From assembly GCF_001647285.1 (NCBI RefSeq), contig NZ_LRML01000019.1, positions 1 through 64,000 of the forward strand: a stretch of DNA of 64,000 nucleotides, given 5' to 3'. Every line of letters starts with the position of its first letter. Positions within the stretch are counted from its first letter, which is position 1. Both the position numbers and the translations under genes were made by a program. Under the pieces are notes generated by a model. The model worked only from the letters and a program-made list of their open reading frames with translations. It was not told the origin of the DNA and searched no databases. The DNA is from Rufibacter roseus. Its GTDB lineage: Bacteria; Bacteroidota; Bacteroidia; Cytophagales; Hymenobacteraceae. Of this stretch, positions 1 through 64,000 are shown in pieces.

Positions 1-32
1 GCCTGTTTTCTGAAAAACAGGCTAAAAACGGG
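1..32. repeat. Intergenic palindrome copy 1 (cut by window edge)
   Basis: Inner arms CCTGTTTT and AAAACAGG around a short loop, followed by the outer arm ctaaaaacgg. The matching left outer arm is outside the window. It lies just beyond the 3' end of the ankyrin gene. Confidence 0.75.
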
Positions 33-57
33 GCTCATTATTAATGGTTAGAGTTAC

Positions 58-543
58 TTACTTCTGTAGCAATTCTATGGCCTCTTGGTTTCCTTGTTGG
101 TAGGCCAGGTCAAGTGCATTCAATCCGCGTACATCGCGCAGCGTTTGGTCGGCTCCAGCTTCAATCATCAGCTTTACCAGTTTATTGCGGCCAAATAAAG
201 TTGCATACATGAGAGCGGTTCCGCCGTTACCTGTCTGTAAATCTAACTCTGCGCCGTGTTCAATCAGAAGCTTGGCAATGTTTTCGTAGCCTTTAAAGCA
301 CACCCCCATTAAAGCCGTGTTGCCACCCAAATCCTGGATATTAGGGTCTGCGTTAGCCTCTAACAGCAGCTTTGTTGCTTCATAATGGTCATCGTAACAC
401 GATAGAATTAGTGGAGTAAACCCCTTGCTGTTTTGCATGTTGATGTCAATTCCTTCCTCAATCAGCTGTTTCAGATACGCAACATCGCCTTTGCGGGCGG
501 CGTCAAACAATAAATCTTCGGTAGCGGTAGAGTAAAATGTCAT
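58..543 (-). CDS. Ankyrin repeat protein
   Basis: A 161-residue protein made almost entirely of ankyrin repeats. About four to five ~33-residue units are visible, each with the G-x-TPL/TAL helix start and the LL-x-x-GAD/GAE turn (for example NSKGFTPLILSC, GGNTALMGVC, GGTALMYATL, GLNALDLAYQ). No signal peptide or membrane segment is seen, so it is probably cytoplasmic. Ankyrin repeats are protein-binding scaffolds, and nothing in the sequence identifies the partner. It is monocistronic as far as visible: the upstream gene is divergent and a palindromic repeat follows its stop codon. The family call is firm; the function is unknown. Confidence 0.9.
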   Translation of the reverse strand: MTFYSTATEDLLFDAARKGDVAYLKQLIEEGIDINMQNSKGFTPLILSCYDDHYEATKLLLEANADPNIQDLGGNTALMGVCFKGYENIAKLLIEHGAELDLQTGNGGTALMYATLFGRNKLVKLMIEAGADQTLRDVRGLNALDLAYQQGNQEAIELLQK

Positions 544-850
544 ATCTAGGTTGTTAAATGAATATTCAGGAAGTAAAAAGCGCTGTCATTCTCTTCTATT
601 GTAAATGTATATCAGAAAAAACGCATAAAAGAACCTGTCAGGCTAGGGTGTTCAAAGCCCAAAAACAGAATGTACGTAAACCAAGGCGTAACGTCTGAGG
701 CAATAACAAGAACTTTTTGTTTTAGTTATTAGACAGTAGGTTGAAAAGAGGGCTTTTAAATGACTAATTTTTGATTTTTTCCACGTAAAAGGGAATAAAA
801 AACCTTTTAAAGGGTTTAGTAAATAGAATACCAATCAGAAAGGAGTCCCC
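544..850. other. Divergent intergenic region, no gene
   Basis: This 307-bp stretch separates the divergent ankyrin and transglycosylase genes. The short reading frames in it show no recognisable protein. The only clear signal is an AAAGGAG Shine-Dalgarno sequence at 839-845, five bases before the ATG at 851, which is stronger than usual for this phylum. Confidence 0.5.
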
Positions 851-1771
851 ATGTCACAGCATATCTGGAAATTAGTTTGCCTTACTTTGGCCATAGTGTT
901 GGCTTTACAGCTTTGTAGCCAACAAGCAGCCCCTTCCTTTGAAGGAGAGAAAGAAGGTGCTAGTGGCGGCTTGGTTCATGATGGAAAGCTGTTCCGGTCG
1001 CCGGCTATGCCTGATGCCCTAACTTTTGCCGGAGAACCGGTTCCTCTGAATGTACCAGACGTAGCGGAACGCCTTGATCGCGAACTTCTGGCCAACAGCT
1101 ATATGCATACCAGCACCTTGCTAGGCTTAAAGCGGATGCAGCGCTACCTGCCAGAGATTCAGCAAATTCTGAAAGAGAATGACATTCCGGAAGATTTTAT
1201 TTATCTGGCTTTGGCAGAAAGCCTTTTCAGCCAGGTAACCTCTCCGGCTGGAGCCTCTGGCTTTTGGCAGCTCATGCCCGATACGGCCCGTGGATATGGC
1301 CTGTTGGTCAACAGCGAAGTAGATGAGCGGTACCATGTGCAAAAAGCCACATTAGCCGCCTGCCGCTATCTTCACTCTGCCAAGAAGCGTTTTGGTTCCT
1401 GGACTAATGCGGCCGCGGCTTATAACCGTGGTGTAGCGGGAATTGCCCGGGCTATGGAAAAACAGGGGGTAGACTCCTACTATGACCTTTACCTGAACGA
1501 CGAGACTTCCAGGTACATGTTTCGCATCTTAGCCCTGAAAGAGGTGCTGGGGAATCCGCAGAAATATGGTTTTGAGTTACCCGAAGAGCATGGTTACAAA
1601 CCTTTGGCCTCGCGTAAGATTACGGTTACCGCCAGTATTCCTGACTTACCCAAATATGCCCTTGAAAAAGGTACGAATTATAAAACCCTAAGACTCTACA
1701 ACCCTTGGATCAAAGGCTATAAACTAACAGTAGCACCAGGGAAGGAGTTTGTGCTGCAGTTGCCGGAGTAA
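851..1771 (+). CDS. Lytic transglycosylase, SLT domain (MltD-like)
   Basis: A 306-residue secreted murein-degrading enzyme that would cleave the MurNAc-GlcNAc bond to form 1,6-anhydro ends. The N-terminus is a hydrophobic signal with Cys22 in LALQLC, an imperfect lipobox, so it may be a lipoprotein. The SLT domain covers roughly residues 75-240. The family motifs are ALAESLF (catalytic Glu123), SGFWQLMP and AAAAYNRG. The C-terminal ~60 residues could be a degenerate LysM-like segment, but this is weak. The ATG at 851 is supported by an AAAGGAG ribosome-binding site. It stands alone, convergent with the next gene. Confidence 0.9.
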   Translation: MSQHIWKLVCLTLAIVLALQLCSQQAAPSFEGEKEGASGGLVHDGKLFRSPAMPDALTFAGEPVPLNVPDVAERLDRELLANSYMHTSTLLGLKRMQRYLPEIQQILKENDIPEDFIYLALAESLFSQVTSPAGASGFWQLMPDTARGYGLLVNSEVDERYHVQKATLAACRYLHSAKKRFGSWTNAAAAYNRGVAGIARAMEKQGVDSYYDLYLNDETSRYMFRILALKEVLGNPQKYGFELPEEHGYKPLASRKITVTASIPDLPKYALEKGTNYKTLRLYNPWIKGYKLTVAPGKEFVLQLPE

Positions 1772-1860
1772 ATAACCTTCTCACCAAACATTTTTTAGGT
1801 TATACCAGACAGATGCAGAAGGGTATCCGTTACGCTAAGCAGGTTGTATAGAATAAATGG

Positions 1861-1899
1861 CGTTTTAGCCTTGTTTTCTGAAAATCAGCCTTAAAACAC
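1861..1899. repeat. Intergenic palindrome copy 2
   Basis: CGTTTTAGCCTTGTTTT, loop, AAAATCAGCCTTAAAACAC. It lies between convergent genes and overlaps the last codons of the beta-barrel gene. Confidence 0.8.
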
Positions 1900-2475
1900 A
1901 AAACCCATACGTACAGACAGCCTTTTGAACGTATATTCATCTTGCCGAAAGCCGGAGTTCCACCACGTGATTTTAGAGGAGGCCTTTTGCATTTTGTAGC
2001 CTAGGCTAAAGACATACGCGGTGTTGTTGCCCGTTTTAACCGAAAGGCCAAGCGCTGGGTTCACCATCCATCCTCCTTTGTTCTCTGTTCGTTCAACCTC
2101 ACTGCTGAAGGTGGCAGAACCGTAGCCGGCATCTAGGCTGTAAAAGGGGCTAACGCGGGTGTTCAGAAGGGTGCCTCTCAGGCCTAGGCTAATGGGAGTA
2201 ATCAGCATGTTAGAATAGAAATCTGCCCCAACGGTAGTTCCCACGCTTAGCAAACGGTGCAGCTGGTATCCTCCAAAAATAGAGAAGGTAGGCGAGGTTG
2301 AAATGTCGTTGTAAGCGTTTGTTTTGAGGTCTTGGTACAAAAAGCCTATCTCCACCATACCCGTGAACTTTGAGGTGTTATTTCCCGGGGCAGAGGCTGG
2401 AGTTGAAGAGGTTTCCTGGGCCTGTGCTGAGCAAATGGTCAGCAACAGGCACCATAGTGTCAGTTGTTTCTTCAT
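1891..2475 (-). CDS. Outer-membrane beta-barrel protein
   Basis: A 194-residue protein with a cleavable signal peptide (MKKQLTLWCLLLTICSAQAQ). Alternating hydrophobic strands follow and end in ...LSVRMGFVF, whose terminal Phe is typical of outer-membrane barrels. The family resembles small OmpW/OmpA-like porin-type barrels of Bacteroidota. Ligand and role are unknown. It begins two bases after the stop of the upstream LVIVD-repeat lipoprotein gene, so the two are almost certainly co-transcribed and may act together at the outer membrane. Confidence 0.8.
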   Translation of the reverse strand: MKKQLTLWCLLLTICSAQAQETSSTPASAPGNNTSKFTGMVEIGFLYQDLKTNAYNDISTSPTFSIFGGYQLHRLLSVGTTVGADFYSNMLITPISLGLRGTLLNTRVSPFYSLDAGYGSATFSSEVERTENKGGWMVNPALGLSVKTGNNTAYVFSLGYKMQKASSKITWWNSGFRQDEYTFKRLSVRMGFVF

Positions 2476-2477
2476 GT

Positions 2478-3770
2478 TTAAGCTCCGGCCGGCACTACTG
2501 GTATTTTGCTCATGAGGGTGATGTTGGCAGGGTCACGGTAGTCATATTGGTACAGACCATCTTTTCCGATCATCATGAGAGTGTTGCCCAGCGGAATCAC
2601 ATCAAAAGCGTCTTGGTTTTTGTAATGCTTCAAGAGGTTTTCGTTCAGCTTGAGCGGATTTTTGATGTCGAATACTTTCAAACCAAACTGGCCTTCGCAC
2701 AGAAACAAAGTAGATTGGTCTATGCCCAACCCGTGCGGATTCTGCATGGGGAATGTTTTAACCAGTTGCGGGCTACGTGGGTTGCTGATGTTGATGAGTT
2801 CCAGCTGGTTTGAGAAGCCTTGGCAAGCGGTGCCTGACCGCAGAGTTACATAGGCTAAGTCACCGTCTACCACCACTGGGTCACAGGCGCTCACGTGGGC
2901 ATAGGTGGAAAGGTGTTGTGGACTGGCCGGGTTGCTGTTGTCATAGATGTGCATGCCATTGTTAGAGCCAATAAACAGCATGTTCTGGTACGGGAATATA
3001 GTTTCAATGCCCCACGGTAGGCTAATTTTCTGGCCCTTCTGTGGGTTTGCCCCGCTGCTGATGTCAAACAATTGTAGAGAAGCCTGCCCAACGGTATATA
3101 AATGATTGCCGGTAATAGTAAAGCGTGCCATAGAGCCACCTTTGCCTACGCTACCACCTGGTGATCCAGACTCTGACGATGAAGCGGTGTTAAAAACATT
3201 GCCTCTGGTTTCAAAGAAGATGCCTCCGGGAGCTCCGGTGCTGCAGTCTGAGCTATAGGGTTTGGTTACTACTTTCTCGTCATAGCGGGCCAGGAAAGTC
3301 TCATTATTACTGTTGAGTTGGTAGCCATACAGGTCAAACACGTCTTCCACCCGGTTTACCAGTGTTACGGCGTTAGGCTGTGAAATATTCAGCACTACCA
3401 TATCAATGTAGCTGTCAGCGTATAACAGATTGTCTTTTACGGCCATGTCTACGTTGCCGGGTATGGCCACAAAGCCCACTGGTTTGGGGGTGGCTGGGTT
3501 CGTGTTATCAATGATATGAATGCCTTCCTGCATTTCATTCACGAACAGGTAATGACCAAACGCATAGATTTTTCCGGGATTCTGTAGCGCCCGTACCGGC
3601 TCAACTTTTACCGAACTCCGCAGTTCGGTTTTAGTCATCATCACCGGGGTGTATTCTACATACGTGATAGTAGATTCACACTCATCGGTGCAGGAGCTCA
3701 GCAGTAATCCGCAACAGGCAATGAGGGCCAGTAGCTTTTTTGGCAGAATGCGTAAAGTTGTAAGCTGCAT
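2478..3770 (-). CDS. LVIVD-repeat lipoprotein
   Basis: A 430-residue predicted lipoprotein. The signal ends in the lipobox LLLSSC with the lipidated Cys near residue 27. The mature part contains repeated HxYVNE/GIHIIDNTNP, GMHIYDNSNPASP and LELINISNPRSP units typical of LVIVD repeats, which fold as a beta-propeller. Such proteins are common surface lipoproteins in Bacteroidota with no assigned biochemical role. It is the first gene of a pair with the beta-barrel gene two bases downstream. Confidence 0.85.
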   Translation of the reverse strand: MQLTTLRILPKKLLALIACCGLLLSSCTDECESTITYVEYTPVMMTKTELRSSVKVEPVRALQNPGKIYAFGHYLFVNEMQEGIHIIDNTNPATPKPVGFVAIPGNVDMAVKDNLLYADSYIDMVVLNISQPNAVTLVNRVEDVFDLYGYQLNSNNETFLARYDEKVVTKPYSSDCSTGAPGGIFFETRGNVFNTASSSESGSPGGSVGKGGSMARFTITGNHLYTVGQASLQLFDISSGANPQKGQKISLPWGIETIFPYQNMLFIGSNNGMHIYDNSNPASPQHLSTYAHVSACDPVVVDGDLAYVTLRSGTACQGFSNQLELINISNPRSPQLVKTFPMQNPHGLGIDQSTLFLCEGQFGLKVFDIKNPLKLNENLLKHYKNQDAFDVIPLGNTLMMIGKDGLYQYDYRDPANITLMSKIPVVPAGA

Positions 3771-3976
3771 AGTTGGTGTATTTGGTTGTTAGTTTAGACA
3801 ATTGATCAGAATCTACTTTACTAACAAGAGCCCAAAAGATATGCATTAGTTGCACGCCCTTTCACTTATCCTATATTAAAATATTTAAAAAAGCCTTGCC
3901 CACACTTTTTTAGGTTTTCGCTTTGGTATGCTCACCGGCATAGGTTCAGAAAAGGTGCTGTTCTATTTCTGTTGCG

Positions 3977-4426
3977 TTAGCCGGCGGTACTAAGCTGGTT
4001 CGTAATGTCATCAATTACTTCACCTGCAAATTGCTGGGCAATCTGGTCAAGTTCAGGATTCGTCCATGGCTGAAAATACCTTTTCTCTTGCCATTTTGTA
4101 TGGAGGTCTGGGCCAACGGAATAGGTGGTATGCTCTAAATGGAAGATCAAGTCTTTGGCTACGTCAAACGCTGATATCCCTGGTCTCTGAAAACCTATGA
4201 GCTGTAACCGTAGTCCCATCCGGGCAACGTTGCCATTTTCCAGACTCAATTCTTTCTGGCTGGGATTTTGGCGGTCTTTGGTCCAGGTGTCTACTACTTT
4301 CTCCAGCCGGAAATCATCAAACATAGGTATCACTTCCGCCAAGTTTTGGTATACTTTTTCAGCTAGTTTAGGAAGAATCTGATTATGTATGTGTAGCAGT
4401 GAGTCTCTGTCTTTGGTGTCTGACAT
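3977..4426 (-). CDS. Conserved hypothetical protein
   Basis: I do not recognise this gene. I place the start at 4426, giving a 149-residue protein beginning MSDTKDRDSLLHIHNQ. A longer in-frame start at 4540 would add 38 residues that look like translated intergenic DNA. The protein is mostly alpha-helical and charged, without signal peptide or membrane segments, so it is probably cytoplasmic. It has no operon partner: a hairpin terminator separates it from the subtilisin gene upstream. Confidence 0.65.
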   Translation of the reverse strand: MSDTKDRDSLLHIHNQILPKLAEKVYQNLAEVIPMFDDFRLEKVVDTWTKDRQNPSQKELSLENGNVARMGLRLQLIGFQRPGISAFDVAKDLIFHLEHTTYSVGPDLHTKWQEKRYFQPWTNPELDQIAQQFAGEVIDDITNQLSTAG

Positions 4427-4546
4427 AAATTGAATTATTGGGAGGTGGAATGCAAGTAACCTGCCAAGGCCACAAAACTTGGGAATCTGTTTTGGGTCTG
4501 GTTTTTCAAAATTAGCATAAAAACGACAACCTGAAGGCATGAAAAA

Positions 4547-4574
4547 AAAGCCTTACCAAAAGGGTAAGGCTTTT
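4547..4574. terminator. Rho-independent terminator hairpin
   Basis: AAAAGCCTTACC and GGTAAGGCTTTT form a stem of about 11-12 bp around a short A-rich loop. On the minus strand it ends in a T run and sits 25 bases after the subtilisin stop codon. The A/T tails on both sides could let it act in both directions. Confidence 0.85.
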
Positions 4575-4598
4575 CTGAGGCATGAAGAATATGAATAA

Positions 4599-7352
4599 TT
4601 ACTGAGTCAGAATTATTTTCTGGCCTATGGCTTTTCCGCCGGTAGATACTCTGTACAGGTAAGTGCCAGTTGGCAGGTTTTGACCATTGAAAGGTACAGA
4701 GTAAGAGCCTGCTGCTTTTTCTTCTGCTACCAGAGTGGTGATTTTATGCCCTCGGGCATTGTATACCTCAACCGTTACAAAGCCGTCCTGTTCAACAGCA
4801 TAAGAGAGCGTGGTAGTACCTCTGAAAGGGTTAGGGTAAGCATAGTTGCGTGCCTCTGCGGCTGGTGCCATGGCCTGAGCGGCGCTGGAAGAAGTGGCAG
4901 CGGGTTGGGTGGCGGCATCCCAATTGGTGTGGGTGCGGGTGACAATGACGGCAAACTCGGCGCGGGTAACTTCTTGCAACGGTTTGAAAGAGGCGTGCAG
5001 GGTAGGGAACAGATCAAGCGGGCCTTGGGTAACGGAATAGTACGCGTTGATTAAGTTCAGTTCCAAAGCTACGCTTACATATCCTTCCAGCCCAGCCGGA
5101 ATAGAGGAGGCGTCTTCAATTGGATAGGATTTGCCGTTAACTGTCACTGAAACTTGTTTGCCGTTGCGAGAAAGCGCTGCCTCCTGCAACCCTAATGCTT
5201 GTACCAAAGAGTACGCTACCTCCGCCCGGTTCACGTTTCCGTTGGGGTTGAACTTTCCGTTGGCGGCAGGAGTCATTACCCCATTGAATTCTTGGGTGCG
5301 GTCACGCAAGGCGGCGCCTTTGGCTAGTACAGACTCAGCCAACAGTAATTGAGCTCCACTCACATCGGATACTGAAACAGCACCGTTCGTAGGCATGAAC
5401 TGGCGTACCGCCTGCCCCATCATCAGATAATCTGCTAGCTGAATCCGTTTCAGTTTTTCATTAGGCTTAAATCCGTTAGACAGGGCATCTACCAGCCTTG
5501 CTGAGACAGCCATTTTAATAGAAGCTTCCGCCGGATGCCCGGTTATGTCATTCAGTCCGCTGGTGCCGGTAACTTGTGATACAGATAAAGTGCCCGCAAT
5601 GGTTTCTGGCAAGGCAATGCCGTTTAATCCTTCCGCCTTTAATGTCCAGGTGCCGGCCTCAGGGGCTGCCACGGCCATGCCGCGGTCATAATACAGGGCA
5701 AAAGCTACCGGAATACCAGATCTGTATTGTTGGCCGCTAGGTGACAGCAGAATTAGGTTCACCGGATTTCCAGTTAGGCCTAACAAGCCAGTGGCATTAA
5801 ACTTAGCTTCCAGGCTGTTGGTGCCTGGCGCCACATGGAAAGTAATTTGGTTTGTGGCAGGGGTGGCAGGGTTGTAGTTAATGCTGAAGCCTTGGGTTTC
5901 CGTTGAGGTGTTTACGCTGCTGTTAAAGCTTCTGGTGTAGTTAAGGGTGGCTCCAAAGGCAGTGTTGCGGTAAATGTGGTCAATGGCGGCATAGGCGTTT
6001 ACATATCCGGCGCCCACTTCCCATGATGCCCGGTTAGGTATGTTAGTGGCTGTTTTCTGTAAAATGACTTTTACCTGTGCCGGAGAAAGTGAGGGCTGTG
6101 CTTCCAGCATGAGGGCCACAATACCAGCCACGTGGGGCGTAGCCATAGACGTACCGCTCATATGGGTGTAGAACGGAAGGTGGGCTGGGGATAATTCAGC
6201 GGCATCCATTTCAGCGGCCAGCGATGAAACTGGGGCAATGGCTCTGGTGGAGATTACGTCTACCCCTGGAGCCACTAACGTTGGTCGGTTTTCATAGCTC
6301 CAGCTTTCGCCGTCTACCGTGAAAGAACCGCCTTCGCCTTCTACGCCTCTTGATGAGAAATCAGCCAGACGGCCATATTTATCACCGGCGCCAACAGAAA
6401 TTACCCAGGGAGCAATGGCGTAAGGGTTGTGTGTGTCTGAGCTGGGGCCATCGTTGCCCGCAGCAAACACGGAGATAATTCCTAGGTCATAAGCTTTTTT
6501 GGAGGCAATATTTACCGGATTAGCCGGGTCAAAGTCGCCGCTGGTTCCCCAGGAGTTGCTGATCACTCGTATTCCATACTGAAACTGGTGCGTAAGGGCG
6601 TAGTCGTAACCACCCAGTGCATCTAAAATGAAAAGTGCTCCGCCTGAGCCGTAGCCAATGAGAGAAGCTCCGGGAGCTACTCCGGCATACAAACCATTAG
6701 ACATGGCACCGTTGCCTCCAACTGTACCCGCGCAGTGAGTGCCGTGGCCAGAGTTAGTGTCAGTGTTCGGTACATTCTCCAGGTAAGTCACAGGTAACAA
6801 GGTAGACAAGGCGTTTAAGTTGGTGGTACCCATTACATTTTGTACGAGGTGGGTGCCTAGTTCAATGTCTGAGTGGGTGCCGTCTACGCCACTGTCGTTG
6901 ATCATGACACCCACACCTTTGCCAGAAACTGGCATGCCGTTGTTACGCGCCATGATTTCTTTGTCGGTCCGGAGACGCTGCACCCCTGTAAGATGTGTGT
7001 CGTTGTTGTTAAAATAACTTAACTTCTTGTTCAGGAAAACAGAACGGACGTGCGGGCTTTGGGCAAGAGCTTCTACTTGGGCGGCAGTGGCAAGAATGCC
7101 TGCCATTGGTAACTTCTGAAGGGTAATGCCTTGGCTTATGCCCAGCGACTTGAGGAGCTGGAGATGAAGGGCGGAGGGAGCACCGTCTCCATGAAAGGTA
7201 ACCACTACCTGTGCTGGGGTGGTAGAGCTTTGTAGTACCTGTAGCAGTTGCTTGTCAATAGTGGCTTGAGCAAAGGCAGTGGTGCCTGCTAACAGAACAA
7301 GAACGAAGAGACTTACCAGTTTCTTCTTGATTGGGGGGTAGACTTTGAACAT
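4599..7352 (-). CDS. Secreted S8 subtilisin-like protease with T9SS sorting domain
   Basis: The chosen start at 7352 gives MFKVYPPIKKKLVSLF, a proper signal peptide; an in-frame ATG at 7418 would only add 22 unlikely residues. The 917-residue protein has a propeptide (about 30-110) and an S8 catalytic domain with Asp153 (INDSGVDGTH), His203 (SGHGTHCAG), oxyanion Asn300 (AAGNDG) and Ser402 (MSGTSMATPHVAG). A beta-rich segment follows, then a region with RAE signatures (NRAEVAYSLV, TRAEFAVIV) resembling S-layer-homology repeats. It ends in a type A T9SS sorting domain (YAYPNPFRGTTTL...GTYLYRVS). Secretion through T9SS to the surface or medium is the expected fate. The substrate is unknown. Confidence 0.92.
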   Translation of the reverse strand: MFKVYPPIKKKLVSLFVLVLLAGTTAFAQATIDKQLLQVLQSSTTPAQVVVTFHGDGAPSALHLQLLKSLGISQGITLQKLPMAGILATAAQVEALAQSPHVRSVFLNKKLSYFNNNDTHLTGVQRLRTDKEIMARNNGMPVSGKGVGVMINDSGVDGTHSDIELGTHLVQNVMGTTNLNALSTLLPVTYLENVPNTDTNSGHGTHCAGTVGGNGAMSNGLYAGVAPGASLIGYGSGGALFILDALGGYDYALTHQFQYGIRVISNSWGTSGDFDPANPVNIASKKAYDLGIISVFAAGNDGPSSDTHNPYAIAPWVISVGAGDKYGRLADFSSRGVEGEGGSFTVDGESWSYENRPTLVAPGVDVISTRAIAPVSSLAAEMDAAELSPAHLPFYTHMSGTSMATPHVAGIVALMLEAQPSLSPAQVKVILQKTATNIPNRASWEVGAGYVNAYAAIDHIYRNTAFGATLNYTRSFNSSVNTSTETQGFSINYNPATPATNQITFHVAPGTNSLEAKFNATGLLGLTGNPVNLILLSPSGQQYRSGIPVAFALYYDRGMAVAAPEAGTWTLKAEGLNGIALPETIAGTLSVSQVTGTSGLNDITGHPAEASIKMAVSARLVDALSNGFKPNEKLKRIQLADYLMMGQAVRQFMPTNGAVSVSDVSGAQLLLAESVLAKGAALRDRTQEFNGVMTPAANGKFNPNGNVNRAEVAYSLVQALGLQEAALSRNGKQVSVTVNGKSYPIEDASSIPAGLEGYVSVALELNLINAYYSVTQGPLDLFPTLHASFKPLQEVTRAEFAVIVTRTHTNWDAATQPAATSSSAAQAMAPAAEARNYAYPNPFRGTTTLSYAVEQDGFVTVEVYNARGHKITTLVAEEKAAGSYSVPFNGQNLPTGTYLYRVSTGGKAIGQKIILTQ

Positions 7353-7978
7353 AAGGTGTTGTTTGGTGAAGGGTGGATTAGGAAAGCAGTGCGGGGCAGT
7401 GGGGGAGCTGCCCCGCACCTCAGTAGCTGTCGCCTTTACCTGTGCTTCTTTTGTGCCGAAACATTCAAGAAACTTATGGGTTTTAAGGGTAGGGCTATGA
7501 TTGCTTTTTCACCAATACCACAATGTTCTGTCGAAGGTTTGGGAATAAGTGGTGGTAAAAGTAACTAGGACTAAAATGTAATCTTATATAATTTTTATTG
7601 TATTAATATCTTTTTAGTATTTTTATGTTAAGTAGGGATAGAGTTGTAACAGGTGATTTGACAAATATTATTTTCTGGTTTTTGCAGTGGTAAAGCAGGT
7701 CTAGCCCTAAGCTTTCTGTAGAAAATATGTTAAGTAGAAGGTGGGATGGTATCAAAAACAGGTATGAAAATTTTTGAGATTTACATATAATTTTAAGAAC
7801 ATCTAGTGCGCCAATGTTCTGTTATTGACTGTAAGCATAGGTAAAGGGGCATTTTGTAAAGTTCGGTTATAGGTAGCGATAATGCAGTTAATATTCCATT
7901 CTTCCGGCTCTGGCAAGTAGAGTCAGTAAACCGATAAGCTCTTAATATATCATAGTACCCATCTGTTTGAGCCAGGTG
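7353..7978. other. AT-rich intergenic region, no gene
   Basis: About 625 bp between two minus-strand genes. I see no convincing reading frame, RNA gene or member of the palindromic repeat family, unusually for a gap this long in this window. Part of it is very AT-rich (about 7570-7680). The promoter of the subtilisin gene should lie here, but I found no clean TAnnTTTG box close to the start. Confidence 0.4.
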
Positions 7979-9289
7979 CTACCTCGCTTTCTCCACCTTC
8001 ACCTTTTTCCCTTTTAATTTTTCTGCGCCCAGCAATGGTAGCGCTTTGTCAATCTTCTGCCGGTTAACAGCCACATAGGCAGCGTGATCTTGTAACTCTA
8101 TGCGGCCCAGGTCGGTTTTTTCAAGCTTGCCTTTTTGTAGTATCCAACCCACAATGTCTACTTTGTTCACTTTGTCTTTTTTGCCGGCGCTGATGTACAG
8201 AGTTTCCCATGGAGAGGGTGGAGGTGGGGAAGCCTGAGCTGGTAAATGTTCTGGGGTTGGTGTAGTGGAAAGATACGCTGGCCTTTCACCTTCGTGGAGG
8301 AGGAGGTAAGCTGTGCCCTTGGCGTGCATGCGGGCTGTGCGGCCGTTGCGGTGTATGAATGCCTGCGCGTCAGGTAACTGGTAATGTACTACGTACTCCA
8401 CTTCAGGTATATCTAAACCGCGGGCAGCCAGGTCTGTGCTGAGAAGTAAATGATAGGTGCCGTTCCTGAATTTCATGAGCGTGCGCTCCCTGTCCGGTTG
8501 CTCCAGACCTCCATGAAACACACCATGCGCCAACTTCTTTGAGCGGAGGAAAGAGCTGACTTCTTCAACGGCATCGCGTTGGTTACAGAAAACAATGGTG
8601 GGTCTATTCCCAATTTTGCAGAGCAAACGGTAAAGGGGAGAAAGCTTTTCTTTTCCGGTTACGGCTACAGACTTCAGTTGTATTTCCGGGGCGCTGCTAG
8701 AGTCTTGCAGGAAATTGACGGTTTCCGGATTCCGTAGTCCGGTGAAATCTGGAATAGTTTCCATGGCTGTCGCTGAGGTAAGAAGCCTTCTGTTGACATG
8801 CGGAAGCTCCCCAATAATAAACCCCATGTCTTCCTGAAAGCCCATCTCCAAAGCTTTGTCAAATTCGTCTAACACCAACGTGTGAATAGAAGAGGTGTTT
8901 AACTGGTGTTCGCGCAAATGCGCTGCTATTCTGCCGGGTGTGCCAATAAGAACTGCCGGCGGATTGGCCAGGCTTTTTTTCTCCTCGTACATAGCATGGC
9001 CACCATAGAAGCAATCTACCTTCACGCCCAGGCCCATTTGTTGCAGCACCTGTTCAATTTGCAGCGCCAACTCTCGGGTAGGGGCCAAAATAAGGGCCTG
9101 TATGCCTGGCAACGCAGGTTGTAACCGTTCTGCCAAAGGCAGCAGGAAGGCCAGGGTTTTGCCAGAGCCGGTAGGTGACAGCACCACCACATCGTGCTTT
9201 TTGGCAGCCTGTAGCGTGGCTTCCTGCATTTCCGTGAGCTGTGTGATTTTGAGCTTGTCCAGTATCTTCTGCTGCATGTTTTCTTCCAT
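7979..9289 (-). CDS. dbpA: DEAD-box RNA helicase, DbpA-like
   Basis: A 436-residue ATP-dependent RNA helicase. The sequence shows the Q motif region, motif I (SPTGSGKT), Ia (PTRELALQ), II (DEFD rather than DEAD), III (SAT) and VI (HRNGRTARM). The C-terminal ~75 residues (ETLYISAGKKDKVNKVDIVGWIL...) match the DbpA RNA-binding domain, which in Escherichia coli targets helix 92 of 23S rRNA during 50S assembly. It is shorter than typical DbpA (~457). The start ATG at 9289 gives MEENMQQKIL. It is monocistronic, with two palindromic repeats in the upstream region. Confidence 0.88.
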   Translation of the reverse strand: MEENMQQKILDKLKITQLTEMQEATLQAAKKHDVVVLSPTGSGKTLAFLLPLAERLQPALPGIQALILAPTRELALQIEQVLQQMGLGVKVDCFYGGHAMYEEKKSLANPPAVLIGTPGRIAAHLREHQLNTSSIHTLVLDEFDKALEMGFQEDMGFIIGELPHVNRRLLTSATAMETIPDFTGLRNPETVNFLQDSSSAPEIQLKSVAVTGKEKLSPLYRLLCKIGNRPTIVFCNQRDAVEEVSSFLRSKKLAHGVFHGGLEQPDRERTLMKFRNGTYHLLLSTDLAARGLDIPEVEYVVHYQLPDAQAFIHRNGRTARMHAKGTAYLLLHEGERPAYLSTTPTPEHLPAQASPPPPSPWETLYISAGKKDKVNKVDIVGWILQKGKLEKTDLGRIELQDHAAYVAVNRQKIDKALPLLGAEKLKGKKVKVEKAR

Positions 9290-9341
9290 ATTGGGTAAAG
9301 GTAGTCAATTAAGGGCTGCCCTTATGAGCTGTGTACGCTGC

Positions 9342-9381
9342 CGTTTTGCGCCTGTTTTCTTAAAATCACACCTAAAACAGG
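9342..9381. repeat. Intergenic palindrome copy 3
   Basis: CGTTTTGCGCCTGTTTT, loop, AAAATCACACCTAAAACAGG. It lies upstream of the DbpA-like gene. Its right inner arm is degenerate. Confidence 0.7.
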
Positions 9382-9430
9382 AATTATGTAGGCAAATCGA
9401 CAGGCGAAGGTAATATGCTAGACCTGCTAT

Positions 9431-9467
9431 GTTTTTAGCTTGTTTTCTGGAAAAGAAGCCGAAAACG
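9431..9467. repeat. Intergenic palindrome copy 4
   Basis: GTTTTTAGCTTGTTTT, loop, AAAAGAAGCCGAAAACG. A second, diverged copy about 50 bp from copy 3 in the same divergent intergenic region. Confidence 0.7.
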
Positions 9468-9757
9468 AGGTGAGAAGCTTCTAAGATCACCATGCCTGCA
9501 TGAGATTTTTTTCCTGAACATTTCTATCAACTTCTGTAAACTTTAGTTATTTCAGTGCGACTAATGCAGGTGTATGAGCTGCCGAACTGCAATGTTTTCT
9601 AGAGATACTACTGTGAGGGCGTTGCAAAAAGAGGTATATTGGGGCAAGTAAACGTTAGGGTAGAGCGTTATTCTTCAGGACGAGGAAGCGTAACGCCAGC
9701 AGGGTTTCTGCCAAAGAAGAATCTATTATCTAGACCAGAAAAGCGAATAAGAATATT

Positions 9758-10843
9758 ATGGAAAATACTGATATCATTTTATCTGAGAACAAAGAGCTGG
9801 TTCAGCAGAAAGCCCTGGAGATGTCTAAAACCATTGACCCTGCCAAGCCTGAAAGCCTAAGTAATTTTGGGGTGGAGACGCAGCGGAAACTGGGTTACTA
9901 TTCAAACGAGCTCCTGACAAAAGTAAAAGCCAAAGATTCTGGTGATGCCGGAGAGGCCATCAATGAACTGCTTGCCCAGATAAATCAGATAAAGGTAGAC
10001 GAAACCGAGAAGCCTGGTTTTTTCTCAAGGTTGCCCTTTGTAAAGAAGATTTCTGACAAGTCTAAGCGCTTAGCCAGCCAATATAACTCTGTCTCAGAGA
10101 ACGTAGACGATGTGGTGGTGAAACTGGAGAAAACCCGCCAGAGCGTCATGAAAGACAGCACCGGGTTGGAGGTAATGTTCAAGCAGGTGGTGGAGTACAT
10201 TCATGAGGTACGCTCCCTCATTGCCGCCGGCAAAATGAAGATTGAGGAAATAGAGACGCAGGAAATACCAAAGCTGCAGGCTGAGGTAGCCACCAGCGGC
10301 GAAGATGAGCTGGTGGTGCAGCGTTTGGCGGACATGGTGGCGTTTAAAGAACGGCTGGAGAAGAAGGTGCATGATTTTACTTTGTCGCATACTATTGCCA
10401 CCCAAAGCATGCCGCAAATCCGGATGATCCAGACTACCAATGATGTGCTGGCGCAGAAAATACAGAACTCTATCACTACCGTTATTCCTGTTTGGCGGCA
10501 GCAGGTAGCCATAGCCCTGGGGCTGGAAAAGCAGCGAAAAGCTCTTGAGATTCAGAAGAAAGTAACCGATACTACAAATGAAATGCTCCTGAAGAACTCG
10601 CAGCTCCTGAAAACTAATGTAGTGACCGCTGCGCAGGAAAATGAGCGGGGCATTGTAGACGTGGAGACCCTTAAGAAAGTAAACAAAGACATGGTAGAAA
10701 CCCTTGATGCCGTGCTGAAGATTTCTGAAGAAGGAAGCCGGAAACGGGCCGAGGCCGTAAAAGAGCTGGCTCAGGTACAGGAAGAACTGAACAGCAAGAT
10801 TATTGGTGCCTTAAATAAATCTAAACAACTGGAAGTTGAATAA
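9758..10843 (+). CDS. telA: Toxic-anion-resistance family protein TelA
   Basis: A 361-residue cytoplasmic, highly helical protein of the TelA/YceG-like family. Recognisable segments include PGFFSRLPFVKKISDKSKR, a long coiled coil, QSMPQIRMIQTTN and IPVWRQQVAIALGLEKQ. TelA-family proteins were first linked to tellurite resistance and are often encoded with Ter-type stress proteins. The biochemical activity is not established. The ATG at 9758 follows a short AT-rich leader. The stop overlaps the next start by one base (TAATG), so this is the first gene of a three-gene operon. Confidence 0.85.
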   Translation: MENTDIILSENKELVQQKALEMSKTIDPAKPESLSNFGVETQRKLGYYSNELLTKVKAKDSGDAGEAINELLAQINQIKVDETEKPGFFSRLPFVKKISDKSKRLASQYNSVSENVDDVVVKLEKTRQSVMKDSTGLEVMFKQVVEYIHEVRSLIAAGKMKIEEIETQEIPKLQAEVATSGEDELVVQRLADMVAFKERLEKKVHDFTLSHTIATQSMPQIRMIQTTNDVLAQKIQNSITTVIPVWRQQVAIALGLEKQRKALEIQKKVTDTTNEMLLKNSQLLKTNVVTAAQENERGIVDVETLKKVNKDMVETLDAVLKISEEGSRKRAEAVKELAQVQEELNSKIIGALNKSKQLEVE

Positions 10844-11019
10844 TGGCCGCAGACCCAGAAACAGATAAAACAAAGCCGCGCGTTCTGACCCAAGAACAGG
10901 ATGCGCTGCTGGATCTGTACCTGCAAAATCTGGATAACTTCTTTGAGAACCAGAAAACAAACGAGAAACTACAGGTGGAGATTGAAACGCTGCACCTCAA
11001 GAAAATACTGACGGAATGA
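10843..11019 (+). CDS. 58-residue hypothetical protein in telA operon
   Basis: A short ORF beginning at the ATG overlapping the telA stop and ending TGA at 11017-11019. The protein starts MAADPETDKTKPRVLTQEQD and is acidic and helical, with no signal or membrane segment. Its reality rests on translational coupling at both ends: one-base overlap with telA upstream and an ATGA overlap with the next gene downstream. Its charge and helical character suggest a small partner or adaptor of TelA. That role is inference only. Confidence 0.75.
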   Translation: MAADPETDKTKPRVLTQEQDALLDLYLQNLDNFFENQKTNEKLQVEIETLHLKKILTE

Positions 11020-11819
11020 AGCAATTCCTGCGTTCGCTGTTTGGCTTAAAGGAAGTAACAATTAAACGTACGGGAGCAGGGACAGGGCCAGCAGTTGGAG
11101 AGCTGGAGGTGGCGTACATCAAAAGCTCTAACAAACGGCTTGCTGTGCTGCAAACTCTTTCTGAAAAGTACCAGAATACTGCACACGCCTCAAAAATGCA
11201 GGCGGTGTACGAAAAAACAAAAAATATTCATTCATACCTGGTTGGGCGCAGGTTGGCGCATGAACTGGAATTGTTTCACTTGCAGAACACAGATCATTTC
11301 ATCAAAACCTTTACCGTTATACTGGAAGTACACCAGAAACACCAGCATTTAGCTTCTCCACCACCTTTGCCGGAACTGGAGGCAAAGCCCCGGGTAAAAC
11401 GGGTAGAAAAAAGTCTGCAGCTGCCGGAAATGATCAAACCGATCAGCACTCAAGGCCAGTCGGCGCACCCGTTAGGTGCACGCACGCCTGTGCCACGGCT
11501 GCAAGTACCTGATATTTCCCTCAACACATTTGAGCGCATTTCATACCTACACGAAAATGCCGTGGGCAAGCTGGTGGTGCATCAGGTGGGCTTTACCTCT
11601 TCGCCAGAAGAAAAAAACACATTTCTGGCTCACATTACCTCAAGGTTAGGGCTGGAAGAAATCTCATACGTGGGCAACGCCCATGTCACCATACCTAACC
11701 AAAACGGCGTAACTCCTACCGGCATTGTTCCTATTATCCATTGGGAGGGCTTTCTCTATGCCATAAATCTTAATGATTACCGCCTGTTTCCCGTCCGGAT
11801 TTATAGGAAGGGAATGTAG
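11016..11819 (+). CDS. Hypothetical protein, third gene of telA operon
   Basis: A 267-residue protein that I cannot assign. The N-terminal ~115 residues are helical and basic. A Pro-rich linker (about 116-165) leads to a C-terminal alpha/beta segment (FERISYLHENAVGKLVVHQV ... NAHVTIPNQNGVTPTGIVPI). There is no signal peptide. The start overlaps the upstream stop by four bases, so expression is tied to telA. The architecture of helical head, linker and compact tail would suit a scaffold in a stress complex, but there is no direct evidence. Confidence 0.75.
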   Translation: MKQFLRSLFGLKEVTIKRTGAGTGPAVGELEVAYIKSSNKRLAVLQTLSEKYQNTAHASKMQAVYEKTKNIHSYLVGRRLAHELELFHLQNTDHFIKTFTVILEVHQKHQHLASPPPLPELEAKPRVKRVEKSLQLPEMIKPISTQGQSAHPLGARTPVPRLQVPDISLNTFERISYLHENAVGKLVVHQVGFTSSPEEKNTFLAHITSRLGLEEISYVGNAHVTIPNQNGVTPTGIVPIIHWEGFLYAINLNDYRLFPVRIYRKGM

Positions 11820-11902
11820 AGGTTTAGCGGGGAAGGTGTTTAAAAGTACAATGGGGAGAGAAACTGTAACTTGTTTTAATGTTACTTCTGCAAAAATTAA
11901 TT

Positions 11903-11944
11903 CCTGTTTTAGGCTTAGTTTTCAAGAAACAGCCCTAAAACAGG
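11903..11944. repeat. Intergenic palindrome copy 5
   Basis: CCTGTTTTAGGCTTAGTTTT, loop, GAAACAGCCCTAAAACAGG. It lies tail-to-tail between the convergent telA operon and the CheB/CheR kinase gene, ten bases from the kinase stop codon. Confidence 0.85.
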
Positions 11945-11953
11945 AATAGAAAT

Positions 11954-14900
11954 TTATTGTTGCAGGTAAATTCTGAAGGTAGTGCCTTCGTTCAATTTGC
12001 TCTCCACTTCAATCTTGCCCCCTGCGTTCTGTACAATCTTACGTACCATGTACAAGCCAATGCCAGAGCCGTCTACATGGTCATGGAAGCGCTGGAACAT
12101 GGTAAAGAGCTGTTCCGTCTGCTCTTCTGTCATGCCTAGGCCATTATCTTGCACGGTGAGCAGCACAAACTCTTCCTGCTTTGTAAACTGGAGGCTGATG
12201 TGCGGCTGCCTGTCCGGAGAATGGTACTTAATGGCGTTCGAGAGCAAATTGTAGATGATGCTCCGTAGGTTTTTCTCTGAGAAAGTTAACGTTGAAACGT
12301 GGTCGGTATCAATGTCAATCTGCGCATTGGTTTCTTTTAATATCGGGTCCAGGTCCAGAATAATGTCTTGTACCGCCCGGTTGAGTTGAATGGTGGTGGC
12401 TTCGGTGGTGTGTTCGTTCTGTAACTTCGTGATTTCAGTGAGGTTGCCAATGGTACGCTTGAACCGCTCAATGGCCCCCTGCATCATGGCCATGATCTGC
12501 TGCACATCTACCTGGGCAAATTCTTCATCAGGTAGTTCCTGTTTCAGCTCTCGCAGCAGGGCCTCAATGTTGTGAATGGGGGCTTTTAAATCGTGCGAGG
12601 CGGTGTAAACAAAATTATCAAGGTCGTCAATGACCCGCAGCAGGTGGGCATTGGTTTCTTTAAGCTTAATCTGCGCTTCCTTAAGATCTGACAAGTCAAT
12701 AAAAGACCCCAGCACCCGGTGCGGCATTTGGTACTCATTATGGATAATGTAGGAACGGTTGTAAATAAAAGCGTAGGTGCCGTCGGCGCGGGCAATCTTA
12801 AACTCATCTGCCCACTGGTCCTGACCACTGTTTATTGCCTCGTTAATTCCTTTTACTACGCGGTCACGGTCTTCTAAATGTATTTTACTGAACCAGGCGT
12901 TAATGCCTTTACCCATCAGTTCAGCCTTGTGCCCTAAAATTGACTCCAAAGACTCGCTCCACCAGAGTTCGTTTGTGATGAGGTTCCAGTCCCAGACCAC
13001 ATCATTGGTGGCCATAGACACTAATCTAAATCGCTCCTGGCTCGCACTAAGCTCTTGCGTGCGCTCCATTACCCTTTTCTCGAGCTGACCGTTCAGTTTT
13101 ATCAAGTCTTCCTCGGCACGCTTCAGGTCTTCATACGCCAGCAGAATCTTCTCTTCGCTAGATTTATTTTCGGTGATATCGGCCATGGTAATGGTAAGGC
13201 CATCGCCCATTTTGGCGGCGGCAATCTCATACCAGGTGCGGTGTTGGTTAAACTCAAGGTTCTGCTCCAGGTGCAGAGGTTCACCTGTTTCCACCACCCG
13301 GACCAGCTTTTTAAACAGCCCGCTCTTTTTAAGAAACGGCATGTCTACCTGCGTGCTCTGCCCCAGCAACTGTTCCTGTGTTTTCCCCAACAGCTGCTCT
13401 GCCTGCTTGTTCAGAAGGCTCCAGGTAAAATCAGTAATGACTTTTTCTTCGTTCCGTATAGCCTTGAAAGCCATAATGTTGTTCAGGCTGCTATTTAAAA
13501 CCCCCTGTACTACATTGCTCAGCACCTTTAAGGTGGTTACTTCCACAAAGCTTAACACTACGCCATCTTTGTTGCCATCTTGCTTGAGGTAGGGCAAAAT
13601 ACGCATCAGAAAGAACTTGCCGTCGTGGGTTTCTACCTCTAATTCCACCTCTGCTGAGGTGTTGTTGACCATCTTGATATCTTCTAACCAGCGGGTATAT
13701 TTGAGGTTGTGAGACAGGTGGTGAATAGGCCGGCCTAAATCAATGTCAATGATGTTGATGATGTCTTTTACCGTAGGAGTGAACTTACGGATCACCAGTT
13801 TATGGTCCAGGAAGAGCTGCGCAATGTTGGAGCTCCGGATGTAGTTATCAAGGTCTTCATTAAGCTCCTGCAGTTCCCGTATCTTCAGCTGATGTTCTGA
13901 GTTAACCGTGTGTAGCTCCTCGTTCAAAGACTGCATCTCTTCATTAGAACTCTGCAGCTCCTCGTTAGAAGACATAAGTTCTTCATTGGTGCTCTGCAGC
14001 TCTTCGTTGGCCGTGCTGAGGTCCTGAACCGTCAGGTGCAGGCTTTCCCGTGCATCTTTCAGTTCGGCTTCTAAAGTCGTCAGCTGCTGGAAGAGGTCTG
14101 TGTCTGCTTCGGTCACCACGGCTGCCTCCAAATTCTTGAGCGTAGGGTTGATCTGGTTCAGTTCCTGTAAAATGACCAGCAGTACCTTAGGTAGATCAGG
14201 CTCAATGGTGATAGGTTTCACTGAAAGTTGAATCAGGCTTTCTTTCTCCCCTAACTTCAAGATAGCCTGCCGGCTCACAGGCTCATGAAACTTTAGTACC
14301 TTCCGCACATCTACACTTAAAGTTACCGCAAGGTCTTTGGGTACCATTTTCAGCAGATTTAGCTGCAACCGCTTATCTGGCAGTTTCAGGAAACGGTTAA
14401 AATCACCTACGCCGTGCAGTAACTGAAAATTTTCATCTACATACAGGCCGGTAATCTTGAAGTCCTCGGCAATGGCGTCTAAAAACAGCTCGTTGTAGTT
14501 GTCCTGCTGAGTGGCTTTTGCCGATTGCCTGCCGCTGTTTTGCTGGGTGGGGGAGCTGGCATGGCCGCCAATCTGCTGGTAAAAGCCTTTGGTTTCTTTT
14601 ACCTTCTGAAACAATTTCCATTTGCGGTTCCTTTCAGAGAAAATAGATTTTAATTCACCTATGTTCTCTGAAGGGCCCAACAGTAAATACCCTTTCAGCT
14701 TCAGGGCATACGGGAAAATGCCCAGTACCTTTTTCTGTAGATCGGGATTCAGGTAAATTAGCATGTTTCGGCACGTGATCAGGTCTAACCGGCTGAACGG
14801 CGGGTCTTTCTGCAGGTCATGCTGGGCAAACACCACTTGTTTGCGTATGGTCTCCTTTATGATGTAGCGGTTGTTCTGGAAGTTAAAGTACTTCTGGAGT

Positions 14901-16048
14901 CTTTCTTCTGAAAGTTGCTTGGCAATAGTAGCCGGATAAGAGCCTTTTGAGGCATGGCGTATGGCTTTCTGGTCAATGTCAGTGGCGAATAGCTTGACAT
15001 GTGTTTCCCGCCCCAATTTCTCAAATGCCTCCTGAAACAGAATGGCAAGTGAGTACACCTCTTCCCCGGTGCTGCAGGCAGTTATCCATACTTTTATGAT
15101 TTCCTCGGGCGGGGTTCTGGAGATAATCTCAGGAATAACCTCATTTTCCACTACCTCAAAGGCTTCAGGGTCCCGGAAGAATTGGGTAACCCCAATCAAA
15201 AACTCCTGGCAAAGAATCTTGATCTCGGCAGGTGTGTCGTGCAGGTAATCTAGATAATCTGACAGCGTTTTTACCTTCAGGGCATCCATCCGTTTCTGAA
15301 TGCGGCGGTAAATAGTGCCCCGCTTGTAGTTCTTAAAATTGGTCTGTGAATGGGTGCAGATTAGATCTAATATTTCCTCTAAGACTTCGTCATCAGAATT
15401 GGCTATGTTGCGCTCAATTATGGTCTTTACCAGCGGAATTTGCCGGGTGTATTCAATGATCTCATTAGGCATTCGCTCCGGTGAGAAGATATAGTCAACA
15501 AATCCGGTTTCAATGGCACTTTTAGGCATACCGTCAAACTTAGCAGTGGCGGGGTCTTGCACCATGACCATGCCGCCAGCTTTCTTGATCATTTTTATGC
15601 CCTTGGTGCCGTCAGTTCCTGTGCCTGACAGCACAATGCCAATGGCGTACCTGCCCAAGTCTTTCGCCATAGACTCAAAAAAGACATCAATAGCAAAGTT
15701 GGGCTCTCGGTTACGTACCTGGTCTACCAAATGTAGCCTGCCATTGCTGATGGTAAGCTGCTTGCCGCTGGGCAGCAAGTACACGCAGTTGGGTTGTGTG
15801 ACCATGTTGTCCTCGGCCTCACGCACCTTCATTTGGGTATGTTTAGACAGCAGCCCGGCCATCAGGCTCTTGTGGTCCGGAGACAGGTGCTGGATAATAA
15901 CAAAAGAGAAACTGGAGTTGCTCGGGAAATGATCAAAAAGCTTATGGATGGCTTCTAATCCGCCTGCCGATGCCCCTATGCCAACCAAATAATGATCTGT
16001 TTTAGGAGGAGGGAAAGACTTAGCGTCACGCTGAGTTGTCATATACAA
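11954..16048 (-). CDS. CheB-CheR-PAS hybrid sensor histidine kinase
   Basis: A 1364-residue cytoplasmic fusion. Residues ~18-205 are a CheB methylesterase domain with the triad Ser27 (GASAGG), His54 (IIQHLSPDH) and Asp146 (SGTGTDGTKG). Residues ~215-480 are a CheR methyltransferase with the SAM motif ACSTGEE and ITCRNMLIYL. A long coiled coil of NEEL repeats (~660-740) precedes two or three PAS/PAC domains. The C-terminus is a histidine kinase with ASHDLKAP (phospho-His), NLLSNAIKYH and DNGLGM. No receiver domain is present, so a separate response regulator is needed. No methyl-accepting receptor is nearby, so targets are unknown. A second in-frame ATG lies at 16042. The phytochrome gene upstream is co-oriented. 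Confidence 0.93.
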   Translation of the reverse strand: MYMTTQRDAKSFPPPKTDHYLVGIGASAGGLEAIHKLFDHFPSNSSFSFVIIQHLSPDHKSLMAGLLSKHTQMKVREAEDNMVTQPNCVYLLPSGKQLTISNGRLHLVDQVRNREPNFAIDVFFESMAKDLGRYAIGIVLSGTGTDGTKGIKMIKKAGGMVMVQDPATAKFDGMPKSAIETGFVDYIFSPERMPNEIIEYTRQIPLVKTIIERNIANSDDEVLEEILDLICTHSQTNFKNYKRGTIYRRIQKRMDALKVKTLSDYLDYLHDTPAEIKILCQEFLIGVTQFFRDPEAFEVVENEVIPEIISRTPPEEIIKVWITACSTGEEVYSLAILFQEAFEKLGRETHVKLFATDIDQKAIRHASKGSYPATIAKQLSEERLQKYFNFQNNRYIIKETIRKQVVFAQHDLQKDPPFSRLDLITCRNMLIYLNPDLQKKVLGIFPYALKLKGYLLLGPSENIGELKSIFSERNRKWKLFQKVKETKGFYQQIGGHASSPTQQNSGRQSAKATQQDNYNELFLDAIAEDFKITGLYVDENFQLLHGVGDFNRFLKLPDKRLQLNLLKMVPKDLAVTLSVDVRKVLKFHEPVSRQAILKLGEKESLIQLSVKPITIEPDLPKVLLVILQELNQINPTLKNLEAAVVTEADTDLFQQLTTLEAELKDARESLHLTVQDLSTANEELQSTNEELMSSNEELQSSNEEMQSLNEELHTVNSEHQLKIRELQELNEDLDNYIRSSNIAQLFLDHKLVIRKFTPTVKDIINIIDIDLGRPIHHLSHNLKYTRWLEDIKMVNNTSAEVELEVETHDGKFFLMRILPYLKQDGNKDGVVLSFVEVTTLKVLSNVVQGVLNSSLNNIMAFKAIRNEEKVITDFTWSLLNKQAEQLLGKTQEQLLGQSTQVDMPFLKKSGLFKKLVRVVETGEPLHLEQNLEFNQHRTWYEIAAAKMGDGLTITMADITENKSSEEKILLAYEDLKRAEEDLIKLNGQLEKRVMERTQELSASQERFRLVSMATNDVVWDWNLITNELWWSESLESILGHKAELMGKGINAWFSKIHLEDRDRVVKGINEAINSGQDQWADEFKIARADGTYAFIYNRSYIIHNEYQMPHRVLGSFIDLSDLKEAQIKLKETNAHLLRVIDDLDNFVYTASHDLKAPIHNIEALLRELKQELPDEEFAQVDVQQIMAMMQGAIERFKRTIGNLTEITKLQNEHTTEATTIQLNRAVQDIILDLDPILKETNAQIDIDTDHVSTLTFSEKNLRSIIYNLLSNAIKYHSPDRQPHISLQFTKQEEFVLLTVQDNGLGMTEEQTEQLFTMFQRFHDHVDGSGIGLYMVRKIVQNAGGKIEVESKLNEGTTFRIYLQQ

Positions 16049-16069
16049 TTAATCTGTCGGCAAGACTCT

Positions 16070-16107
16070 AAAAAAATGAGGCTAACTCTCCGGTAGCCTT
16101 ATTTTTT
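16070..16107. terminator. Hairpin terminator between phytochrome and CheB/CheR genes
   Basis: AAAAAATGAGGCTAAC and GTAGCCTTATTTTTT can pair around a short loop, flanked by A and T runs. It lies after the phytochrome stop and only ~25 bases before the CheB/CheR-kinase start, so it may attenuate read-through rather than fully separate the two genes. Confidence 0.65.
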
Positions 16108-16184
16108 CAGGTTTTGCCTTTGCCTTCTACATTAAAGTGGCGCAATGCACCGCCTTTATTACTTCCTTCTGGGCCAAATAGGCT

Positions 16185-17741
16185 TTAGTACCTCTCCCTG
16201 ATAATCTTCTCCAGCACTGCGCTTCTTAGGGCTTCGGCTGCTTCCAACTCTTCAGGTAGCCAGGGAAGAGAGGTGTGCCTTACCGTATTCTGGTATCTGG
16301 TGAAGGAGTTTCTTGGGTGGTAAGATTTGCCGTCTGCTTCCATCTGTATGGCCTGATCAGGATTACCTCCCCAATGAATGGTCTGCAATACCTCCGGCCG
16401 AAAACCTAGAACGTACTCAGCCTGTTCAGGGTTAATACTCATCATGATCAAGCCGCTGGCCACCTCATGGTATTCTTTTGCCCGCACGTATTGTTTAGGC
16501 AACGTGTCAGTGGCGTATACTGCAGTGTTCTGGTTTCGTTTTAGCCAAAACACCAGTTCTTTTATTTCCTGATTAGATGGTACCTGCCCCTCTGTCCAAA
16601 CACCCCCTTCGTACAACACGGCAACACCTGAAAGGTTTAGCAATTCAGAAATTTTAGTGTTGCCATTCAACAAGCCATCGGGAAAATTGGAGGTGGTGTA
16701 TAACTGTTCCAACAACTGTGCGTGAATGCCCCTGAGTTGGGCTCTGAGTTCAATGGATTTCTCCCGTTCTTTGGCCGCCAATTGCGTAGACACAATGTCA
16801 GAAAGCAACTCTAAAGCAGACCTGAGCTCATAACTTGGATGTATGGCAGATCGGTGGTGGCAGGAGATAAGGCCCCATAGTTTATCATCAATAATCAAGG
16901 GCAGAGACATGGAAGCCATAATACCCATGTTGGCCATGTATTCTAAATGCACACCCGCCACGCTACGCAGGTTACACTCTGAAAGATCAGTGAACCGCTG
17001 GGTAATAGGGTTGATGACTGGTATTAAACGCGCTGGTTTATATTCTCTGGTAGGTATGAGGCGGTAGGGGTTGCGAAGGTACAGGTCCCGGGTTTGCTTG
17101 GGTACGTCTGAAGCCGGAAAGCGAAGCCCCATGTAATCTTCCATGTCTTCTTCTTTGGCCTGCCCAATCACCATTCCGTTCCACTGCGGGTCGAACTGGT
17201 ACGCCAGAATTCTGTCAAAGCCCGTGAGCTTTTTCATTTCCTCTACGGTTATCTGAGCTATTTCCTCAATAGAGTTGGCTTGTTTTAGTAGGGAAGTGAT
17301 GTATTTGGTTTGCTGGTACAGCTGTATAAACGTACCAGTCTCTGTGGGGAGTTTAGCTTTTTCAATTTCAATAAGTACGTACTCCTCGGTGGGGTGCACC
17401 AGTGCCGTAAATGCCACCTCTTGGCCCTGAACCTGAAACGTAAGGGTAAAGGGGATTTTTTCCTGTGAATTTTTGCCCTCTATCTTGCTCTTTAAATCTT
17501 CTGCCTGTTCATTAGGCAAGAAGCTAGCGATAGGCCGACCCTGAATATCCTCTATAGGTAAATTCAGGAATTCACTGGCATTTTCACTGACCTGCCTGAT
17601 TTTAAGGTTCTGCTTGTCTAGAGTAAGAAGAAAGCCATGGCGTTGAATCAAGTTTACCAAATGCAAAGGAATGCTACCGCAGAACTCTGAATCATAATTT
17701 TTCTCGAGAGTAAACCCGATAGGGGCTTGTTCTTTTTGCAT
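16185..17741 (-). CDS. Phytochrome photosensory module (PAS-GAF-PHY) without kinase
   Basis: A 518-residue protein matching the bacteriophytochrome sensory core and ending right after the PHY domain. Visible landmarks are Cys21 (SEFCGSIPLH), in the position where bacteriophytochromes attach biliverdin; the conserved IQRHG; the GAF motif FPASDVP (Asp212, DIP-like with Val); His265 in VHLEYMANMG; and the PHY-tongue PRxSF (HPRNSF). No histidine kinase, GGDEF or other output follows, whereas typical bacteriophytochromes carry one. The next gene in the same direction encodes a large PAS histidine kinase that could serve as partner (inference). No heme oxygenase for biliverdin synthesis is in the window. 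Confidence 0.92.
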   Translation of the reverse strand: MQKEQAPIGFTLEKNYDSEFCGSIPLHLVNLIQRHGFLLTLDKQNLKIRQVSENASEFLNLPIEDIQGRPIASFLPNEQAEDLKSKIEGKNSQEKIPFTLTFQVQGQEVAFTALVHPTEEYVLIEIEKAKLPTETGTFIQLYQQTKYITSLLKQANSIEEIAQITVEEMKKLTGFDRILAYQFDPQWNGMVIGQAKEEDMEDYMGLRFPASDVPKQTRDLYLRNPYRLIPTREYKPARLIPVINPITQRFTDLSECNLRSVAGVHLEYMANMGIMASMSLPLIIDDKLWGLISCHHRSAIHPSYELRSALELLSDIVSTQLAAKEREKSIELRAQLRGIHAQLLEQLYTTSNFPDGLLNGNTKISELLNLSGVAVLYEGGVWTEGQVPSNQEIKELVFWLKRNQNTAVYATDTLPKQYVRAKEYHEVASGLIMMSINPEQAEYVLGFRPEVLQTIHWGGNPDQAIQMEADGKSYHPRNSFTRYQNTVRHTSLPWLPEELEAAEALRSAVLEKIIRERY

Positions 17742-18049
17742 AGTAGGTAGGGGTTATATACACGCAGAATAGAAACTTCGGGAGGTAAATTATGACAACT
17801 TCTCCATATTGCCAAAAGTGAAAAACCTATTGATTATCAGAAACTTTTTAAAGTGATCAACCATGAAATCAAAGTATTTATAAATGGTTGAAGAAGACTC
17901 TACTACGGGTTCAAACCAAGAGATAGTAGCTTAAGGTAGCCTCGCCAGAATTTAGTGTAGTATATCAGCAGTGAAGGGGTCTGATTATTCCGATATTTTC
18001 GTGTTCCCTATAAAATAAAACCCCTCACCTGCCAAAGGAGAACGAAGGG
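17742..18049. other. Intergenic region upstream of phytochrome gene
   Basis: About 310 bp without a plausible gene. AAAACCC (18017-18023) and GGGTTTT (18047-18053) could form a weak hairpin next to palindrome copy 6. The phytochrome promoter should be in this stretch, but no clean TAnnTTTG box stands out. Confidence 0.4.
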
Positions 18050-18086
18050 TTTTCAGGCTGTTTTTTGAAAATCAGCCTGAAAACAG
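18049..18086. repeat. Intergenic palindrome copy 6
   Basis: GTTTTCAGGCTGTTTT, loop, AAAATCAGCCTGAAAAC: close to perfect pairing. It sits four bases beyond the hrpB stop codon. Confidence 0.85.
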
Positions 18087-18089
18087 AAG

Positions 18090-20639
18090 CTACCAGGTCC
18101 TCTTCTTAGTGCCGCGGGTGGGAGGGGCGGAGAGAGGATCTTCGGGCCAGTGGTGTTTAGGATAGCGCCCTCTCAAATCCTTCCGAACATCAAAATAGCC
18201 GGTACTCCAGAAACTGCGGAGGTCGCGGGTGACTTGCACAGGGCGCGAGGCGGGTGAAAGTAAGTGGAGGAGGAGCGGTACTTTGCCGCCGCCTATGCGG
18301 GGAGTGTCTAGCATTCCGAAAACTTCCTGCAGACGCACGGCCAAAACAGGGGCCTCCACATCAGAATAATCTAACGCTATGCGGGAGCCGCTGGGTACCT
18401 CAAAATGCGAGGGGGCTAACCGTTCCATTTCCTGGCGCTGCTCCCAAGTCAGGTCTGCCAATAGTATTTCTTTAAAGTCAAGCTTGGCGACCTGGTCCAT
18501 CGTCCGGAGCCCCAGCAGGTGCGGAGCCAGCCAATCTTCCATGGTAGAGGCTAAGGCGGTATCTGAGACATCGGGCCAAAGGTCTGGCTGAAGGTGGTGC
18601 AGAAAAGCCAGCCTTTGCCGGACTTTCAATGCTTCTTCTGGCCATGGCAGGCGCTCCACGTTTTTTTCCTGAAGAGCCAGCAGCAGTGCTTGGGTCACCA
18701 GTTCAGGGTCGGGAGAAGCCAAAGAAGTTTCTTCCAAGGTAAGGGCACCCAAGGAGGTGATTTGACGGGCTATTACCCGTTCGGTGGCAGCGTCATACCG
18801 CACTTCCTGCTTTTTCTCTAGCTGAGACGAAAAGTACTGTAATATTTCAGCTTTTGAAAGGGGAGCGGCTAACAGTACTCGGGGCTGCTTTCCCAGATCA
18901 AGGTGCGCCACGCCATAGAATTCAGCCTCAGAAAACAGCTCAGTGGCCAGGGTGGCTCGTTGGCCATTCACCAGCCGCACTTTGCCGGAGGTTTCTCTCT
19001 GAGCTAAGCGGTCTGGATAGGCCAAGGCGGTAAGCAATCCGGCAGGGTCTGTGTTTAGATTCCCTTTGGCTAATTTGATTCTTTGCCGCAGGTTCTGGGC
19101 CTGTTCCTTTACTTTTCTAATAGCATTTTCATCTGGCACGAAACCAGGGGTGGGCGGACGTTTTCCGGTCAATAACTCCAGGCGCAGGCCCAAGTCTGGC
19201 AGCGGATTTCCCCACTGAATCTGGATGGGCTTGAGAACATCTCGGTCAGATAACAGGGCAGCCAGATCACAGGCGGTGGTGCCGAAACCTAGCTCATTGC
19301 CCCGCATCACCAGGTGACCCAACCGGGGCGATAAACCCAAAGCTGCCAATGCTTTTCCGTGCGCGGTGGGGTTGCCGTTGTGTTCAATGGCCTCTAATTT
19401 CAGCAGCAGTTCTTTGGCCAAAGCCAGCGCAGCGGCGGGCGGAGTGTCCAGCCACTTCAGATCAGTTACATGCTTTACTCCCCAGATGGAGAGTTCCAAG
19501 GCTAGACCGGTTAAGTCGGCCTCGCAAATCTCCGGCGCTTGCCTGTCGGGGAGTTGCAAATGATCAGCTGAAGACCAAAGGCGGTAACAAACACCAGGCC
19601 CCAAACGACCCGCCCGACCACGGCGCTGATCTGCGGCTGCCTGTGAAACTGGAATGGTAGCCAAGGTGGTGAGGCCGGTTCTGGCCACGAATTTAGGCAC
19701 CCGCGCAAACCCTCCGTCTATCACAATTTTAACGCCTTCAATGGTCAAACTGGTTTCTGCTATACTGGTAGTTAGCACTACCTTCCGTTGCCCCGCCGGA
19801 GCCGGACGAATGGCCGCCATTTGCAGGCTCAAGTTCAGGTCGCCATGCAAGAGGTGTAGGTTTACGTGGGCCGGAAGTTTCTCTTCCAGTACCTGACCAA
19901 TACGGCGCATTTCGCCCATGCCGGGCAGAAACACTAGCACATCGCCCTCTGTTTCCTGTGTCAGGGCCTGACGTATGGCTTTTGGTACCAGGGCAACCAA
20001 TCGTTCGGCGGGACGGGCACCAGATTGAGCTGCTACCTCGGCAGCTGAGAGATAATGCGTTTCTACCGGATACTGCCTGCCCTCGCTGCGGATGACGGGC
20101 GCCTCCAGCCATTGCCCCACCTGAGTGGCGTCTAACGTCGCACTCATGACCACCAACCGCAAATCTGGCCGGAGAACGGCTTGCGCATCTAAAGCCAGAG
20201 CTAAACCTATATCGGCCTGCAGGCTACGCTCATGGAATTCGTCAAAGATAATGGCAGCCACATTTTCTAAACCAGGATCAGACTGCAGCAGGCGCGTGAG
20301 AATTCCTTCCGTGACTACTTCAATTCTGGTTTTGTTGGAGGAAACGTGCTCCATGCGCACCCAATACCCCACCGTCTGGCCAACTTCCTCGCCCAGCAGA
20401 TCGGCCATGCGCTGTGCCGCTGCCCTTGCTGCTAAGCGGCGAGGTTCCAGCACGATGATCTTGCCGTTGTTACGCCAACCGGCCTGCAACAAAGCCAAAG
20501 GCACCAAAGTGGTTTTACCGGCCCCCGGAGGAGCTTCCAACACCGCCCGCGGATTTTGCTCCAGCGCCTCCATCAGGCGCGGAATGGCTTCGGAAACAGG
20601 TAACTCAGGTAAAGGCAAGGGAAAAGAATGCTTCGTCAT
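18090..20639 (-). CDS. hrpB: ATP-dependent RNA helicase HrpB
   Basis: An ~849-residue DEAH-box helicase of the HrpB family. Motif I is PPGAGKTT, motif II DEFH (DEFHERS), motif III SATLD and motif VI QRRGRAGR, followed by the helicase-associated region and the HrpB-specific C-terminus (LASTMEDWLAPHLLG, LDYSDVEAPVLAVRLQEVFG). The length is close to the family norm of ~810-840. I prefer the ATG at 20639 (MTKHSFPLPL); an ATG three codons upstream is possible. HrpB is widespread but its in vivo RNA target is not settled. It is a single gene flanked by palindromic repeats on both sides. Confidence 0.93.
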   Translation of the reverse strand: MTKHSFPLPLPELPVSEAIPRLMEALEQNPRAVLEAPPGAGKTTLVPLALLQAGWRNNGKIIVLEPRRLAARAAAQRMADLLGEEVGQTVGYWVRMEHVSSNKTRIEVVTEGILTRLLQSDPGLENVAAIIFDEFHERSLQADIGLALALDAQAVLRPDLRLVVMSATLDATQVGQWLEAPVIRSEGRQYPVETHYLSAAEVAAQSGARPAERLVALVPKAIRQALTQETEGDVLVFLPGMGEMRRIGQVLEEKLPAHVNLHLLHGDLNLSLQMAAIRPAPAGQRKVVLTTSIAETSLTIEGVKIVIDGGFARVPKFVARTGLTTLATIPVSQAAADQRRGRAGRLGPGVCYRLWSSADHLQLPDRQAPEICEADLTGLALELSIWGVKHVTDLKWLDTPPAAALALAKELLLKLEAIEHNGNPTAHGKALAALGLSPRLGHLVMRGNELGFGTTACDLAALLSDRDVLKPIQIQWGNPLPDLGLRLELLTGKRPPTPGFVPDENAIRKVKEQAQNLRQRIKLAKGNLNTDPAGLLTALAYPDRLAQRETSGKVRLVNGQRATLATELFSEAEFYGVAHLDLGKQPRVLLAAPLSKAEILQYFSSQLEKKQEVRYDAATERVIARQITSLGALTLEETSLASPDPELVTQALLLALQEKNVERLPWPEEALKVRQRLAFLHHLQPDLWPDVSDTALASTMEDWLAPHLLGLRTMDQVAKLDFKEILLADLTWEQRQEMERLAPSHFEVPSGSRIALDYSDVEAPVLAVRLQEVFGMLDTPRIGGGKVPLLLHLLSPASRPVQVTRDLRSFWSTGYFDVRKDLRGRYPKHHWPEDPLSAPPTRGTKKRTW

Positions 20640-20696
20640 CTGCCTCAAATTTCAGCATTCTTTCTGAGTTTTGGTAAAGCCGATGGTGGTGAATAC

Positions 20697-20735
20697 GTTT
20701 TGAAGCTGTTTTTCCAAAAAGAGGGCTAAAACACT
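20697..20735. repeat. Intergenic palindrome copy 7
   Basis: CGTTTTGAAGCTGTTTT, loop, AAAAAGAGGGCTAAAACAC. It lies between the hrpB start and the end of the large secreted-protein gene, both on the minus strand. Confidence 0.75.
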
Positions 20736-20761
20736 TCATACAAGTGGAGGGAGAAGTGCAG

Positions 20762-23700
20762 TTACAGCACCATAATCCTTTTCACTACGGCTCCATTAGA
20801 AGTCTGCACCCGCACGGTGTAAATGCCCGGCCCAAAATGGGAGAGGCTCAATTTCACCTCATCGCCCGGAACAGGTTCCCCCTTTTGTACTAGCAATGTT
20901 TTCCCGATGGCATCATACACTTCTACCTGCTGCACAGTATAGTTGGCCTTGTACCAGTTAACGGTGATCTCGCCGCGGCTAGGGTTCGGGAAAACGGCAA
21001 TGGCGTCTTCCTTGCTCAGGTCTAGAACTGCAAATTCATCTCCGGTAGCTTCCCCTCCGGCCCCTTCAATTTTCACCGCTCCGGTACTCACTCCTTTAGG
21101 TGCTTTTACCACCAAAGTAGTAGGCGTAGCTTCTAAGACAGCCGTGGGTTCCCCATTGAAGAATACCGCATCTGCCTGCCCATCGGCCCCGAAATTCTGG
21201 CCAGTGATGGTGACCAGCGTGCCGGCGCTCCCGCTGTTGGGGCTAAACGAAGTGATAACCGGAGCAGGGATAAAGGTGAAATCAATGGCGGTCTGGGCCG
21301 TGCCTCCGGGCGTCTGCACCTGAATTTTACCCGACTGGGCGTTGGCCGGTACTTTCACCGTGAGGCTATTAGCTGTGGCAGCAATAACTTGAGCCGCTGA
21401 AGTGCCAAAAGTTACAGTGTTGCGGTTAGTAGCTTCTGCGAAATTGCTTCCCTGCAGAGTTACCGTTACGTCTGTCTTTCCTTTGTCTGGGTTGAAGTTG
21501 GTGATGACAGGGCGGTGCCAGACCATGAACTCCTGCGCGGCTTCCACTTGCCCACCTAAGGACTTAATCAAGATTTTTCCTTTTGTGGCAGTGGCGGGAA
21601 CCTCCACCATCAACTGCGTTTTTGTGGCCTCAGTTACTCTTGCTTGCACGCCGTTGAAGTAAACAGTGTCTTCCTGCGCAACTGAAGAAAAATGGGTTCC
21701 AGTTATGGTGACCATGCTGCCCGGTTTTGCCTCAAGTACGGAAAGAGAGCTGATGGTGGGTGGCTGAAAGATAATGTAGTCTGAGCTGCTATGAACGGCT
21801 CCATCTGGGGTAACCACCTTGATTTTCCCGGTGAAGGCATTTGCTGGCACCGTTACTTTTAGTTCTTCGGCAGAGGCACTCTGTACCTGCGCTGCTACCC
21901 CGTTAAAGTAGACCTTGTTGGCGGTGGCATTGACGGCGAAGTTTTTCCCGGTAATGATTACCTGTTGTCCTGCGCGGCTTTGGGTAGGGGTGAAAGACGA
22001 GATAGACGGAGACACGACCACATTCTTGGCCGACAGCTTGCGGTCGCTCAGCACGGGCGGCATGTCGTAGATGCGGTTCTGGATGGTGTTGGTGCGCACC
22101 GGCTCGTTGTAGTCGAAGAAGATGTCGGCCAGGTTCTCTATCAGGTGCTTCTCCGGCAGGTCTGCTTTCGGCCTCACGCTGAACTGGATGAAACCGTTGC
22201 TGCCGGCCTGGTCGGCGGCGCTGTCGGGCAGCATGATGTTGTTGAAGGTGAAGGTGAGCACCGGCTTCTCCTTGCCGCTCACAGACAGCACGTAGGGGTG
22301 CGACACCGCGCCCACCTGGAAGGTGGCCATGTCAAGGTCTACTGAGAGCGTGTCTACCACCACCACTCTATATGCCACGTCGGTGCCGGTGTTCTGGAAC
22401 CGGACGGTGTAGCGGAGGGGGGTGTTGGTGGGGGTATAAAATTCAGAGGTCAATCCCACGGGAACCACCTGTTTGTCGTTGGGATCATAGGAGTCGATGA
22501 TGGGCAGGCAGCTCTCTGAGACTTCCAGCTCAGGGTCGTCGGGCGGCAGGGCCATCATGGCGGGCGCGGGAATGCCATTGTTGCGCGACCTGATCTCCAG
22601 ATTGGCGCTGGCCATGGTCTTGATCGGGTGCCCCTCGGGCTGGTCGGCCTCCAGTCTTATTACCCTGCCGGTGGTGGGGACGCGGAGTACTGTGCTGTCG
22701 CCGGAGGCTAATTGGTATTTGCCTGTCAGAAGCAATTCTTGGTCTTCATACACGCGGAAAGAGAGGCTGTCGGTCATGTTTCCCTCACCTTTGTTTTGGA
22801 GTAAAAAGCGCGCTTGTTCATCTTCTGCAGTAGAGGCGGCAAGGGTAATGTCAGCTTTACTCCATTCCGGCAATACTGGGTATGTATTCACTGGCGTAAT
22901 CCAAGCCTTGGTGCAGACGGTAAGGCCCCTGATGTCGGGGTCGGCGCAGGAGACGGAGTCCAGTATGGAGATAACGCCGCGCTGGCCCGGCTGCAGGGTG
23001 CCCACCTCAAAGAGGTAGTTGCCCTTGGCGTCTCTAGTGAATGGAAGGCTGGCTGATTTGAAGGCCACCTCCGCGGGGAACTGCACTGTCACCTTAGCGT
23101 TGGCCGCCGGGGCAAAGCCGTCGTTGGAGTAGGAGACGGTGGTGACATTCTCCATGCAACGACGCCGCCTGTTAGAGGAGAGGTCTACCTCTAAATATGG
23201 GGAAAGGATGACCTGATTCCCGAAGTTTATATTATTAACTCCACCGTTTGCTGCTGTTACATTAACTGGCTTACCTTCTGCAGCATTATAGCAAATTGGT
23301 GTAATTTTTCTGCCATTCCCTTGGGGAAGGACAGGCTTTACAATGTAGCTACCCGTATCTACATTAATGGCATAATTGCCCTGAGCATCAGAAATTCCAT
23401 AAAAAGGACCAGGATAAGCAGCCACCACCACTGCCTCCATTCCTTTTTCAGATTCATTTGGTGAGCAGTCACCGGACTCTTCCTGGAAAATTTTTCCTTT
23501 GATAAAAGTCTGATGAAGGGAAATGCTAGCGTCAAATAAATTCACGCAAAAAGCATCATAATAGCCGTAGTTTTTAACTGTGTGCTCTCCAGCAGTAAAT
23601 GATTCTAAGTAATACCCTAGCACCTTGCTGACAGAACCAGAGGAAGGTAAGATTTTCATTACCAAGCCAGGAGTACTTTGTCCTAAATTTGATTCCCAAA

Positions 23701-24850
23701 TTATGGTCCCGTTTTGATCATAGCTGGTAATTCTTGGCAAGGGATTATTATTTTCTGCGGTTATATAGCCACCGGCCTGTATTCTGCCTTTTAGATAGGC
23801 AACAGTAAGATAACGGCTGTTATTACTTGGGAAAGCCCCACTTTTAGCCCAGGCTACCTTTCCACTTGGTTCCAACTTGGCAATGAAAGCATCACTAATT
23901 GTGTCTGTGTTAACTGGTGGAGCAGGAGTGTTGAGTTCAATCTTGTCAAATGCTGTTTTACCGCTAAATGTACCTGCCACATATACGTTGTCCTCATCAT
24001 CTAAGGTAAGGTCTATGCCCTCGGTAGAACCTTGCTCTCCCCCAAAAGATTTTGCTTGAAGTACCTCTCCTGTAGGGGAATATTTTACAAAAAGCAGGTT
24101 TTTGACTCCATTAGGGCTGTTGAGATTAAAGCTGCCGTAGTTACCAGAGCTTGAGATGGACCCAACTTGTATTACATCACCTGAATGATCAAATGCTAAG
24201 GAAGAACCCTTAGAAATTAAGTTTTCACCCAAGCCAGCCTTCACCCATTCTAATTGTCCGTTGGTGTTATATTTTAGAACAAAATCGCGCTCTTTACAGC
24301 AGGCTCCGCTATATAGTTGTAGACCAAGAATGCTTGAACTCATGGTGGAACCTGTTATATAAGTGTTGCCGTTTTCATCTGCTATAATCTGCCTTGGATA
24401 AACAGCCGAGAATTGCCCCTCATCTTTAACCCAGAGGTTGTTCAACTCAGAGTCAAATTTGGCAACAACTATAGAGTTTTGTTTTCCATTACCTAAGACG
24501 TAGATAAAACCTTTGCTGTCTACAGTTACCGAAGGGAAATGTTCTCCCAGGGTACGTAAAGATTTGAAATTCTTCAAATTGCCCGCTAGGTCGAAAACCG
24601 CAAGGAAGCTTGCATCAGAACTAACTTCAGTGGAAGAGGTGGTAGAATTAATGTACCCTCTGGTTTCAAGGTAGTGACCCATAGTGCCCACCACGTACAT
24701 GTTGCCTTCTACATCAGTGGCAGCATCATAAACAAAATCAGTGCCTTTGCTGCTGAAGCTAATAGGGTTAAACAGCGCCTGTGAGAAGGTTTTAAGACCT
24801 CCAAGGAAGAAAAAAACAATGAATAGAAGAAATACTATAGGGGTTTTCAT
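20762..24850 (-). CDS. Large T9SS-secreted protein: beta-propeller, DUF11-like, four IPT/TIG domains
   Basis: A 1362-residue secreted protein with signal peptide (to ...LKTFSQ). Residues ~25-440 hold SBBP-like propeller repeats (GNMYVVGTM, GFIYVLGNG, GNTYITGST, DNVYVAGTF). Next come an SdrD-B-like segment (GKIFQEESGDC...YGISDAQGNYAI), a DUF11-type domain and a segment with YDPNDKQVVP and NLADIFFDYNEPVRTNT. Four IPT/TIG domains follow (PTISSLSVLEAKPGSMVTIT and relatives), then a T9SS sorting domain (VFPNPSRGEITVNW). It is probably a surface adhesin or scaffold; the ligand is unknown. It is a paralogue of the gene at 33422-38329, with which it shares nearly identical DNA in the middle. Confidence 0.88.
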   Translation of the reverse strand: MKTPIVFLLFIVFFFLGGLKTFSQALFNPISFSSKGTDFVYDAATDVEGNMYVVGTMGHYLETRGYINSTTSSTEVSSDASFLAVFDLAGNLKNFKSLRTLGEHFPSVTVDSKGFIYVLGNGKQNSIVVAKFDSELNNLWVKDEGQFSAVYPRQIIADENGNTYITGSTMSSSILGLQLYSGACCKERDFVLKYNTNGQLEWVKAGLGENLISKGSSLAFDHSGDVIQVGSISSSGNYGSFNLNSPNGVKNLLFVKYSPTGEVLQAKSFGGEQGSTEGIDLTLDDEDNVYVAGTFSGKTAFDKIELNTPAPPVNTDTISDAFIAKLEPSGKVAWAKSGAFPSNNSRYLTVAYLKGRIQAGGYITAENNNPLPRITSYDQNGTIIWESNLGQSTPGLVMKILPSSGSVSKVLGYYLESFTAGEHTVKNYGYYDAFCVNLFDASISLHQTFIKGKIFQEESGDCSPNESEKGMEAVVVAAYPGPFYGISDAQGNYAINVDTGSYIVKPVLPQGNGRKITPICYNAAEGKPVNVTAANGGVNNINFGNQVILSPYLEVDLSSNRRRRCMENVTTVSYSNDGFAPAANAKVTVQFPAEVAFKSASLPFTRDAKGNYLFEVGTLQPGQRGVISILDSVSCADPDIRGLTVCTKAWITPVNTYPVLPEWSKADITLAASTAEDEQARFLLQNKGEGNMTDSLSFRVYEDQELLLTGKYQLASGDSTVLRVPTTGRVIRLEADQPEGHPIKTMASANLEIRSRNNGIPAPAMMALPPDDPELEVSESCLPIIDSYDPNDKQVVPVGLTSEFYTPTNTPLRYTVRFQNTGTDVAYRVVVVDTLSVDLDMATFQVGAVSHPYVLSVSGKEKPVLTFTFNNIMLPDSAADQAGSNGFIQFSVRPKADLPEKHLIENLADIFFDYNEPVRTNTIQNRIYDMPPVLSDRKLSAKNVVVSPSISSFTPTQSRAGQQVIITGKNFAVNATANKVYFNGVAAQVQSASAEELKVTVPANAFTGKIKVVTPDGAVHSSSDYIIFQPPTISSLSVLEAKPGSMVTITGTHFSSVAQEDTVYFNGVQARVTEATKTQLMVEVPATATKGKILIKSLGGQVEAAQEFMVWHRPVITNFNPDKGKTDVTVTLQGSNFAEATNRNTVTFGTSAAQVIAATANSLTVKVPANAQSGKIQVQTPGGTAQTAIDFTFIPAPVITSFSPNSGSAGTLVTITGQNFGADGQADAVFFNGEPTAVLEATPTTLVVKAPKGVSTGAVKIEGAGGEATGDEFAVLDLSKEDAIAVFPNPSRGEITVNWYKANYTVQQVEVYDAIGKTLLVQKGEPVPGDEVKLSLSHFGPGIYTVRVQTSNGAVVKRIMVL

Positions 24851-24907
24851 AAGCGGGGGTTATGCGCGGATTTAATTTGATATGTAAATTTTCTATGAGT
24901 AAACATA

Positions 24908-24915
24908 CAAAAATA
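24908..24915 (-). promoter_or_regulatory. Bacteroidota -7 promoter box
   Basis: On the minus strand this reads TATTTTTG, a perfect TAnnTTTG box, 58-65 bases before the start of the large T9SS gene. The same octamer precedes its paralogue at 38406-38413. The -33 element is not obvious. Confidence 0.5.
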
Positions 24916-25049
24916 CCAACTAAAAGAAATGAAATAATTCTGTGCGCTTGCACGTAGCCAAAAGGGAGAGTAAGGTAGTTGGAGCTTTTGGATATATAAA
25001 GCAACTAGCTGTTGCAGAATCTACTAGCTGATGCTGCTTTGGAATTTAG

Positions 25050-25197
25050 CCAAAGAAACGGGCAACAAACGGGAAGAGACATTTTGGCGTGCTACCTTAC
25101 ACCAGTTTCTTTCTCTGGGAGAAAGAGTAGCAGGACTTGAACCTGCACTTCCCGAACCTGAATCGAAGTAACTCTTGCCTACGGCACCGTTCTTTGG
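25050..25197 (-). ncRNA. Y RNA-like tRNA mimic, unit A
   Basis: Fourth unit of the array in transcription order. The ends pair (CCAAAGAA with TTCTTTGG). Inside lie the shared 5' block GGTGCCGTAGGCAAGAG and TTACTTCGA, and a 3' GTTGCCC, a variant of the TTGTCGCC seen in the other units. AAGAG pairs with CTCTT as a second helix. The tRNA-like part has a T-arm (GCAGG, loop TTCAAGT, CCTGC) and a capped acceptor-like helix (TCTTTCTC, CCA loop, GAGAAAGA). A degenerate D-arm (TGGTGTAAGGTAGCA) follows. It is the most diverged unit. The Y RNA assignment is inferred from structure and from the adjacent Ro60 gene. Confidence 0.7.
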
Positions 25198-25220
25198 TTA
25201 AAAATTTAATAGGTATTGCC

Positions 25221-25275
25221 AGCTCATTCCCCCCATTGGTAACTGTTTTGTTGGGTACACCAATGGAAATGAGCT
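25221..25275. other. 55-bp stem-loop between Y RNA units A and B
   Basis: AGCTCATT pairs with AATGAGCT (8 bp). After an asymmetric internal loop, CCATTGG pairs with CCAATGG (7 bp), leaving a loop of ~20 bases. It could end transcription of unit B, guide processing between B and A, or be an independent structured RNA. Confidence 0.55.
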
Positions 25276-25306
25276 TCAAATTCTACTTGTAAATAATTAA
25301 GGCACA

Positions 25307-25453
25307 CGAGCGGGCGACAAGCGATAGGAGACTGTACGTTGCTCTACCAACTGAGCTACACCTCCAGTGATAAAAGCTGGTGGAGGTGACGGGACTCGAA
25401 CCCGCGACCCACGGATTAAGGATCGAAGTAACTCCCACCTACGGCACCGCTCG
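25307..25453 (-). ncRNA. Y RNA-like permuted tRNA mimic with encoded CCA, unit B
   Basis: The best tRNA mimic. Reading 5' to 3' on the minus strand: outer stem CGAGCGG, shared GGTGCCGTAGGTGGGAG and TTACTTCGA, then the 3' half of a tRNA (T-arm GCGGG, TTCGAGT, CCCGT; acceptor CACCTCC followed by ACCA). A 12-base linker leads to the 5' half (GGAGGTG, TA, D-arm GCTC AGTTGGTA GAGC), then CTCC, TTGTCGCC and CCGCTCG closing the outer stem. The acceptor strands pair perfectly over seven bases. The order is circularly permuted relative to a normal tRNA, and the anticodon arm is replaced by the Ro-type stem. The encoded CCA and the linker suggest possible RNase P or RNase Z recognition (inference). Confidence 0.8.
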
Positions 25454-25491
25454 TTTTTGCCTTGTTTTTCAGAAATCAGGTCTAAAACAGG
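25452..25491. repeat. Intergenic palindrome copy 8
   Basis: CGTTTTTGCCTTGTTTT, loop, GAAATCAGGTCTAAAACAGG. It lies between Y RNA units C and B and overlaps the 5' end of unit B by two bases. Confidence 0.8.
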
Positions 25492-25496
25492 AGAGG

Positions 25497-25607
25497 GGAA
25501 AGGGCGACAGGCGGCGCGTGCTTACCGCCCTTGCGGACGGGCAGGGCTCGAACCTGCAACGTCAAAAAGACTTACCACGAAGTATCACGCGCCTACGGCA
25601 CCTTTCC
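25497..25607 (-). ncRNA. Y RNA-like minimal tRNA mimic, unit C
   Basis: Second unit in transcription order and the shortest (111 nt). The outer stem is GGAAAGG with CCTTTCC. The shared ends are GGTGCCGTAG and CTGTCGCC, and the upper helix is GGCGCGTG with CACGCGCC (8 bp). Inside are a small hairpin GTC-TTTTT-GAC, a T-arm (GCAGG, loop TTCGAGC, CCTGC) and a six-pair acceptor-like helix CCGTCC/GGGCGG capped by a GCAA tetraloop. There is no D-arm, so the mimic is reduced to the T-arm plus acceptor minihelix. The Ro-type stem is intact, which argues the unit is functional rather than decayed. Confidence 0.75.
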
Positions 25608-25678
25608 TGTTTCTCTGTTTTCTAAGTAAGTTTTAGCGCTTCAAATTTGTTTAGTCTGGTGAGGCCATAAAAGGAGGC

Positions 25679-25818
25679 GGAAAGGGCGACAAGCAACAGG
25701 AGACTGTAAACATTGCTCTACCAACTGAACTACGCCCCCTGGGGAGCGGAGGGACTCGAACCCCCGACACATGCTATCGAATGGAAGTCGAAGTAACTCC
25801 CGTCTACGGCACCTTTCC
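25679..25818 (-). ncRNA. Y RNA-like permuted tRNA mimic, unit D
   Basis: First unit after the Ro60 gene (140 nt). The outer stem is GGAAAGG with CCTTTCC. The shared ends are GGTGCCGTAG and CTTGTCGCC, and a second helix CGGGAG pairs with CTCCTG. The tRNA-like part is permuted: T-arm (GGGGG, loop TTCGAGT, CCCTC), acceptor 3' strand CGCTCCC, a two-base CA link, acceptor 5' strand GGGGGCG (7 bp with one G-U), then TA and the D-arm GTTC AGTTGGTA GAGC. Unlike unit B, no CCA or linker is present, so the acceptor stem is closed. I see no promoter box close to the 5' end; it may be cut from the Ro60 transcript. Confidence 0.78.
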
Positions 25819-25843
25819 TTTTACTTTGTATGGTTCTCAACTT

Positions 25844-25883
25844 GCGTTTTAGGGTCGTTTTCTTAAAAACAGGCCGGAAACGC
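25844..25883. repeat. Intergenic palindrome copy 9
   Basis: GCGTTTTAGGGTCGTTTT, loop, AAAAACAGGCCGGAAACGC. It lies between the Ro60 stop codon and Y RNA unit D. If the family terminates transcription, this copy would control read-through into the RNA array. Confidence 0.8.
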
Positions 25884-25901
25884 TTTTATAGTATTGCAGG
25901 T

Positions 25902-27434
25902 TTAATCTATCTCGGTTTTCTCTACCTCCGCCAAAGCGTTGCCGCCGTTCTCAATGGCCTGCAGTACTTCAAACACCTTGTCTGACCAACCGGAGATCAG
26001 GAAGACATCGTCCTGCTCCAGGCTTAGGGGCGTGGTGCCATGGCCGGCCAGGTCAAACAGGTAGAGGCGGGCGCAAGGGTACAGGGCCTTGTACTGCTTC
26101 CACTCGTGAGCCAGGCTGGTGTTGTTGCCGGTGCTGTTCCAGAGCTGGCAGTCGGTGAAGAGCATGATTTTGTCTGCTTTCACTTTCCGTTGGCGCAGGT
26201 CTTTGATCACCAGAAAGCCATTGGTGCTGTAGCCCACTTCGCCTGCCTTACGGTACAGCTCCTGCACGTTGGCCAGCACTTGCCCTTTGGGCAGGTTTAT
26301 GGTTTTCCAGGTGTCGCCGAACATGCCGGAGATGACCCGCTCACATTTGTGTTGCAACAGCATGCCCAGGAGCAGGCCAATGTCATAGAGCATGACCTTG
26401 CTCCGCGCCGATACCGGCATCTGCATAGAGCCCGACACGTCACAGGCCACGACCACCTTCTGCTCACCGGAAAAGCCGGGCAAATTGCGGATGCTGTGCT
26501 GCACGGCCTCTTCCAGCGCGCTGAGCACGCGGGAGACATCGGCTGAGGCCAGGCCTTTCACCTCGCGGTACGCCGCCAGAAACCGGAACGGCAACTGCTT
26601 CGCTTTTTGCACCGCCAGCGGGCTGGCCAGCGTCTGACATACCTTCCGGATGTGCGCATCAGAAACCTGGGCCTCCAGAATGTTGCGGAGGTTGCGCAGC
26701 AGGGCCATATAGCCCAGCCGCCCGCTGTCTATGAGCTCTTCCCACTTCGCTCGAAACGCCTGATCCCGCGCCTCCTTATCTGCAAAGGGCTGTTGCCCCA
26801 GCGCCGACAGTTCGGTTTCCCAGGTGTAGGGCGTGGGCAGTGTGTTAGAGGCAATCTGGTGGAATACGGCTTGCTGCCGCTGGTCTTTGGGCTGCGGGTG
26901 CACCAGGAACAGGGCATCGCGGAGTTTGACCTCGGCGGCGCGGTTGTACTTGGCGAACTGGTAGGCATCAAAGCGGTTGAAGGCCAGGGCCACGCCCCGC
27001 TGCAGTTGCTTTGAAAGCCGGTTCAGTTTTTTGGTGCCTTGGCGGCCGTTCCGGAGCTGGTAGTACGCCAGCAATTCGGTAATTTCATCGACGCGTTGCA
27101 GGGTCTGGGCCACGGCGCGGCTCACCAGGTTGTCGCCGCGGTGCCGGTGCGCCAGCTCCACCAGCAATACCAGGGGCACGCTGCGCAGGTTCATTTTGGT
27201 GCGGGCGTACACCGCCAGCTTCGCCACAAACTCCGGCTCGTTCTGCGCCACCAGTTCCTGCAACCGCTCCAGCCGGGCACCGGCGGTCTGGTAAAAGGTG
27301 TTCTGCAACGAAGCCGTGACAGTGGCCGCGTACAGCTCCGCCTTCGGGTCCATTTTCCAAGCCAACGCCCCCTCATAATTCAAGGTGTCGGCTTCGGTCG
27401 CTTTTGTTTTCGGTTTGAAGAAGTTGAATCGCAT
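25902..27434 (-). CDS. rsr: Ro60-type TROVE/vWA RNA-binding protein (Rsr)
   Basis: A 510-residue bacterial Ro60 orthologue. The N-terminal two thirds form the TROVE HEAT-repeat ring that binds misfolded RNA ends and Y RNAs. From about residue 325 a von Willebrand A domain follows with an intact MIDAS motif (ACDVSGSM) and a later LFTDCQ strand. I start at 27434 (MRFNFFKPKT) because this puts the shared upstream motif 41 bases away, as in the other two operons; the ATG at 27461 would leave only 14. Four Y RNA-like units follow on the same strand, and rtcB is upstream, interrupted by an OLD-like gene. Together they indicate an RNA quality-control or repair complex. Confidence 0.92.
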   Translation of the reverse strand: MRFNFFKPKTKATEADTLNYEGALAWKMDPKAELYAATVTASLQNTFYQTAGARLERLQELVAQNEPEFVAKLAVYARTKMNLRSVPLVLLVELAHRHRGDNLVSRAVAQTLQRVDEITELLAYYQLRNGRQGTKKLNRLSKQLQRGVALAFNRFDAYQFAKYNRAAEVKLRDALFLVHPQPKDQRQQAVFHQIASNTLPTPYTWETELSALGQQPFADKEARDQAFRAKWEELIDSGRLGYMALLRNLRNILEAQVSDAHIRKVCQTLASPLAVQKAKQLPFRFLAAYREVKGLASADVSRVLSALEEAVQHSIRNLPGFSGEQKVVVACDVSGSMQMPVSARSKVMLYDIGLLLGMLLQHKCERVISGMFGDTWKTINLPKGQVLANVQELYRKAGEVGYSTNGFLVIKDLRQRKVKADKIMLFTDCQLWNSTGNNTSLAHEWKQYKALYPCARLYLFDLAGHGTTPLSLEQDDVFLISGWSDKVFEVLQAIENGGNALAEVEKTEID

Positions 27435-27475
27435 CGCCTTTGTGGTTAGTGAACGATACAAAGGTGAGGGGGCAG

Positions 27476-27495
27476 TGCGCAGTCTTTTTGCGTAG
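27476..27495 (-). promoter_or_regulatory. Shared 20-bp motif upstream of Ro60 gene
   Basis: Plus-strand reading TGCGCAGTCTTTTTGCGTAG. In transcription orientation, nine bases then CACCTTTG (a partial TAnnTTTG box) follow. The motif covers the expected -33 region. Near-identical copies lie at 31087-31106 and 40365-40384. Confidence 0.75.
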
Positions 27496-27515
27496 GTGGA
27501 GAAAGTTTTAGAAAA

Positions 27516-29564
27516 TTAATTAAAATTATTGTTATGCCTCTGAATAAATTCAAATAAAGTAATTGTAATATCTCTTGCGTCTTGGTTTTGGCTTATGTCT
27601 TTCCAAGTTAAGTTATGGGCTTCAACTTCATCTAGGACAAATTTTGAGAATTTGTTTTTATAATCAGTTGTCAAGGTGTTGCTGTTTGTCTCTTTAACTT
27701 TAGGAATTTTTGGTACTTTATTTCTTAATCTTTCAGTAAGGAATTTGCCTAATCCTTCTTGTCTGTACCTTAATTCTGTAAATTCCATTCTATCAACAAT
27801 CTCACTTTCAATCTTTAGAACTTTTTTCATGATTCTATTTATGATTACCGCCGAAAGGGTATTCTCGATCTCTAAAGCGCCAGTTGTTTTATAAAGAAAT
27901 TTTTCGCTTTGCCATTTCTGGTACTCTTCATGCTTTTGTTGTTTCCAATCACTTGAATCTTGATCTGCAAGAATGAAAATTCTATTGGAAAGGAAATGAG
28001 CTTTTATTTTGTTAAGGTCATTAGAATTTTCTTCATTAAAAAGATAATGCTGAAGATTTGAACCAGCATATTCAAAAAAAGAATAATGTAAATCTTCCTG
28101 ATATGTTTTTGTTTGGGTGTTGGAGTATGCTAATAAAAATGCTTGAAGGTAGCGCCTGTCTGAGATTCCTTCTACCCATATGCTACAATTTGACATAAAA
28201 ACTGAAGCATTGTAAACACCGAGTAAGTCTAATACTTTGGTATTGTTTCCAATTACTTGGGATATTCTTGTTGGGCTCTTATTCTCAATCTCAATTTTTT
28301 CGAATGAAAAGATTGAGATTGATTTCTGATGTGATAAACTAAGATTTAACAGATGATTGGAATGGCTTGTTAAAAAGAAAGTTAGATTTTTACTTTTGAT
28401 GAAGCTATTCGCAAGAAGTGTGTTTAAAAAAATGTGTTGAAGTCCAGGGTGTAAGTTTATTTCTGGCTCTTCAATGAAAAACCATGAATCTTTTTCTGCC
28501 ATAAATATAGGATAGAGGAGAATTATTAAAGATTGAACGCCATCACCTAAATCATGAATTTCTCTGTCTTCTTCTCCTTTAATATAAATCTGAATATGTT
28601 CCTCTTCATTAGTGTCTTCTTCAAGGGCGATTATGTCTATATCTCTTCCATCAAAAAAGTTATTACTTAGAAATTCTTCGAAATTTCTAAATCTATCTCT
28701 AATTTCTCTTCTGCTATTCCTGTTTTTCTTTATCTTGTTGAAGAGATCCATTCCAGTAAAGACTTCTATCTTGTCTTCTGGCTTGATTTGATAGTGCTTG
28801 CAAATTGTTGAATGGTATATATCTCTATTGATTTTATAGGTTTGATTATTGTCTGATTTGTCATAAAAAGAGACAGCGGATCTTAGTGTAGGAATATAAA
28901 TTTTTTTTGGACTAAAATAGTCAATTTTAGAATTTAATAGCGTTGTGGTTAGATCTAATAAATTTTTGAAATTATTAAACCCTTTTAAGACTTTATTTGA
29001 TGAAGCGTTTACTCTTATATAGCTAGTATGATTGCCTCCTGTCTCATTTATGATTTCATGAATATTTACAATAACGTCAAGAGCAAGGTTGAGTTGTTTA
29101 ATTTGGATTAGTGAGGTTGATATATCGTCTGATGAATTTAAAGAGTTTATGGTGTCGTCAATAACTTTATTAATATAATATTCATTTACTTCTATTGAAC
29201 TTGAATTGAAATTTATTATAAAATTTTTTATTTTATTAAAGAAGGTATAGTCTGGGTTTATATTTTGAACTGAGTTTGCTGAAGTTCTTTTAGTGATTGT
29301 AACATGAGATCCTTCATCGAATGAAGTAAATATATTTTCTGCTTCAAATTTAATCTTCTGTATAATTTCTTGAATGTTAATATTTAATAAGTTAAGTGAT
29401 GGAAGTTTGAGTAAAGATCTGGTAAATCTGCTTTTACGGGAATTGTTTGAGCCAATTAATATATTTAATTTATTTATACTGCCTATACAGTTAATTATTT
29501 GGTTTTCAGTATTTATATAATCTTGGTTAATGACACTTTTAGGTAAATACAAGTATTTGTTCAT
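27516..29564 (-). CDS. OLD-like ATPase with TOPRIM nuclease domain
   Basis: A 682-residue protein. The N-terminus has a Walker A-like GSNNSRKS, where Arg replaces the usual Gly before Lys. Near residue 360 comes the OLD-type Walker B (WFFIEEPEINLHP) and the H-switch (FFLTSHSNHLL). The C-terminal third carries TOPRIM acidic motifs: Glu in WVEGISDRRYL and the DxD of ILADQDSSD. OLD-family proteins are nucleases often found in phage defence. The gene is far more AT-rich than its neighbours and splits rtcB from the Ro60 gene. It looks like a later insertion, possibly a defence gene. Its stop codon lies within 25 bases of the Ro60 promoter motif. Confidence 0.82.
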   Translation of the reverse strand: MNKYLYLPKSVINQDYINTENQIINCIGSINKLNILIGSNNSRKSRFTRSLLKLPSLNLLNINIQEIIQKIKFEAENIFTSFDEGSHVTITKRTSANSVQNINPDYTFFNKIKNFIINFNSSSIEVNEYYINKVIDDTINSLNSSDDISTSLIQIKQLNLALDVIVNIHEIINETGGNHTSYIRVNASSNKVLKGFNNFKNLLDLTTTLLNSKIDYFSPKKIYIPTLRSAVSFYDKSDNNQTYKINRDIYHSTICKHYQIKPEDKIEVFTGMDLFNKIKKNRNSRREIRDRFRNFEEFLSNNFFDGRDIDIIALEEDTNEEEHIQIYIKGEEDREIHDLGDGVQSLIILLYPIFMAEKDSWFFIEEPEINLHPGLQHIFLNTLLANSFIKSKNLTFFLTSHSNHLLNLSLSHQKSISIFSFEKIEIENKSPTRISQVIGNNTKVLDLLGVYNASVFMSNCSIWVEGISDRRYLQAFLLAYSNTQTKTYQEDLHYSFFEYAGSNLQHYLFNEENSNDLNKIKAHFLSNRIFILADQDSSDWKQQKHEEYQKWQSEKFLYKTTGALEIENTLSAVIINRIMKKVLKIESEIVDRMEFTELRYRQEGLGKFLTERLRNKVPKIPKVKETNSNTLTTDYKNKFSKFVLDEVEAHNLTWKDISQNQDARDITITLFEFIQRHNNNFN

Positions 29565-29621
29565 TGATAAATTTTTATAGCCGGTTCATTATTGTCCTAG
29601 TTCTATAAATCTATCTAATTT

Positions 29622-31040
29622 TTACTCCCCCTCCAAATACTTCTCATTCCCACACATTCGCACAATCTTAGGGGTGAAAGTGCCTACCACGTCTACCAGT
29701 TCCTGCTGGGCGGCCATGACCTGGTGGATGTCTTTGTAGGCCATGGGCGCTTCGTCCAGGCCGGAGCCGATGAGGTCTATGCCCGCGGCTTGCAGGTGCT
29801 GTTGCACCAGGGCGGGAGAGAGGGTGTTCTGGGCTTGGGTGCGGGACATCTGACGTCCGGCCCCGTGCGAAGCGGAGTTGACCGAAGCCGCCACGCCGCG
29901 TCCGCGCACGATAAAGCCGGGGGCGGTCATGGAGCCCGGTATAATACCCAGCACGCCTAATCCGGCCGGAGTAGCGCCTTTGCGGTGCACAATGACTTCC
30001 CGCCCCTGCGCGTCCAGCTCTCTCCAGGCGAAGTTGTGGTGGTTCTCCACTAGGGCCAGCGGTTCCAGGGCCAGAGCCTGCGCCAGCCGCGCGTGAATCT
30101 GGTGGTGGCACGCGCTGGCGTAGTCGCCGGCCAGGTTCATGGCGAGCCAGTATTCCTGCCCGGCCTCAGTGTCCAGATCTAGCCAGGCCAGGTGGCGGGC
30201 CTCCTGCGGAAGCGGCGTTTGCGCCATGGCCAGTTTGGTGTAATGCCCGGCAATTTGCGCACCCAATCCGCGGGAACCCGAGTGGGAGAGAATACCCAGA
30301 TATTCTCCCACGGGTAAGCCAAACTCGTTCTGGGCATCAGAGAGCGTCACCGCCCCGAACTCCACAAAGTGGTTTCCGCCACCCGAAGAACCCAACTGCG
30401 AAAAGGCCCGGTCTTTCAACCCACGCAGCACCGGAATCTCCATGAACTCCGCGCGGTCAATCACGGCATGCTCCTGCGGCTTCTGGAACGTGGCCCGCCC
30501 GAAGCGCGTGTTGTCTACCAATATCTTTTTGAGTTGGTCGCGTTGCTCGGTTATCAACGTGGCCGGAGCTGGGTAAAGCGTCAGGCACATGCGGCACCCA
30601 ATGTCCACGCCCACGGCGTAGGGAATAATGGCGTTGCGCGTGGCCAGCACCCCGCCAATGGGCAAGCCGTAGCCTTGATGCGCATCGGGCATGAGGGCAC
30701 CCGCCACCGCCACCGGCAAACGCATGGCCGTCACCATCTGGCGCTTCGCCCCTGACTCAATCCCCTCCACGCCATACGTGGTGAAGGGAATAGGTGCGTC
30801 ATGCAGGGGAATAATGCCTGGTGCCTTGGGTGCCGTAAGCGCCTCTGCCAAGTCCGCGAGAACGGGGTGGGCAAGGTATTCGGCTGGGTTGGCCAGTACC
30901 TGCGCTAAAAGTAGAAGCTGTTCCTCTAGGGGAGTAGCGGCAAAGTGCGCCTGCAGCAATTTGAGCGTCACACCAATTGCCTTGCCCTCAGGGAAGCCAA
31001 GGGCGAGCAGGTCTTTTCCGGTAAGTGTTTCGTTTGCCAT
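29622..31040 (-). CDS. rtcB: RNA-splicing ligase RtcB
   Basis: A 472-residue GTP/Mn-dependent ligase that joins 2',3'-cyclic phosphate or 3'-phosphate ends to 5'-OH ends. Metal-site and active-site motifs are visible: GVDIGCRMC, GGGNHFVEFG, HSGSRGLG, ENHHNFAW, HRKGATPA and SHGAGRQMSR with the guanylylated His. The length matches the family. No RtcA cyclase or RtcR sigma-54 activator is nearby, unlike enterobacterial loci; the WYL protein at 40526 is the likelier regulator here. The gene heads an operon with the OLD-like and Ro60 genes on the same strand and carries the shared 20-bp motif 46 bases upstream. Confidence 0.95.
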   Translation of the reverse strand: MANETLTGKDLLALGFPEGKAIGVTLKLLQAHFAATPLEEQLLLLAQVLANPAEYLAHPVLADLAEALTAPKAPGIIPLHDAPIPFTTYGVEGIESGAKRQMVTAMRLPVAVAGALMPDAHQGYGLPIGGVLATRNAIIPYAVGVDIGCRMCLTLYPAPATLITEQRDQLKKILVDNTRFGRATFQKPQEHAVIDRAEFMEIPVLRGLKDRAFSQLGSSGGGNHFVEFGAVTLSDAQNEFGLPVGEYLGILSHSGSRGLGAQIAGHYTKLAMAQTPLPQEARHLAWLDLDTEAGQEYWLAMNLAGDYASACHHQIHARLAQALALEPLALVENHHNFAWRELDAQGREVIVHRKGATPAGLGVLGIIPGSMTAPGFIVRGRGVAASVNSASHGAGRQMSRTQAQNTLSPALVQQHLQAAGIDLIGSGLDEAPMAYKDIHQVMAAQQELVDVVGTFTPKIVRMCGNEKYLEGE

Positions 31041-31086
31041 AGTTTGTAGGGTTGCGTGTTGAACAGTGGCAAAGCAAAAGCTAATG

Positions 31087-31106
31087 TGCGCAGTGTTTTT
31101 GCGCAG
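31087..31106 (-). promoter_or_regulatory. Shared 20-bp motif upstream of rtcB
   Basis: Plus-strand reading TGCGCAGTGTTTTTGCGCAG. In transcription orientation it is followed after nine bases by TTGCTTTG, which places TTTG exactly as in the other two promoters. The RtcB ATG is 46 bases downstream. Confidence 0.75.
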
Positions 31107-31131
31107 TTTTAGAAAAATTAATACAAGTTTT

Positions 31132-31170
31132 TGTTTTTGGGCTGATTTCTAGAAAACGGGCCAAAAACAA
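31132..31170. repeat. Intergenic palindrome copy 10
   Basis: TGTTTTTGGGCTGATTT, loop, AAAACGGGCCAAAAACAA. It lies in the divergent region between rtcB and the SPW-like membrane protein gene. Confidence 0.75.
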
Positions 31171-31290
31171 ATTAAGACCGAAGCGTTTCCTCCTGATTAT
31201 TTCGCCTGAACATCCTTTGAGCCGCCTCGTACAGAACTAGACATGGTACGCTTTGGGCTACCGGCTTTTTCCACCTTAAATCAGAAATAT

Positions 31291-31701
31291 ATGTGGCAAC
31301 CTATTTCAAGAGAACTGCACGGCATTGCCGATGTGGCGTATATTCCGGCCGTAGCCTCGGCCCCCGAGACAGTGGGTTTTACCGAAGAAGAAACCGCCAC
31401 CACCCTTTGCCGCGCCATTAGCGGCGGAACCTTGGTGTCAGCCTTGGTCACCAGGGCAGAGTGGGGAGCCGTAAAGGCCATGCCCTTTAAAATGCACCTG
31501 GCCGTTGACTTTGCCACCAGCGCCTTTGCGTTGGCCGCTCCCTGGCTTTTTGGGTTCTCTAAAAATGCGAAAGCCCGCAACACCTTTGTCGCCATGGGCT
31601 TGACTGGTCTGGTCGTAGGCTTGCTGTCCAGACCCGAGGAAATGGATCCTGACAAAGAGCAATGGCTGAAACAGAAGGCCGAACAGCTTCCGCCGTTGTA
31701 G
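31291..31701 (+). CDS. SPW-repeat-like small membrane protein
   Basis: A 136-residue protein if started at 31291 (MWQPISRELHGIADV); the ATG at 31243 would add 16 residues of no evident value. Two hydrophobic segments are seen: HLAVDFATSAFALAAPWLFG, containing the A/S-PW-LFGF signature of SPW-type proteins, and NTFVAMGLTGLVVGLLSR. The tail is charged. It is an inner-membrane protein of unknown role, common in Bacteroidota. The next gene starts 94 bases downstream on the same strand. Confidence 0.7.
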   Translation: MWQPISRELHGIADVAYIPAVASAPETVGFTEEETATTLCRAISGGTLVSALVTRAEWGAVKAMPFKMHLAVDFATSAFALAAPWLFGFSKNAKARNTFVAMGLTGLVVGLLSRPEEMDPDKEQWLKQKAEQLPPL

Positions 31702-31795
31702 GTGCCTTTACGGCTCCAGTTTGATAGCCAAGCTTGGGCAGCCTGTTGTCTGGGCTTGGCATTTTTTTCTTCGTCTGAATTCAAAAGAACGTTCT

Positions 31796-32677
31796 ATGCA
31801 AGACCAGCTTACTGTTGACCAAATTATAGATCGGCATAAAGAGGCCGGTACGTTTATAGAGGTAGAACACCTGAAGACTTTTGTGTTGGATCAGGGCGGT
31901 GGTGAGGCGGTTTTATGCGTGCACGGGGTACCTACTTCTTCTTACCTGTATCGCAAGGTCATTGCCGAGCTCGCCGCCAATGGTTACCGGGGCGTGTGCG
32001 TTGATTTACCCGGACTAGGATTGACAGACAGGCCTCAGGACTTTGAATACTCCTTTCCGCATTTCGCCCGTTTCCTGGCGAAGGCTGCAGACAAACTTGG
32101 TCTTGCAAAATATCATTTGGTAGTGCATGATATTGGTGGCCCCATTGGGTTTGCCCTTGCCGCCCAGCACAAAGACCGCATTCTGTCCCTTACCATCCTG
32201 AACACTTGGATAGATGTGGTCAACTTTAAGAAACCGCTGCCCATGCGCCCCTTTGAAAAGCCTGTGTTAGGCGAGGCGCAGCTGGCTGCCGTGCAACATC
32301 TCACTTGGTATATGATGTTTACCACTATGGGCGTGTCTGACACAGAGAACATCAGCAAAGAAGAGGTTTACGCCTATGTAGATCTGCTGAAACGCGAAGA
32401 CAATGGAGCTGCTTTTCTGCGGATCATGCGCAATTTTGACCACCGCGAGGAGTTCAGAGAAACGTGCCTGCGGGCGGTGCAGAACGTGCCCTATCCGGTG
32501 CAGGCTATCTGGGGCGCTGAAGACCCTGCCCTCCGCTTTGAGGAGCATGGAGAGGAAATAAAAAAGGCCGCAGGTCTAAAGGAAGTACACCAATTGAATG
32601 CCAAACATTTTCTGCAGGAAGAGAAGTGGCAAGAAATAGCTCACTTGATTATAGAGCAGGCAAAGGTACGGAGGTAG
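31796..32677 (+). CDS. Alpha/beta-hydrolase, haloalkane-dehalogenase-like
   Basis: A 293-residue alpha/beta-hydrolase using the ATG at 31796 (MQDQLTVDQI); an upstream ATG at 31721 adds an implausible extension. Motifs are the oxyanion HGVPTSSYLYR, the nucleophile elbow VVHDIGGPIGF with Asp in the nucleophile position (as in haloalkane dehalogenases and epoxide hydrolases), and a C-terminal His in NAKHFLQEE. The Asp nucleophile excludes an ordinary Ser esterase. The substrate cannot be read from the sequence. It may be co-transcribed with the SPW-like gene. Confidence 0.82.
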   Translation: MQDQLTVDQIIDRHKEAGTFIEVEHLKTFVLDQGGGEAVLCVHGVPTSSYLYRKVIAELAANGYRGVCVDLPGLGLTDRPQDFEYSFPHFARFLAKAADKLGLAKYHLVVHDIGGPIGFALAAQHKDRILSLTILNTWIDVVNFKKPLPMRPFEKPVLGEAQLAAVQHLTWYMMFTTMGVSDTENISKEEVYAYVDLLKREDNGAAFLRIMRNFDHREEFRETCLRAVQNVPYPVQAIWGAEDPALRFEEHGEEIKKAAGLKEVHQLNAKHFLQEEKWQEIAHLIIEQAKVRR

Positions 32678-32686
32678 AGGGTGGCT

Positions 32687-32725
32687 CTGTTTTAGTCTTG
32701 TTTTCAGGAAAACAGGTTTAAAATG
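32687..32725. repeat. Intergenic palindrome copy 11
   Basis: CTGTTTTAGTCTTGTTTT, loop, AAAACAGGTTTAAAATG. It lies tail-to-tail between the hydrolase gene and the frameshifted gene, ten bases after the hydrolase stop. Confidence 0.8.
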
Positions 32726-32728
32726 AAA

Positions 32729-33318
32729 TTACTTTTTTACTTCATAATGTCCTCCATTCGGATGTGTTCCGGTGCAATCGCATGATTCAAAAGAATGGCT
32801 TTCTACCCAAACAAGTTTATTTTTGTTCTGCTTATACCATTTCCGGACAGCGGCTTTAAAATCTTTTCTGTTTTTATACTGCTTGTTTAAGTGTTTCCAG
32901 TAAGAACAGTAGCCACAGCCTACTTCATCGAATTTAGTGCCTAATAATTCAAAGGTTGGTAAGCCATGAATATTTCACCTAAGGCCACATAGGCTATGTC
33001 GGCCACTGTATATTGGTGTCCAAACATGGATACAGCCGCGGCAGTGGAAGTGGAGTCATCTAACTTGTCCAGCAGTAGGGGAATAGCGTTGGCCTTAAGT
33101 TTAACTACTTCCCAGAAATGTTTTGAGCCACAACCTTGGGTAAGAACATTTGCCGTACCTGGTGTTCCCTCGCAGATGGAGGGCATTTCGGTGACAAACC
33201 GCAGACTGTCTACCTTTTTGGAAACACTGGCAGTTCCCTGTGCGATAACTGTTTGGCTAAGGAAGCAAACCAAGACGGCATTGGCCAAAAGGAAAAGCCA
33301 AAAGTGTAAACTCTTCAT
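32729..33318 (-). pseudogene. Secreted protein gene split by a frameshift
   Basis: The 5' part (from ATG 33318, signal peptide MKSLHFWLFLLANAVLVCFL) runs to a stop at 32941, ending ...ALGEIFMAYQPLNY. Another frame then stays open for about 77 codons to the stop at 32729-32731, encoding a Cys- and Lys-rich segment (GCGYCSYWKHLNKQYKNRKD, HSFESCDCTGTHPNGGHYE). That frame only opens at the junction (a TGA lies just before), so a single lost base near 32968-32976 would restore one ~196-residue protein ...GEIFHGLPTFELLGTK.... It could be a real recent pseudogene or a sequencing error. The function is not recognised. Confidence 0.7.
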
Positions 33319-33421
33319 TACTAGAGGTTTTAATTTGTGTGAATGGAAATCCATTCTTCTTAATCGAAGTGAATTATAGTTGCACTTGCTCCTTTGCAAT
33401 GAATTTTAATGGGCTGTTCAT

Positions 33422-36400
33422 TTATATGATAGAAATTCTTTTAATCACCTTGCCTCTTGAGGTATGGATCACCAATAGGAACATTCCGGGTGGGGCATGG
33501 TTTAGGTTCACTTCTACGCTCTCCGTCTGACCCGCTGTGATGTTTTGAGTGTGTAGCAGTTTGCCGGTTATTTCAAAAACCTGTACTGCCTGCACATCAA
33601 AATCAGCTTTAATAAAGTCAACGGTAAACTTGCCTGTGCTAGGGTTAGGGTACACCTGAATAGCCTGGTCTGCGGTGAGTTCCTCAACGGTAAAGTTGGC
33701 GTGAGCCCGACCGCCCAGCCCCGCTACCGTTACCTGTCCGGTGACGGCACCTCGCGGTACCCGCACCTGTATAGTAGTGTTGGAGGCGTTCAAGACCAAT
33801 GCTTTTGCTTCACCAAACCAAACGGTGTCTTGCTCCCCAATGGCTAAGAAGTTATCTCCTTTTAAATCTACTACCGAGCCCACACTGGCACGGGCAGGTT
33901 GCACTGCTGTAATGATGGGCGCAGGAATAATTTCAAAGAATTTGCTGGCAGAGCCGCCAGGCGTAGTAGCGGTCACCATGCCTGACACCGCGACTGCAGG
34001 TACTTTTACCAGGATTGAGTTCCCTGTAGACGCTAGTACTTCTGCTGGCTTATCACCAAACTGTACAACATTTCTGTTATTCTCTGCAGCAAAATTGTCT
34101 CCTAAAAGGATAACGAGCCCGCCCACGCGTTGTCTTGGTACATTAAAACCAGAAATGGAGGGAGTATACCATACTTTGAAAGCGGTGTGGCTAACGGCTT
34201 CTCCACCTTTTGACAGTATAGTGAATTTGCCGGTGGTGGCATTATGCGGTATGGTTACAGTAACTGAGTTTGTGCCGAATCTGATAATAGGGCAAATCAA
34301 TTCTCCTAGCAAAACCTGTTTTACCAACTCTTGGGTTAAGAAGCTGCCTTGCAGCGTCACCTCTGAACCAATAATTCCCTCAGTGGGGCTAAAGCTGGTA
34401 ATAACAGGTGGTTGGTAAATGATAAAGTTAGTAGGGCTGGTGCCTTGGCCATTCTCTGTGATCACTTTTACTGGGCCTGTTGTGGCTCCCGTTGGTACTA
34501 CTACTCTCAATAAGGTAGGGCTGGCTTCTATTACCTGCGCCTGCGTTGTATGGAAGAATACCTGATTTTTGTCGGCGCCCTCAGCGAACTTGCTGCCGGT
34601 AATGGTCACTTCAACTCCCACCTTTGCTGCATTGGGGCTGAAGTCCGCCACAACAGGGTGATGCCAGACCATGAACTCCTGCGCGCTCTCCACCTGCCCC
34701 CCGAGGGTCTTGATCAGGATCTTTCCTTTGTAGGCGGTGGCAGGCACCTCTACCTTGAGCTGCGTTTCTGAGGCCTCCAGTACTCTTGCCTCCACGCCGT
34801 TGAAGTAGACGGTGTCTTCCGCTATGACGGACGAGAAGTGGGTGCCTGTGATGGTTATTGTTGCCCCCGGTGTGCCTTCCCACGAGGAGAGGGAACTGAT
34901 GGTGGGTACTTGAAAGACAGTGAACACTTCGGCGGCGCTGGCTGTCCCGTCAGAGGTAACTATCTTCACCTTGCCCGTAGTTGCGCCAAATGGCACCAAC
35001 GCTTTCAGCTCTGTGGCGGTGGCGGCAGTTATCTGGGCTTGGGTGCCGTTGAAGTATACTTTGTTGCCGGAGGCGGTGGGGCTGAAGTTCCTGCCGGAGA
35101 TGGTGACCAGCGTACCTATCCTCCCTTGGGCAGGGGAGAAAGCCTCTATGCTCGGTGACACAACCACATCCCTTGCTGATAACTGGCGATCACTGAGTAC
35201 AGGCGGCATGTCGTAGATGCGGTTCTGGATGGTGTTGGTGCGCACCGGCTCGTTGTAGTCGAAGAAGATGTCGGCCAGGTTCTCGATCAGGTGTTTCTCC
35301 GGCAGGTCTGCTTTCGGCCTCACGCTGAACTGGATGAAACCGTTGCTGCCGGCCTGGTCGGCGGCGCTGTCGGGCAGCATGATGTTGTTGAAGGTGAAGG
35401 TGAGTACCGGCTTCTCCTTACCGCTCACCGAGAGCACGTACGGGTGCGACACCGCGCCCACCTGAAAGGTGGCCATATCCAGGTCAGCGGAGAGCGTGTC
35501 CACTACCACCACGCGGTAGGCCACGTCGGTGCCGGTGTTCTGGAACCGGACGGTGTAGCGCAGCGGGGTGTTGGTGGGGGTGTAGAACTCTGAGGTGAGG
35601 CCCACGGGCACCACCTGCTTGTCATTGGGGTCGTAGGAGTCCACGATGGGCAGGCACTCCTCCACGAACTCAGGCTCAGGGTCGTCGGGCGGAAGGGCCA
35701 TCATGGCCACGTCCGGCAGACCGGAGGTGTTGCGGCTTCGGATCTCTAGGTTGGCGCTGGCCATGGTCTTGATTGGGTGCCCCTCAGGCTGTTCTGCTTC
35801 CATCCTAAGCACTCTGCCGGTAGTAGGTACGCGCAGGACGGTGCTGTCGCCGGAGGCGAGCTGGTACTTTCCTGTTGTCAGGAGCTCCTGGTCTTCGTAG
35901 ATGCGGAAGGAGAGGCTGTCTTTCATGCTGCCCTGGCCTTTGTTCAGCAGAACGAATCGGGCTTGGTCCCCCGCAGATTCCGCTGCGGAGAGGGCGATGT
36001 CGGCCTTGTCCCAGACGGGTGACTCGGGGTAGGTATTGGTAGGGGTGATCCACGCTTTGGTGCAGACGGTGAGGCCCCTGATAGTAGGGTCGGCGCAGGA
36101 GACGGAGTCACTGATGGAGATAGTGCCCCGCTGGCCCGGCTGCAGGGTGCCCACCTCGAAGACGTAGTTGCCCCTGGCGTCTCTGGTGAAGGGAAACGAG
36201 GCGGACTTGAAAATGACCTCCGCCGGAAACTGCACGTGCACCTTGGCATTTGCCGCCGGGGCGAAGCCAGTGTTGGAATAGGAGACAGTGGTCAGGTTCT
36301 CCATGCAGCGTCTGCGCCGGTTAGAGGAGAGGGAGACGTTAAGAATTGGGGACAGAGTTACATGATAGCCAAAGTCTGGGCCCATGACCAAGATTCCATC

Positions 36401-38329
36401 TTTCTCCACGTTTATGATAGGGCCAGTGGGTGAACAAGTGGGAATAATCTGTTTTCCTGTAACAGAGGGTGGTATCAAGGCCGAAACAGTATAGGAGCCA
36501 CTCTTCACCGGAATTACATACTCTCCGTTTTCATCAGAAATACCATAATAGGGGCCTGGTTCGGCTTTTACTATTATGCCGGGCAAGGGCTTCTCCCCAG
36601 TATTGACTTTACAGTTTAAATTTGAATCCTGGAAAATTTTACCGGTTATGGCGCTTTCAATTGGCGTGCCTGCAGAAAGATGTTCCGTAACGTAAGAGAA
36701 GTTCAGCACCAACAGTTTGTTACCTGTTCTATTAAAAGATAACAGACCGGACGAGCTAGGTATGGAGCTGATTTGTTGGCCTTTAGGGTTAATTACCCTA
36801 ATCACACTTCCCTCACCACTCCATAAATAAATATTGCCAAAATGATCTACCTGAATTGAAGCTAAAGGCAGGTTAAAATTCCGCGGATAAGAGCCTTCCG
36901 GACCTTTTAGATCGAAAACGTCAAGTACGGCATTTGTACTGCTGTACTTATGAATTCTGTAATTATTGTAATCCACCACGTACAGGTTGCCGGCTTTGTC
37001 GGTGGTCAAAGCAGAAGGGGAATAGAAAGTTCTGCCTCCGCCAGGGTAACCTATAATCTCCCCTTTCGGATTGATTTTTACAGCATGGCCAAATTGTGCG
37101 TTAAGCACATAAAAGTTGCCCTGAAAGTCTAAGTGGAACTGCGCAAACTTGTAAATACCGTTCGTAGGGGTAGGAGGGAACTCCATGAGGGTTTTCATCA
37201 ATTTGCCTGCAGAAGAAAACTGTTTAATGCGGGCTCTATTGGTGGTATTAGATTCAAACAAGAACACATTACCCATGGCATCGGCTTGAATGCCAATTGG
37301 TAACCATTGAAAGCCTGACTCAATTCCTGTGTATTCAAATTTCAAAAGCAGCTTCCCATAAGAATTGTATTTCTCTATGGCTACCGCAGGGGAAGTCTGG
37401 AGCAGGTAATAATTCCCGAAACTGTCTTGAGTAATGGATTTGTATCTTTTTGTGTTCCCAATGGTTTGCCTGAGTTCTCCGGAGGAAGTAAAGATTTGAA
37501 CCAGGCCATTTTGGTCAATATAATTTTCTGCAACATGTATTTCGCCCTGAGCACTTATGGCCAGATTCTTAGTTCCATTACTGATTGTGGCCCCAACGGT
37601 ACTTAAATATTGGCCTCCCTCAGAAAGCCTTTCAATCTTCTTGCTATACTCTTCAATGACATACAAATTACCAGAAGAATCTACGCCCAGGTCTCCGTAG
37701 TTTTTGGTGGAAGTATTATGAGGAAGAGAAATTTTAATGGTGCCAAGCAGGATGCCGTCCAAAGAATACTTCATGATTTGGTCTGCGGTGGAAGAAGCCA
37801 AAAGGATATCATTGGGCGTAATGGTAATTCTTCTTAAGGGAACGCCTGTGGTAAAGCTTCGGAGTAAAACACCGTTTTTGTTAAACTTTTGAATTAGATT
37901 TACCTCATTATAATGAACAAAGCTGTTTCCTTCTGAGTCAACCGCAATACCGGAAACATGTGCTGTTTGCCCGGACGGTTTTACATCAAACTTAGCTATG
38001 GAGGCGCCGGAAGGGTTTAAGATTTTTACATAAGAATAGCTGAAGTTGAGGAGGTACACATTTCCCTGCCGGTCAACGTCAATGGCATTCATATACCCTG
38101 GGTAATCTTCTGTGACTTCCCCTATCGTCTTTAGAAAAGTGCCCGAACTGTCAAACACTTTCACATGATTGTGTTCCAAAACATATTTGTTTCCCTCCTG
38201 GTCTAGGGCTATGTCATAGGCGTGTGACATAGGTAAGCCAAAGGTTCTTGTTAGATTAAATTCTGGTACCTGCGCCCAAAGAAGAACGGAAGGAAGTAAC
38301 AAGAGGAGGGAAAGTAAAAGCTTTTTCAT
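33422..38329 (-). CDS. Giant T9SS-secreted protein: NHL-type propeller, DUF11-like, six IPT/TIG domains
   Basis: An ~1635-residue secreted protein. The start at 38329 (MKKLLLSLLLLLPSV) gives a clean signal peptide; an ATG six codons upstream is possible. Residues ~25-560 are NHL-like propeller repeats (GNKYVLEHN, GNVYLLNFS, GNLYVVDYN, GNIYLWSGE). Next come an SdrD-B-like segment (GKIFQDSNLNC...YGISDENGEYVI), the DUF11-like block, a YDPNDKQVVP/FFDYNEPVRTNT segment, six IPT/TIG domains and a T9SS sorting domain (VYPNPSTGKFTVDF). It shares the same C-terminal plan as the 20762-24850 protein with two more IPT units and a different propeller. It is likely a surface adhesin; the ligand is unknown. 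Confidence 0.88.
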   Translation of the reverse strand: MKKLLLSLLLLLPSVLLWAQVPEFNLTRTFGLPMSHAYDIALDQEGNKYVLEHNHVKVFDSSGTFLKTIGEVTEDYPGYMNAIDVDRQGNVYLLNFSYSYVKILNPSGASIAKFDVKPSGQTAHVSGIAVDSEGNSFVHYNEVNLIQKFNKNGVLLRSFTTGVPLRRITITPNDILLASSTADQIMKYSLDGILLGTIKISLPHNTSTKNYGDLGVDSSGNLYVIEEYSKKIERLSEGGQYLSTVGATISNGTKNLAISAQGEIHVAENYIDQNGLVQIFTSSGELRQTIGNTKRYKSITQDSFGNYYLLQTSPAVAIEKYNSYGKLLLKFEYTGIESGFQWLPIGIQADAMGNVFLFESNTTNRARIKQFSSAGKLMKTLMEFPPTPTNGIYKFAQFHLDFQGNFYVLNAQFGHAVKINPKGEIIGYPGGGRTFYSPSALTTDKAGNLYVVDYNNYRIHKYSSTNAVLDVFDLKGPEGSYPRNFNLPLASIQVDHFGNIYLWSGEGSVIRVINPKGQQISSIPSSSGLLSFNRTGNKLLVLNFSYVTEHLSAGTPIESAITGKIFQDSNLNCKVNTGEKPLPGIIVKAEPGPYYGISDENGEYVIPVKSGSYTVSALIPPSVTGKQIIPTCSPTGPIINVEKDGILVMGPDFGYHVTLSPILNVSLSSNRRRRCMENLTTVSYSNTGFAPAANAKVHVQFPAEVIFKSASFPFTRDARGNYVFEVGTLQPGQRGTISISDSVSCADPTIRGLTVCTKAWITPTNTYPESPVWDKADIALSAAESAGDQARFVLLNKGQGSMKDSLSFRIYEDQELLTTGKYQLASGDSTVLRVPTTGRVLRMEAEQPEGHPIKTMASANLEIRSRNTSGLPDVAMMALPPDDPEPEFVEECLPIVDSYDPNDKQVVPVGLTSEFYTPTNTPLRYTVRFQNTGTDVAYRVVVVDTLSADLDMATFQVGAVSHPYVLSVSGKEKPVLTFTFNNIMLPDSAADQAGSNGFIQFSVRPKADLPEKHLIENLADIFFDYNEPVRTNTIQNRIYDMPPVLSDRQLSARDVVVSPSIEAFSPAQGRIGTLVTISGRNFSPTASGNKVYFNGTQAQITAATATELKALVPFGATTGKVKIVTSDGTASAAEVFTVFQVPTISSLSSWEGTPGATITITGTHFSSVIAEDTVYFNGVEARVLEASETQLKVEVPATAYKGKILIKTLGGQVESAQEFMVWHHPVVADFSPNAAKVGVEVTITGSKFAEGADKNQVFFHTTQAQVIEASPTLLRVVVPTGATTGPVKVITENGQGTSPTNFIIYQPPVITSFSPTEGIIGSEVTLQGSFLTQELVKQVLLGELICPIIRFGTNSVTVTIPHNATTGKFTILSKGGEAVSHTAFKVWYTPSISGFNVPRQRVGGLVILLGDNFAAENNRNVVQFGDKPAEVLASTGNSILVKVPAVAVSGMVTATTPGGSASKFFEIIPAPIITAVQPARASVGSVVDLKGDNFLAIGEQDTVWFGEAKALVLNASNTTIQVRVPRGAVTGQVTVAGLGGRAHANFTVEELTADQAIQVYPNPSTGKFTVDFIKADFDVQAVQVFEITGKLLHTQNITAGQTESVEVNLNHAPPGMFLLVIHTSRGKVIKRISII

Positions 38330-38405
38330 TTGGCTAGATGAATTCAATATTGGTTATGAAAACCTGCTTGTAAAGAATAAAATATTTGATATAAGTTGTG
38401 TTAAA

Positions 38406-38413
38406 CAAAAATA
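38406..38413 (-). promoter_or_regulatory. Bacteroidota -7 promoter box
   Basis: TATTTTTG on the minus strand, a perfect TAnnTTTG match about 77 bases before the start of the giant T9SS gene and identical to the box of its paralogue. Confidence 0.5.
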
Positions 38414-38447
38414 GCTTAATTATCATTAGGATGGTCTTATGAAATAA

Positions 38448-38488
38448 CCTGTTTTGGGCCTGTTTTTATAAAATCAGGCCCAAAACAG
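38448..38488. repeat. Intergenic palindrome copy 12 (near-perfect)
   Basis: CCTGTTTTGGGCCTGTTTT, loop, AAAATCAGGCCCAAAACAG: one of the best-paired copies. It lies 25 bases after the nucleotidyltransferase stop and upstream of the giant T9SS gene. Confidence 0.9.
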
Positions 38489-38513
38489 ATATGCCATTTT
38501 AACACAGCCTTAT

Positions 38514-39575
38514 TTAACACTGGTAAAACTCCCGCCGCATTTGCACCAGCACCTCATTTATCTTTGTCAGATCTGGCTCTATAGGTAAATCAGAAGCGGC
38601 ATAAAGCGCATCCATCTTTTCAATCCGTTCCTCGGCCATCTGCACCAGTTCTGCATACTCAAATGCACAGGAGCGGATTTGGAGCAGGAAATCACGATTG
38701 GGTCTGCGTACTTGTATTTGGCCGGTGCGGGCAATTTCCTCGGCCATGTCTAGCAGCCGGAACGTGTGCATGAGGTTCTTGGCATCATAGTTCTTGCCGT
38801 GGCTGAGGGTGTTTTGGTAGCGGGCGTCGTTCCGTCTCTCCACCCATTCCCAATACTCGCGGTATTCTTTGCAGTAAGTGGAGTAACCGTTCTTGTTAAA
38901 GGACATGAGCGCCAGTGGTTCCAAGCCTTTAGGAATGGAGCTAAGTGAAACATCGTTGGCTTCGGAGTTCTGGACAATGCCTTTGAAGTTGGAAACTGGG
39001 TCAGAATACAGGCCATACAGTTCCGGCATGTGCGGAATCTTGGCCAGCCCACAGGTTTCCTGCCGTAGCCCGCGCTCCGCCAGGAATTCCAGTACCGGTA
39101 CCGCGCCCTGCCCCTGTGCCACAAAGCAAAAGTCCAGCACGCTTTTGCGCTGCGGCTCCACCGGGTTGACAATTTTCTTGTTCAAACCTTTGGCTTTTTT
39201 GACCTGCGTAAGGGCGTAGCCGGCAAAAGTGGTCTGGCAAAGCCTGGATAGGAACAGCTTAGGCTTTAGGCGCTGGAACAAAGGGTGCTGTTGTAGAATA
39301 CAATCCTCAGGCATAGCCAGCAACTCCAGCATATTGGGGTTGTTTTTGGCCAACAATTCAACAAACCGCTTCAGCTCATAATAAACAATGTCGTTGCTGG
39401 GGTTGTTCAGTTGCTCAGTGTAGTGCAGCCCGTACAGGTCTGCCTGCGGCAACACAAATACCCCGCGGATATCGGTGTCAGAGGTGGGGGTGGCCAGGCC
39501 ATAAGCTTTGCTACCGCTGATGCACTCCAGCAGTAAAAGGTTCTTTTTAGGTAAATCTTCAAGCGAGAGTGCCAT
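38514..39575 (-). CDS. Nucleotidyltransferase of RNA-repair type (second of pair)
   Basis: A 353-residue protein with the minimal nucleotidyltransferase signature GSKAYGL near residue 20 followed by SDTDIRGVF, giving the two metal-binding acidic residues. The long helical C-terminus (YKEYREYWEWVERRNDARYQ and onward) is typical of the YcgL-like/DUF-type group seen near RtcB loci. It probably adds a nucleotide to an RNA end or to a protein; the substrate is unknown. Its start overlaps the upstream nucleotidyltransferase gene by 17 bases, so the two are translated together. The shared 20-bp motif precedes the pair. Confidence 0.85.
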   Translation of the reverse strand: MALSLEDLPKKNLLLLECISGSKAYGLATPTSDTDIRGVFVLPQADLYGLHYTEQLNNPSNDIVYYELKRFVELLAKNNPNMLELLAMPEDCILQQHPLFQRLKPKLFLSRLCQTTFAGYALTQVKKAKGLNKKIVNPVEPQRKSVLDFCFVAQGQGAVPVLEFLAERGLRQETCGLAKIPHMPELYGLYSDPVSNFKGIVQNSEANDVSLSSIPKGLEPLALMSFNKNGYSTYCKEYREYWEWVERRNDARYQNTLSHGKNYDAKNLMHTFRLLDMAEEIARTGQIQVRRPNRDFLLQIRSCAFEYAELVQMAEERIEKMDALYAASDLPIEPDLTKINEVLVQMRREFYQC

Positions 39576-40326
39576 GGTCTAAAACGGTTTTACGGAATAA
39601 GGTATCCAGTGCTTCGGTACTGCCATTGGCTTTGGGCATGTCTTCAGCTTTGCTTTCGCAGTAGCGTAACGTTTGGTAAAGATACTGCTCCAGCGCCTCT
39701 TCCTTTGGGTGTACATATTGTTCGGTTACGGTGGCTTTTAGTGTAAGAAGCTCCTCAATTTTTTGAAGTAGCGAGGGATCTTCCACTAATGGGAGCAGCT
39801 CCGTGAACAGCATGGGCGGCATAGTTCGGTACTCCACAATCCAGCGGCTGGCCAGGGTGGTGCGCAGCAAATAAAAGTAGCTCTTCAGCTTTACATTTTG
39901 CTCTGGCGCACAAGCCTTGTAATAGTTGAAGGCCATGCTCAGGTAGTGGTGCAGCCCAGCCCGACAAGAGAAATAAGTAGGTGCCACTGCCTGCAAATCT
40001 TCCAGAAATGACCTCTGCTGTCTGTACACTATAGGCGACTGCATTTTTTCGAATATTGACGCATTGGATTTACGGAGCAGGCGTAATGCTTTCCGCAGAT
40101 CCCAGCCTACCAAGTCAAGGTCGCCGTCCATAGACTCAAGGGTGTCTTTCCGCTCGTCAATGGACAGGTACCAGTCTGGCTGGTGCTGGTACACAAATCG
40201 CACATCATAATCAGAGTCGGGTGAGGGGAAACCCCAGGCGCGGCTGCCGCTTTCTATGGCAAACAAAATGGTGATGTTGTTTTGGGTCTCTAGTTCCTGC
40301 AGTTTCTGTTGTATCAGTTTTTCCAT
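39559..40326 (-). CDS. Nucleotidyltransferase of RNA-repair type (first of pair)
   Basis: A 255-residue YcgL-like nucleotidyltransferase. The catalytic motif is GSRAWGF, then SDYDVRFVY, near residues 25-45. I start at 40326 (MEKLIQQKLQ) because the shared motif then lies 38 bases upstream; the ATG at 40350 would leave only 14. It is distinct in sequence from the following nucleotidyltransferase, so they are paralogues with probably different substrates. It is divergent from the WYL-PhyH regulator gene, with a 199-bp shared intergenic region. Confidence 0.85.
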   Translation of the reverse strand: MEKLIQQKLQELETQNNITILFAIESGSRAWGFPSPDSDYDVRFVYQHQPDWYLSIDERKDTLESMDGDLDLVGWDLRKALRLLRKSNASIFEKMQSPIVYRQQRSFLEDLQAVAPTYFSCRAGLHHYLSMAFNYYKACAPEQNVKLKSYFYLLRTTLASRWIVEYRTMPPMLFTELLPLVEDPSLLQKIEELLTLKATVTEQYVHPKEEALEQYLYQTLRYCESKAEDMPKANGSTEALDTLFRKTVLDHGTLA

Positions 40327-40364
40327 AGTTGTTTTCTTTTGATGCTTCAAAAGAAAGACCTAAC

Positions 40365-40384
40365 TGCGCAGGCTTTTTGCGTAG
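40365..40384 (-). promoter_or_regulatory. Shared 20-bp motif upstream of nucleotidyltransferase operon
   Basis: Plus-strand reading TGCGCAGGCTTTTTGCGTAG. In transcription orientation, after nine bases comes TTCTTTTG, with TTTG in register with the Ro60 and rtcB copies. The motif lies in the divergent region shared with the WYL-PhyH gene. Confidence 0.78.
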
Positions 40385-40424
40385 TAGAAAGTTTTTTCTA
40401 AATTTCTTCCCAAAGCATCAACGG

Positions 40425-40432
40425 TAGGTTTG
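40425..40432 (+). promoter_or_regulatory. Bacteroidota -7 promoter box of WYL-PhyH gene
   Basis: TAGGTTTG, a perfect TAnnTTTG box, 93 bases before the ATG at 40526 on the plus strand. No clear TTG-type -33 element sits at the usual distance. Confidence 0.5.
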
Positions 40433-40525
40433 AGTTTATAGCCTTGCATCCTGCTATTCAGGGAAGCAAAAAACCATAACCACTCACTTTAATCTAATAA
40501 CTGTTCACTGATTACTGACACCCTC

Positions 40526-42271
40526 ATGCCCGTTAACCGCAATGCCCTTATCCGCTTCAGAACCATAGACAATTGCCTCCGGAACCGGTACCGTAAATGG
40601 ACGTTGGAAGACTTGATTGAAGCCTGCTCTGAGGCTTTATACGAGTACGAGGGCATTGACAAAGGCGTGAGCCGGCGCACCGTGCAGATGGACTTGCAGC
40701 TCATGCGCAGCGATAAGTTGGGGTACAATGCGCCGATTGTGGTAGTGGACAAAAAGTACTACTCCTATGAAGACCCTGACTACTCCATCACCAACATTCC
40801 GCTCACCGATCAGGATCTGGGTAAACTGACCGAGGTAGTGGAAATACTGCGGCAGTTTAAGGGCTTTACGCATTTTAACGAGCTCAACGGCATGGTGCAG
40901 AAGCTGGAAGACCGAATCTACACCGCTAAAACGAAGCAAGCACCCATTATTGACCTGGAAAAAAACGAGCACCTGAAAGGACTGGAGCACCTGGATGTGC
41001 TGTACCAGGCCATCCTGAAAAAGCAGGCGCTCACGCTGACCTATCAGTCTTTCCGCGCCCGTGATGCCAGCGACTTTACCTTTCACCCGTACTTTCTGAA
41101 AGAATTCCGGAACCGGTGGTTTCTGGTGGGCGTGAAGAAGCGGTCTCAGCCGGTGCTTACCCTGGCGCTCGACCGTATTATTGCAGTGGAGGAGGCGCAG
41201 GTGGCTTACGTGGAGAACACCACCATTGATGTTTCGGCCTACTTTAGAGACGTGATAGGGGTGACCGTGAACCCCACTGAGGAACCGCAGACTGTGGAGC
41301 TGTATTTCAACGCTGACAATGCCCCCTACGTGCTCACCAAACCCCTGCACCACTCGCAGAAATTACTGGAAAGAACAGGTAATGGCATTATTGTGCAGCT
41401 CCAGGTGCAGCTGAATTTTGAGTTGGAGCGCGAGATCATGGGCTTTGGGGATTGCGTGAAAGTGCTGAAACCGGAGCGCCTGAAACGCCGCATTCAGGAC
41501 AAGATGAAAAACGCCGCGGAGCTGTACGAGAAAGAACTGAACCTGATAGAGCTGGAAAGCTGTAAGCGGAAAGTGCTGCGCAGCGGCTCCGCCATTTTAG
41601 ATAACCTATACACCCACAAAGAAGTGGGACAGATGCTCAGCATCATCAAACGCACCACGCAGGCGCATCCAGACCGGTTCAAAGGCACCGAAGATTTGTT
41701 TTCCATCCGGAACCTGCTGCAGGAGATTCCCAAACTCAAAACCGTGCTGTTTAACCAGAACCTTTGCCGGCTGGTGAAAGAGGGCTTCGGGGAAAATTAC
41801 TTCCTCACCAAGGCCATCTTTTTCGATAAGCCGCCGCAGTCTAACTGGTACGTGACCTGGCACCAGGACATACCCATTAATGTGCAGGGAAAAATCGAGA
41901 CCGAGGGTTTTCGGGGTTGGACAAACAAAGCCGGATTAATAAGCGTGATTCCGCCGCTGGAGTACCTGCAGAAGTCGGTCACGGTGCGGGTACACTTAGA
42001 CGATACCGATGAAAAAAACGGAGCGCTCCGCGTAATTCCCAAAACGCATTTCAAAGTGCTGAACAGTGAAGAGATTGCCCACATCAGGGAAACGGAGGAG
42101 CCGAAGTGCTGCAAAGTTCTGCGCGGTGGCGTGCACCTCATGAAGCCTCTAACACTGCACGCTTCCTCTAAAACCGAGAATGATCAACACCGCCGAGTCA
42201 TTCACCTAGAGTTTAACTGCCTAGAGCTGCCTGAGAAAATGGAGTGGCTGGAGCGGGAGGATGTGCTTTAA
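40526..42271 (+). CDS. WYL-domain transcription regulator fused to PhyH-type dioxygenase
   Basis: A 581-residue fusion. Residues ~1-85 are a winged-helix DNA-binding region (DLIEACSEALYEYEG, VSRRTVQMDLQLMR). Residues ~135-210 are a WYL domain (LTLTYQSFRAR, FHPYFLKEFRNRWFLVGVKK, LDRI), followed by the WYL C-terminal extension to ~335. Residues ~345-581 look like a phytanoyl-CoA-dioxygenase-type 2-oxoglutarate/Fe(II) enzyme with the HxD of TWHQDIP, a distal His in LTLHASSKT and an Arg in HRRVIHLEF. WYL proteins often sense nucleic-acid ligands. It is divergent from the nucleotidyltransferase operon and is the prime candidate to bind the shared 20-bp motif. The role of the dioxygenase half is unknown. 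Confidence 0.85.
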   Translation: MPVNRNALIRFRTIDNCLRNRYRKWTLEDLIEACSEALYEYEGIDKGVSRRTVQMDLQLMRSDKLGYNAPIVVVDKKYYSYEDPDYSITNIPLTDQDLGKLTEVVEILRQFKGFTHFNELNGMVQKLEDRIYTAKTKQAPIIDLEKNEHLKGLEHLDVLYQAILKKQALTLTYQSFRARDASDFTFHPYFLKEFRNRWFLVGVKKRSQPVLTLALDRIIAVEEAQVAYVENTTIDVSAYFRDVIGVTVNPTEEPQTVELYFNADNAPYVLTKPLHHSQKLLERTGNGIIVQLQVQLNFELEREIMGFGDCVKVLKPERLKRRIQDKMKNAAELYEKELNLIELESCKRKVLRSGSAILDNLYTHKEVGQMLSIIKRTTQAHPDRFKGTEDLFSIRNLLQEIPKLKTVLFNQNLCRLVKEGFGENYFLTKAIFFDKPPQSNWYVTWHQDIPINVQGKIETEGFRGWTNKAGLISVIPPLEYLQKSVTVRVHLDDTDEKNGALRVIPKTHFKVLNSEEIAHIRETEEPKCCKVLRGGVHLMKPLTLHASSKTENDQHRRVIHLEFNCLELPEKMEWLEREDVL

Positions 42272-42313
42272 TCTGTTTTGGGGCTGTTTTCACAAAAACA
42301 GCCCCAAAACAGA
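42272..42313. repeat. Intergenic palindrome copy 13 (near-perfect)
   Basis: TCTGTTTTGGGGCTGTTTT, loop, AAAACAGCCCCAAAACAGA: fully complementary arms. It begins immediately after the WYL-PhyH stop codon and ends three bases before the stop of the convergent gene, filling the whole intergenic gap. Confidence 0.92.
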
Positions 42314-42316
42314 AAA

Positions 42317-43093
42317 TTACTCAGAGGTCAACCTCGTCCAGATTTCATTCACCTTTCCTCCGGTGCTGCTGAGGCCGCTGTGGTGCCAGTTGCCATCTTT
42401 CACCTCATAGTTGAACGTTAAATCCAAGCCCACGCGGTTGTTGTCGCGGGAGAAGAACTCAATATGCTCCGTGTATTTTCCGTCTTTTAAAGTGTAGGTG
42501 CCGCCACCGGTACCGGAGAAAGCAGCCGTCTCCAAATTGAAGGCAATCCACTGGAAGCGGTCGTCGGAAAGGATTTTAATGGTTCTTCTGGGGCCAAGCT
42601 GCATGGAGTTCATTTGCCCGTTCTGTACCTCCCGCCCGCTGATCCGCCACGCTCCGGCCAATGGTGAAAAAGGTGTCTTTTCCTTTACCTTCACCCAAGT
42701 CTGTTGTTTTCCGTCTTTTCCGCTAGGAGTCTGTATCTGCCATTTGCCGTTCTTTTGGCTAAACGTGCCCGCTACTTTGGAACCCACTTTGGTGCTATCA
42801 AAGGTGTTGAACTGATAGGTGGCGGTGAACTTGCCATTTTGCAGCGTATAAGAGCCGCCGTAGGTGCCAATAAACTTCTTGTCGGGCAGGTTGAAATATG
42901 CGACGGAGAAGAAACCATCTTGCATGTTTCTGACTACGGTGATGTTGTTTTCGGGCTTCTCTGTTAGCTGCCAGGAGCCTTCCAACACTGTAGCTTGATT
43001 TGGTGCAACAGGTTTGAAGGCCGGTAAGAAAAACAGGCTACCCAGTAGCACGACCACCCCTAAAATTGATTTAAAAGATATTGCTGCCTTCAT
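42317..43093 (-). CDS. Secreted protein with two lipocalin-like repeats
   Basis: A 258-residue protein with a signal peptide (ISFKSILGVVVLLGSLFFLP). The mature part is an internal duplication. Each half has a LEGSWQL/LAGAWRIS start, a TYGGSYTLQNGKF/TGGGTYTLKDGKY centre and a GKWQIQT/GNWHHSG...W end. This resembles small secreted lipocalin-like (DUF4488-type) proteins of Bacteroidota. The role is unknown. It is monocistronic, ending against palindrome copy 13. Confidence 0.75.
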   Translation of the reverse strand: MKAAISFKSILGVVVLLGSLFFLPAFKPVAPNQATVLEGSWQLTEKPENNITVVRNMQDGFFSVAYFNLPDKKFIGTYGGSYTLQNGKFTATYQFNTFDSTKVGSKVAGTFSQKNGKWQIQTPSGKDGKQQTWVKVKEKTPFSPLAGAWRISGREVQNGQMNSMQLGPRRTIKILSDDRFQWIAFNLETAAFSGTGGGTYTLKDGKYTEHIEFFSRDNNRVGLDLTFNYEVKDGNWHHSGLSSTGGKVNEIWTRLTSE

Positions 43094-43134
43094 ACGTAAT
43101 AGGTTTTTGTGAACACGACTGAATAAAGTAACTT

Positions 43135-43911
43135 CTAAATACTGATGCCCAGGCTATGGCTCATGACCAGTTTTACCCCAACGTACAGCACCAGCACACC
43201 GGTCAAAGCCCGAATGGCAGACGGTTTCAGCTGCCGCAGGCTTAGCCTAGTGCCTAGCTGACCGCCGGCTATTACCGCCAACAACAGCAAACCCAGCAAC
43301 GAAGGGTTTACGTGCAAATTTCCACTAGCCGCTTGCCCTAAGAGTCCGGCGGCTGAATTTACCAGAATAAAGAAGCTGGCTAAGGCAGCAATCTTTCGGG
43401 CTTCGGCCCACTGCAGCAGATGCAGTACCGGAGAAATTAATATTCCCCCGCCAATACCAACCAACCCCGACACAAAACCAGCCCCGCCGCCAAGTACTAC
43501 ATTCTGCAGCTTTGATCGTTGAGGAATTTGCAAGATAGGAGAGGGTATAGCAAAGAACTGAATAATGAGCAGCAGCCCAGAAAAGGCCAAGACACTGCCC
43601 AGGCAAATGAAAAAGATGCTTTTTGAGAGCACCACGGTTGCACCCAGAAAAGCTGCCGGAATACTGCAGGCCACCATGGGCAGAAACTTTTTGGTATCAA
43701 ACTGCCCGTCTTTGATGAACAGAAATGTGCTGCCCGATACCACCGCCAGATTGCAGAAAAGCGCCGTAGATTTTATCTCCAGAAAGTTAGGCAGAAACAA
43801 GGCCAGCAGCGCCAGATAACTAGACCCGCCCCCAAACCCCACCGAGGAATACACCAAGGCAATGGCAAAAAAGCTAAAGGCAAGCAGGAGCATGTGGGTG
43901 TCTAAAATCAT
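43135..43911 (-). CDS. TauE/SafE-family sulfite/anion exporter
   Basis: A 258-residue integral membrane protein with about eight hydrophobic helices. Family signatures include VGFGGGSSYLALLALFLP near the N-terminus and the paired GFVSGLVGIGGGILISPVLH in the second half, reflecting the internal repeat of TauE/SafE permeases. Members export sulfite, sulfoacetate or other sulfonates. Sulfate-activation genes occur 10 kb away, but no direct link is shown. It stands 41 bases from the preceding minus-strand gene. Confidence 0.88.
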   Translation of the reverse strand: MILDTHMLLLAFSFFAIALVYSSVGFGGGSSYLALLALFLPNFLEIKSTALFCNLAVVSGSTFLFIKDGQFDTKKFLPMVACSIPAAFLGATVVLSKSIFFICLGSVLAFSGLLLIIQFFAIPSPILQIPQRSKLQNVVLGGGAGFVSGLVGIGGGILISPVLHLLQWAEARKIAALASFFILVNSAAGLLGQAASGNLHVNPSLLGLLLLAVIAGGQLGTRLSLRQLKPSAIRALTGVLVLYVGVKLVMSHSLGISI

Positions 43912-43934
43912 GGAAGAGCCCCTTCAAGATAAAA

Positions 43935-44243
43935 TTAAACAGCAGATTTCATTCCTCTGATTGATGTCCAATATTCTTCTTTTACATCTTCATCAATGAT
44001 GACAGGCACTTTGCTTGCCCAATGATAATCACCTCCTCTTTTCTTACAACCAGAAACCCAATATTCCTCCAAAGTGTCTGGGTTGAAGAAGTTGCCTTTT
44101 ATCTTTCCCGAGCCTGCACGGTGTAAGGTAATGCCTTTGTAACACACTGTTTGGTAGGTTCTCGAAAAGGAAATACGCCCTATTCTTCCTTCACCAGTTT
44201 CTTTGTTTTCAAGATACATAATTCTTGATCTCATGGCTTGCAT
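43935..44243 (-). CDS. Small conserved protein of unknown function
   Basis: A 102-residue protein with conserved-looking blocks: MYLENKETGEGRIGRISFS, YQTVCYKGITLHRA, GNFFNPDTLEEYWVSGCKK and DYHWASKVPVIID. Related small proteins are widespread in Bacteroidota and Proteobacteria, sometimes under misleading enzyme names; I assign no function. In-frame ATGs at 44243, 44234 and 44219 are all possible, and the last starts directly at MYLENK. No signal peptide is present. Confidence 0.6.
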   Translation of the reverse strand: MQAMRSRIMYLENKETGEGRIGRISFSRTYQTVCYKGITLHRAGSGKIKGNFFNPDTLEEYWVSGCKKRGGDYHWASKVPVIIDEDVKEEYWTSIRGMKSAV

Positions 44244-44286
44244 TTAGAGTTGGCAGGGAGCTAAGGTTATTAGTTTCATTACCCGT

Positions 44287-45393
44287 TTATGTGTTAGGAG
44301 TCTGGTTTATGACTAGCTGGTTTCCTAATTGGGCCAGCCACTGCTCCATGCCGCCGATCACGCTGTATACCTCAAGGTCATTCTTTTTATCCAGTAATAA
44401 GTGGGCGGCTTTTTGGCTTCGGACGCCTTTCTGGCAGAAAGTAACCACGGGCTTTTCTAGAAACAAATTTCTTGTTTGGGCCTCAAAGTCTGACAAGGGA
44501 GTATGGCGGGCATTGGTTAAATGCCCCTGCTGATATTCTTGTTGCTCCCGAACGTCTAACAACATGAAATCCTTCCCGTCTTCTATCCATTGATGCAGCG
44601 TCTCAACTGATAATGCGGCAACGGTGGAACACCCAGCAGTGGCGTAGGAACTTTTCAATTTCTTAATACTCTGGTTCTCTGGTTTTGCCTTCAGTTTCAT
44701 TTTAAACTGAGTGTTCTGGAGGAGGTCGAGCATTAACAAAACGCCTGTCAGTGGTTCGCCCACGCCTGTAATAATCTTAACCGCCTCCAGTGCCTGATAG
44801 GTACCTATAATGCCGGGCACCACGCCCAACACGCCAGCGGTGTTGCAATCAGGTATTTCAGCGGGGGTGGGAGGCGTGGGGAAAACACAGCGGTAGGTGG
44901 GGCCGCTTTGGTAGTTGAACACGCTTACCTGTCCTTCAAACTGATGCAGGGCGCCATATACAAAGGGTTTGCCCAAAATCACGCAGGCATCATTAATGAG
45001 ATAGCGGGCCTCAAAATTATCAGTGGCGTCAATGACCACATCAAAATCTTTCAGAAGATTCAGTGCATTTTTTGGGTTCAGATGGAGGTGGAAAGGAAGC
45101 AGTTTTACTGTGGAGTTCAGCTGGGTTAACTGCTTGGCCGCAGCCTCTACCTTTGGCTGTCCTACTTGCGCTTCGGTGTAGAGTACCTGTCGGTGCAGGT
45201 TATTCAGGCTCACCACATCACCGTCAGCCAATCCTAAGGTACCTACCCCCATGCCTGCTAAATATTGCAGCACTGGTACTCCAAGCCCTCCTGCTCCAAT
45301 CACAAGTACCCGCGCCTCTGCTAACTTCTGCTGCGCTTCCGGCCCAAAAGTCGGTAACTGTGTTTGACGACTGTAACGGGGATTGATGTTCAT
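44287..45393 (-). CDS. moeB: MoeB/ThiF-type sulfur-carrier adenylyltransferase with rhodanese domain
   Basis: A 368-residue fusion. Residues ~1-245 are an E1-like adenylyltransferase with the nucleotide loop GAGGLGVPVLQYL, catalytic LNNLHRQ, DATDNFEARYLIND and C-terminal CVFPTPP. Residues ~265-360 are a rhodanese domain with the persulfide Cys in FCQKGVRS. It would adenylate the Gly-Gly end of MoaD and help form its thiocarboxylate. Upstream genes on the same strand are moaD and moaE, completing a molybdopterin-synthase module. A role in thiamine biosynthesis (ThiF) is possible but less favoured by context. Confidence 0.9.
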   Translation of the reverse strand: MNINPRYSRQTQLPTFGPEAQQKLAEARVLVIGAGGLGVPVLQYLAGMGVGTLGLADGDVVSLNNLHRQVLYTEAQVGQPKVEAAAKQLTQLNSTVKLLPFHLHLNPKNALNLLKDFDVVIDATDNFEARYLINDACVILGKPFVYGALHQFEGQVSVFNYQSGPTYRCVFPTPPTPAEIPDCNTAGVLGVVPGIIGTYQALEAVKIITGVGEPLTGVLLMLDLLQNTQFKMKLKAKPENQSIKKLKSSYATAGCSTVAALSVETLHQWIEDGKDFMLLDVREQQEYQQGHLTNARHTPLSDFEAQTRNLFLEKPVVTFCQKGVRSQKAAHLLLDKKNDLEVYSVIGGMEQWLAQLGNQLVINQTPNT

Positions 45394-45435
45394 GGGGGGA
45401 ATAGGTATTAAGTTGTGTTTCTGGTTATGATTTGC

Positions 45436-45846
45436 CTATGGATGCGCGTTTACCCACACGCTGTTGTCTTGGTAGTACTCCTTTTTCCAGATGGGCACGG
45501 TTTTCTTCAGCTCGTCAATCAGGAAACGGCAAGCAGCAAAAGAAGCATCGCGGTGGGCGGAACTGGTGCCAATTACCACCACAGGTTCGCCAATCTGCTT
45601 TTCCCCCACCGCATGCTGCATCACTAATCCTTCCAATGGCCACTGTTGCTGCGCCTGCAAAGCAATTTTCTCCATCTGTTTCAGGGCCATAGGCACATAG
45701 GCTTCAAATACCAACTTAGTTACCTGCTTGCCCTGTGCATGGTCGCGCACAGTCCCCACAAACAAATTGACACCACCAGCACTGTCACTCTGCAGCTGCT
45801 GATACGCTTCGTTTAGGTCAATCTGATCTACTATGCTGATGTGCAT
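45436..45846 (-). CDS. moaE: Molybdopterin synthase catalytic subunit MoaE
   Basis: A 136-residue MoaE. Landmarks are NLFVGTVRD near the N-terminus, LVFEAYVPMALKQM, AVGEKQIGEPVVVIGTSSAHRDASF (the His-Arg-Asp region contacting the precursor) and the C-terminal VPIWKKEYYQD with the catalytic Lys. It transfers sulfur from MoaD thiocarboxylate to cyclic pyranopterin monophosphate. It lies between moaD (53 bases upstream) and the moeB-rhodanese gene on the same strand. Confidence 0.95.
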   Translation of the reverse strand: MHISIVDQIDLNEAYQQLQSDSAGGVNLFVGTVRDHAQGKQVTKLVFEAYVPMALKQMEKIALQAQQQWPLEGLVMQHAVGEKQIGEPVVVIGTSSAHRDASFAACRFLIDELKKTVPIWKKEYYQDNSVWVNAHP

Positions 45847-45899
45847 GCTTTTTAATGAGCTAATGTGTGAAGGAGTGGATGAGCGAAGGAGTAGTTATT

Positions 45900-46139
45900 T
45901 TAACCTCCGCTTACGGGCGGAATAAGGGCGACTTCGGCTCCAGATGGAAGGGGTTGCGCATCGTCGGCATATTCGCTGTCAACGGCAACGGCCAGGGAGC
46001 TCAGTTTTTGCAAGGCAGGATATTGTTGCGCCAGCCATTCCTTCAGTTTTCCTACTGTTTCTGGTCGGTCTTGAGTGGGTACCGTCAGTTGGTTTTGCCC
46101 CACAATTTCCCTGGTGATTCCGAATAAAAGGATTTCCAT
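45900..46139 (-). CDS. moaD: Molybdopterin synthase sulfur carrier MoaD
   Basis: A 79-residue ubiquitin-fold protein beginning MEILLFGITREIVGQ and ending VALIPPVSGG. The C-terminal Gly-Gly is the site adenylated by MoeB and converted to a thiocarboxylate. Length and ending are exactly those of MoaD. It is the first gene of the moaD-moaE-moeB unit. The moaA, moaC, moeA and mogA functions are not in the window. Confidence 0.95.
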   Translation of the reverse strand: MEILLFGITREIVGQNQLTVPTQDRPETVGKLKEWLAQQYPALQKLSSLAVAVDSEYADDAQPLPSGAEVALIPPVSGG

Positions 46140-46242
46140 GGATGTTTTTTTCTATTGGTACTGCTCTTCTACGCGACATCGGGTAGAATGTCTAAATCTA
46201 CTGCTCATTCTTTTACCAGCCAAGCGGGCGGTGAGATAGAAA

Positions 46243-46283
46243 GTTGTTTTAGGAGTGATTTATGAAATGTAGGCTGAAAACAG
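46243..46283. repeat. Intergenic palindrome copy 14 (degenerate)
   Basis: GTTGTTTTAGGAGTGATTT, loop, GAAATGTAGGCTGAAAACAG. Outer arms are kept, inner arms are weak. It lies upstream of moaD. Confidence 0.55.
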
Positions 46284-46318
46284 ATATCTTTTTAAAGAAG
46301 TATTTAGCACGTATTCCT

Positions 46319-46358
46319 GATACTCCCCCTTTGAAGGGGGCGAGGGGGATGTTTACAC
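46319..46358 (-). repeat. C-rich hairpin plus GTGTAAACA element, copy 1
   Basis: Reads GTGTAAACATCCCCCTCGCC then CCCTTCAAAGGGGGAGTATC on the minus strand. It matches copies at 51558, 51681, 55750 and 57916. It lies with palindrome 14 in the 337-bp gap between moaD and the hypothetical gene; I see no gene in that gap. Confidence 0.7.
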
Positions 46359-46476
46359 AGGAGAGCTTAGCGTTGCATGAGGGGTACTTATATTCTTTGC
46401 TAGCTAATGCTACTGAGGTTGTTCTAAAAAGAAGAAGCCAAGAGAAACTGTAAAGACAATTCACGAGAGCACCAAT

Positions 46477-46938
46477 CTATTCCATCTGGAGCGGAATGGT
46501 GAAGCTGCTTGGGGTAACGCAGTTGTTGGTATCAACTTTTCTTAGCCTGATGTAGCGTAGGTGCTTAATGAGCTTAGGCTTTAACTCCTCCACATAACTA
46601 AAATTACCGACTTTATCATTTAGCCTAATTTCTATAGAGTCTTGAGGATTGTTACGTGAATAAAGCTTCGCGAAAAGAATGGTGTAGTTATGTAACAATA
46701 AACTGGTTGTGTCTATTTCTGCCTTAAAAACAATTCTACCTACATAGGAGGCTTTAGTACGGTAAGGTTTGATAAAAGCGTCAGGAGTCAAAAAGTAACA
46801 GGAGGGTACTGAGCCATAGATACAATGTGAGTTTGGTACGGTGCTAATATCTGTTTTTGTTGATTGTCCAAAGCAAGTCACCCACATGCTGGCTAGGCCA
46901 AGGAATAAGATATGGGTAACCCCTTTTTTCATTGTCAA
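46477..46938 (-). CDS. Secreted hypothetical protein
   Basis: A 153-residue protein with a signal peptide (GVTHILFLGLASMWVTCFGQ). The mature part contains CIYGSVPSCYFLTPD and ELKPKLIKHLRYIRLRKVD. I recognise no family. The Cys residues suggest one disulfide in the periplasm or outside. It is monocistronic, with a repeat-rich noncoding stretch upstream. Confidence 0.6.
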   Translation of the reverse strand: MTMKKGVTHILFLGLASMWVTCFGQSTKTDISTVPNSHCIYGSVPSCYFLTPDAFIKPYRTKASYVGRIVFKAEIDTTSLLLHNYTILFAKLYSRNNPQDSIEIRLNDKVGNFSYVEELKPKLIKHLRYIRLRKVDTNNCVTPSSFTIPLQME

Positions 46939-47123
46939 CAGCTTTTTTTATTTGAAGATATACATAGTTGAACACCTGTCAAAAGGATGGTATGTGAATA
47001 GTGCCTTCGTGTAATATCTTCTTTCCACGCCAATTCCTGAAGCTAAATAAATAATTTGGTAGTCTCTACAAATTACCTTCTAGGGGAATGGGTTCCATAC
47101 GCTGGCTTCTACTGTACCGCCTG

Positions 47124-47500
47124 CCGTTGTTGCGTGTTCTCGCCAACAACTTCCTATGCTGTTGGTCTAACCACCATCGCTTTTCTTAGTTTCTGACTAA
47201 ATCTCTCTCTGAAGAGGTTTGTCACTTTTCTCCTTGATGTTCAACCTAACCAAAAGAATCAAGAAGCCCCTGACTCGCTGCCGCTCAAACAAAAGGGGCT
47301 TCAATTACTTTACCACCTGGCCCATGTGCGCTGTTCCATAGCCACGGCGGCTACTGCTGACTGGAACCTGTCCCTCGTGCTCCCGCTAAGCGCCTGCGTG
47401 CCTTTGGCACTGCGTTGCCCGCTCCCGCAGGAAACGCTAAGGAGGGTGTGGTGGTTTCTGATTCAAAACTCAGGACTCGAGACTCGAGATTCAAGACTCT
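47124..47500 (-). repeat. Long dispersed repeat, inverted copy (pairs with 57430-57818)
   Basis: Noncoding stretch between the hypothetical gene and the Mo-hydroxylase operon. Blocks in common with the reverse complement of 57430-57818 are CCGTTGTTG...CAACAACTTC, CTTTTCTCCTTGATG, CAAAAGAATCAAGAAGCCC, CTGCCGCTCAAAC, CACCTGGCC, GCGCTGTTCCATAGC, GCTAAGCGCCTGCGTGCC and TGCGTTGCCCGCTCCCGCAG, in the same order. The end is a run of GACTCnnGACTC-type units. No gene is supported in 46939-47506. Confidence 0.75.
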
Positions 47501-47506
47501 TAACTC

Positions 47507-49723
47507 CTAAAGCAGCTTGTCCAAAGTAATTGGCAGTTCCCGTACCCGTTTTCCGGTGGCGTGGAAGATGGCGTTGGCGATGGCGGGGGCTACGCTTACG
47601 ATGCCTATTTCACCCAAACCTTTCGCGCCTAAGGGATTCACAATGTCGTCTTGCTCGTCTACGAAGATGACGTCTATGTCATGCACATCGGCGTTTACGG
47701 GCACGTGGTATTTGTCAAGGTCGTGGTTCATGAAACGGCCCAAGTTGTTGTCCATCATGGTTTCTTCTTCCATGGCCACGCCAATGCCCCAAACGGCCCC
47801 GCCCAGTATCTGGCTTTTGGCGGTTTTAGGATTGATGATGCGGCCTCCGGCAATGGCGGCTACAATGCGGGTCACTTTCACGGTGCCCAAATCTTCGTCT
47901 ACTTTCACTTCCACAAAGGTGGCGGAGTGGGCGTAGGGCGAGTAATTCTGCTGCTTATCCGCGGGCTGCTGCGTAGCCTCCGCTTCCACCGATTCTCCGC
48001 CGTTCTGCGCCAAAGCTGCTTTGATGGAAACAGATTGGGTAGGATTCTGTGAAAGCAGAATCTGACCATCGGAGAAAATGACGTCTTCAATTGAGGCATT
48101 CTGTAGCGGCGAGTTATCTACTTTCTTGGCAAGTTCTAGCAGCGTTTCCTGCACTTTTTCACAGGCCAGCTTTACAGCAGAGCCCACCGATGAAACCGTC
48201 CAGGAACCACCCTCCAGCGGTGCCATCGGCATGGAGGAGTCGCCGAGGCGGAACGACACATTCTCCAGCGGAAGCCCTAAGGTTTCGGCGGCAATCTGCG
48301 ACATGACGGTGTAGGTACCGGTGCCAATGTCGGCGGTGGCGGAGGTGACCAGCAGCTTGCCCTCGGGGGTGAGAACTGCTTTCGCGGCGGCTTTTTTCTG
48401 CGTGGCTTCCCAGGCCCCCTGCGCGAAGCCCCAGCCAATGAGATTGTGCCCTTCTTTCATGGAGCGGGGCTCCATTTTGCGCTTGCTCCAGCCGAACTTC
48501 TCCGCACCCTGGCGGTAGCATTCTTTCAGTTCTTTGCTACTGAACGGCTTGTCTTTATTCTGGTCTTTTTCAGAGTAGTTCTTGATGCGAAATTCCAACG
48601 GGTCTATGCCTACCTCATAAGCTAGTTCATCTATGGCGCACTCCAAGGCATAAATGCCGGTGGTGCCGCCAGGCGCGCGCATGTCCAGAGGGGTGTACAC
48701 ATCCAGCCCCACTAATTTGTGCGTGAGCTCTACGTTTGCGCAGTTGTACAGTACGCCTGGCCAGATGACCACGTCTTCGGAATAATCTTCAAATTTGGAG
48801 GTCTCGGCAAAAACCTCTTGTTTAATGGCTTGCAGTTCACCGTCACTAGCGGCCGCTACGGCAAATTTCTGATTGGTTTTAGGCCGGTGACCGAAGGAGA
48901 ACATCTGCTGCCGGGTCATGACCACCCGCACCGAACGCTTCAGCTCCCGCGCGGCCAGTACGGCCAAGAATAACTGGTACTGCGGCCGCAGCCCCGAACC
49001 AAACGCCCCACCCACGTATGGTGAAATCACCCGCAGTTCATCCTCAGCCAATCCGAATGCTTTCATCAGATACTGCTGGCTGTTTTTTACACCCTGAATT
49101 TTGTCATACACGGTTAGCTTTCCATCTTCATACACGGCGGTGGAAGCGTGCATTTCCATTGGGTTGTGGTGCTCGCTAGGGTGCGCGTATTCTGCCTCTA
49201 CTTTAGCTGTGGCACTGGCCAACGCCGCAGCCGCATCTCCTCTTGGGTCTGGGGGAGGGGTGGCTTTGTATTTCTTTGGCTTGTAAGCTTTGGGCAAGTT
49301 GGCTTCAAAGTTGGTGTCATGCGGCTCCTGCTCATACTCTACTTTGACCAGCATAGCCGCATAACGGGCCAGCTCAAACGACTCGGCCACCACCAGCGCG
49401 ATGGGCTGCATGCTGAACTGAATTTTGTTACTGTACAGCGGCTTGAACGGAGAGCCCGGTGGTGAGTCTTTGTCTTGGTAGTCTTTGTCTCGCCAAGTAT
49501 AGCCGGGGCGGTTTTGGTGAGTGAATACCTGCAATACTCCTTCTAAGGCCATGGCCTCAGAAATATCGATATTTTTGATGGTTCCCTTGGCGATGGCGCT
49601 GTTCACAACCACTCCATAGGTCAAATCTGGGGCGCTGAACTCGGCGGCGTATTTTGCCTGTCCGGTTACTTTTTCAAAGCCGTCTACGCGGTTGGCGGGT
49701 TTGCCTATTTGTTGTGCACTCAT
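47507..49723 (-). CDS. Molybdenum hydroxylase, molybdopterin-binding subunit
   Basis: A 738-residue large subunit of the xanthine-dehydrogenase/aldehyde-oxidoreductase family, closest in plan to YagR/PaoC. It starts QQIGKPANRVDGFEKVTGQA, carries GGAFGSGLRPQ and MRAPGGTTG substrate/cofactor loops, and ends with GAKGLGEIGI, which holds the catalytic Glu. The cofactor would be molybdopterin or its cytosine dinucleotide. It oxidises aldehydes or N-heterocycles with water as oxygen source; the substrate is unknown. It is the last gene of a three-gene operon and overlaps the FAD gene by four bases. No twin-arginine signal is present, so it is probably cytoplasmic. Confidence 0.92.
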   Translation of the reverse strand: MSAQQIGKPANRVDGFEKVTGQAKYAAEFSAPDLTYGVVVNSAIAKGTIKNIDISEAMALEGVLQVFTHQNRPGYTWRDKDYQDKDSPPGSPFKPLYSNKIQFSMQPIALVVAESFELARYAAMLVKVEYEQEPHDTNFEANLPKAYKPKKYKATPPPDPRGDAAAALASATAKVEAEYAHPSEHHNPMEMHASTAVYEDGKLTVYDKIQGVKNSQQYLMKAFGLAEDELRVISPYVGGAFGSGLRPQYQLFLAVLAARELKRSVRVVMTRQQMFSFGHRPKTNQKFAVAAASDGELQAIKQEVFAETSKFEDYSEDVVIWPGVLYNCANVELTHKLVGLDVYTPLDMRAPGGTTGIYALECAIDELAYEVGIDPLEFRIKNYSEKDQNKDKPFSSKELKECYRQGAEKFGWSKRKMEPRSMKEGHNLIGWGFAQGAWEATQKKAAAKAVLTPEGKLLVTSATADIGTGTYTVMSQIAAETLGLPLENVSFRLGDSSMPMAPLEGGSWTVSSVGSAVKLACEKVQETLLELAKKVDNSPLQNASIEDVIFSDGQILLSQNPTQSVSIKAALAQNGGESVEAEATQQPADKQQNYSPYAHSATFVEVKVDEDLGTVKVTRIVAAIAGGRIINPKTAKSQILGGAVWGIGVAMEEETMMDNNLGRFMNHDLDKYHVPVNADVHDIDVIFVDEQDDIVNPLGAKGLGEIGIVSVAPAIANAIFHATGKRVRELPITLDKLL

Positions 49724-50715
49724 GCGCTTGCCTCCATGTTAGTGGCCTGCTCCAGCGCCCGTACAATGGCGCGCTTGGCCAGTTCAATTTTAAACGTATT
49801 GTCTCCGTAGCCTTTGGCTCCCTCCAGATATGCTTCCGCCACTTTCTGAAAGTTCTCTCTTGTAGCAGATTGTCCGTGCAGCAACGCTTCTGCCTCTGGT
49901 TTGCGCCAAGGCTTGTGCGCCACCCCGCCAAGTGCTATTCGAGCTTCTTTCACGGTGTCACCTTCCAGTTCCAAGCCTGCCGCCACTGACACCAGGGCAA
50001 AGGCATACGAAGCTCTGTCGCGGAGTTTAAGATAGGTGTAGTGCTGAGCGAATCCTTTGGATGGCAGCTCAATGGCTGTGATGATTTCGTCAGGCTGCAG
50101 GTTCGTGTCCAGGTGCGGCGTGTCTCCGGGCAGGCGGTGGAAGTCGGCCATCGGGATAGCGCGGGCACCGTTGGTGCCGGATACATGTACAGTGGCTTCC
50201 AGTGCGGCCAGCGCCACAGCCATGTCTGATGGGTGCGTGGCGATGCAGTGTTCGCTGGTGCCCAAAATGGCCAGGTCACGGTTGTAGCCTTTAATGGCGG
50301 AGCAGCCGGTGCCGGGCTCCCGCTTGTTGCAGGGCGTTTGGGTGTCGTAGAAATAGTAGCAGCGTGTGCGTTGCAGCAGGTTGCCGCCATCAGTGGCCAT
50401 GTTTCTGAGCTGAGCCGTGGCGCCCGCTAGAATAGCATGCGACAGAAGTGGATACCGCTCCTCGACCAACGGATGGTAGGCGGTGTCTGCGTTTGTGGCC
50501 AAGGCGCCTAGTTTCAGTCCGCCGCTTTCGGTTTCCTCAATGGTGTTGAGGGCAATTTTGGTGATATCGATTAAGTGGGCGGGGCGCATGACGTCAATCT
50601 TCATCAGATCCAGCAAGTTGGTGCCGCCGGCAATGAATTTTGAGTCTGGGTAAGCAGCTACCTCACGCACGGCGGTCTCTACATCCTGGGTTTGGGAGAA
50701 GGAAAACGGTCTCAT
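49720..50715 (-). CDS. Molybdenum hydroxylase, FAD-binding subunit
   Basis: A 331-residue medium subunit starting at 50715 (MRPFSFSQTQDVETAV); this start forms an ATGA overlap with the upstream 2Fe-2S gene, whereas the longer frame from 50784 would overlap it by 73 bases. The flavin motif FIAGGTNLLDLM and the second site GATAQLRNMATDGGNLLQRT are intact. The RTRCYYFYDTQTPCNKREPGTGC segment resembles the extra 4Fe-4S-binding loop of PaoB-type subunits. It passes electrons between the 2Fe-2S subunit and FAD. Confidence 0.92.
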   Translation of the reverse strand: MRPFSFSQTQDVETAVREVAAYPDSKFIAGGTNLLDLMKIDVMRPAHLIDITKIALNTIEETESGGLKLGALATNADTAYHPLVEERYPLLSHAILAGATAQLRNMATDGGNLLQRTRCYYFYDTQTPCNKREPGTGCSAIKGYNRDLAILGTSEHCIATHPSDMAVALAALEATVHVSGTNGARAIPMADFHRLPGDTPHLDTNLQPDEIITAIELPSKGFAQHYTYLKLRDRASYAFALVSVAAGLELEGDTVKEARIALGGVAHKPWRKPEAEALLHGQSATRENFQKVAEAYLEGAKGYGDNTFKIELAKRAIVRALEQATNMEASA

Positions 50716-51239
50716 TGGGCGGTGCTCCTTTCCAGCGCTTCCTGCGCCACTTTTACTATGTTGGTATAAGCTCCGCAGCGGCACACATTGCCACTCATCA
50801 GGTCTCTGATATCATCTAACGTTTTGGCTTTGCCCTCGTTCACCAACCCAATTACGGAACAGATTTGGCCGGGGGTGCAATAGCCGCACTGGAACGCATC
50901 GTGGTCAATAAATGCCTGCTGCACCGGGTGCAGTTCTTTGCCTTGGGCCAATCCCTCAATGGTGGTGATTTCTGGACCTTCCTGCATCACGGCTAATGTT
51001 AAACAAGAATTAATACGCTTGCCATCAACTAGCACGGTGCAGGCGCCGCATTGTCCGTGGTCGCATCCTTTTTTGGTGCCGGTAAGGTGCAGGTGGTCGC
51101 GGAGTGCATCAAGCAATGAAGTCCACGGGGCTAGTTGTAGTTGGTGTTTTACGCCGTTCACGGTAAGGGTGACAGAACGTGTTTCGGGGAGCCGAGGCCG
51201 GTTCCCTTCGGCGCTTCCTCTGGGTTTTTCTTGGTTCAT
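50712..51239 (-). CDS. Molybdenum hydroxylase, 2Fe-2S subunit
   Basis: A 175-residue small subunit using the ATG at 51239 (MNQEKPRGSAEG); an ATG at 51296 would add 19 residues. Two [2Fe-2S] sites are visible: plant-type CDHGQCGACTVL with a later Cys in INSCLTLA, and the helical-bundle site CGYCTPG with CRCG. No Tat signal is seen, unlike Escherichia coli PaoA. It is the first gene of the operon. A 17-bp dyad at 51341-51357 lies ~100 bases upstream and may be an operator. Confidence 0.93.
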   Translation of the reverse strand: MNQEKPRGSAEGNRPRLPETRSVTLTVNGVKHQLQLAPWTSLLDALRDHLHLTGTKKGCDHGQCGACTVLVDGKRINSCLTLAVMQEGPEITTIEGLAQGKELHPVQQAFIDHDAFQCGYCTPGQICSVIGLVNEGKAKTLDDIRDLMSGNVCRCGAYTNIVKVAQEALERSTAQ

Positions 51240-51340
51240 GGAGTTGTCCGTTTGAACGGGTGGAACATCGGGATTTGAATAAGAAAATCCGCGCAACCAA
51301 GTATGGAGGGCGGATTTTCTGTAGAATCAATTCATCACAA

Positions 51341-51357
51341 GTGTACGGTCTGTACAC
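51341..51357. promoter_or_regulatory. Perfect dyad, candidate operator of Mo-hydroxylase operon
   Basis: GTGTAC, five bases, GTACAC: a perfect inverted repeat of the size bound by dimeric repressors. It lies 102 bases before the 2Fe-2S subunit start. No regulator gene is adjacent. Confidence 0.45.
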
Positions 51358-51475
51358 CCATCCAACGGTAGCAGCAGGTGGTCATCCGCTGCTCAGTATT
51401 TTTACGGAGCGGTTACCCGATGGTTGAAATCAGTTGGAAAATTTAGCTGAAACTTTTTGAGGAAAAAGAGGTAGG

Positions 51476-51515
51476 CTGTTTTTGACTTGTTTTACTGAGA
51501 ATAAGCTAAAAACGG
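51476..51515. repeat. Intergenic palindrome copy 15
   Basis: CTGTTTTTGACTTGTTTT, loop, GAATAAGCTAAAAACGG. It lies between the Mo-hydroxylase operon start and the mocA-like gene. Confidence 0.7.
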
Positions 51516-51557
51516 ATCAGGAAAGCAAAAGCCAATAAAGTAGCGAAGGAAAAGACT

Positions 51558-51599
51558 CTCCCCTGGAGGGGAGCGAAGAGGGGTGTTTACACCTGCCGG
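51558..51599 (-). repeat. C-rich hairpin plus GTGTAAACA element, copy 2
   Basis: CTCCCCTGGAGGGGAG hairpin followed by CGAAGAGGGGTGTTTACAC. It faces copy 3, 81 bases away, in the opposite orientation. Confidence 0.7.
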
Positions 51600-51680
51600 T
51601 CTACGTATTGCTGAAATGTTACTCTGCTGATTTTTTTGGTAAAAAGTTCTGAATGATTTTACCAGGAATACCTGCTCTCC

Positions 51681-51719
51681 TGTGTAAACACCCCTCTTTA
51701 TCTCCCCTCAAGGGGAGAA
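51681..51719 (+). repeat. C-rich hairpin plus GTGTAAACA element, copy 3
   Basis: GTGTAAACACCCCTC then CTCCCCTCAAGGGGAG. With copy 2 it forms an inverted pair in the gap before the mocA-like gene; no coding sequence is apparent in 51240-51811. Confidence 0.7.
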
Positions 51720-51811
51720 TCCGCTACGTCACACGCTTAATTGACAGTTGAGTGTTTAACACAACTAATAACATTTACAAAAAGTGGTGCTGGTAAGCGA
51801 TGAGGTGGAAT

Positions 51812-52408
51812 CTAAACTTTCGGCTCCCGATGCTGGAGAGCGGCAAATTCCTGAGGCGTGTCTATGTCAATGGCGCCCAATTCAAAAGGAACGGCCGCTA
51901 CTTCTTCTGCGTGTTGTTTCAGGAGTTTCTTGGCGCCGTCTTGTCCCTGCAGTTGCTTTAGTTCAGAGAAAAAGGGACGAGTGAACAATACCGGTGCTCC
52001 TAAGGTATTTTGGTAGGCGCAGGCGACTATGCCCTTGCCAGTATGCTGCTGGGCCTGTAGCAACTGCTGGAGTATTTCTGCAGATACAAAAGGCTGGTCG
52101 CAGAGCATGAGAATAACGCCGGAAACAGTGGGAGCAAGGTTTAGAAGTTCTTGGACGCCCGTCCAGATGGAGGAGCCCATGCCGGTTGCCCATTCGGGGT
52201 TGTGGACATGGTGCACGGGTAGGGATTCCAACTGGGGCAGTACGGCTTGGGAATTAGCACCTGACACTACAAGCACAGTACCTTCCTTTATGCCTGCTGC
52301 AGCACTGACCGCCCGTTGCAACAGTGTTTGTCCTAGGTACATCAGGTTCTGCTTGGGTTGACCTAAGCGGGTAGAGGCACCGGCTGCCAGAATGATAACA
52401 CCTACCAT
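51812..52408 (-). CDS. mocA: MocA-type molybdopterin nucleotidyltransferase
   Basis: A 198-residue NTP-transferase of the MobA/MocA family. The nucleotide motif LAAGASTRLGQPKQNL is complete. Later motifs are PEWATGMGSSIWTG, LMLCDQPFVS and GAIDIDTPQEF. MocA makes molybdopterin cytosine dinucleotide for xanthine-dehydrogenase-family enzymes, which fits the hydroxylase operon just upstream. It lies five bases from the xdhC-like gene on the same strand, so the two are co-transcribed. Confidence 0.9.
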   Translation of the reverse strand: MVGVIILAAGASTRLGQPKQNLMYLGQTLLQRAVSAAAGIKEGTVLVVSGANSQAVLPQLESLPVHHVHNPEWATGMGSSIWTGVQELLNLAPTVSGVILMLCDQPFVSAEILQQLLQAQQHTGKGIVACAYQNTLGAPVLFTRPFFSELKQLQGQDGAKKLLKQHAEEVAAVPFELGAIDIDTPQEFAALQHREPKV

Positions 52409-52413
52409 GTCGC

Positions 52414-53571
52414 CTAAATAGAGGAAAAAGAAGCTAGATTAAGGTTGATGCCGCGGGTGTGGATTGGCTCCTGTTTGTCCCGCAAAAACGTTCCTGCCCG
52501 TTGTGATAGAACAGCTTTTATTTCCGCCAGAATAGAAAGAGAAATTTCCTCAGAGGCCTCGGCGCCAATGTCTAGACCGGTAGGGCCAAAGACTTTTTGC
52601 AGCATCTCTTCTGTCATCTCTATGCCTTCGTCTTGCAGCTCTTCGAGCATGCGGGTCAGTTTCTTTTTCGGCCCCAGCACACCAACATAGGGTAATGGGA
52701 GCGGAAGAACCTGCCGCAGTATAGCCAAGTCATAGTTGTAGTTGTGAGTCAGGAGCAGGAAAACGGTATGGTCATCTACCATAACTTGAGGCAGTACCTG
52801 CGGCGGCTTCGCTACCAGCACCCGATTGGCCATAGGAAATCGCTCTGCAGTGGCGTAATTGGCTCTGCCGTCTACCACGGTGGTTTCCCAGCCTAAGAGC
52901 GCCGCCATGTTAACCAGAGGCATGACATCGTTACCGGCTCCACAAATGACCAGCGAAACAGTTGGCTTCAGTACCTGAACAAAACCAGTGAGGGGAGCAG
53001 CCTCTGAATAGCTTTTTATTTGTGAGTGCCCTATTTCAAGTGCTTCCCGAGCATCAGCTAAGACGGCTTCTTCCAAAGTTTTATCAAGACTGGTGCTGTA
53101 GGGCTGGCCGTGTTGCGTCAGGAGCAAACAGGAGCCAGGCTGCTCTGCTTTTCGGTCTTGCCAGTTAAATAGAGTTACCACTACCGCCTTGTGCCGTTGC
53201 CGTTGCGCCTCTTTCAGGAGCTGAATAGGATGATTAGGGTTTTCAGTGTTGATTGGCTCAATCAGAATATGGATGATGCCGTTGCAACCCAGACCCACAC
53301 CCAATTTGGCATCATCGTCATCGGTGGTGTCATAGGTGACCAACAGGTTCTGGTTCTGCGCCATGGCTAAGCGGGCTTTGCGCAAAGCATCACCCTCCAA
53401 GCAACCGCCGCTGATGGCCCCCGTCAGCTCCCCGTCTTCAGTGACCAGCATGCGCGCGCCCGGCTGCCGGTAAGACGACCCTTCTACATGCACCACGGTG
53501 GCCATGGCCATTTTTTTTCCGGATTGCTGGTGGCGGTCAAAGGCTAGAAGTATGTCGCGGATTTCTTTCAT
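52414..53571 (-). CDS. xdhC: XdhC/CoxI-family molybdenum-enzyme maturation factor
   Basis: A 385-residue protein. The N-terminal XdhC/CoxI domain has VEGSSYRQPGARM and ISGGCLEGD. The C-terminal XdhC Rossmann domain has VSLVICGAGNDVMPL, VVDGRANYA and LLTHNYNYDLAIL. XdhC proteins bind the molybdenum cofactor, help its sulfuration and insert it into the apo-hydroxylase. It is followed five bases later by mocA, giving a maturation pair adjacent to the hydroxylase operon. Confidence 0.92.
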   Translation of the reverse strand: MKEIRDILLAFDRHQQSGKKMAMATVVHVEGSSYRQPGARMLVTEDGELTGAISGGCLEGDALRKARLAMAQNQNLLVTYDTTDDDDAKLGVGLGCNGIIHILIEPINTENPNHPIQLLKEAQRQRHKAVVVTLFNWQDRKAEQPGSCLLLTQHGQPYSTSLDKTLEEAVLADAREALEIGHSQIKSYSEAAPLTGFVQVLKPTVSLVICGAGNDVMPLVNMAALLGWETTVVDGRANYATAERFPMANRVLVAKPPQVLPQVMVDDHTVFLLLTHNYNYDLAILRQVLPLPLPYVGVLGPKKKLTRMLEELQDEGIEMTEEMLQKVFGPTGLDIGAEASEEISLSILAEIKAVLSQRAGTFLRDKQEPIHTRGINLNLASFSSI

Positions 53572-53663
53572 GTGAGCGGTAAAGAAGAAGAGTGCAGAGG
53601 CTTCTTACTGCATAATTACTCGTTTAGTTCTGAAATTGGAAATGACTAAGCCATCGTTTCAGC

Positions 53664-54491
53664 TTAAAAGGCCACAAAAGAGGGGTTTAGCAGGTCCGGC
53701 TTGTTGTACTTTAATTCAGAGGTGAGGTCGGTTTGGTAAATGCTGCGGTTCAGGGCGTTTAAAATAGCATGGCTAGCGGCTGTGTCCCACTCCATGGTAG
53801 GGGCGAAACGCGGATAAATATCAGCTTTTCCCTCTGCTAGCAACATAAACTTGAATGAACTGCCCATAGAAGCTGATGCAGGCTTTTGAAACTGCTGGAT
53901 AAATGCATCTGTCTCTGGCGTGCGGTGCGATTTTGAGGCTATCACCTTTAGGTTAGGCTTCTTTTTCAAATCAGCTAGGGTATATCTATGGGGCAAGGGA
54001 GTAAGAGTTTCTGTGCCGGTGGGCGATTCTTTTGTTACTCCAGTTTCGGCAGAGCCAAAATAGAGGGTTTGGACGGTAGGAGCGTAAATGACTCCAGCCA
54101 CCGGAACCTGCTGGTGCATGAGTGCAATGTTCACCGTAAACTCTCCGTTGCGCTTGATAAATTCTTTGGTGCCGTCCAGCGGGTCCACAAGCCAATACCA
54201 TTCCCAATCTTTGCGTTCTTTATACAGAATTTCTTTTCCTTCTTCAGATAAGATAGGCAGCCCCAGTGGCTGAAGCATTTCAAATATGATGTGGTGAGCC
54301 GCTTTGTCTGCTTTGGTCAAGGGTGAATGATCCCCTTTATGCTCCACCCCAAAGTCAACGGTTTCATACACAGCTAATATGGCTTTGCCTGCTTCCAAAG
54401 CAGCAGTTCTGGCTGTCTTTACCCAGAGGTTCAGGTTTGGTGGAGGGGGAGGAGTGGGGCTGGTGGAAGAATGTATTGAGGCTTCGGTCAT
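53664..54491 (-). CDS. cysQ: 3'(2'),5'-bisphosphate nucleotidase CysQ
   Basis: A 275-residue inositol-monophosphatase-fold enzyme. Metal-site motifs are SEEGKE, DPLDGTKEFIKRNGEF and the C-terminal EWDTAASHAI. It hydrolyses the 3'-phosphate of PAP, the by-product of sulfotransferases. cysC ends two bases upstream, so the pair is an operon. The residues after the start (SSTSPTPPPPPN) are low complexity. The context of CysC and a nearby sulfotransferase favours PAP as substrate. Confidence 0.93.
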   Translation of the reverse strand: MTEASIHSSTSPTPPPPPNLNLWVKTARTAALEAGKAILAVYETVDFGVEHKGDHSPLTKADKAAHHIIFEMLQPLGLPILSEEGKEILYKERKDWEWYWLVDPLDGTKEFIKRNGEFTVNIALMHQQVPVAGVIYAPTVQTLYFGSAETGVTKESPTGTETLTPLPHRYTLADLKKKPNLKVIASKSHRTPETDAFIQQFQKPASASMGSSFKFMLLAEGKADIYPRFAPTMEWDTAASHAILNALNRSIYQTDLTSELKYNKPDLLNPSFVAF

Positions 54492-54493
54492 GG

Positions 54494-55108
54494 TTAAAAA
54501 GCTGCATCCATTTTTTCCTGCATCGTTACACGGGGTTCTACAAATTCAATCAATTTGAGTAACGATTCTCCAATGGCTTCTTCACCGGTTTTCACTTCAA
54601 GATCGGGCAGGAGCGGGGTTTCATAGGGAGCGCTGATACCGGTGAAATCTTTGATGATGCCCTGACGCGCTTTGGCGTAGAGCCCTTTGGTGTCGCGCTT
54701 TTCGCACTCAGCTAATGGGCAGTTGACAAATACTTCCATAAATCGGCTTTCGCCCACAATCTGCTTCACCAGTTCCCTTTCCTCGGCATATGGCGAAATG
54801 AACGCGCATACCACTATTAATCCGGCGTCAACCATCAGTTTTGCCACCTCGGCCACCCGTCTTATATTTTCTTTCCGGTCATCGGCACTGAAGCCAAGGT
54901 CACGGTTAAGGCCGTTGCGCACATTGTCACCATCTAGCAGAAACACCTTGTGCCCCCGGTGAAACAAGTAATGTTCCAGCCGCAGCGCCAGTGTACTTTT
55001 GCCTGAGCCAGAAAGCCCTGTGAACCACACCAATTGCGACTCCTGCAGCATCTGCTCTTTTCTTTGTTCGTTGCTGACTTTAGATTTGAAAGGGTAGATA
55101 TGCTTCAT
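54494..55108 (-). CDS. cysC: Adenylylsulfate kinase CysC
   Basis: A 204-residue APS kinase. Walker A is GLSGSGKSTLA; further motifs are LDGDNVRNGLNRDLGFS, FISPYAEERELVK and KARQGIIKDFTGI. It converts adenosine 5'-phosphosulfate to PAPS using ATP. No cysD/cysN sulfurylase is in the window. A stand-alone APS kinase together with CysQ and a sulfotransferase points to sulfation of some product rather than assimilation alone. Confidence 0.95.
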   Translation of the reverse strand: MKHIYPFKSKVSNEQRKEQMLQESQLVWFTGLSGSGKSTLALRLEHYLFHRGHKVFLLDGDNVRNGLNRDLGFSADDRKENIRRVAEVAKLMVDAGLIVVCAFISPYAEERELVKQIVGESRFMEVFVNCPLAECEKRDTKGLYAKARQGIIKDFTGISAPYETPLLPDLEVKTGEEAIGESLLKLIEFVEPRVTMQEKMDAAF

Positions 55109-55210
55109 GGACTTGCACGGATTTTGTGGTGATGTGCCTTCTACGCCAAAAGCGGAGGTGTGGGTTGGGGTTCATTCGTATGCACGCAGATTAGGAAATT
55201 ATAGTAAGCT

Positions 55211-55249
55211 TTGTTTTCGGTCTGTTTTTTGAATAACAGGGCGAAAACG
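55211..55249. repeat. Intergenic palindrome copy 16
   Basis: TTGTTTTCGGTCTGTTTT, loop, GAATAACAGGGCGAAAACG. It lies ~100 bases upstream of cysC. Confidence 0.75.
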
Positions 55250-55267
55250 TTTTTCAGAAATGATTGG

Positions 55268-55289
55268 GAGACGCAAGGTATTGCGTCTC
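55268..55289. repeat. GAGACGCAA hairpin
   Basis: GAGACGCAA, four bases, TTGCGTCTC: a perfect 9-bp stem. Hairpins of this type are recurrent in many bacterial genomes. Only one copy is in this window. Confidence 0.6.
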
Positions 55290-55610
55290 TACAAACAAAG
55301 GTGATGCGCGGAGCGCGAGTAACTCTACCCAGGAACTACAGAAACAAATAACCAACAGCAGCATTTCAACAGCAACACAAGGGGCAGAATTGGAACTGTT
55401 ACCAGCCTTGGGGATGAGCGCCTCGCTTTGAGCGGTGCCGCGCCAGCGGCAAGGCCGAAGGTCTAGTGAAAAGGGCAGTGCGAATCCACAGGGCGGGGCC
55501 TCGCGGCCGTGAGCGCATGGAGCCGGAGCCACGGAGAAGGCGGTCTTGTGGAGCCTTGGATATGCTGGGGCTTTAAAATTCGGGAGCGGGAAAAAGGAGG
55601 GATGGGTTAC
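55290..55610. other. GC-rich intergenic stretch without gene
   Basis: This part of the cysC-sulfotransferase gap contains short GC-rich blocks (such as GGTGCCGCGCCAGCGG) and no convincing reading frame. It resembles dispersed noncoding repeat debris, but I see no second copy in the window. Confidence 0.35.
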
Positions 55611-55613
55611 TTA

Positions 55614-55790
55614 GTTTTGGTTGTCCGTGAGAATATACAACAACGGCAAGTGGTAAAGCGGAAGCAGGGGCAAAAATCTTCATTAGATCCTTCGGCTAAC
55701 GCTCAGGATGACCGCAAAAGAGTAAGATCAGGAATGCGCGGACCGGCAGGTGTAAACATCCCCCTTCGCCCCCTTCAAAGGGGGAGTATC
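55614..55790 (+). repeat. Composite direct repeat, left copy (pairs with 57784-57956)
   Basis: Contains CAACAACGGC, AGATCCTTCGGCTAACGCTC, AGGATGACCGCAAAAGAG and the GTGTAAACA C-rich hairpin at 55750-55790, in the same order and orientation as at 57784-57956. The two copies flank the sulfotransferase and DinB genes. Confidence 0.8.
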
Positions 55791-55810
55791 TGGAAGCGTT
55801 TCTTAATAAT

Positions 55811-55851
55811 TGTGTTTTCGGCCTGTTTTTCAGAAAAAACACCCAAAACAG
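55811..55851. repeat. Intergenic palindrome copy 17
   Basis: TGTGTTTTCGGCCTGTTTT, loop, AAAAAACACCCAAAACAG. It lies 66 bases upstream of the sulfotransferase start. Confidence 0.75.
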
Positions 55852-55917
55852 AACAGTTAAAACCTTTGCTCACCACTTTCCGTCAGGAAGAATTCCATCA
55901 CTAACTTCACACATCAC

Positions 55918-56817
55918 ATGCACATTTTGCAAGGCGGCGCACCCAAGTGCGGAAACTTTTGGCTCTACCAAATCATACAGGAAATCATGAACCTGACTGG
56001 CCATACACACAAAAGTTTTATTCAGAACCACCCCATATATGAGCTCGCAAAAACATGGGACCTGAACTACCCCAGCCAAGCCAGTATTGATGTGCTGGAG
56101 ATAACCGATTTGCAGGACAGCTACCGCATCAGCAGTGTGTTCCGGATGCCTATTGTGGACCTTAAAAGCTACGTAGCCCAAGCCAACCACGTTTGGACGC
56201 ATTCGCCTATTTGTAAGCGGAGCGGAGAGGTGCTGGAGCTGTTTGATAAGAAAGTATACATCGTACGCGACCCGCGGGATAGAGCCATCTCGGCAGCGAA
56301 GTACTTTTGTTCGGACTATATGCTCAAGTATTACCCGCAGGAAATAAAAGACCCGCAGGTGTACCTGGAGCGGCACTTTGATGAGCTGATGCGCGAGTGG
56401 GTATGGCATGTGTTTGACCACCTGCGTCTGAGTCAGGAGCATAACATCCACATTACTTTATACGAGGCGTTCTTGCTGGATTTCCAGCAGGAGCTTGACC
56501 GGTTGTTACAGTACTTGAACGTGGACCTAAGCCAAAATCAGCGCGATGAATTGCAAGAGGCCATGAGCTTTGCCACGCTGAAAAGTAAAAACCCGAAACA
56601 CCTGAAAAAAGGACAGTCGGGCTACTGGATGGACCAGCTAACGGATGAGCAGGTGGAGAAAGCTGAGATTATTGCCGGACCGCTGATTCGGTTCTTGGGG
56701 TACCCCAGCCAAAGAGGTCAGGAAATGACTTACGCCACTGAATTCCCGCACCATGATTTTGAGTTGCTGAAGCAGGAGATCCTGGAATCGCAGGTCCGGC
56801 TGTACGAGCCTGCTTGA
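55918..56817 (+). CDS. PAPS-dependent sulfotransferase
   Basis: A 299-residue cytosolic-type sulfotransferase. The PAPS 5'-phosphosulfate loop is GGAPKCGNFWLYQII near the N-terminus, and the 3'-phosphate motif is VYIVRDPRDRAISAAKYF near residue 120. A late KKGQSGYW corresponds to the RKGxxGDW region. It would transfer sulfate from PAPS to an unidentified acceptor such as a lipid, glycan or small molecule. CysC upstream makes PAPS and CysQ removes PAP. The gene and the convergent DinB gene are enclosed by direct repeats. Confidence 0.9.
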   Translation: MHILQGGAPKCGNFWLYQIIQEIMNLTGHTHKSFIQNHPIYELAKTWDLNYPSQASIDVLEITDLQDSYRISSVFRMPIVDLKSYVAQANHVWTHSPICKRSGEVLELFDKKVYIVRDPRDRAISAAKYFCSDYMLKYYPQEIKDPQVYLERHFDELMREWVWHVFDHLRLSQEHNIHITLYEAFLLDFQQELDRLLQYLNVDLSQNQRDELQEAMSFATLKSKNPKHLKKGQSGYWMDQLTDEQVEKAEIIAGPLIRFLGYPSQRGQEMTYATEFPHHDFELLKQEILESQVRLYEPA

Positions 56818-56819
56818 GC

Positions 56820-57293
56820 TTACCATACTCCTAATTGACGGCCCACCGTTTTCAGCTGCCCAATATGGTAGCCGGTGTGGTTAAATGTGGTCATGGCGGC
56901 CCAAGAGAGAGTTTTTCCGTTGGGCTGCACTTTGAACAAATCTACCTCCGGATTCTGTACCAGCTGCACCATTTCTTCCTGATCGGCCTCAAAGGCATCA
57001 ATGGCGGCGTTCCATTCCTGCTCCGTGGCGGGTTGGTGATTTTCAGGCCAATGCGCGTCTGGCCACACATCAATGTATCCTTCGGGGTTTTTCATGAACT
57101 GGAGTAAGGTGGAGAGGCGGGCGTGCATGTGCCCCAGCAGAACCCAGCCTGAAAAGTGGAGGCCCGGCAGCATGACACCGGCTTTGTCATAGTTGAATTC
57201 CCGGAGCAAAATCACGTTAGGGGCAAAGCCGCCTCTGAGTAATTCTACCAGTTGCTCGCGTACCAGTTGGTCAATGTGTGCGTTTGAAGTCAT
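56820..57293 (-). CDS. DinB-family protein
   Basis: A 157-residue four-helix-bundle protein of the DinB/YfiT type. The metal-binding His candidates are in LGHMHARL (about residue 50) and FNHTGYHIGQL (about residues 138-142), the usual DinB spacing. Many members are thiol-dependent metalloenzymes, but the substrate is unknown here. It is convergent with the sulfotransferase gene, with only two bases between stops. Confidence 0.85.
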   Translation of the reverse strand: MTSNAHIDQLVREQLVELLRGGFAPNVILLREFNYDKAGVMLPGLHFSGWVLLGHMHARLSTLLQFMKNPEGYIDVWPDAHWPENHQPATEQEWNAAIDAFEADQEEMVQLVQNPEVDLFKVQPNGKTLSWAAMTTFNHTGYHIGQLKTVGRQLGVW

Positions 57294-57429
57294 TTATGTG
57301 CTATAGGGTGTTTTGGTGCTGAAACGGGAGAGGCAGGAAATAGGTTAACGTACGGACAGGGCTAGATCTCTCCTGATGCAGTGGACAGCGATTTAACTGG
57401 AGAGGCTTGAAAGAAACCCGCCCCTCCTG

Positions 57430-57783
57430 AATGAGTTCTGAGTTCTGAGTCGCGAGTCTTGAGTCATTTAAATTAAATAAACACCACCCCTTCCTCCTTG
57501 GCTTTTCCTGCGGGAGCGGGCAACGCAGTGCCAAGGGCACGCAGGCGCTTAGCGGAAGCACGAGACGCAGGTTCAATTTAGTAGTAGCCACAGAAGCTAT
57601 GGAACAGCGCACATCGGCCAGGTGGTAAATTTACTGAAGCCCTTACTGTTTGAGCGGCAGCGAGTTTAAGGGCTTCTTGATTCTTTTGGTTACTTTTCTC
57701 ATCAAGGAGAAAAGTAACAAACCTCAGCAGGGAGAGAGGCAGGTTGAGATAAAGAATATAGCAGTTATGGGAGAAACAGCATT
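57430..57783 (+). repeat. Long dispersed repeat (pairs inverted with 47124-47500)
   Basis: Begins with GAGTCnnGAGT-type units, then GCGGGAGCGGGCAACGCAGT, GGCACGCAGGCGCTTAGCGG, GCTATGGAACAGCGCACAT, GGCTTCTTGATTCTTTTGG and a CTTTTCTC/GAGAAAAG hairpin. The region 57294-58011 between the DinB and MpaB genes is noncoding. Confidence 0.75.
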
Positions 57784-57956
57784 GAAGTTGTTGGTGATTA
57801 CACACAACAACGGCGGGGGTAACGGCGGAGGCAGGAGTAAAGTCTTCGTTAGATCCTTCGGCTAGCGCTCAGGATGACCGCAAAAGAGAATGATCAGGAA
57901 TACGTGGATCTGCTGGTGTAAACATCCCCCTTCGCCCCCTTCAAAGGAGGAGTATC
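57784..57956 (+). repeat. Composite direct repeat, right copy (pairs with 55614-55790)
   Basis: Contains GTTGTTGGTG...CAACAACGGC, AGATCCTTCGGCTAGCGCTC, AGGATGACCGCAAAAGAG and the GTGTAAACA C-rich hairpin at 57916-57956. The first ~35 bases also belong to the long inverted repeat. Confidence 0.8.
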
Positions 57957-58011
57957 AGCAATGTTTGAGGTGTTTGAATGAAAATAATTCTGTTCAATCA
58001 AGCTGCCGTTC

Positions 58012-58776
58012 TCAAGAAGGCTGACTGTCCAAATCCTTAATCTGCTTCTGGTATTCTGCAGGCAAGATAATGGATTTCAGGAACCAGTCTAGTTTAAGAA
58101 CTCTACTTACCTTATAGCCTTTCAGAATAGGGGGCAGGAGGGAAATGTTGCGGAAGCCAAGGAGTTCTTTTACGCGGTCAGGCACCACCAGCGTCTGCGC
58201 TTCCAGCAACAACCGGTAACGGATTTCACCCAGGTGCTTGCGGTACTGCTGAAACAAATCTTTGGTGAAGTGGCTGTACGCTAAATCTTGCTGCAGGTGC
58301 TCGGCGCGCATTTGAACCCATTGTGGGTAAGAGGTGGGCAGGCCGGTGAGACCCATGCGGTGGCCCACACGGTAAAATACTTCAAAAACCTCTGCTTTTT
58401 CTGCTTCGGATAGCTTGCGCTCCAGCACTTCAAAAGACCTAATGGAGTAGTCAATGAGCATGAACAGCACATCGCGGTAGGCCCAGTCGGGGATTTTGGC
58501 GCCCCGATTGGCTTCTACGGCAGAATGGATGTGGGCCATTTTGTCGATGGTTCTGTTGGCGCCTTCGGTGGTGGAGTAGACAATAAAGCGGGCGTACGTG
58601 ACCGTGGAGAACAGCCTGCCGAGCGGGTCGGCGGGGAGACGGCCCGTGAAGTAGAGCCAATCCACAGCTTTATTTAAGGCAAACTCGGCAGCCGAGCCAG
58701 CGAAGATGAATAGAATAGTGTCGCCTTTGCCCCAAATCTGCCGCACCACTGAGTTTTTCGAGACAAAATAATCCAT
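58012..58776 (-). CDS. MpaB-type oxygenase (DUF2236)
   Basis: A 254-residue protein with start at 58776 (MDYFVSKNSVVRQIW); upstream in-frame ATGs would add a basic, poorly conserved-looking leader. Motifs match the DUF2236/MpaB family: GDTILFIFAGSAAEFALNKA, DPLGRLFSTVTYARFIVYST, IHSAVEANRGAKIPDWAYR, and the VGHRMGL/TSYPQWVQM region. Relatives are heme-dependent oxygenases (latex-clearing-protein-like and MpaB). The substrate is unknown. It is monocistronic. Confidence 0.8.
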   Translation of the reverse strand: MDYFVSKNSVVRQIWGKGDTILFIFAGSAAEFALNKAVDWLYFTGRLPADPLGRLFSTVTYARFIVYSTTEGANRTIDKMAHIHSAVEANRGAKIPDWAYRDVLFMLIDYSIRSFEVLERKLSEAEKAEVFEVFYRVGHRMGLTGLPTSYPQWVQMRAEHLQQDLAYSHFTKDLFQQYRKHLGEIRYRLLLEAQTLVVPDRVKELLGFRNISLLPPILKGYKVSRVLKLDWFLKSIILPAEYQKQIKDLDSQPS

Positions 58777-58909
58777 AGAGCTAGAGGTATGGGAGCCACT
58801 GAAAAAAAGGCTCCGCAGGAAGAACGCTGGAGCCTTCATGGCCATTGCCCGCGAGCAAGAAATCTGTTTAAAAGGCAAACAGGCTTTTAGAAGCTAATGT
58901 ACGTGAAGA

Positions 58910-58948
58910 TGTTTTCGAGCTGTTTTTCAGAAAACAGGGCAAAAACAC
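58910..58948. repeat. Intergenic palindrome copy 18
   Basis: TGTTTTCGAGCTGTTTTT, loop, GAAAACAGGGCAAAAACAC. It ends eight bases before the stop of the STAS-like gene. Confidence 0.85.
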
Positions 58949-58956
58949 AGGCTGTC

Positions 58957-59313
58957 TTATAAACCTACAAACTCCCGAGCCTCATCCCGCTCTTCGTGTT
59001 CAAAATATTTCACCTCTGCCGTAGTGAAAGGCTTCATGAGCTGAGTTATGGTTTGCTCCCATTTTTTGCCGCCCACAATGGCTATTTTGTCAAAATCGGT
59101 GACGTGCTGTACATCAAATTTAAGGTCTTCCCATAGACCGTCTGGTTTCCAGCCGTCAAAGTTTTCAAATTCCCAGTATAGGTTAATTTTTCCTTGCTGA
59201 GAAATTCTTGTTTCCAGGGCCGGGACTAAAATATCATATTCTTCCTTGCCTAAGGTGCCTGATACTTTCACGGCAAACACCTTGGGATCATCAGTTTCTT
59301 TGATCTCTACCAT
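58957..59313 (-). CDS. SpoIIAA-like (STAS-type) protein
   Basis: A 118-residue cytosolic protein of the SpoIIAA-like/YtvA-STAS-related family: VSGTLGKEEYDILVPALE, INLYWEFENFDGW, DKIAIVGGKKWEQ and TAEVKYFEHEERDEAREFV. Stand-alone members are common and may bind hydrophobic ligands; no anti-sigma partner is nearby. It is monocistronic and divergent from the GH26 gene. Confidence 0.85.
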   Translation of the reverse strand: MVEIKETDDPKVFAVKVSGTLGKEEYDILVPALETRISQQGKINLYWEFENFDGWKPDGLWEDLKFDVQHVTDFDKIAIVGGKKWEQTITQLMKPFTTAEVKYFEHEERDEAREFVGL

Positions 59314-59511
59314 GTCAATTTTTTCTTTTTGGTACGCGACCTAAGGTGGTAGGTTATTTAAATAAATGGATTCTTGTGTGCTGCACATTAGAAACAGTAT
59401 TTATTCGGTGTGACTTCAAGAAAAACCAGGAGGGGTAGTAGAAAACTGTGAGGCATTTGTGAGAGAAACATCATCTTCTTATCTTGTCAGAACTACACTT
59501 ATTAACCTATT

Positions 59512-60648
59512 TTGATGAAGCAGCCACTTTTGTTGTTTCTTCTGGCGCTGTTCTTTTGCAGTTGCGCCGGCATGAAACCTATTGATTCCCACGCTACCAA
59601 AGAAACCAAGGCCCTGTTCAAAAACATGGGACAGCTGTCTAAAAACCACACGTTGTTCGGGCACCAGCACGCTACTGAATACGGCCACGGCTGGCAGGGC
59701 GACGTGAACCGGTCTGACGTGAAATCAGTGACGGGCTCGCATCCGGCGGTAATAGGGGTAGATATAATGGGGTTTTCTGGTCGCTCTACAGAGGAGATTG
59801 AACGCAACAAAGAGGCACTGCGCAAAAACGTGGTAGATACCTACAACCGCGGCGGCGTAACCACAGTAGCCTGGCATTTCTCAAACCCGGTATCGGGCGG
59901 AGGATTTTACTGGGTTGACACAGTTTCATTGCCAGCGGTGAAGTACCTTATACCTGGTGGCGTGGCGCATGAAGAATACAAGAAGATTTTAGACCACATT
60001 GGCGAGTGGGCGCACAGCCTGAAAGGGGCTGACGGTACGCTGGCACCGGTTATTTTCCGTCCATTTCATGAGTTTGACGGCGATTGGTTCTGGTGGGGAA
60101 AGTCGCACACCAGCCGTGAAGATTATATATCGCTGTGGCGGTTTACGGTGAGTTATCTGCGTGACAGCCTGCAGGTGCACAACTTCCTCTACGCTTTCTC
60201 GCCAGATAATTTGTTTGAGAATGAAGCGGAGTTTCTGGAGCGGTACCCGGGCGATGAATGGGTTGACATGGTGGGTATGGACAACTACGGCGACATGGGC
60301 CGCGACCGCTATGCTTTGGATGTGGCCGCCCGTAAGTTAAAGATTGTCTCTGATTACGCCCGCAAAAAAGGCAAATTGGCGGCTTTCACCGAAACTGGTC
60401 TGGAGTCTATCCCTGATACCACCTGGTGGACAAACACTTTGCTCAAGACCATGAGAGCGCACGACATGGACCTGGCCTATGTGCTGGTCTGGCGGAACGA
60501 TGTCCGGAGCCCTACGCACTATTACGCACCATTTCCCGGCCAGGTGAGCGTGCCCAACTTCCTGCAGTTCTACCGTGACCCCTACACCCTTTTTGAAAAT
60601 GACCTGAAGAACATTTACCAGCGGAAGAAGTTTTTGGGAATATTTTAG
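59512..60648 (+). CDS. GH26 glycoside hydrolase lipoprotein (beta-mannanase-type)
   Basis: A 378-residue predicted lipoprotein (signal LLLFLLALFFCSCAG). The GH26 catalytic residues appear as the acid/base Glu in FRPFHEFDGDWFWWG and the nucleophile Glu in AAFTETGLE. Other family features are LFGHQHATEYGHGW and VGMDNYGDM. GH26 enzymes hydrolyse beta-mannans by a retaining mechanism; the fine specificity cannot be read here. No SusC/SusD pair is adjacent, so it is not in a classical polysaccharide-utilisation locus. Confidence 0.93.
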   Translation: MMKQPLLLFLLALFFCSCAGMKPIDSHATKETKALFKNMGQLSKNHTLFGHQHATEYGHGWQGDVNRSDVKSVTGSHPAVIGVDIMGFSGRSTEEIERNKEALRKNVVDTYNRGGVTTVAWHFSNPVSGGGFYWVDTVSLPAVKYLIPGGVAHEEYKKILDHIGEWAHSLKGADGTLAPVIFRPFHEFDGDWFWWGKSHTSREDYISLWRFTVSYLRDSLQVHNFLYAFSPDNLFENEAEFLERYPGDEWVDMVGMDNYGDMGRDRYALDVAARKLKIVSDYARKKGKLAAFTETGLESIPDTTWWTNTLLKTMRAHDMDLAYVLVWRNDVRSPTHYYAPFPGQVSVPNFLQFYRDPYTLFENDLKNIYQRKKFLGIF

Positions 60649-60680
60649 GGTGATCAGGTTAAGTCTAAATGGCTTTCCCA

Positions 60681-60875
60681 TGGCGCAAGCGTCCGCTTGT
60701 GTCCGCACGCACTCCTGATCCACTTTCTCATACATAACCTGTTTTCGACCTACTTTTAAGAAACCAGGTCAAGAACGTACTTACTAAAGTTGCCTGCTGC
60801 GTAGTTCGATCAGACCAAACCAAAGCCAATAAAATGTATAGCAATGTGTGCGGACACAAGCGGACGCTTGCGCCA
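60681..60875. repeat. Perfect 28-bp inverted repeats flanking 139 bp
   Basis: The left arm (60681-60708) starts TGGCGCAAGCGTCCGC and the right arm (60848-60875) is its exact reverse complement, ending GCGGACGCTTGCGCCA. The spacer contains palindrome copy 19 and no gene. It looks like a small non-autonomous element or a large cruciform. No target-site duplication is evident. Confidence 0.85.
60738..60777. repeat. Intergenic palindrome copy 19
   Basis: CCTGTTTTCGACCTACTTTT, loop, GAAACCAGGTCAAGAACG. It lies inside the 28-bp inverted-repeat element after the GH26 gene. Confidence 0.65.
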
Positions 60876-60904
60876 TATTCTTTCTTTGATTTGCCGTAGC
60901 TTTT

Positions 60905-60943
60905 CTGTTTTCGGCCTGTCTTTAAAAATTAATCTAAAAACAG
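60905..60943. repeat. Intergenic palindrome copy 20
   Basis: CTGTTTTCGGCCTGTCTTT, loop, AAAATTAATCTAAAAACAG. Outer arms are perfect and the right inner arm is decayed. It lies upstream of aspA. Confidence 0.7.
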
Positions 60944-61061
60944 AGATGGCTTCTTTGTTTGAACTAGTTAAAGGTCTATTGCAGCGGCGGCAGAAAACAA
61001 AGTGGGGGCAAAGGGGGTATTTTATAGGGTATATTTTATTGACACCTTACAAAAGACTTTC

Positions 61062-62477
61062 ATGGAGCCATCTTCTTATAGAATTGAACACGACTTTCTG
61101 GGCGAAAAGAAAATCCCGAACAATGTGTACTACGGGGTACAGACCCTCAGGGCGCGTGAAAACTTCAACATTACCGGCATCACCCAAGCCTCAGAGCCGC
61201 TTTTTATAGAAGCCTTTGCCTACGTGAAGAAAGCGGCCGCCATGGCCAACTGCGACTGCGGTGTGCTGAACCCCAAAATTGCCGGCACCATCATTCATGC
61301 CTGTGACCGAATTATAGAAGGGGAGTTTCATGACCAATTTGTGACGGACCTTATACAGGGCGGAGCCGGAACATCCATCAACATGAATGCCAACGAGGTA
61401 ATTGCCAATATTGGGCTGGAGTACTTGGGGCACCAGAAAGGGCAGTACGAATTCCTGCACCCCAACAACCACGTCAACTGCTCGCAGTCCACCAATGACA
61501 CGTACCCCACCGCCGTCATGATGGCGCTGCACTTCAAAGTGAAGGTGTACCTGCAGGCCCTTCAAGAGCTGCGGGCATCGTTCCTCCGGAAGTCTGATGA
61601 GTTCAAAACTGTGCTGAAGATGGGGCGTACGCAGCTACAGGATGCCGTGCCTATGACCCTGGGACAGGAGTTCCACGCTTGGGCCACCACCATTGGCGAT
61701 GACATAAAACACTTAGGTGAAGCGCAAGAAAAGCTGACTGAAATAAACATGGGTGCCACCGCCATTGGTACCAGCATCAACACGCCCAAAGGCTATCCGG
61801 AATTAGTGACCAAATATCTGGCCCAGCTTACCGGTTTGCCCATGACCCTGGCTCCAGATCTGATTGAAGCCACTTCAGACATGGGTGCTTATCTGTTAAT
61901 CAGCGGAATGCTGAAGCGAAGTGCCATTAAAATTTCCAAAATCTGTAATGATTTGCGCCTGCTTGCCTCTGGTCCGAGAGCTGGTTTAAATGAAATAAGG
62001 CTTCCGCCTATGCAACCAGGTTCTTCCATTATGCCGGGTAAAGTGAATCCGGTTATTCCGGAGGTGGTGAACCAAGCGGCTTTCTACGTGATGGGTGCCG
62101 ATGTAACCATTTCGGCCGCCGCAGAGGCTGGTCAGTTGCAGCTCAACGTGATGGAGCCCGTGATGGTGTTCAGCTTGTTTAATTCCATGAACTACATGAT
62201 CAATGCCATTTTTGCCCTACGCACCAAGTGTATTGACGGCATTACGGCCAACGTGGAAGTGTGCCGAGAAGAGGTGATGCGCAGCATTGGTATTGTCACT
62301 GCCCTTAACCCTATTTTAGGGTACGAAACCGCTGCATCTGTTGCAAAAGAAGCCTTGGCCACTGGTAAAGCCATTCACGATATTGTGGTGGAAGAACGTA
62401 AACTGATTACCCAAGAAAAGTGGGACGAGATTTATACGTTTGAGAACATGGTGCATCCGGAGTATATCAAGGCATAA
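61062..62477 (+). CDS. aspA: Aspartate ammonia-lyase
   Basis: A 471-residue fumarase/aspartase-superfamily enzyme that deaminates L-aspartate to fumarate. I use the ATG at 61062 (MEPSSYRIEHDFLGEKKIP), which matches the family N-terminus; the ATG at 61002 adds 20 residues of leader. The superfamily signature GSSIMPGKVNPV is intact, as are NCSQSTNDTYPTAV, GRTQLQDAVPMTLGQE and the TSIN loop (GTSINTPKGYP). Fumarase C is the main alternative; YYGVQTLRARENF and the GTSINTPKGY context favour aspartase. It is monocistronic. Confidence 0.92.
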   Translation: MEPSSYRIEHDFLGEKKIPNNVYYGVQTLRARENFNITGITQASEPLFIEAFAYVKKAAAMANCDCGVLNPKIAGTIIHACDRIIEGEFHDQFVTDLIQGGAGTSINMNANEVIANIGLEYLGHQKGQYEFLHPNNHVNCSQSTNDTYPTAVMMALHFKVKVYLQALQELRASFLRKSDEFKTVLKMGRTQLQDAVPMTLGQEFHAWATTIGDDIKHLGEAQEKLTEINMGATAIGTSINTPKGYPELVTKYLAQLTGLPMTLAPDLIEATSDMGAYLLISGMLKRSAIKISKICNDLRLLASGPRAGLNEIRLPPMQPGSSIMPGKVNPVIPEVVNQAAFYVMGADVTISAAAEAGQLQLNVMEPVMVFSLFNSMNYMINAIFALRTKCIDGITANVEVCREEVMRSIGIVTALNPILGYETAASVAKEALATGKAIHDIVVEERKLITQEKWDEIYTFENMVHPEYIKA

Positions 62478-62509
62478 TTTTTGACTTTATATCAGAAAGA
62501 AAATTCCCA

Positions 62510-62547
62510 ATTTTAGGCTTGTTTTTCAGAAACCAAGGCTAAAACAG
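62510..62547. repeat. Intergenic palindrome copy 21 within a longer hairpin
   Basis: ATTTTAGGCTTGTTTTT, loop, GAAACCAAGGCTAAAACAGG. Flanking AGAAAATTCCC and GGGAATTTTCT extend the stem, so the complete hairpin spans about 62499-62559, just after aspA. Confidence 0.8.
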
Positions 62548-62711
62548 GGAATTTTCTTTTGGAAGAAAGGAGGTTACGAGGAGCTCTTTAATTTAAAAAA
62601 GACTACTGAACGTAAAAACACGGAGTGGGACGAGCATAACTACTGAAATTACGGCGGCACCTAAACTTGAAAGGTTGAATGTCGTTTTGTCTGGAAAAAG
62701 GCAACGAATGC

Positions 62712-63617
62712 ATGATAATTCCCCCGTATTTGAAGGCCGGTGATAAAGTAGGCATAATCAGCACGAGCAATTATTCTGAAAAAGGCAACATTGATGGGCT
62801 TGTGCAAATTCTGGATGACTGGAAACTGGTACCGGTGGTAGGTAAAACCATTGGCCCCCGCTACGGAAGTTTTGCCGGACCAGATGAGCTCCGTAAGGAA
62901 GACTTGCAGCAGATGCTGAACAACCCGGAGATCAAAGCTGTGTTTGAAACGATGGGTGGCTACGGCATTGCCCGGGTGATTGAGCAGGTAGATTTTACCC
63001 AGTTCATGTATCACCCTAAATGGCTGGTGGGCTACAGTGACACTACTTTTCTGCACAGCCACGTGCAGGGCATGTTGGGCGTAGCCACCATACACGGCAC
63101 CATGGCCGCCGATTTGGAGGCCGGCTACCACGCCACCTCCTGGGAAAGCTTACGCAAAGCTTTATTCGGCGAGAAACTCTCTTACTCTGTGAAAGCACAT
63201 CCACTTAACCGAGCGGGGAGTTCAGAAGCCGTTATGGTAGGCGGTAATGTTAGCGTTATGTGCAATGCCAAAGGCACCATTTCTGAGGTGAATACCAACG
63301 GAAAAATTCTCTTTATTGAAGAAGTAGGCGAGAAACATTTCAGGCTAGACAGTTACCTCACTTCGCTTAAATACGCAGGTAAGTTCAGCTACCTAAAAGG
63401 ACTTGTGGTGGGTCAGCTGGTAGATATTCAGGAAGACGAACCTCCTTTCGGTAAGACTCCGGAAGAAATTGTGTGGGATGCGGTGAAGGATTATGAGTTT
63501 CCGGTTTGCTTCGGCTTCCAGGCGGGGCACGGCACCGTGAACAAAGCCTTGATTTTTGGTGCGAATGCACAGTTAACGGTTTCAGAGAAAGGCAGCACGC
63601 TTTCGTTCAAAGTTTAA
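62712..63617 (+). CDS. ldcA: LD-carboxypeptidase (peptidase S66)
   Basis: A 301-residue cytoplasmic murein-recycling peptidase. Start at 62712 (MIIPPYLKAGDKVGIIST) matches the family; an ATG at 62679 adds 11 residues. The Ser-Glu-His triad is recognisable: Ser in LVGYSDTTF, Glu in LFIEEVGEK and His in FQAGHGTVNKALIFG. It removes the terminal D-Ala from tetrapeptide stems. With the transglycosylase at 851 it shows peptidoglycan turnover capacity, but the genes are unlinked. Confidence 0.93.
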   Translation: MIIPPYLKAGDKVGIISTSNYSEKGNIDGLVQILDDWKLVPVVGKTIGPRYGSFAGPDELRKEDLQQMLNNPEIKAVFETMGGYGIARVIEQVDFTQFMYHPKWLVGYSDTTFLHSHVQGMLGVATIHGTMAADLEAGYHATSWESLRKALFGEKLSYSVKAHPLNRAGSSEAVMVGGNVSVMCNAKGTISEVNTNGKILFIEEVGEKHFRLDSYLTSLKYAGKFSYLKGLVVGQLVDIQEDEPPFGKTPEEIVWDAVKDYEFPVCFGFQAGHGTVNKALIFGANAQLTVSEKGSTLSFKV

Positions 63618-63626
63618 CTGAAGTGG

Positions 63627-63669
63627 TGCGTTTTTGATGTGTTTTACTGAAATAGAGCCAAAAACACGC
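63627..63669. repeat. Intergenic palindrome copy 22
   Basis: GTGCGTTTTTGATGTGTTTT, loop, GAAATAGAGCCAAAAACACGC. It lies ten bases after the ldcA stop. Confidence 0.7.
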
Positions 63670-63795
63670 GAAGGATTTCACATCATTTGAGGCAGGCATA
63701 GTAGACCAGCGGCTGAAAAACAACAGCAATCCCCACTCGGAGGGGGGGGCGCGATACCGCTTTTACATTTACTCATTCAGCACACGATAACATAA

Positions 63796-63832
63796 AAGAG
63801 CCCTCTCAGCTTTAAGGTCTGAGAGGGCTCTT
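63796..63832. terminator. Strong 14-bp terminator hairpin
   Basis: AAGAGCCCTCTCAG pairs perfectly with CTGAGAGGGCTCTT around a nine-base loop. On the minus strand it is followed by TTTTATG, so it probably ends the gene at 63855. It may also work on the plus strand for ldcA. Confidence 0.88.
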
Positions 63833-63854
63833 GGCATTTTAATTTGGCCTTTAG

Positions 63855-64000
63855 TTAGGGCTGCGCTTTATTGAGTAATTCGTTGCGGACAAGTTTACCG
63901 GAAGTGGTGAGGTTGCTTTCAGTCCAGGGGCCGGTGACGCTGGTACCGGGTTTAAGCGCCGAGGCGGCTTCGTCTTTGTCGGCGACTGACCAATTGCACC
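63855..64000 (-). CDS. C-terminal end of an unidentified protein (partial)
   Basis: The minus-strand frame ending at TAA (63855-63857) is open to the window edge and reads about 47 residues ending TTSGKLVRNELLNKAQP. Segments such as SALKPGTSVTGPW and ESNLTTSGKLVRNELL look like real protein, and a strong terminator follows the stop. The family is not recognisable from this fragment. Confidence 0.55.
   Translation of the reverse strand, partial: CNWSVADKDEAASALKPGTSVTGPWTESNLTTSGKLVRNELLNKAQP

Follow-up and report, generated by a model that had tools for sequence, protein, structure and literature searches.

The window, a 64,000-nucleotide stretch of Rufibacter roseus DNA, carries genes for a TROVE-vWA protein, the RNA ligase RtcB, two nucleotidyltransferases and a WYL-PhyH protein, together with four tRNA-like RNA units beside the TROVE gene (Table 1). 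An earlier note made from the letters of the window had placed all of these features; Pfam confirmed every one of the proteins, and the RNA units were found on the minus strand between 25052 and 25818. Both the TROVE and the vWA domain, which together mark a Ro60-type protein, lie above the Pfam cut-offs in the TROVE gene product, and a profile search linked it to TROVE proteins of solved structure (9l5y/9kop, E 4e-37) and to Ro60 (1yvp, E 2e-12). Against the Rsr equivalog NCBIfam NF041674 it scored 39.4 bits, where more than 900 are required. The RtcB match is above its cut-off and full length, and both nucleotidyltransferases exceed the Pfam cut-off for RlaP; a phmmer search of RlaP against solved structures gave zero matches at E 0.01.

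Table 1. Features of the RNA-repair island, with positions in the window
Feature	Position	Strand	Details
Y RNA unit 4, 144 nt	25052..25195	-	T arm, acceptor, anticodon arm; no D arm recognised
Anticodon arm of unit 4, loop UUCAGGU (Leu-CAG type)	25153..25165	-	5-bp stem, 7-nt loop, U33, G37
Y RNA unit 3, 147 nt	25307..25453	-	T arm, acceptor with ACCA in linker, D arm; no canonical anticodon loop recognised
Y RNA unit 2, 111 nt	25497..25607	-	T arm and acceptor hairpin; no D or anticodon arm recognised
Y RNA unit 1, 140 nt	25679..25818	-	Ro60-type stem and permuted tRNA-like module: anticodon arm, T arm, acceptor, D arm
Anticodon arm of unit 1, loop CUUCCAU (Gly-UCC type)	25777..25791	-	4-bp stem, 7-nt loop, U33, A37
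TROVE + vWA (Ro60-type) protein, 510 aa	25902..27434	-	Pfam TROVE 107.3 bits, vWA_Ro60 31.1 bits
Operator-like site 1, TACGCAAAAAGACTGCGCA	27476..27494	-	41 nt before TROVE ATG
AAA ATPase / OLD-like gene	27516..29564	-	Pfam AAA_15; PADLOC AriA E 1.6e-14, GajA E 3e-10
RtcB 3'-phosphate RNA ligase, 472 aa	29622..31040	-	Pfam RtcB 276.5 bits
Operator-like site 2, TGCGCAAAAACACTGCGCA	31087..31105	-	46 nt before rtcB
Second RlaP-like nucleotidyltransferase, 353 aa	38514..39575	-	Pfam RlaP 85.3 bits, residues 14-127
RlaP nucleotidyltransferase, 255 aa	39559..40326	-	Pfam RlaP 276.5 bits, full length
Operator-like site 3, TACGCAAAAAGCCTGCGCA	40365..40383	-	38 nt before rlaP; between rlaP and divergent WYL-PhyH gene
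WYL-WCX regulator fused to PhyH-type dioxygenase domain, 581 aa	40526..42271	+	Pfam WYL 52, WCX 40, PhyH 44 bits

Between the TROVE gene and rtcB lies an AAA/OLD-like gene, absent from the earlier reading, with a GC content of 0.28-0.31 as against 0.58-0.62 in its two neighbours. We rejected this OLD/AriA-like gene as a member of the system, because it appears to be a low-GC insertion and has no match of at least 60 bits among 80 named TROVE loci. The RlaP pair is 7.5 kb away from rtcB with other genes in between, and the stretch from 31.2 to 38.3 kb is occupied by genes without any visible link to RNA repair. Co-occurrence of the gene set in relatives, which had been proposed as a check, was borne out: of 18 TROVE-bearing genomes, 13 have RlaP, as do 5 of the 41 that lack TROVE, and RtcB is found within the examined flanks of TROVE at 52 of 80 named loci.

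The four RNAs are encoded beside the TROVE gene, the placement by which bacterial Y RNAs are recognised, and they are, to judge from a covarying basal two-helix Ro60-type stem with a conserved internal loop, Y RNAs. For comparison we used 411 units, reduced to 398 by merging 13 duplicates; the 411 include at least one chance match, inside a coding region of the window. Helices and architecture were counted in the 201 of 398 units with a 3' anchor, the 197 without an anchor being left out, and since 29 of the 201 are longer than 170 nt and could extend into the unit that follows, our claims on architecture use a recount without these 29. At least five of the six pairs of helix 1 were found in 152 of the 201 units (42 with partners exchanged), and at least six of the seven pairs of helix 2 in 123 (19 with partners exchanged). 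The earlier note had taken four Y RNAs in one array for a distinguishing trait, but Y RNA 5' motifs lie beside TROVE in 80 of 81 loci, 70 of these 80 having three to eight. Y RNA arrays beside TROVE are thus usual in Bacteroidota, and four copies are not special.

The outer part of the four Y RNAs evidently imitates a circularly permuted tRNA. The permuted T arm-acceptor-D arm module by which YrlA RNAs are recognised was seen in units 1 and 3, and an ARAGORN call of 'tRNA-Gly(tcc)' at 25741-25814 falls inside unit 1. Compared with the Rfam YrlA model (RF02553), unit 3 scored 43.5 bits (E 3.3e-8) and unit 1 41.1 bits (E 1.7e-7), under the gathering score of 69, at which no match appeared anywhere in the window. 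Energy folding recovered the T arm and acceptor of units 2 and 3, and the D arm of unit 3 too. Unit 4 folded alone by energy departs from the expected fold, as does unit 1, whose minimum free energy fold alone is a different one (-50.0 kcal/mol, and -44.8 once the Y helices and the anticodon arm are imposed), so that the anticodon arm rests on comparison and not on energy. Acceptor-stem pairing with free loop length was found in 107 of 150 units as against 84 when shuffled, which is not decisive.

The four-armed units display the full permuted tRNA order, ACCA follows the acceptor in unit 3 and an rtcB gene is nearby, all of which might suggest permuted tRNA genes that mature to working tRNAs upon ligation. 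Nevertheless, a functional tRNA should have a linear arm order and an acceptor end, and we found the permuted order, closed acceptor loops (4 nt in unit 1) and CCA at the correct place in only 2 of 150 T-arm units. Unit 2 shows no D arm, and the genome has ordinary tRNA genes, including one for Gly(UCC). We therefore rejected working permuted tRNAs as a very improbable explanation.

Anticodon arms, which the earlier reading had missed, were recognised by a looser rule in two of the four window units (1 and 4). The loop of unit 1 differs from that of the host tRNA-Gly(UCC), CUUCCAA, in its last nucleotide and hence lies outside the exact matches, and the loop of unit 4 is absent from the 29 host loops compared. 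By the looser rule, 96 of the 398 distinct units have an anticodon stem-loop, against 15.5 (maximum 27) in 200 shuffles. An exact match to one of the 29 host tRNA loops, with at least two stem pairs, was found in 50 of the 398, the controls giving 0.51 (maximum 3) in 500 shuffles, 0 when reversed, 1 when shifted and 1 when complemented. Readings with 5-nt and 9-nt loops were also raised (141 vs 122 and 169 vs 123, respectively), which we put down to hairpins with 7-nt loops being read one pair in or out. About a fifth of the Y RNAs, a minority of all units, bear what is, on such comparisons, a true anticodon stem-loop. Among Y RNAs of viral contigs, such loops occurred in 7 of 131, as against 0.23 (maximum 3) in the control.

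If the units are ordinary YrlA-type tether RNAs, the anticodon arm would be a leftover or structural filler of tRNA mimicry, in Y RNAs arising by tRNA sequence capture, and would have no role of its own; the role of the Y RNAs would be confined to tethering an enzyme, PNPase or another, to Ro60. Their permuted arm order is indeed that of YrlA (RF02553) and its structure 6CU1, as given in an excerpt of the source (PMC11472068); anticodon identity is not conserved, and among the 66 units no longer than 170 nt that have both a T and a D arm, 33 are without the anticodon arm. Nevertheless, a set of 26 distinct sequences, mostly from Hymenobacter, retains U33 in 26 of 26 and a purine at position 37 in 25 of 26 while positions 34-36 vary (1.2-1.35 bits each), which is unexpected for a mere leftover. 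Moreover, the anticodon arm occurs without a recognised T or D arm in 11 units that do not exceed 170 nt; five of these carry an exact host loop, and some of the other six are doubtful. In the examined section of the YrlA model (positions 23-88 of 114), the T arm directly follows a 4-bp helix, and the 22 positions ahead of these are too few to accommodate an anticodon arm. A review, in the part that concerns YrlA, gives it D, T and acceptor arms (PMC8394870). We give the tether account a substantial chance of being right, if somewhat short of even.

Alternatively, nucleases that cut tRNAs at the anticodon may also cut the anticodon loops of the Y RNAs, so that tRNAs are spared, the cut Y RNAs open Ro60 or make a signal, and RtcB and RlaP reset the system. 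Real and varied anticodon loops on Y RNAs, some of them on units without other recognised tRNA arms and some in viral contigs, agree with such bait, as does a gene set of RtcB and RlaP, plus Hen1 in relatives. Hughes et al. proposed, in the portion of their paper that bears on this, the tRNA-like domain of YrlA as a possible competitive nuclease inhibitor (PMC7790460). On the other hand, an excerpt of the same paper has tRNA cleavage in Salmonella with no YrlA fragments detected, and no nuclease partner is known here. We regard the bait as unlikely, albeit less so than the working tRNAs.

The earlier note had also claimed that the components form at least three transcription units of one RNA-repair set joined by a shared promoter motif, and this gained support. 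The operator-like site TRCGCAAAAANNCTGCGCA occurs without mismatch just three times in the 5,117,794-base genome, once each before TROVE, rtcB and rlaP, with one additional copy at two mismatches; in shuffles of the window, 0.05 sites are expected even with up to two mismatches allowed. Allowing at most one mismatch gave 38 sites in 59 genomes, the window's own among them, where the reversed pattern gave 1, and exact sites numbered 35 in 291 genomes of the order, against 1 in the control. The two scans together found 47 exact sites, and the neighbourhoods of 40 were examined, three being the window's own. Of these, 33 adjoin a TROVE, RtcB, RlaP, Hen1 or WYL gene (a WYL gene alone in 8), and 7 have no known repair or WYL gene alongside. 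CTTTG begins exactly 12 nt past the site in 27 of the 40 and in none of the control stretch. Downstream of the site we found Hen1-type proteins, a further member that the earlier reading had missed in relatives, at locus L040 (Hen1_L, 347 bits) and at locus L061, with a one-mismatch site (Hen1_N, 215 bits). The site occurred in none of 28 Hymenobacter-titled TROVE loci within the flanks examined, and 10 of 18 TROVE genomes have no exact site, indicating that the regulation is confined to some lineages.

That the genes are coincidental neighbours, separate and with no common control, would be in keeping with the other genes separating rtcB from rlaP and the low-GC insertion separating TROVE from rtcB. 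The private site at all three units, recurring in relatives, speaks strongly against coincidence, and we rejected it as scarcely credible. The TROVE operon, the Y RNAs, RtcB, the RlaP pair and WYL-PhyH thus likely constitute one regulon.

WYL-PhyH is the predicted regulator of the three sites, its binding being suggested by co-occurrence and position. Of the same 59 genomes, 10 encode a full-length WYL-PhyH, and 9 of these have the exact site, against 1 of the 49 others (Fisher's test, P = 8e-9, uncorrected for relatedness between genomes). W445-H446-Q447-D448 is invariant across 10 aligned WYL-PhyH sequences. The WYL-PhyH partner had been named as a further distinguishing trait, and for PhyH this was not supported: 7 of 36 named loci with a WYL relative match the query via the PhyH part. 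PhyH is therefore no defining partner, and it is the WYL regulator that is better conserved. The WYL region aligns to structure 7p5x (E 0.0013), which we take to be PafBC, a WYL activator; the PhyH fusion and the predicted site differ from such activators. An AlphaFold2 model of WYL-PhyH from a 10-row alignment reached a pLDDT of 53 and a pTM of 0.26, and no WYL-PhyH was confirmed in viral contigs.

According to an excerpt of the Salmonella study, rsr-yrlBA-rtcBA is one operon activated by RtcR, and its Ro60 orthologue, Y RNAs with a tRNA-like domain and RtcB are induced as one response (PMC7790460). The island likewise brings together these three components; unlike that single RtcR-regulated operon with RtcA, it is divided into units that share a site, and it also has a WYL gene, an RlaP pair, a Y RNA array and anticodon arms. 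Neither RtcA nor RtcR was found by Pfam among the ten island proteins scanned. In gene content the island resembles the Hen1- and RtcB/RlaP-type RNA-repair clusters reportedly described by Burroughs and Aravind in 2016, and the Pfam descriptions present RlaP and Hen1_L as RNA-repair families; a common operator or regulator of this kind was not met for such clusters in a partial survey of the literature. The part of the Anabaena work concerned with the TrcR regulon places rtcB, a slipin gene and a tRNA array under one repressor, of the ribbon-helix-helix type, and unlike here the array holds real tRNAs (PMC10272220). Within the same partial survey, both the anticodon arms on Y RNAs and the shared site are provisionally new.

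Since a dedicated site occupies the promoter position at the Ro60-type operon, at rtcB and at rlaP, and WYL-PhyH is divergent from rlaP, we consider that the island probably represents a WYL-controlled RNA-repair regulon with a Ro60 particle, whose Y RNAs would serve as surrogates of whole tRNAs. The WYL protein would sense a product of RNA damage and switch the units together. Ro60 would carry the Y RNAs, whose tRNA-like module may present a tRNA surface and bring tRNA-handling enzymes (a nuclease, ligase, nucleotidyltransferase or tRNA modification enzymes) to Ro60, while the anticodon arm would let the Y RNAs replace the part of the tRNA that gets cut. RlaP may modify ends via nucleotidyl transfer, and RtcB would join the 3'-phosphate and 5'-OH ends of cut tRNAs. 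It is attractive, if decidedly speculative, to extend this surrogate reading: in Bacteroidota and some phages, Ro60 may be dressed with Y RNAs showing a changing panel of true anticodon arms, decoys that anticodon nucleases would cut instead of, or along with, tRNAs, causing a change of state in Ro60 and a repair response reset by RtcB/RlaP. The anticodons would shift as attackers shift, and the same WYL switch might control a second family of permuted tRNA-like RNAs before an SPFH-domain protein.

As a sequence tag, the shared site can help to trace additional members of the RNA-repair response in genomes without annotation, and its search has already yielded Hen1-type genes and, ahead of SPFH genes, another set of tRNA-like RNAs. 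Each arm-bearing unit predicts which tRNA, and hence which nuclease, a Y RNA may stand in for, and the anticodon arms thereby give a direct handle on the role of bacterial Ro60 and Y RNAs beside RNA ligases. An RNA-repair gene set combined with tRNA-mimic RNAs suggests how cells could protect or repair cut tRNAs.

The upstream stretches of TROVE, rtcB and rlaP in the window have in common the sequence TRCGCAAAAANNCTGCGCA, which occurs there as three exact sites (0.05 expected), 41, 46 and 38 nt from the respective start codons, and at no further exact site (0 mismatches) elsewhere in the 5.1-Mb genome. At up to one mismatch, 38 sites were found in 59 genomes including its own, compared with one for the reversed pattern, and 291 genomes drawn evenly from a larger group of the order gave 35 exact sites in 25 genomes, compared with one for the control. 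The two scans yielded 47 exact sites in total, 40 of which were examined as loci. In 27 of these 40 loci CTTTG begins exactly 12 nt downstream of the site, as it does in none of 40 control stretches. As TTTG is the -7 element of Bacteroidota promoters, the shared site would cover the -33 region.

At 33 of the 40 exact sites, a correctly oriented TROVE, RtcB, RlaP, Hen1 or WYL gene lies no more than 400 nt away, a figure including the window's own three, eight with a divergent WYL gene as the sole such neighbour, and two broken remnants (loci L043 and L056). The latter belong to G015, a genome of the same genus, in which exact sites precede broken TROVE and RtcB genes, which suggests decay of the island in this genome. 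Among the other seven sites, one (L165) is followed at 78 nt by a Y RNA motif and another (L166) leads into a tRNA-like RNA and an SPFH-like gene; five were explained by no repair gene, WYL gene, Y RNA or tRNA-like RNA. Nothing but the site led to Hen1: in L040 the exact site precedes an ORF matching Hen1_L (347 bits), in L061 a one-mismatch site precedes one matching Hen1_N (215 bits), and in L170 an exact site is followed by an ORF 57% related to that of L040. In three Pontibacter loci (L065, L067 and L068), WYL-PhyH, RlaP, RtcB, TROVE and Hen1 all lie within ~12-13 kb. A 461-aa protein adjoins a one-mismatch site in L053, and a 153-aa protein plus a second, open-ended ORF resembling the one in L053 adjoin an exact site in L163; neither locus gave a Pfam match over the cut-off for these proteins, which are possible further members.

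Of the 59 genomes, 10 encode full-length WYL-PhyH and 10 have the exact site; nine have both (Fisher p 8e-9, without correction for relatedness). The exceptions are G051, which combines full-length WYL-PhyH with one-mismatch rather than exact sites, and G015, whose exact sites before broken remnants come without full-length WYL-PhyH. In other lineages, a WYL protein matching only up to about residue 335-350 is encoded divergently from the site. Together with the co-occurrence, these WYL-only proteins suggest that WYL is likely the regulator of the shared site and PhyH an optional addition. The PhyH part may be an active dioxygenase, as its HxD motif is invariant in 10 aligned sequences. Similarity to the WYL part was found in chain AY of 7p5x, which we take to be PafBC, and in 9fnd (E 0.0013).

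At nine loci (L062, L166, L167, L173-L175, L177, L178 and L090:12632-13408), an exact or one-mismatch site is followed by non-coding DNA containing tRNA-like modules (T arm in 9/9, D arm in 5/9) and then by an SPFH/Band_7-type gene assigned by Pfam in L167 and L173, by tblastn in L090 and by similar N-termini in the others. A hairpin with ACTTCT...AAAA is also found in L173, L175, L177, L178 and L090. Judged from sequence, these site-linked RNAs appear to constitute a second tRNA-like RNA family. In L049, T- and D-arm modules downstream of a one-mismatch site precede a gene scoring 59 bits against NCBIfam RING_SCO0854, below the cut-off of 600.

The proteins named in the earlier note were borne out by Pfam: TROVE with a Ro60-type vWA, RtcB, two RlaP-family nucleotidyltransferases and WYL-WCX-PhyH. 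Pfam describes RlaP as an RNA-repair-pathway family, and profile comparison matched the TROVE profile to solved TROVE proteins and Ro60 itself. That note also proposed co-occurrence of the set in relatives as a test. Across the 59 genomes, TROVE and RlaP were each found in 18 and together in 13 (Fisher p 1e-5), and RtcB in 43. Among the best 80 named TROVE loci of 547 confirmed, some on short contigs, 52 had RtcB in the examined flanks, 36 a WYL relative (seven with the PhyH part), nine RlaP and six the Hen1_L type; in 16, a site at up to one mismatch lay no more than 120 nt before TROVE, and no such site was found in the flanks of the 28 Hymenobacter-titled loci. By these counts, co-occurrence holds widely for Ro60, Y RNA and RtcB, and in part of the family for RlaP and WYL-PhyH. 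Two very long proteins of the window have long, nearly identical stretches in common, and sequence related to them flanks rtcB in loci L058 and L059.

Features of the window, with Y RNA arms as recognised by the rule used
Feature	Position	Strand	Remarks
Y RNA unit 1	25679-25818	-	T and D arms; loop CUUCCAU, Gly-UCC type (host loop CUUCCAA)
Y RNA unit 2	25497-25607	-	T arm only
Y RNA unit 3	25307-25453	-	T and D arms
Y RNA unit 4	25052-25195	-	T arm only; loop UUCAGGU, Leu-CAG type
ARAGORN tRNA-Gly(tcc)	25741-25814	-	Inside unit 1
First very long protein	20762-24850		
AAA/OLD-like gene	27516-29564	-	Between TROVE and rtcB; GC 0.28-0.31; top PADLOC match AriA, next GajA
Second very long protein	33422-38347	-	Between rtcB and rlaP

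Of 81 loci, 80 carry downstream of TROVE the 5' motif of the Y RNA units, TGCCGTAG-N2-G-N-G-N-GTTACTTCG (up to six substitutions, with limits on both conserved ends), giving 411 matches (398 distinct), a set not perfectly clean, as one of five matches in the window falls in a coding region. In 201 units with a 3' anchor, helix 1 averaged 4.98 of 6 pairs and helix 2 5.37 of 7, against 3.46 and 3.55, respectively, with exchanged partners. Both helices covary, most positions show several Watson-Crick combinations, and pairing drops to background on a one-base slide; on this covariation, the two-helix structure is the Y RNA stem. The order inside it (T arm, acceptor hairpin, D arm) is a circular permutation, the same as in YrlA; such a permutation relative to tRNA is reported for Y RNA 6CU1 in the portion of PMC11472068 covered. 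The linkage of Ro60, Y RNA and RtcB and the tRNA-like nature of Y RNAs were already known (sections of PMC7790460 and PMC8394870), and the arms named in the covered part of the review are D, T and acceptor (PMC8394870).

Directly after TACTTCG, many units carry a hairpin resembling a tRNA anticodon arm. Loops of 7 nt with at least three closing pairs occurred in 200 of the 398 units, against 126 (maximum 143) with downstream bases shuffled; the second loop base was T in 120 of these 200, and in 28/87, 29/100 and 38/102 for 6-, 8- and 10-nt loops. A looser rule (7-nt loop, U33, purine 37) held for 96/398 units versus 15.5 (maximum 27) in 200 shuffles; the loops of units 1 and 4 satisfy it, neither being identical to a host loop. 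With 32 host tRNA genes (29 distinct anticodon loops) as reference, an exact host loop with at least two stem pairs was found in 50/398 units, in 34/81 loci, while controls gave a mean of 0.51 (maximum 3) in 500 shuffles, none reversed, one shifted and one complemented; since related sequences are not independent, all these anticodon-loop counts are a measure of enrichment and not of how many events occurred. The exact loops were of Lys-UUU (14), Asp-GUC (13), Phe-GAA (9), Asn-GUU (4), Pro-UGG (3) and Trp-CCA (3) types, with one each of Tyr, Leu, Arg and Met. Among 172 units of up to 170 nt, the anticodon arm was seen in 33 of the 66 with recognised T and D arms versus seven of the 62 with a T arm alone, and in 11 without either, five of which have an exact host loop. 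We also aligned 28 units (26 distinct; 23/28 from Hymenobacter loci) on a downstream anchor at constant spacing, GCCCRGG or a similar sequence, which covers part of the arm's 3' stem, not the loop. U33 was invariant, purine 37 and pyrimidine 32 each held in 25/26, and positions 34-36 were the most variable of the loop (1.20, 1.35 and 1.21 bits), which, as read from the alignment, is the pattern expected when an anticodon loop is conserved but its anticodon is not. The best 80 of 242 TROVE loci on viral contigs, for which phage origin is not a given in every case, held 131 distinct Y RNA motifs in 56 loci, seven with exact host-type loops versus 0.23 (maximum 3) shuffled. Energy folding of unit 1 alone does not by itself give the arm. 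In the covered part of the literature on Y RNA, Ro60 or WYL in connection with RtcB, tRNA-like RNAs or anticodons, we found neither Y RNA anticodon arms nor the shared site described, and our claim of novelty for both is limited to that literature.

If Y RNAs only tethered an enzyme to Ro60, the anticodon arm would be a leftover or filler that tethering does not need. The arm is accounted for if Y RNAs serve as bait, anticodon nucleases cutting their loops and thereby sparing tRNAs, but this proposal would need a partner nuclease, and Salmonella YrlA gave no fragments when tRNAs were cut, according to the portion of PMC7790460 covered. We favour a mechanism in which the Y RNA stem would hold Ro60 and the tRNA-like face would be shown to other proteins, the anticodon arm extending that face to the point of attack on tRNAs. 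RtcB joins 3'-phosphate or cyclic-phosphate ends to 5'-OH ends. Metal-independent RNases leave ends of this kind, as stated in a part of PMC7824862. The RlaP-type nucleotidyltransferases could restore lost nucleotides, and WYL would sense RNA damage and adjust the amounts of RtcB, of both RlaP proteins, of the Ro60-Y RNA particle and of WYL itself. Public genome annotations may wrongly list Y RNAs like unit 1 as tRNAs.
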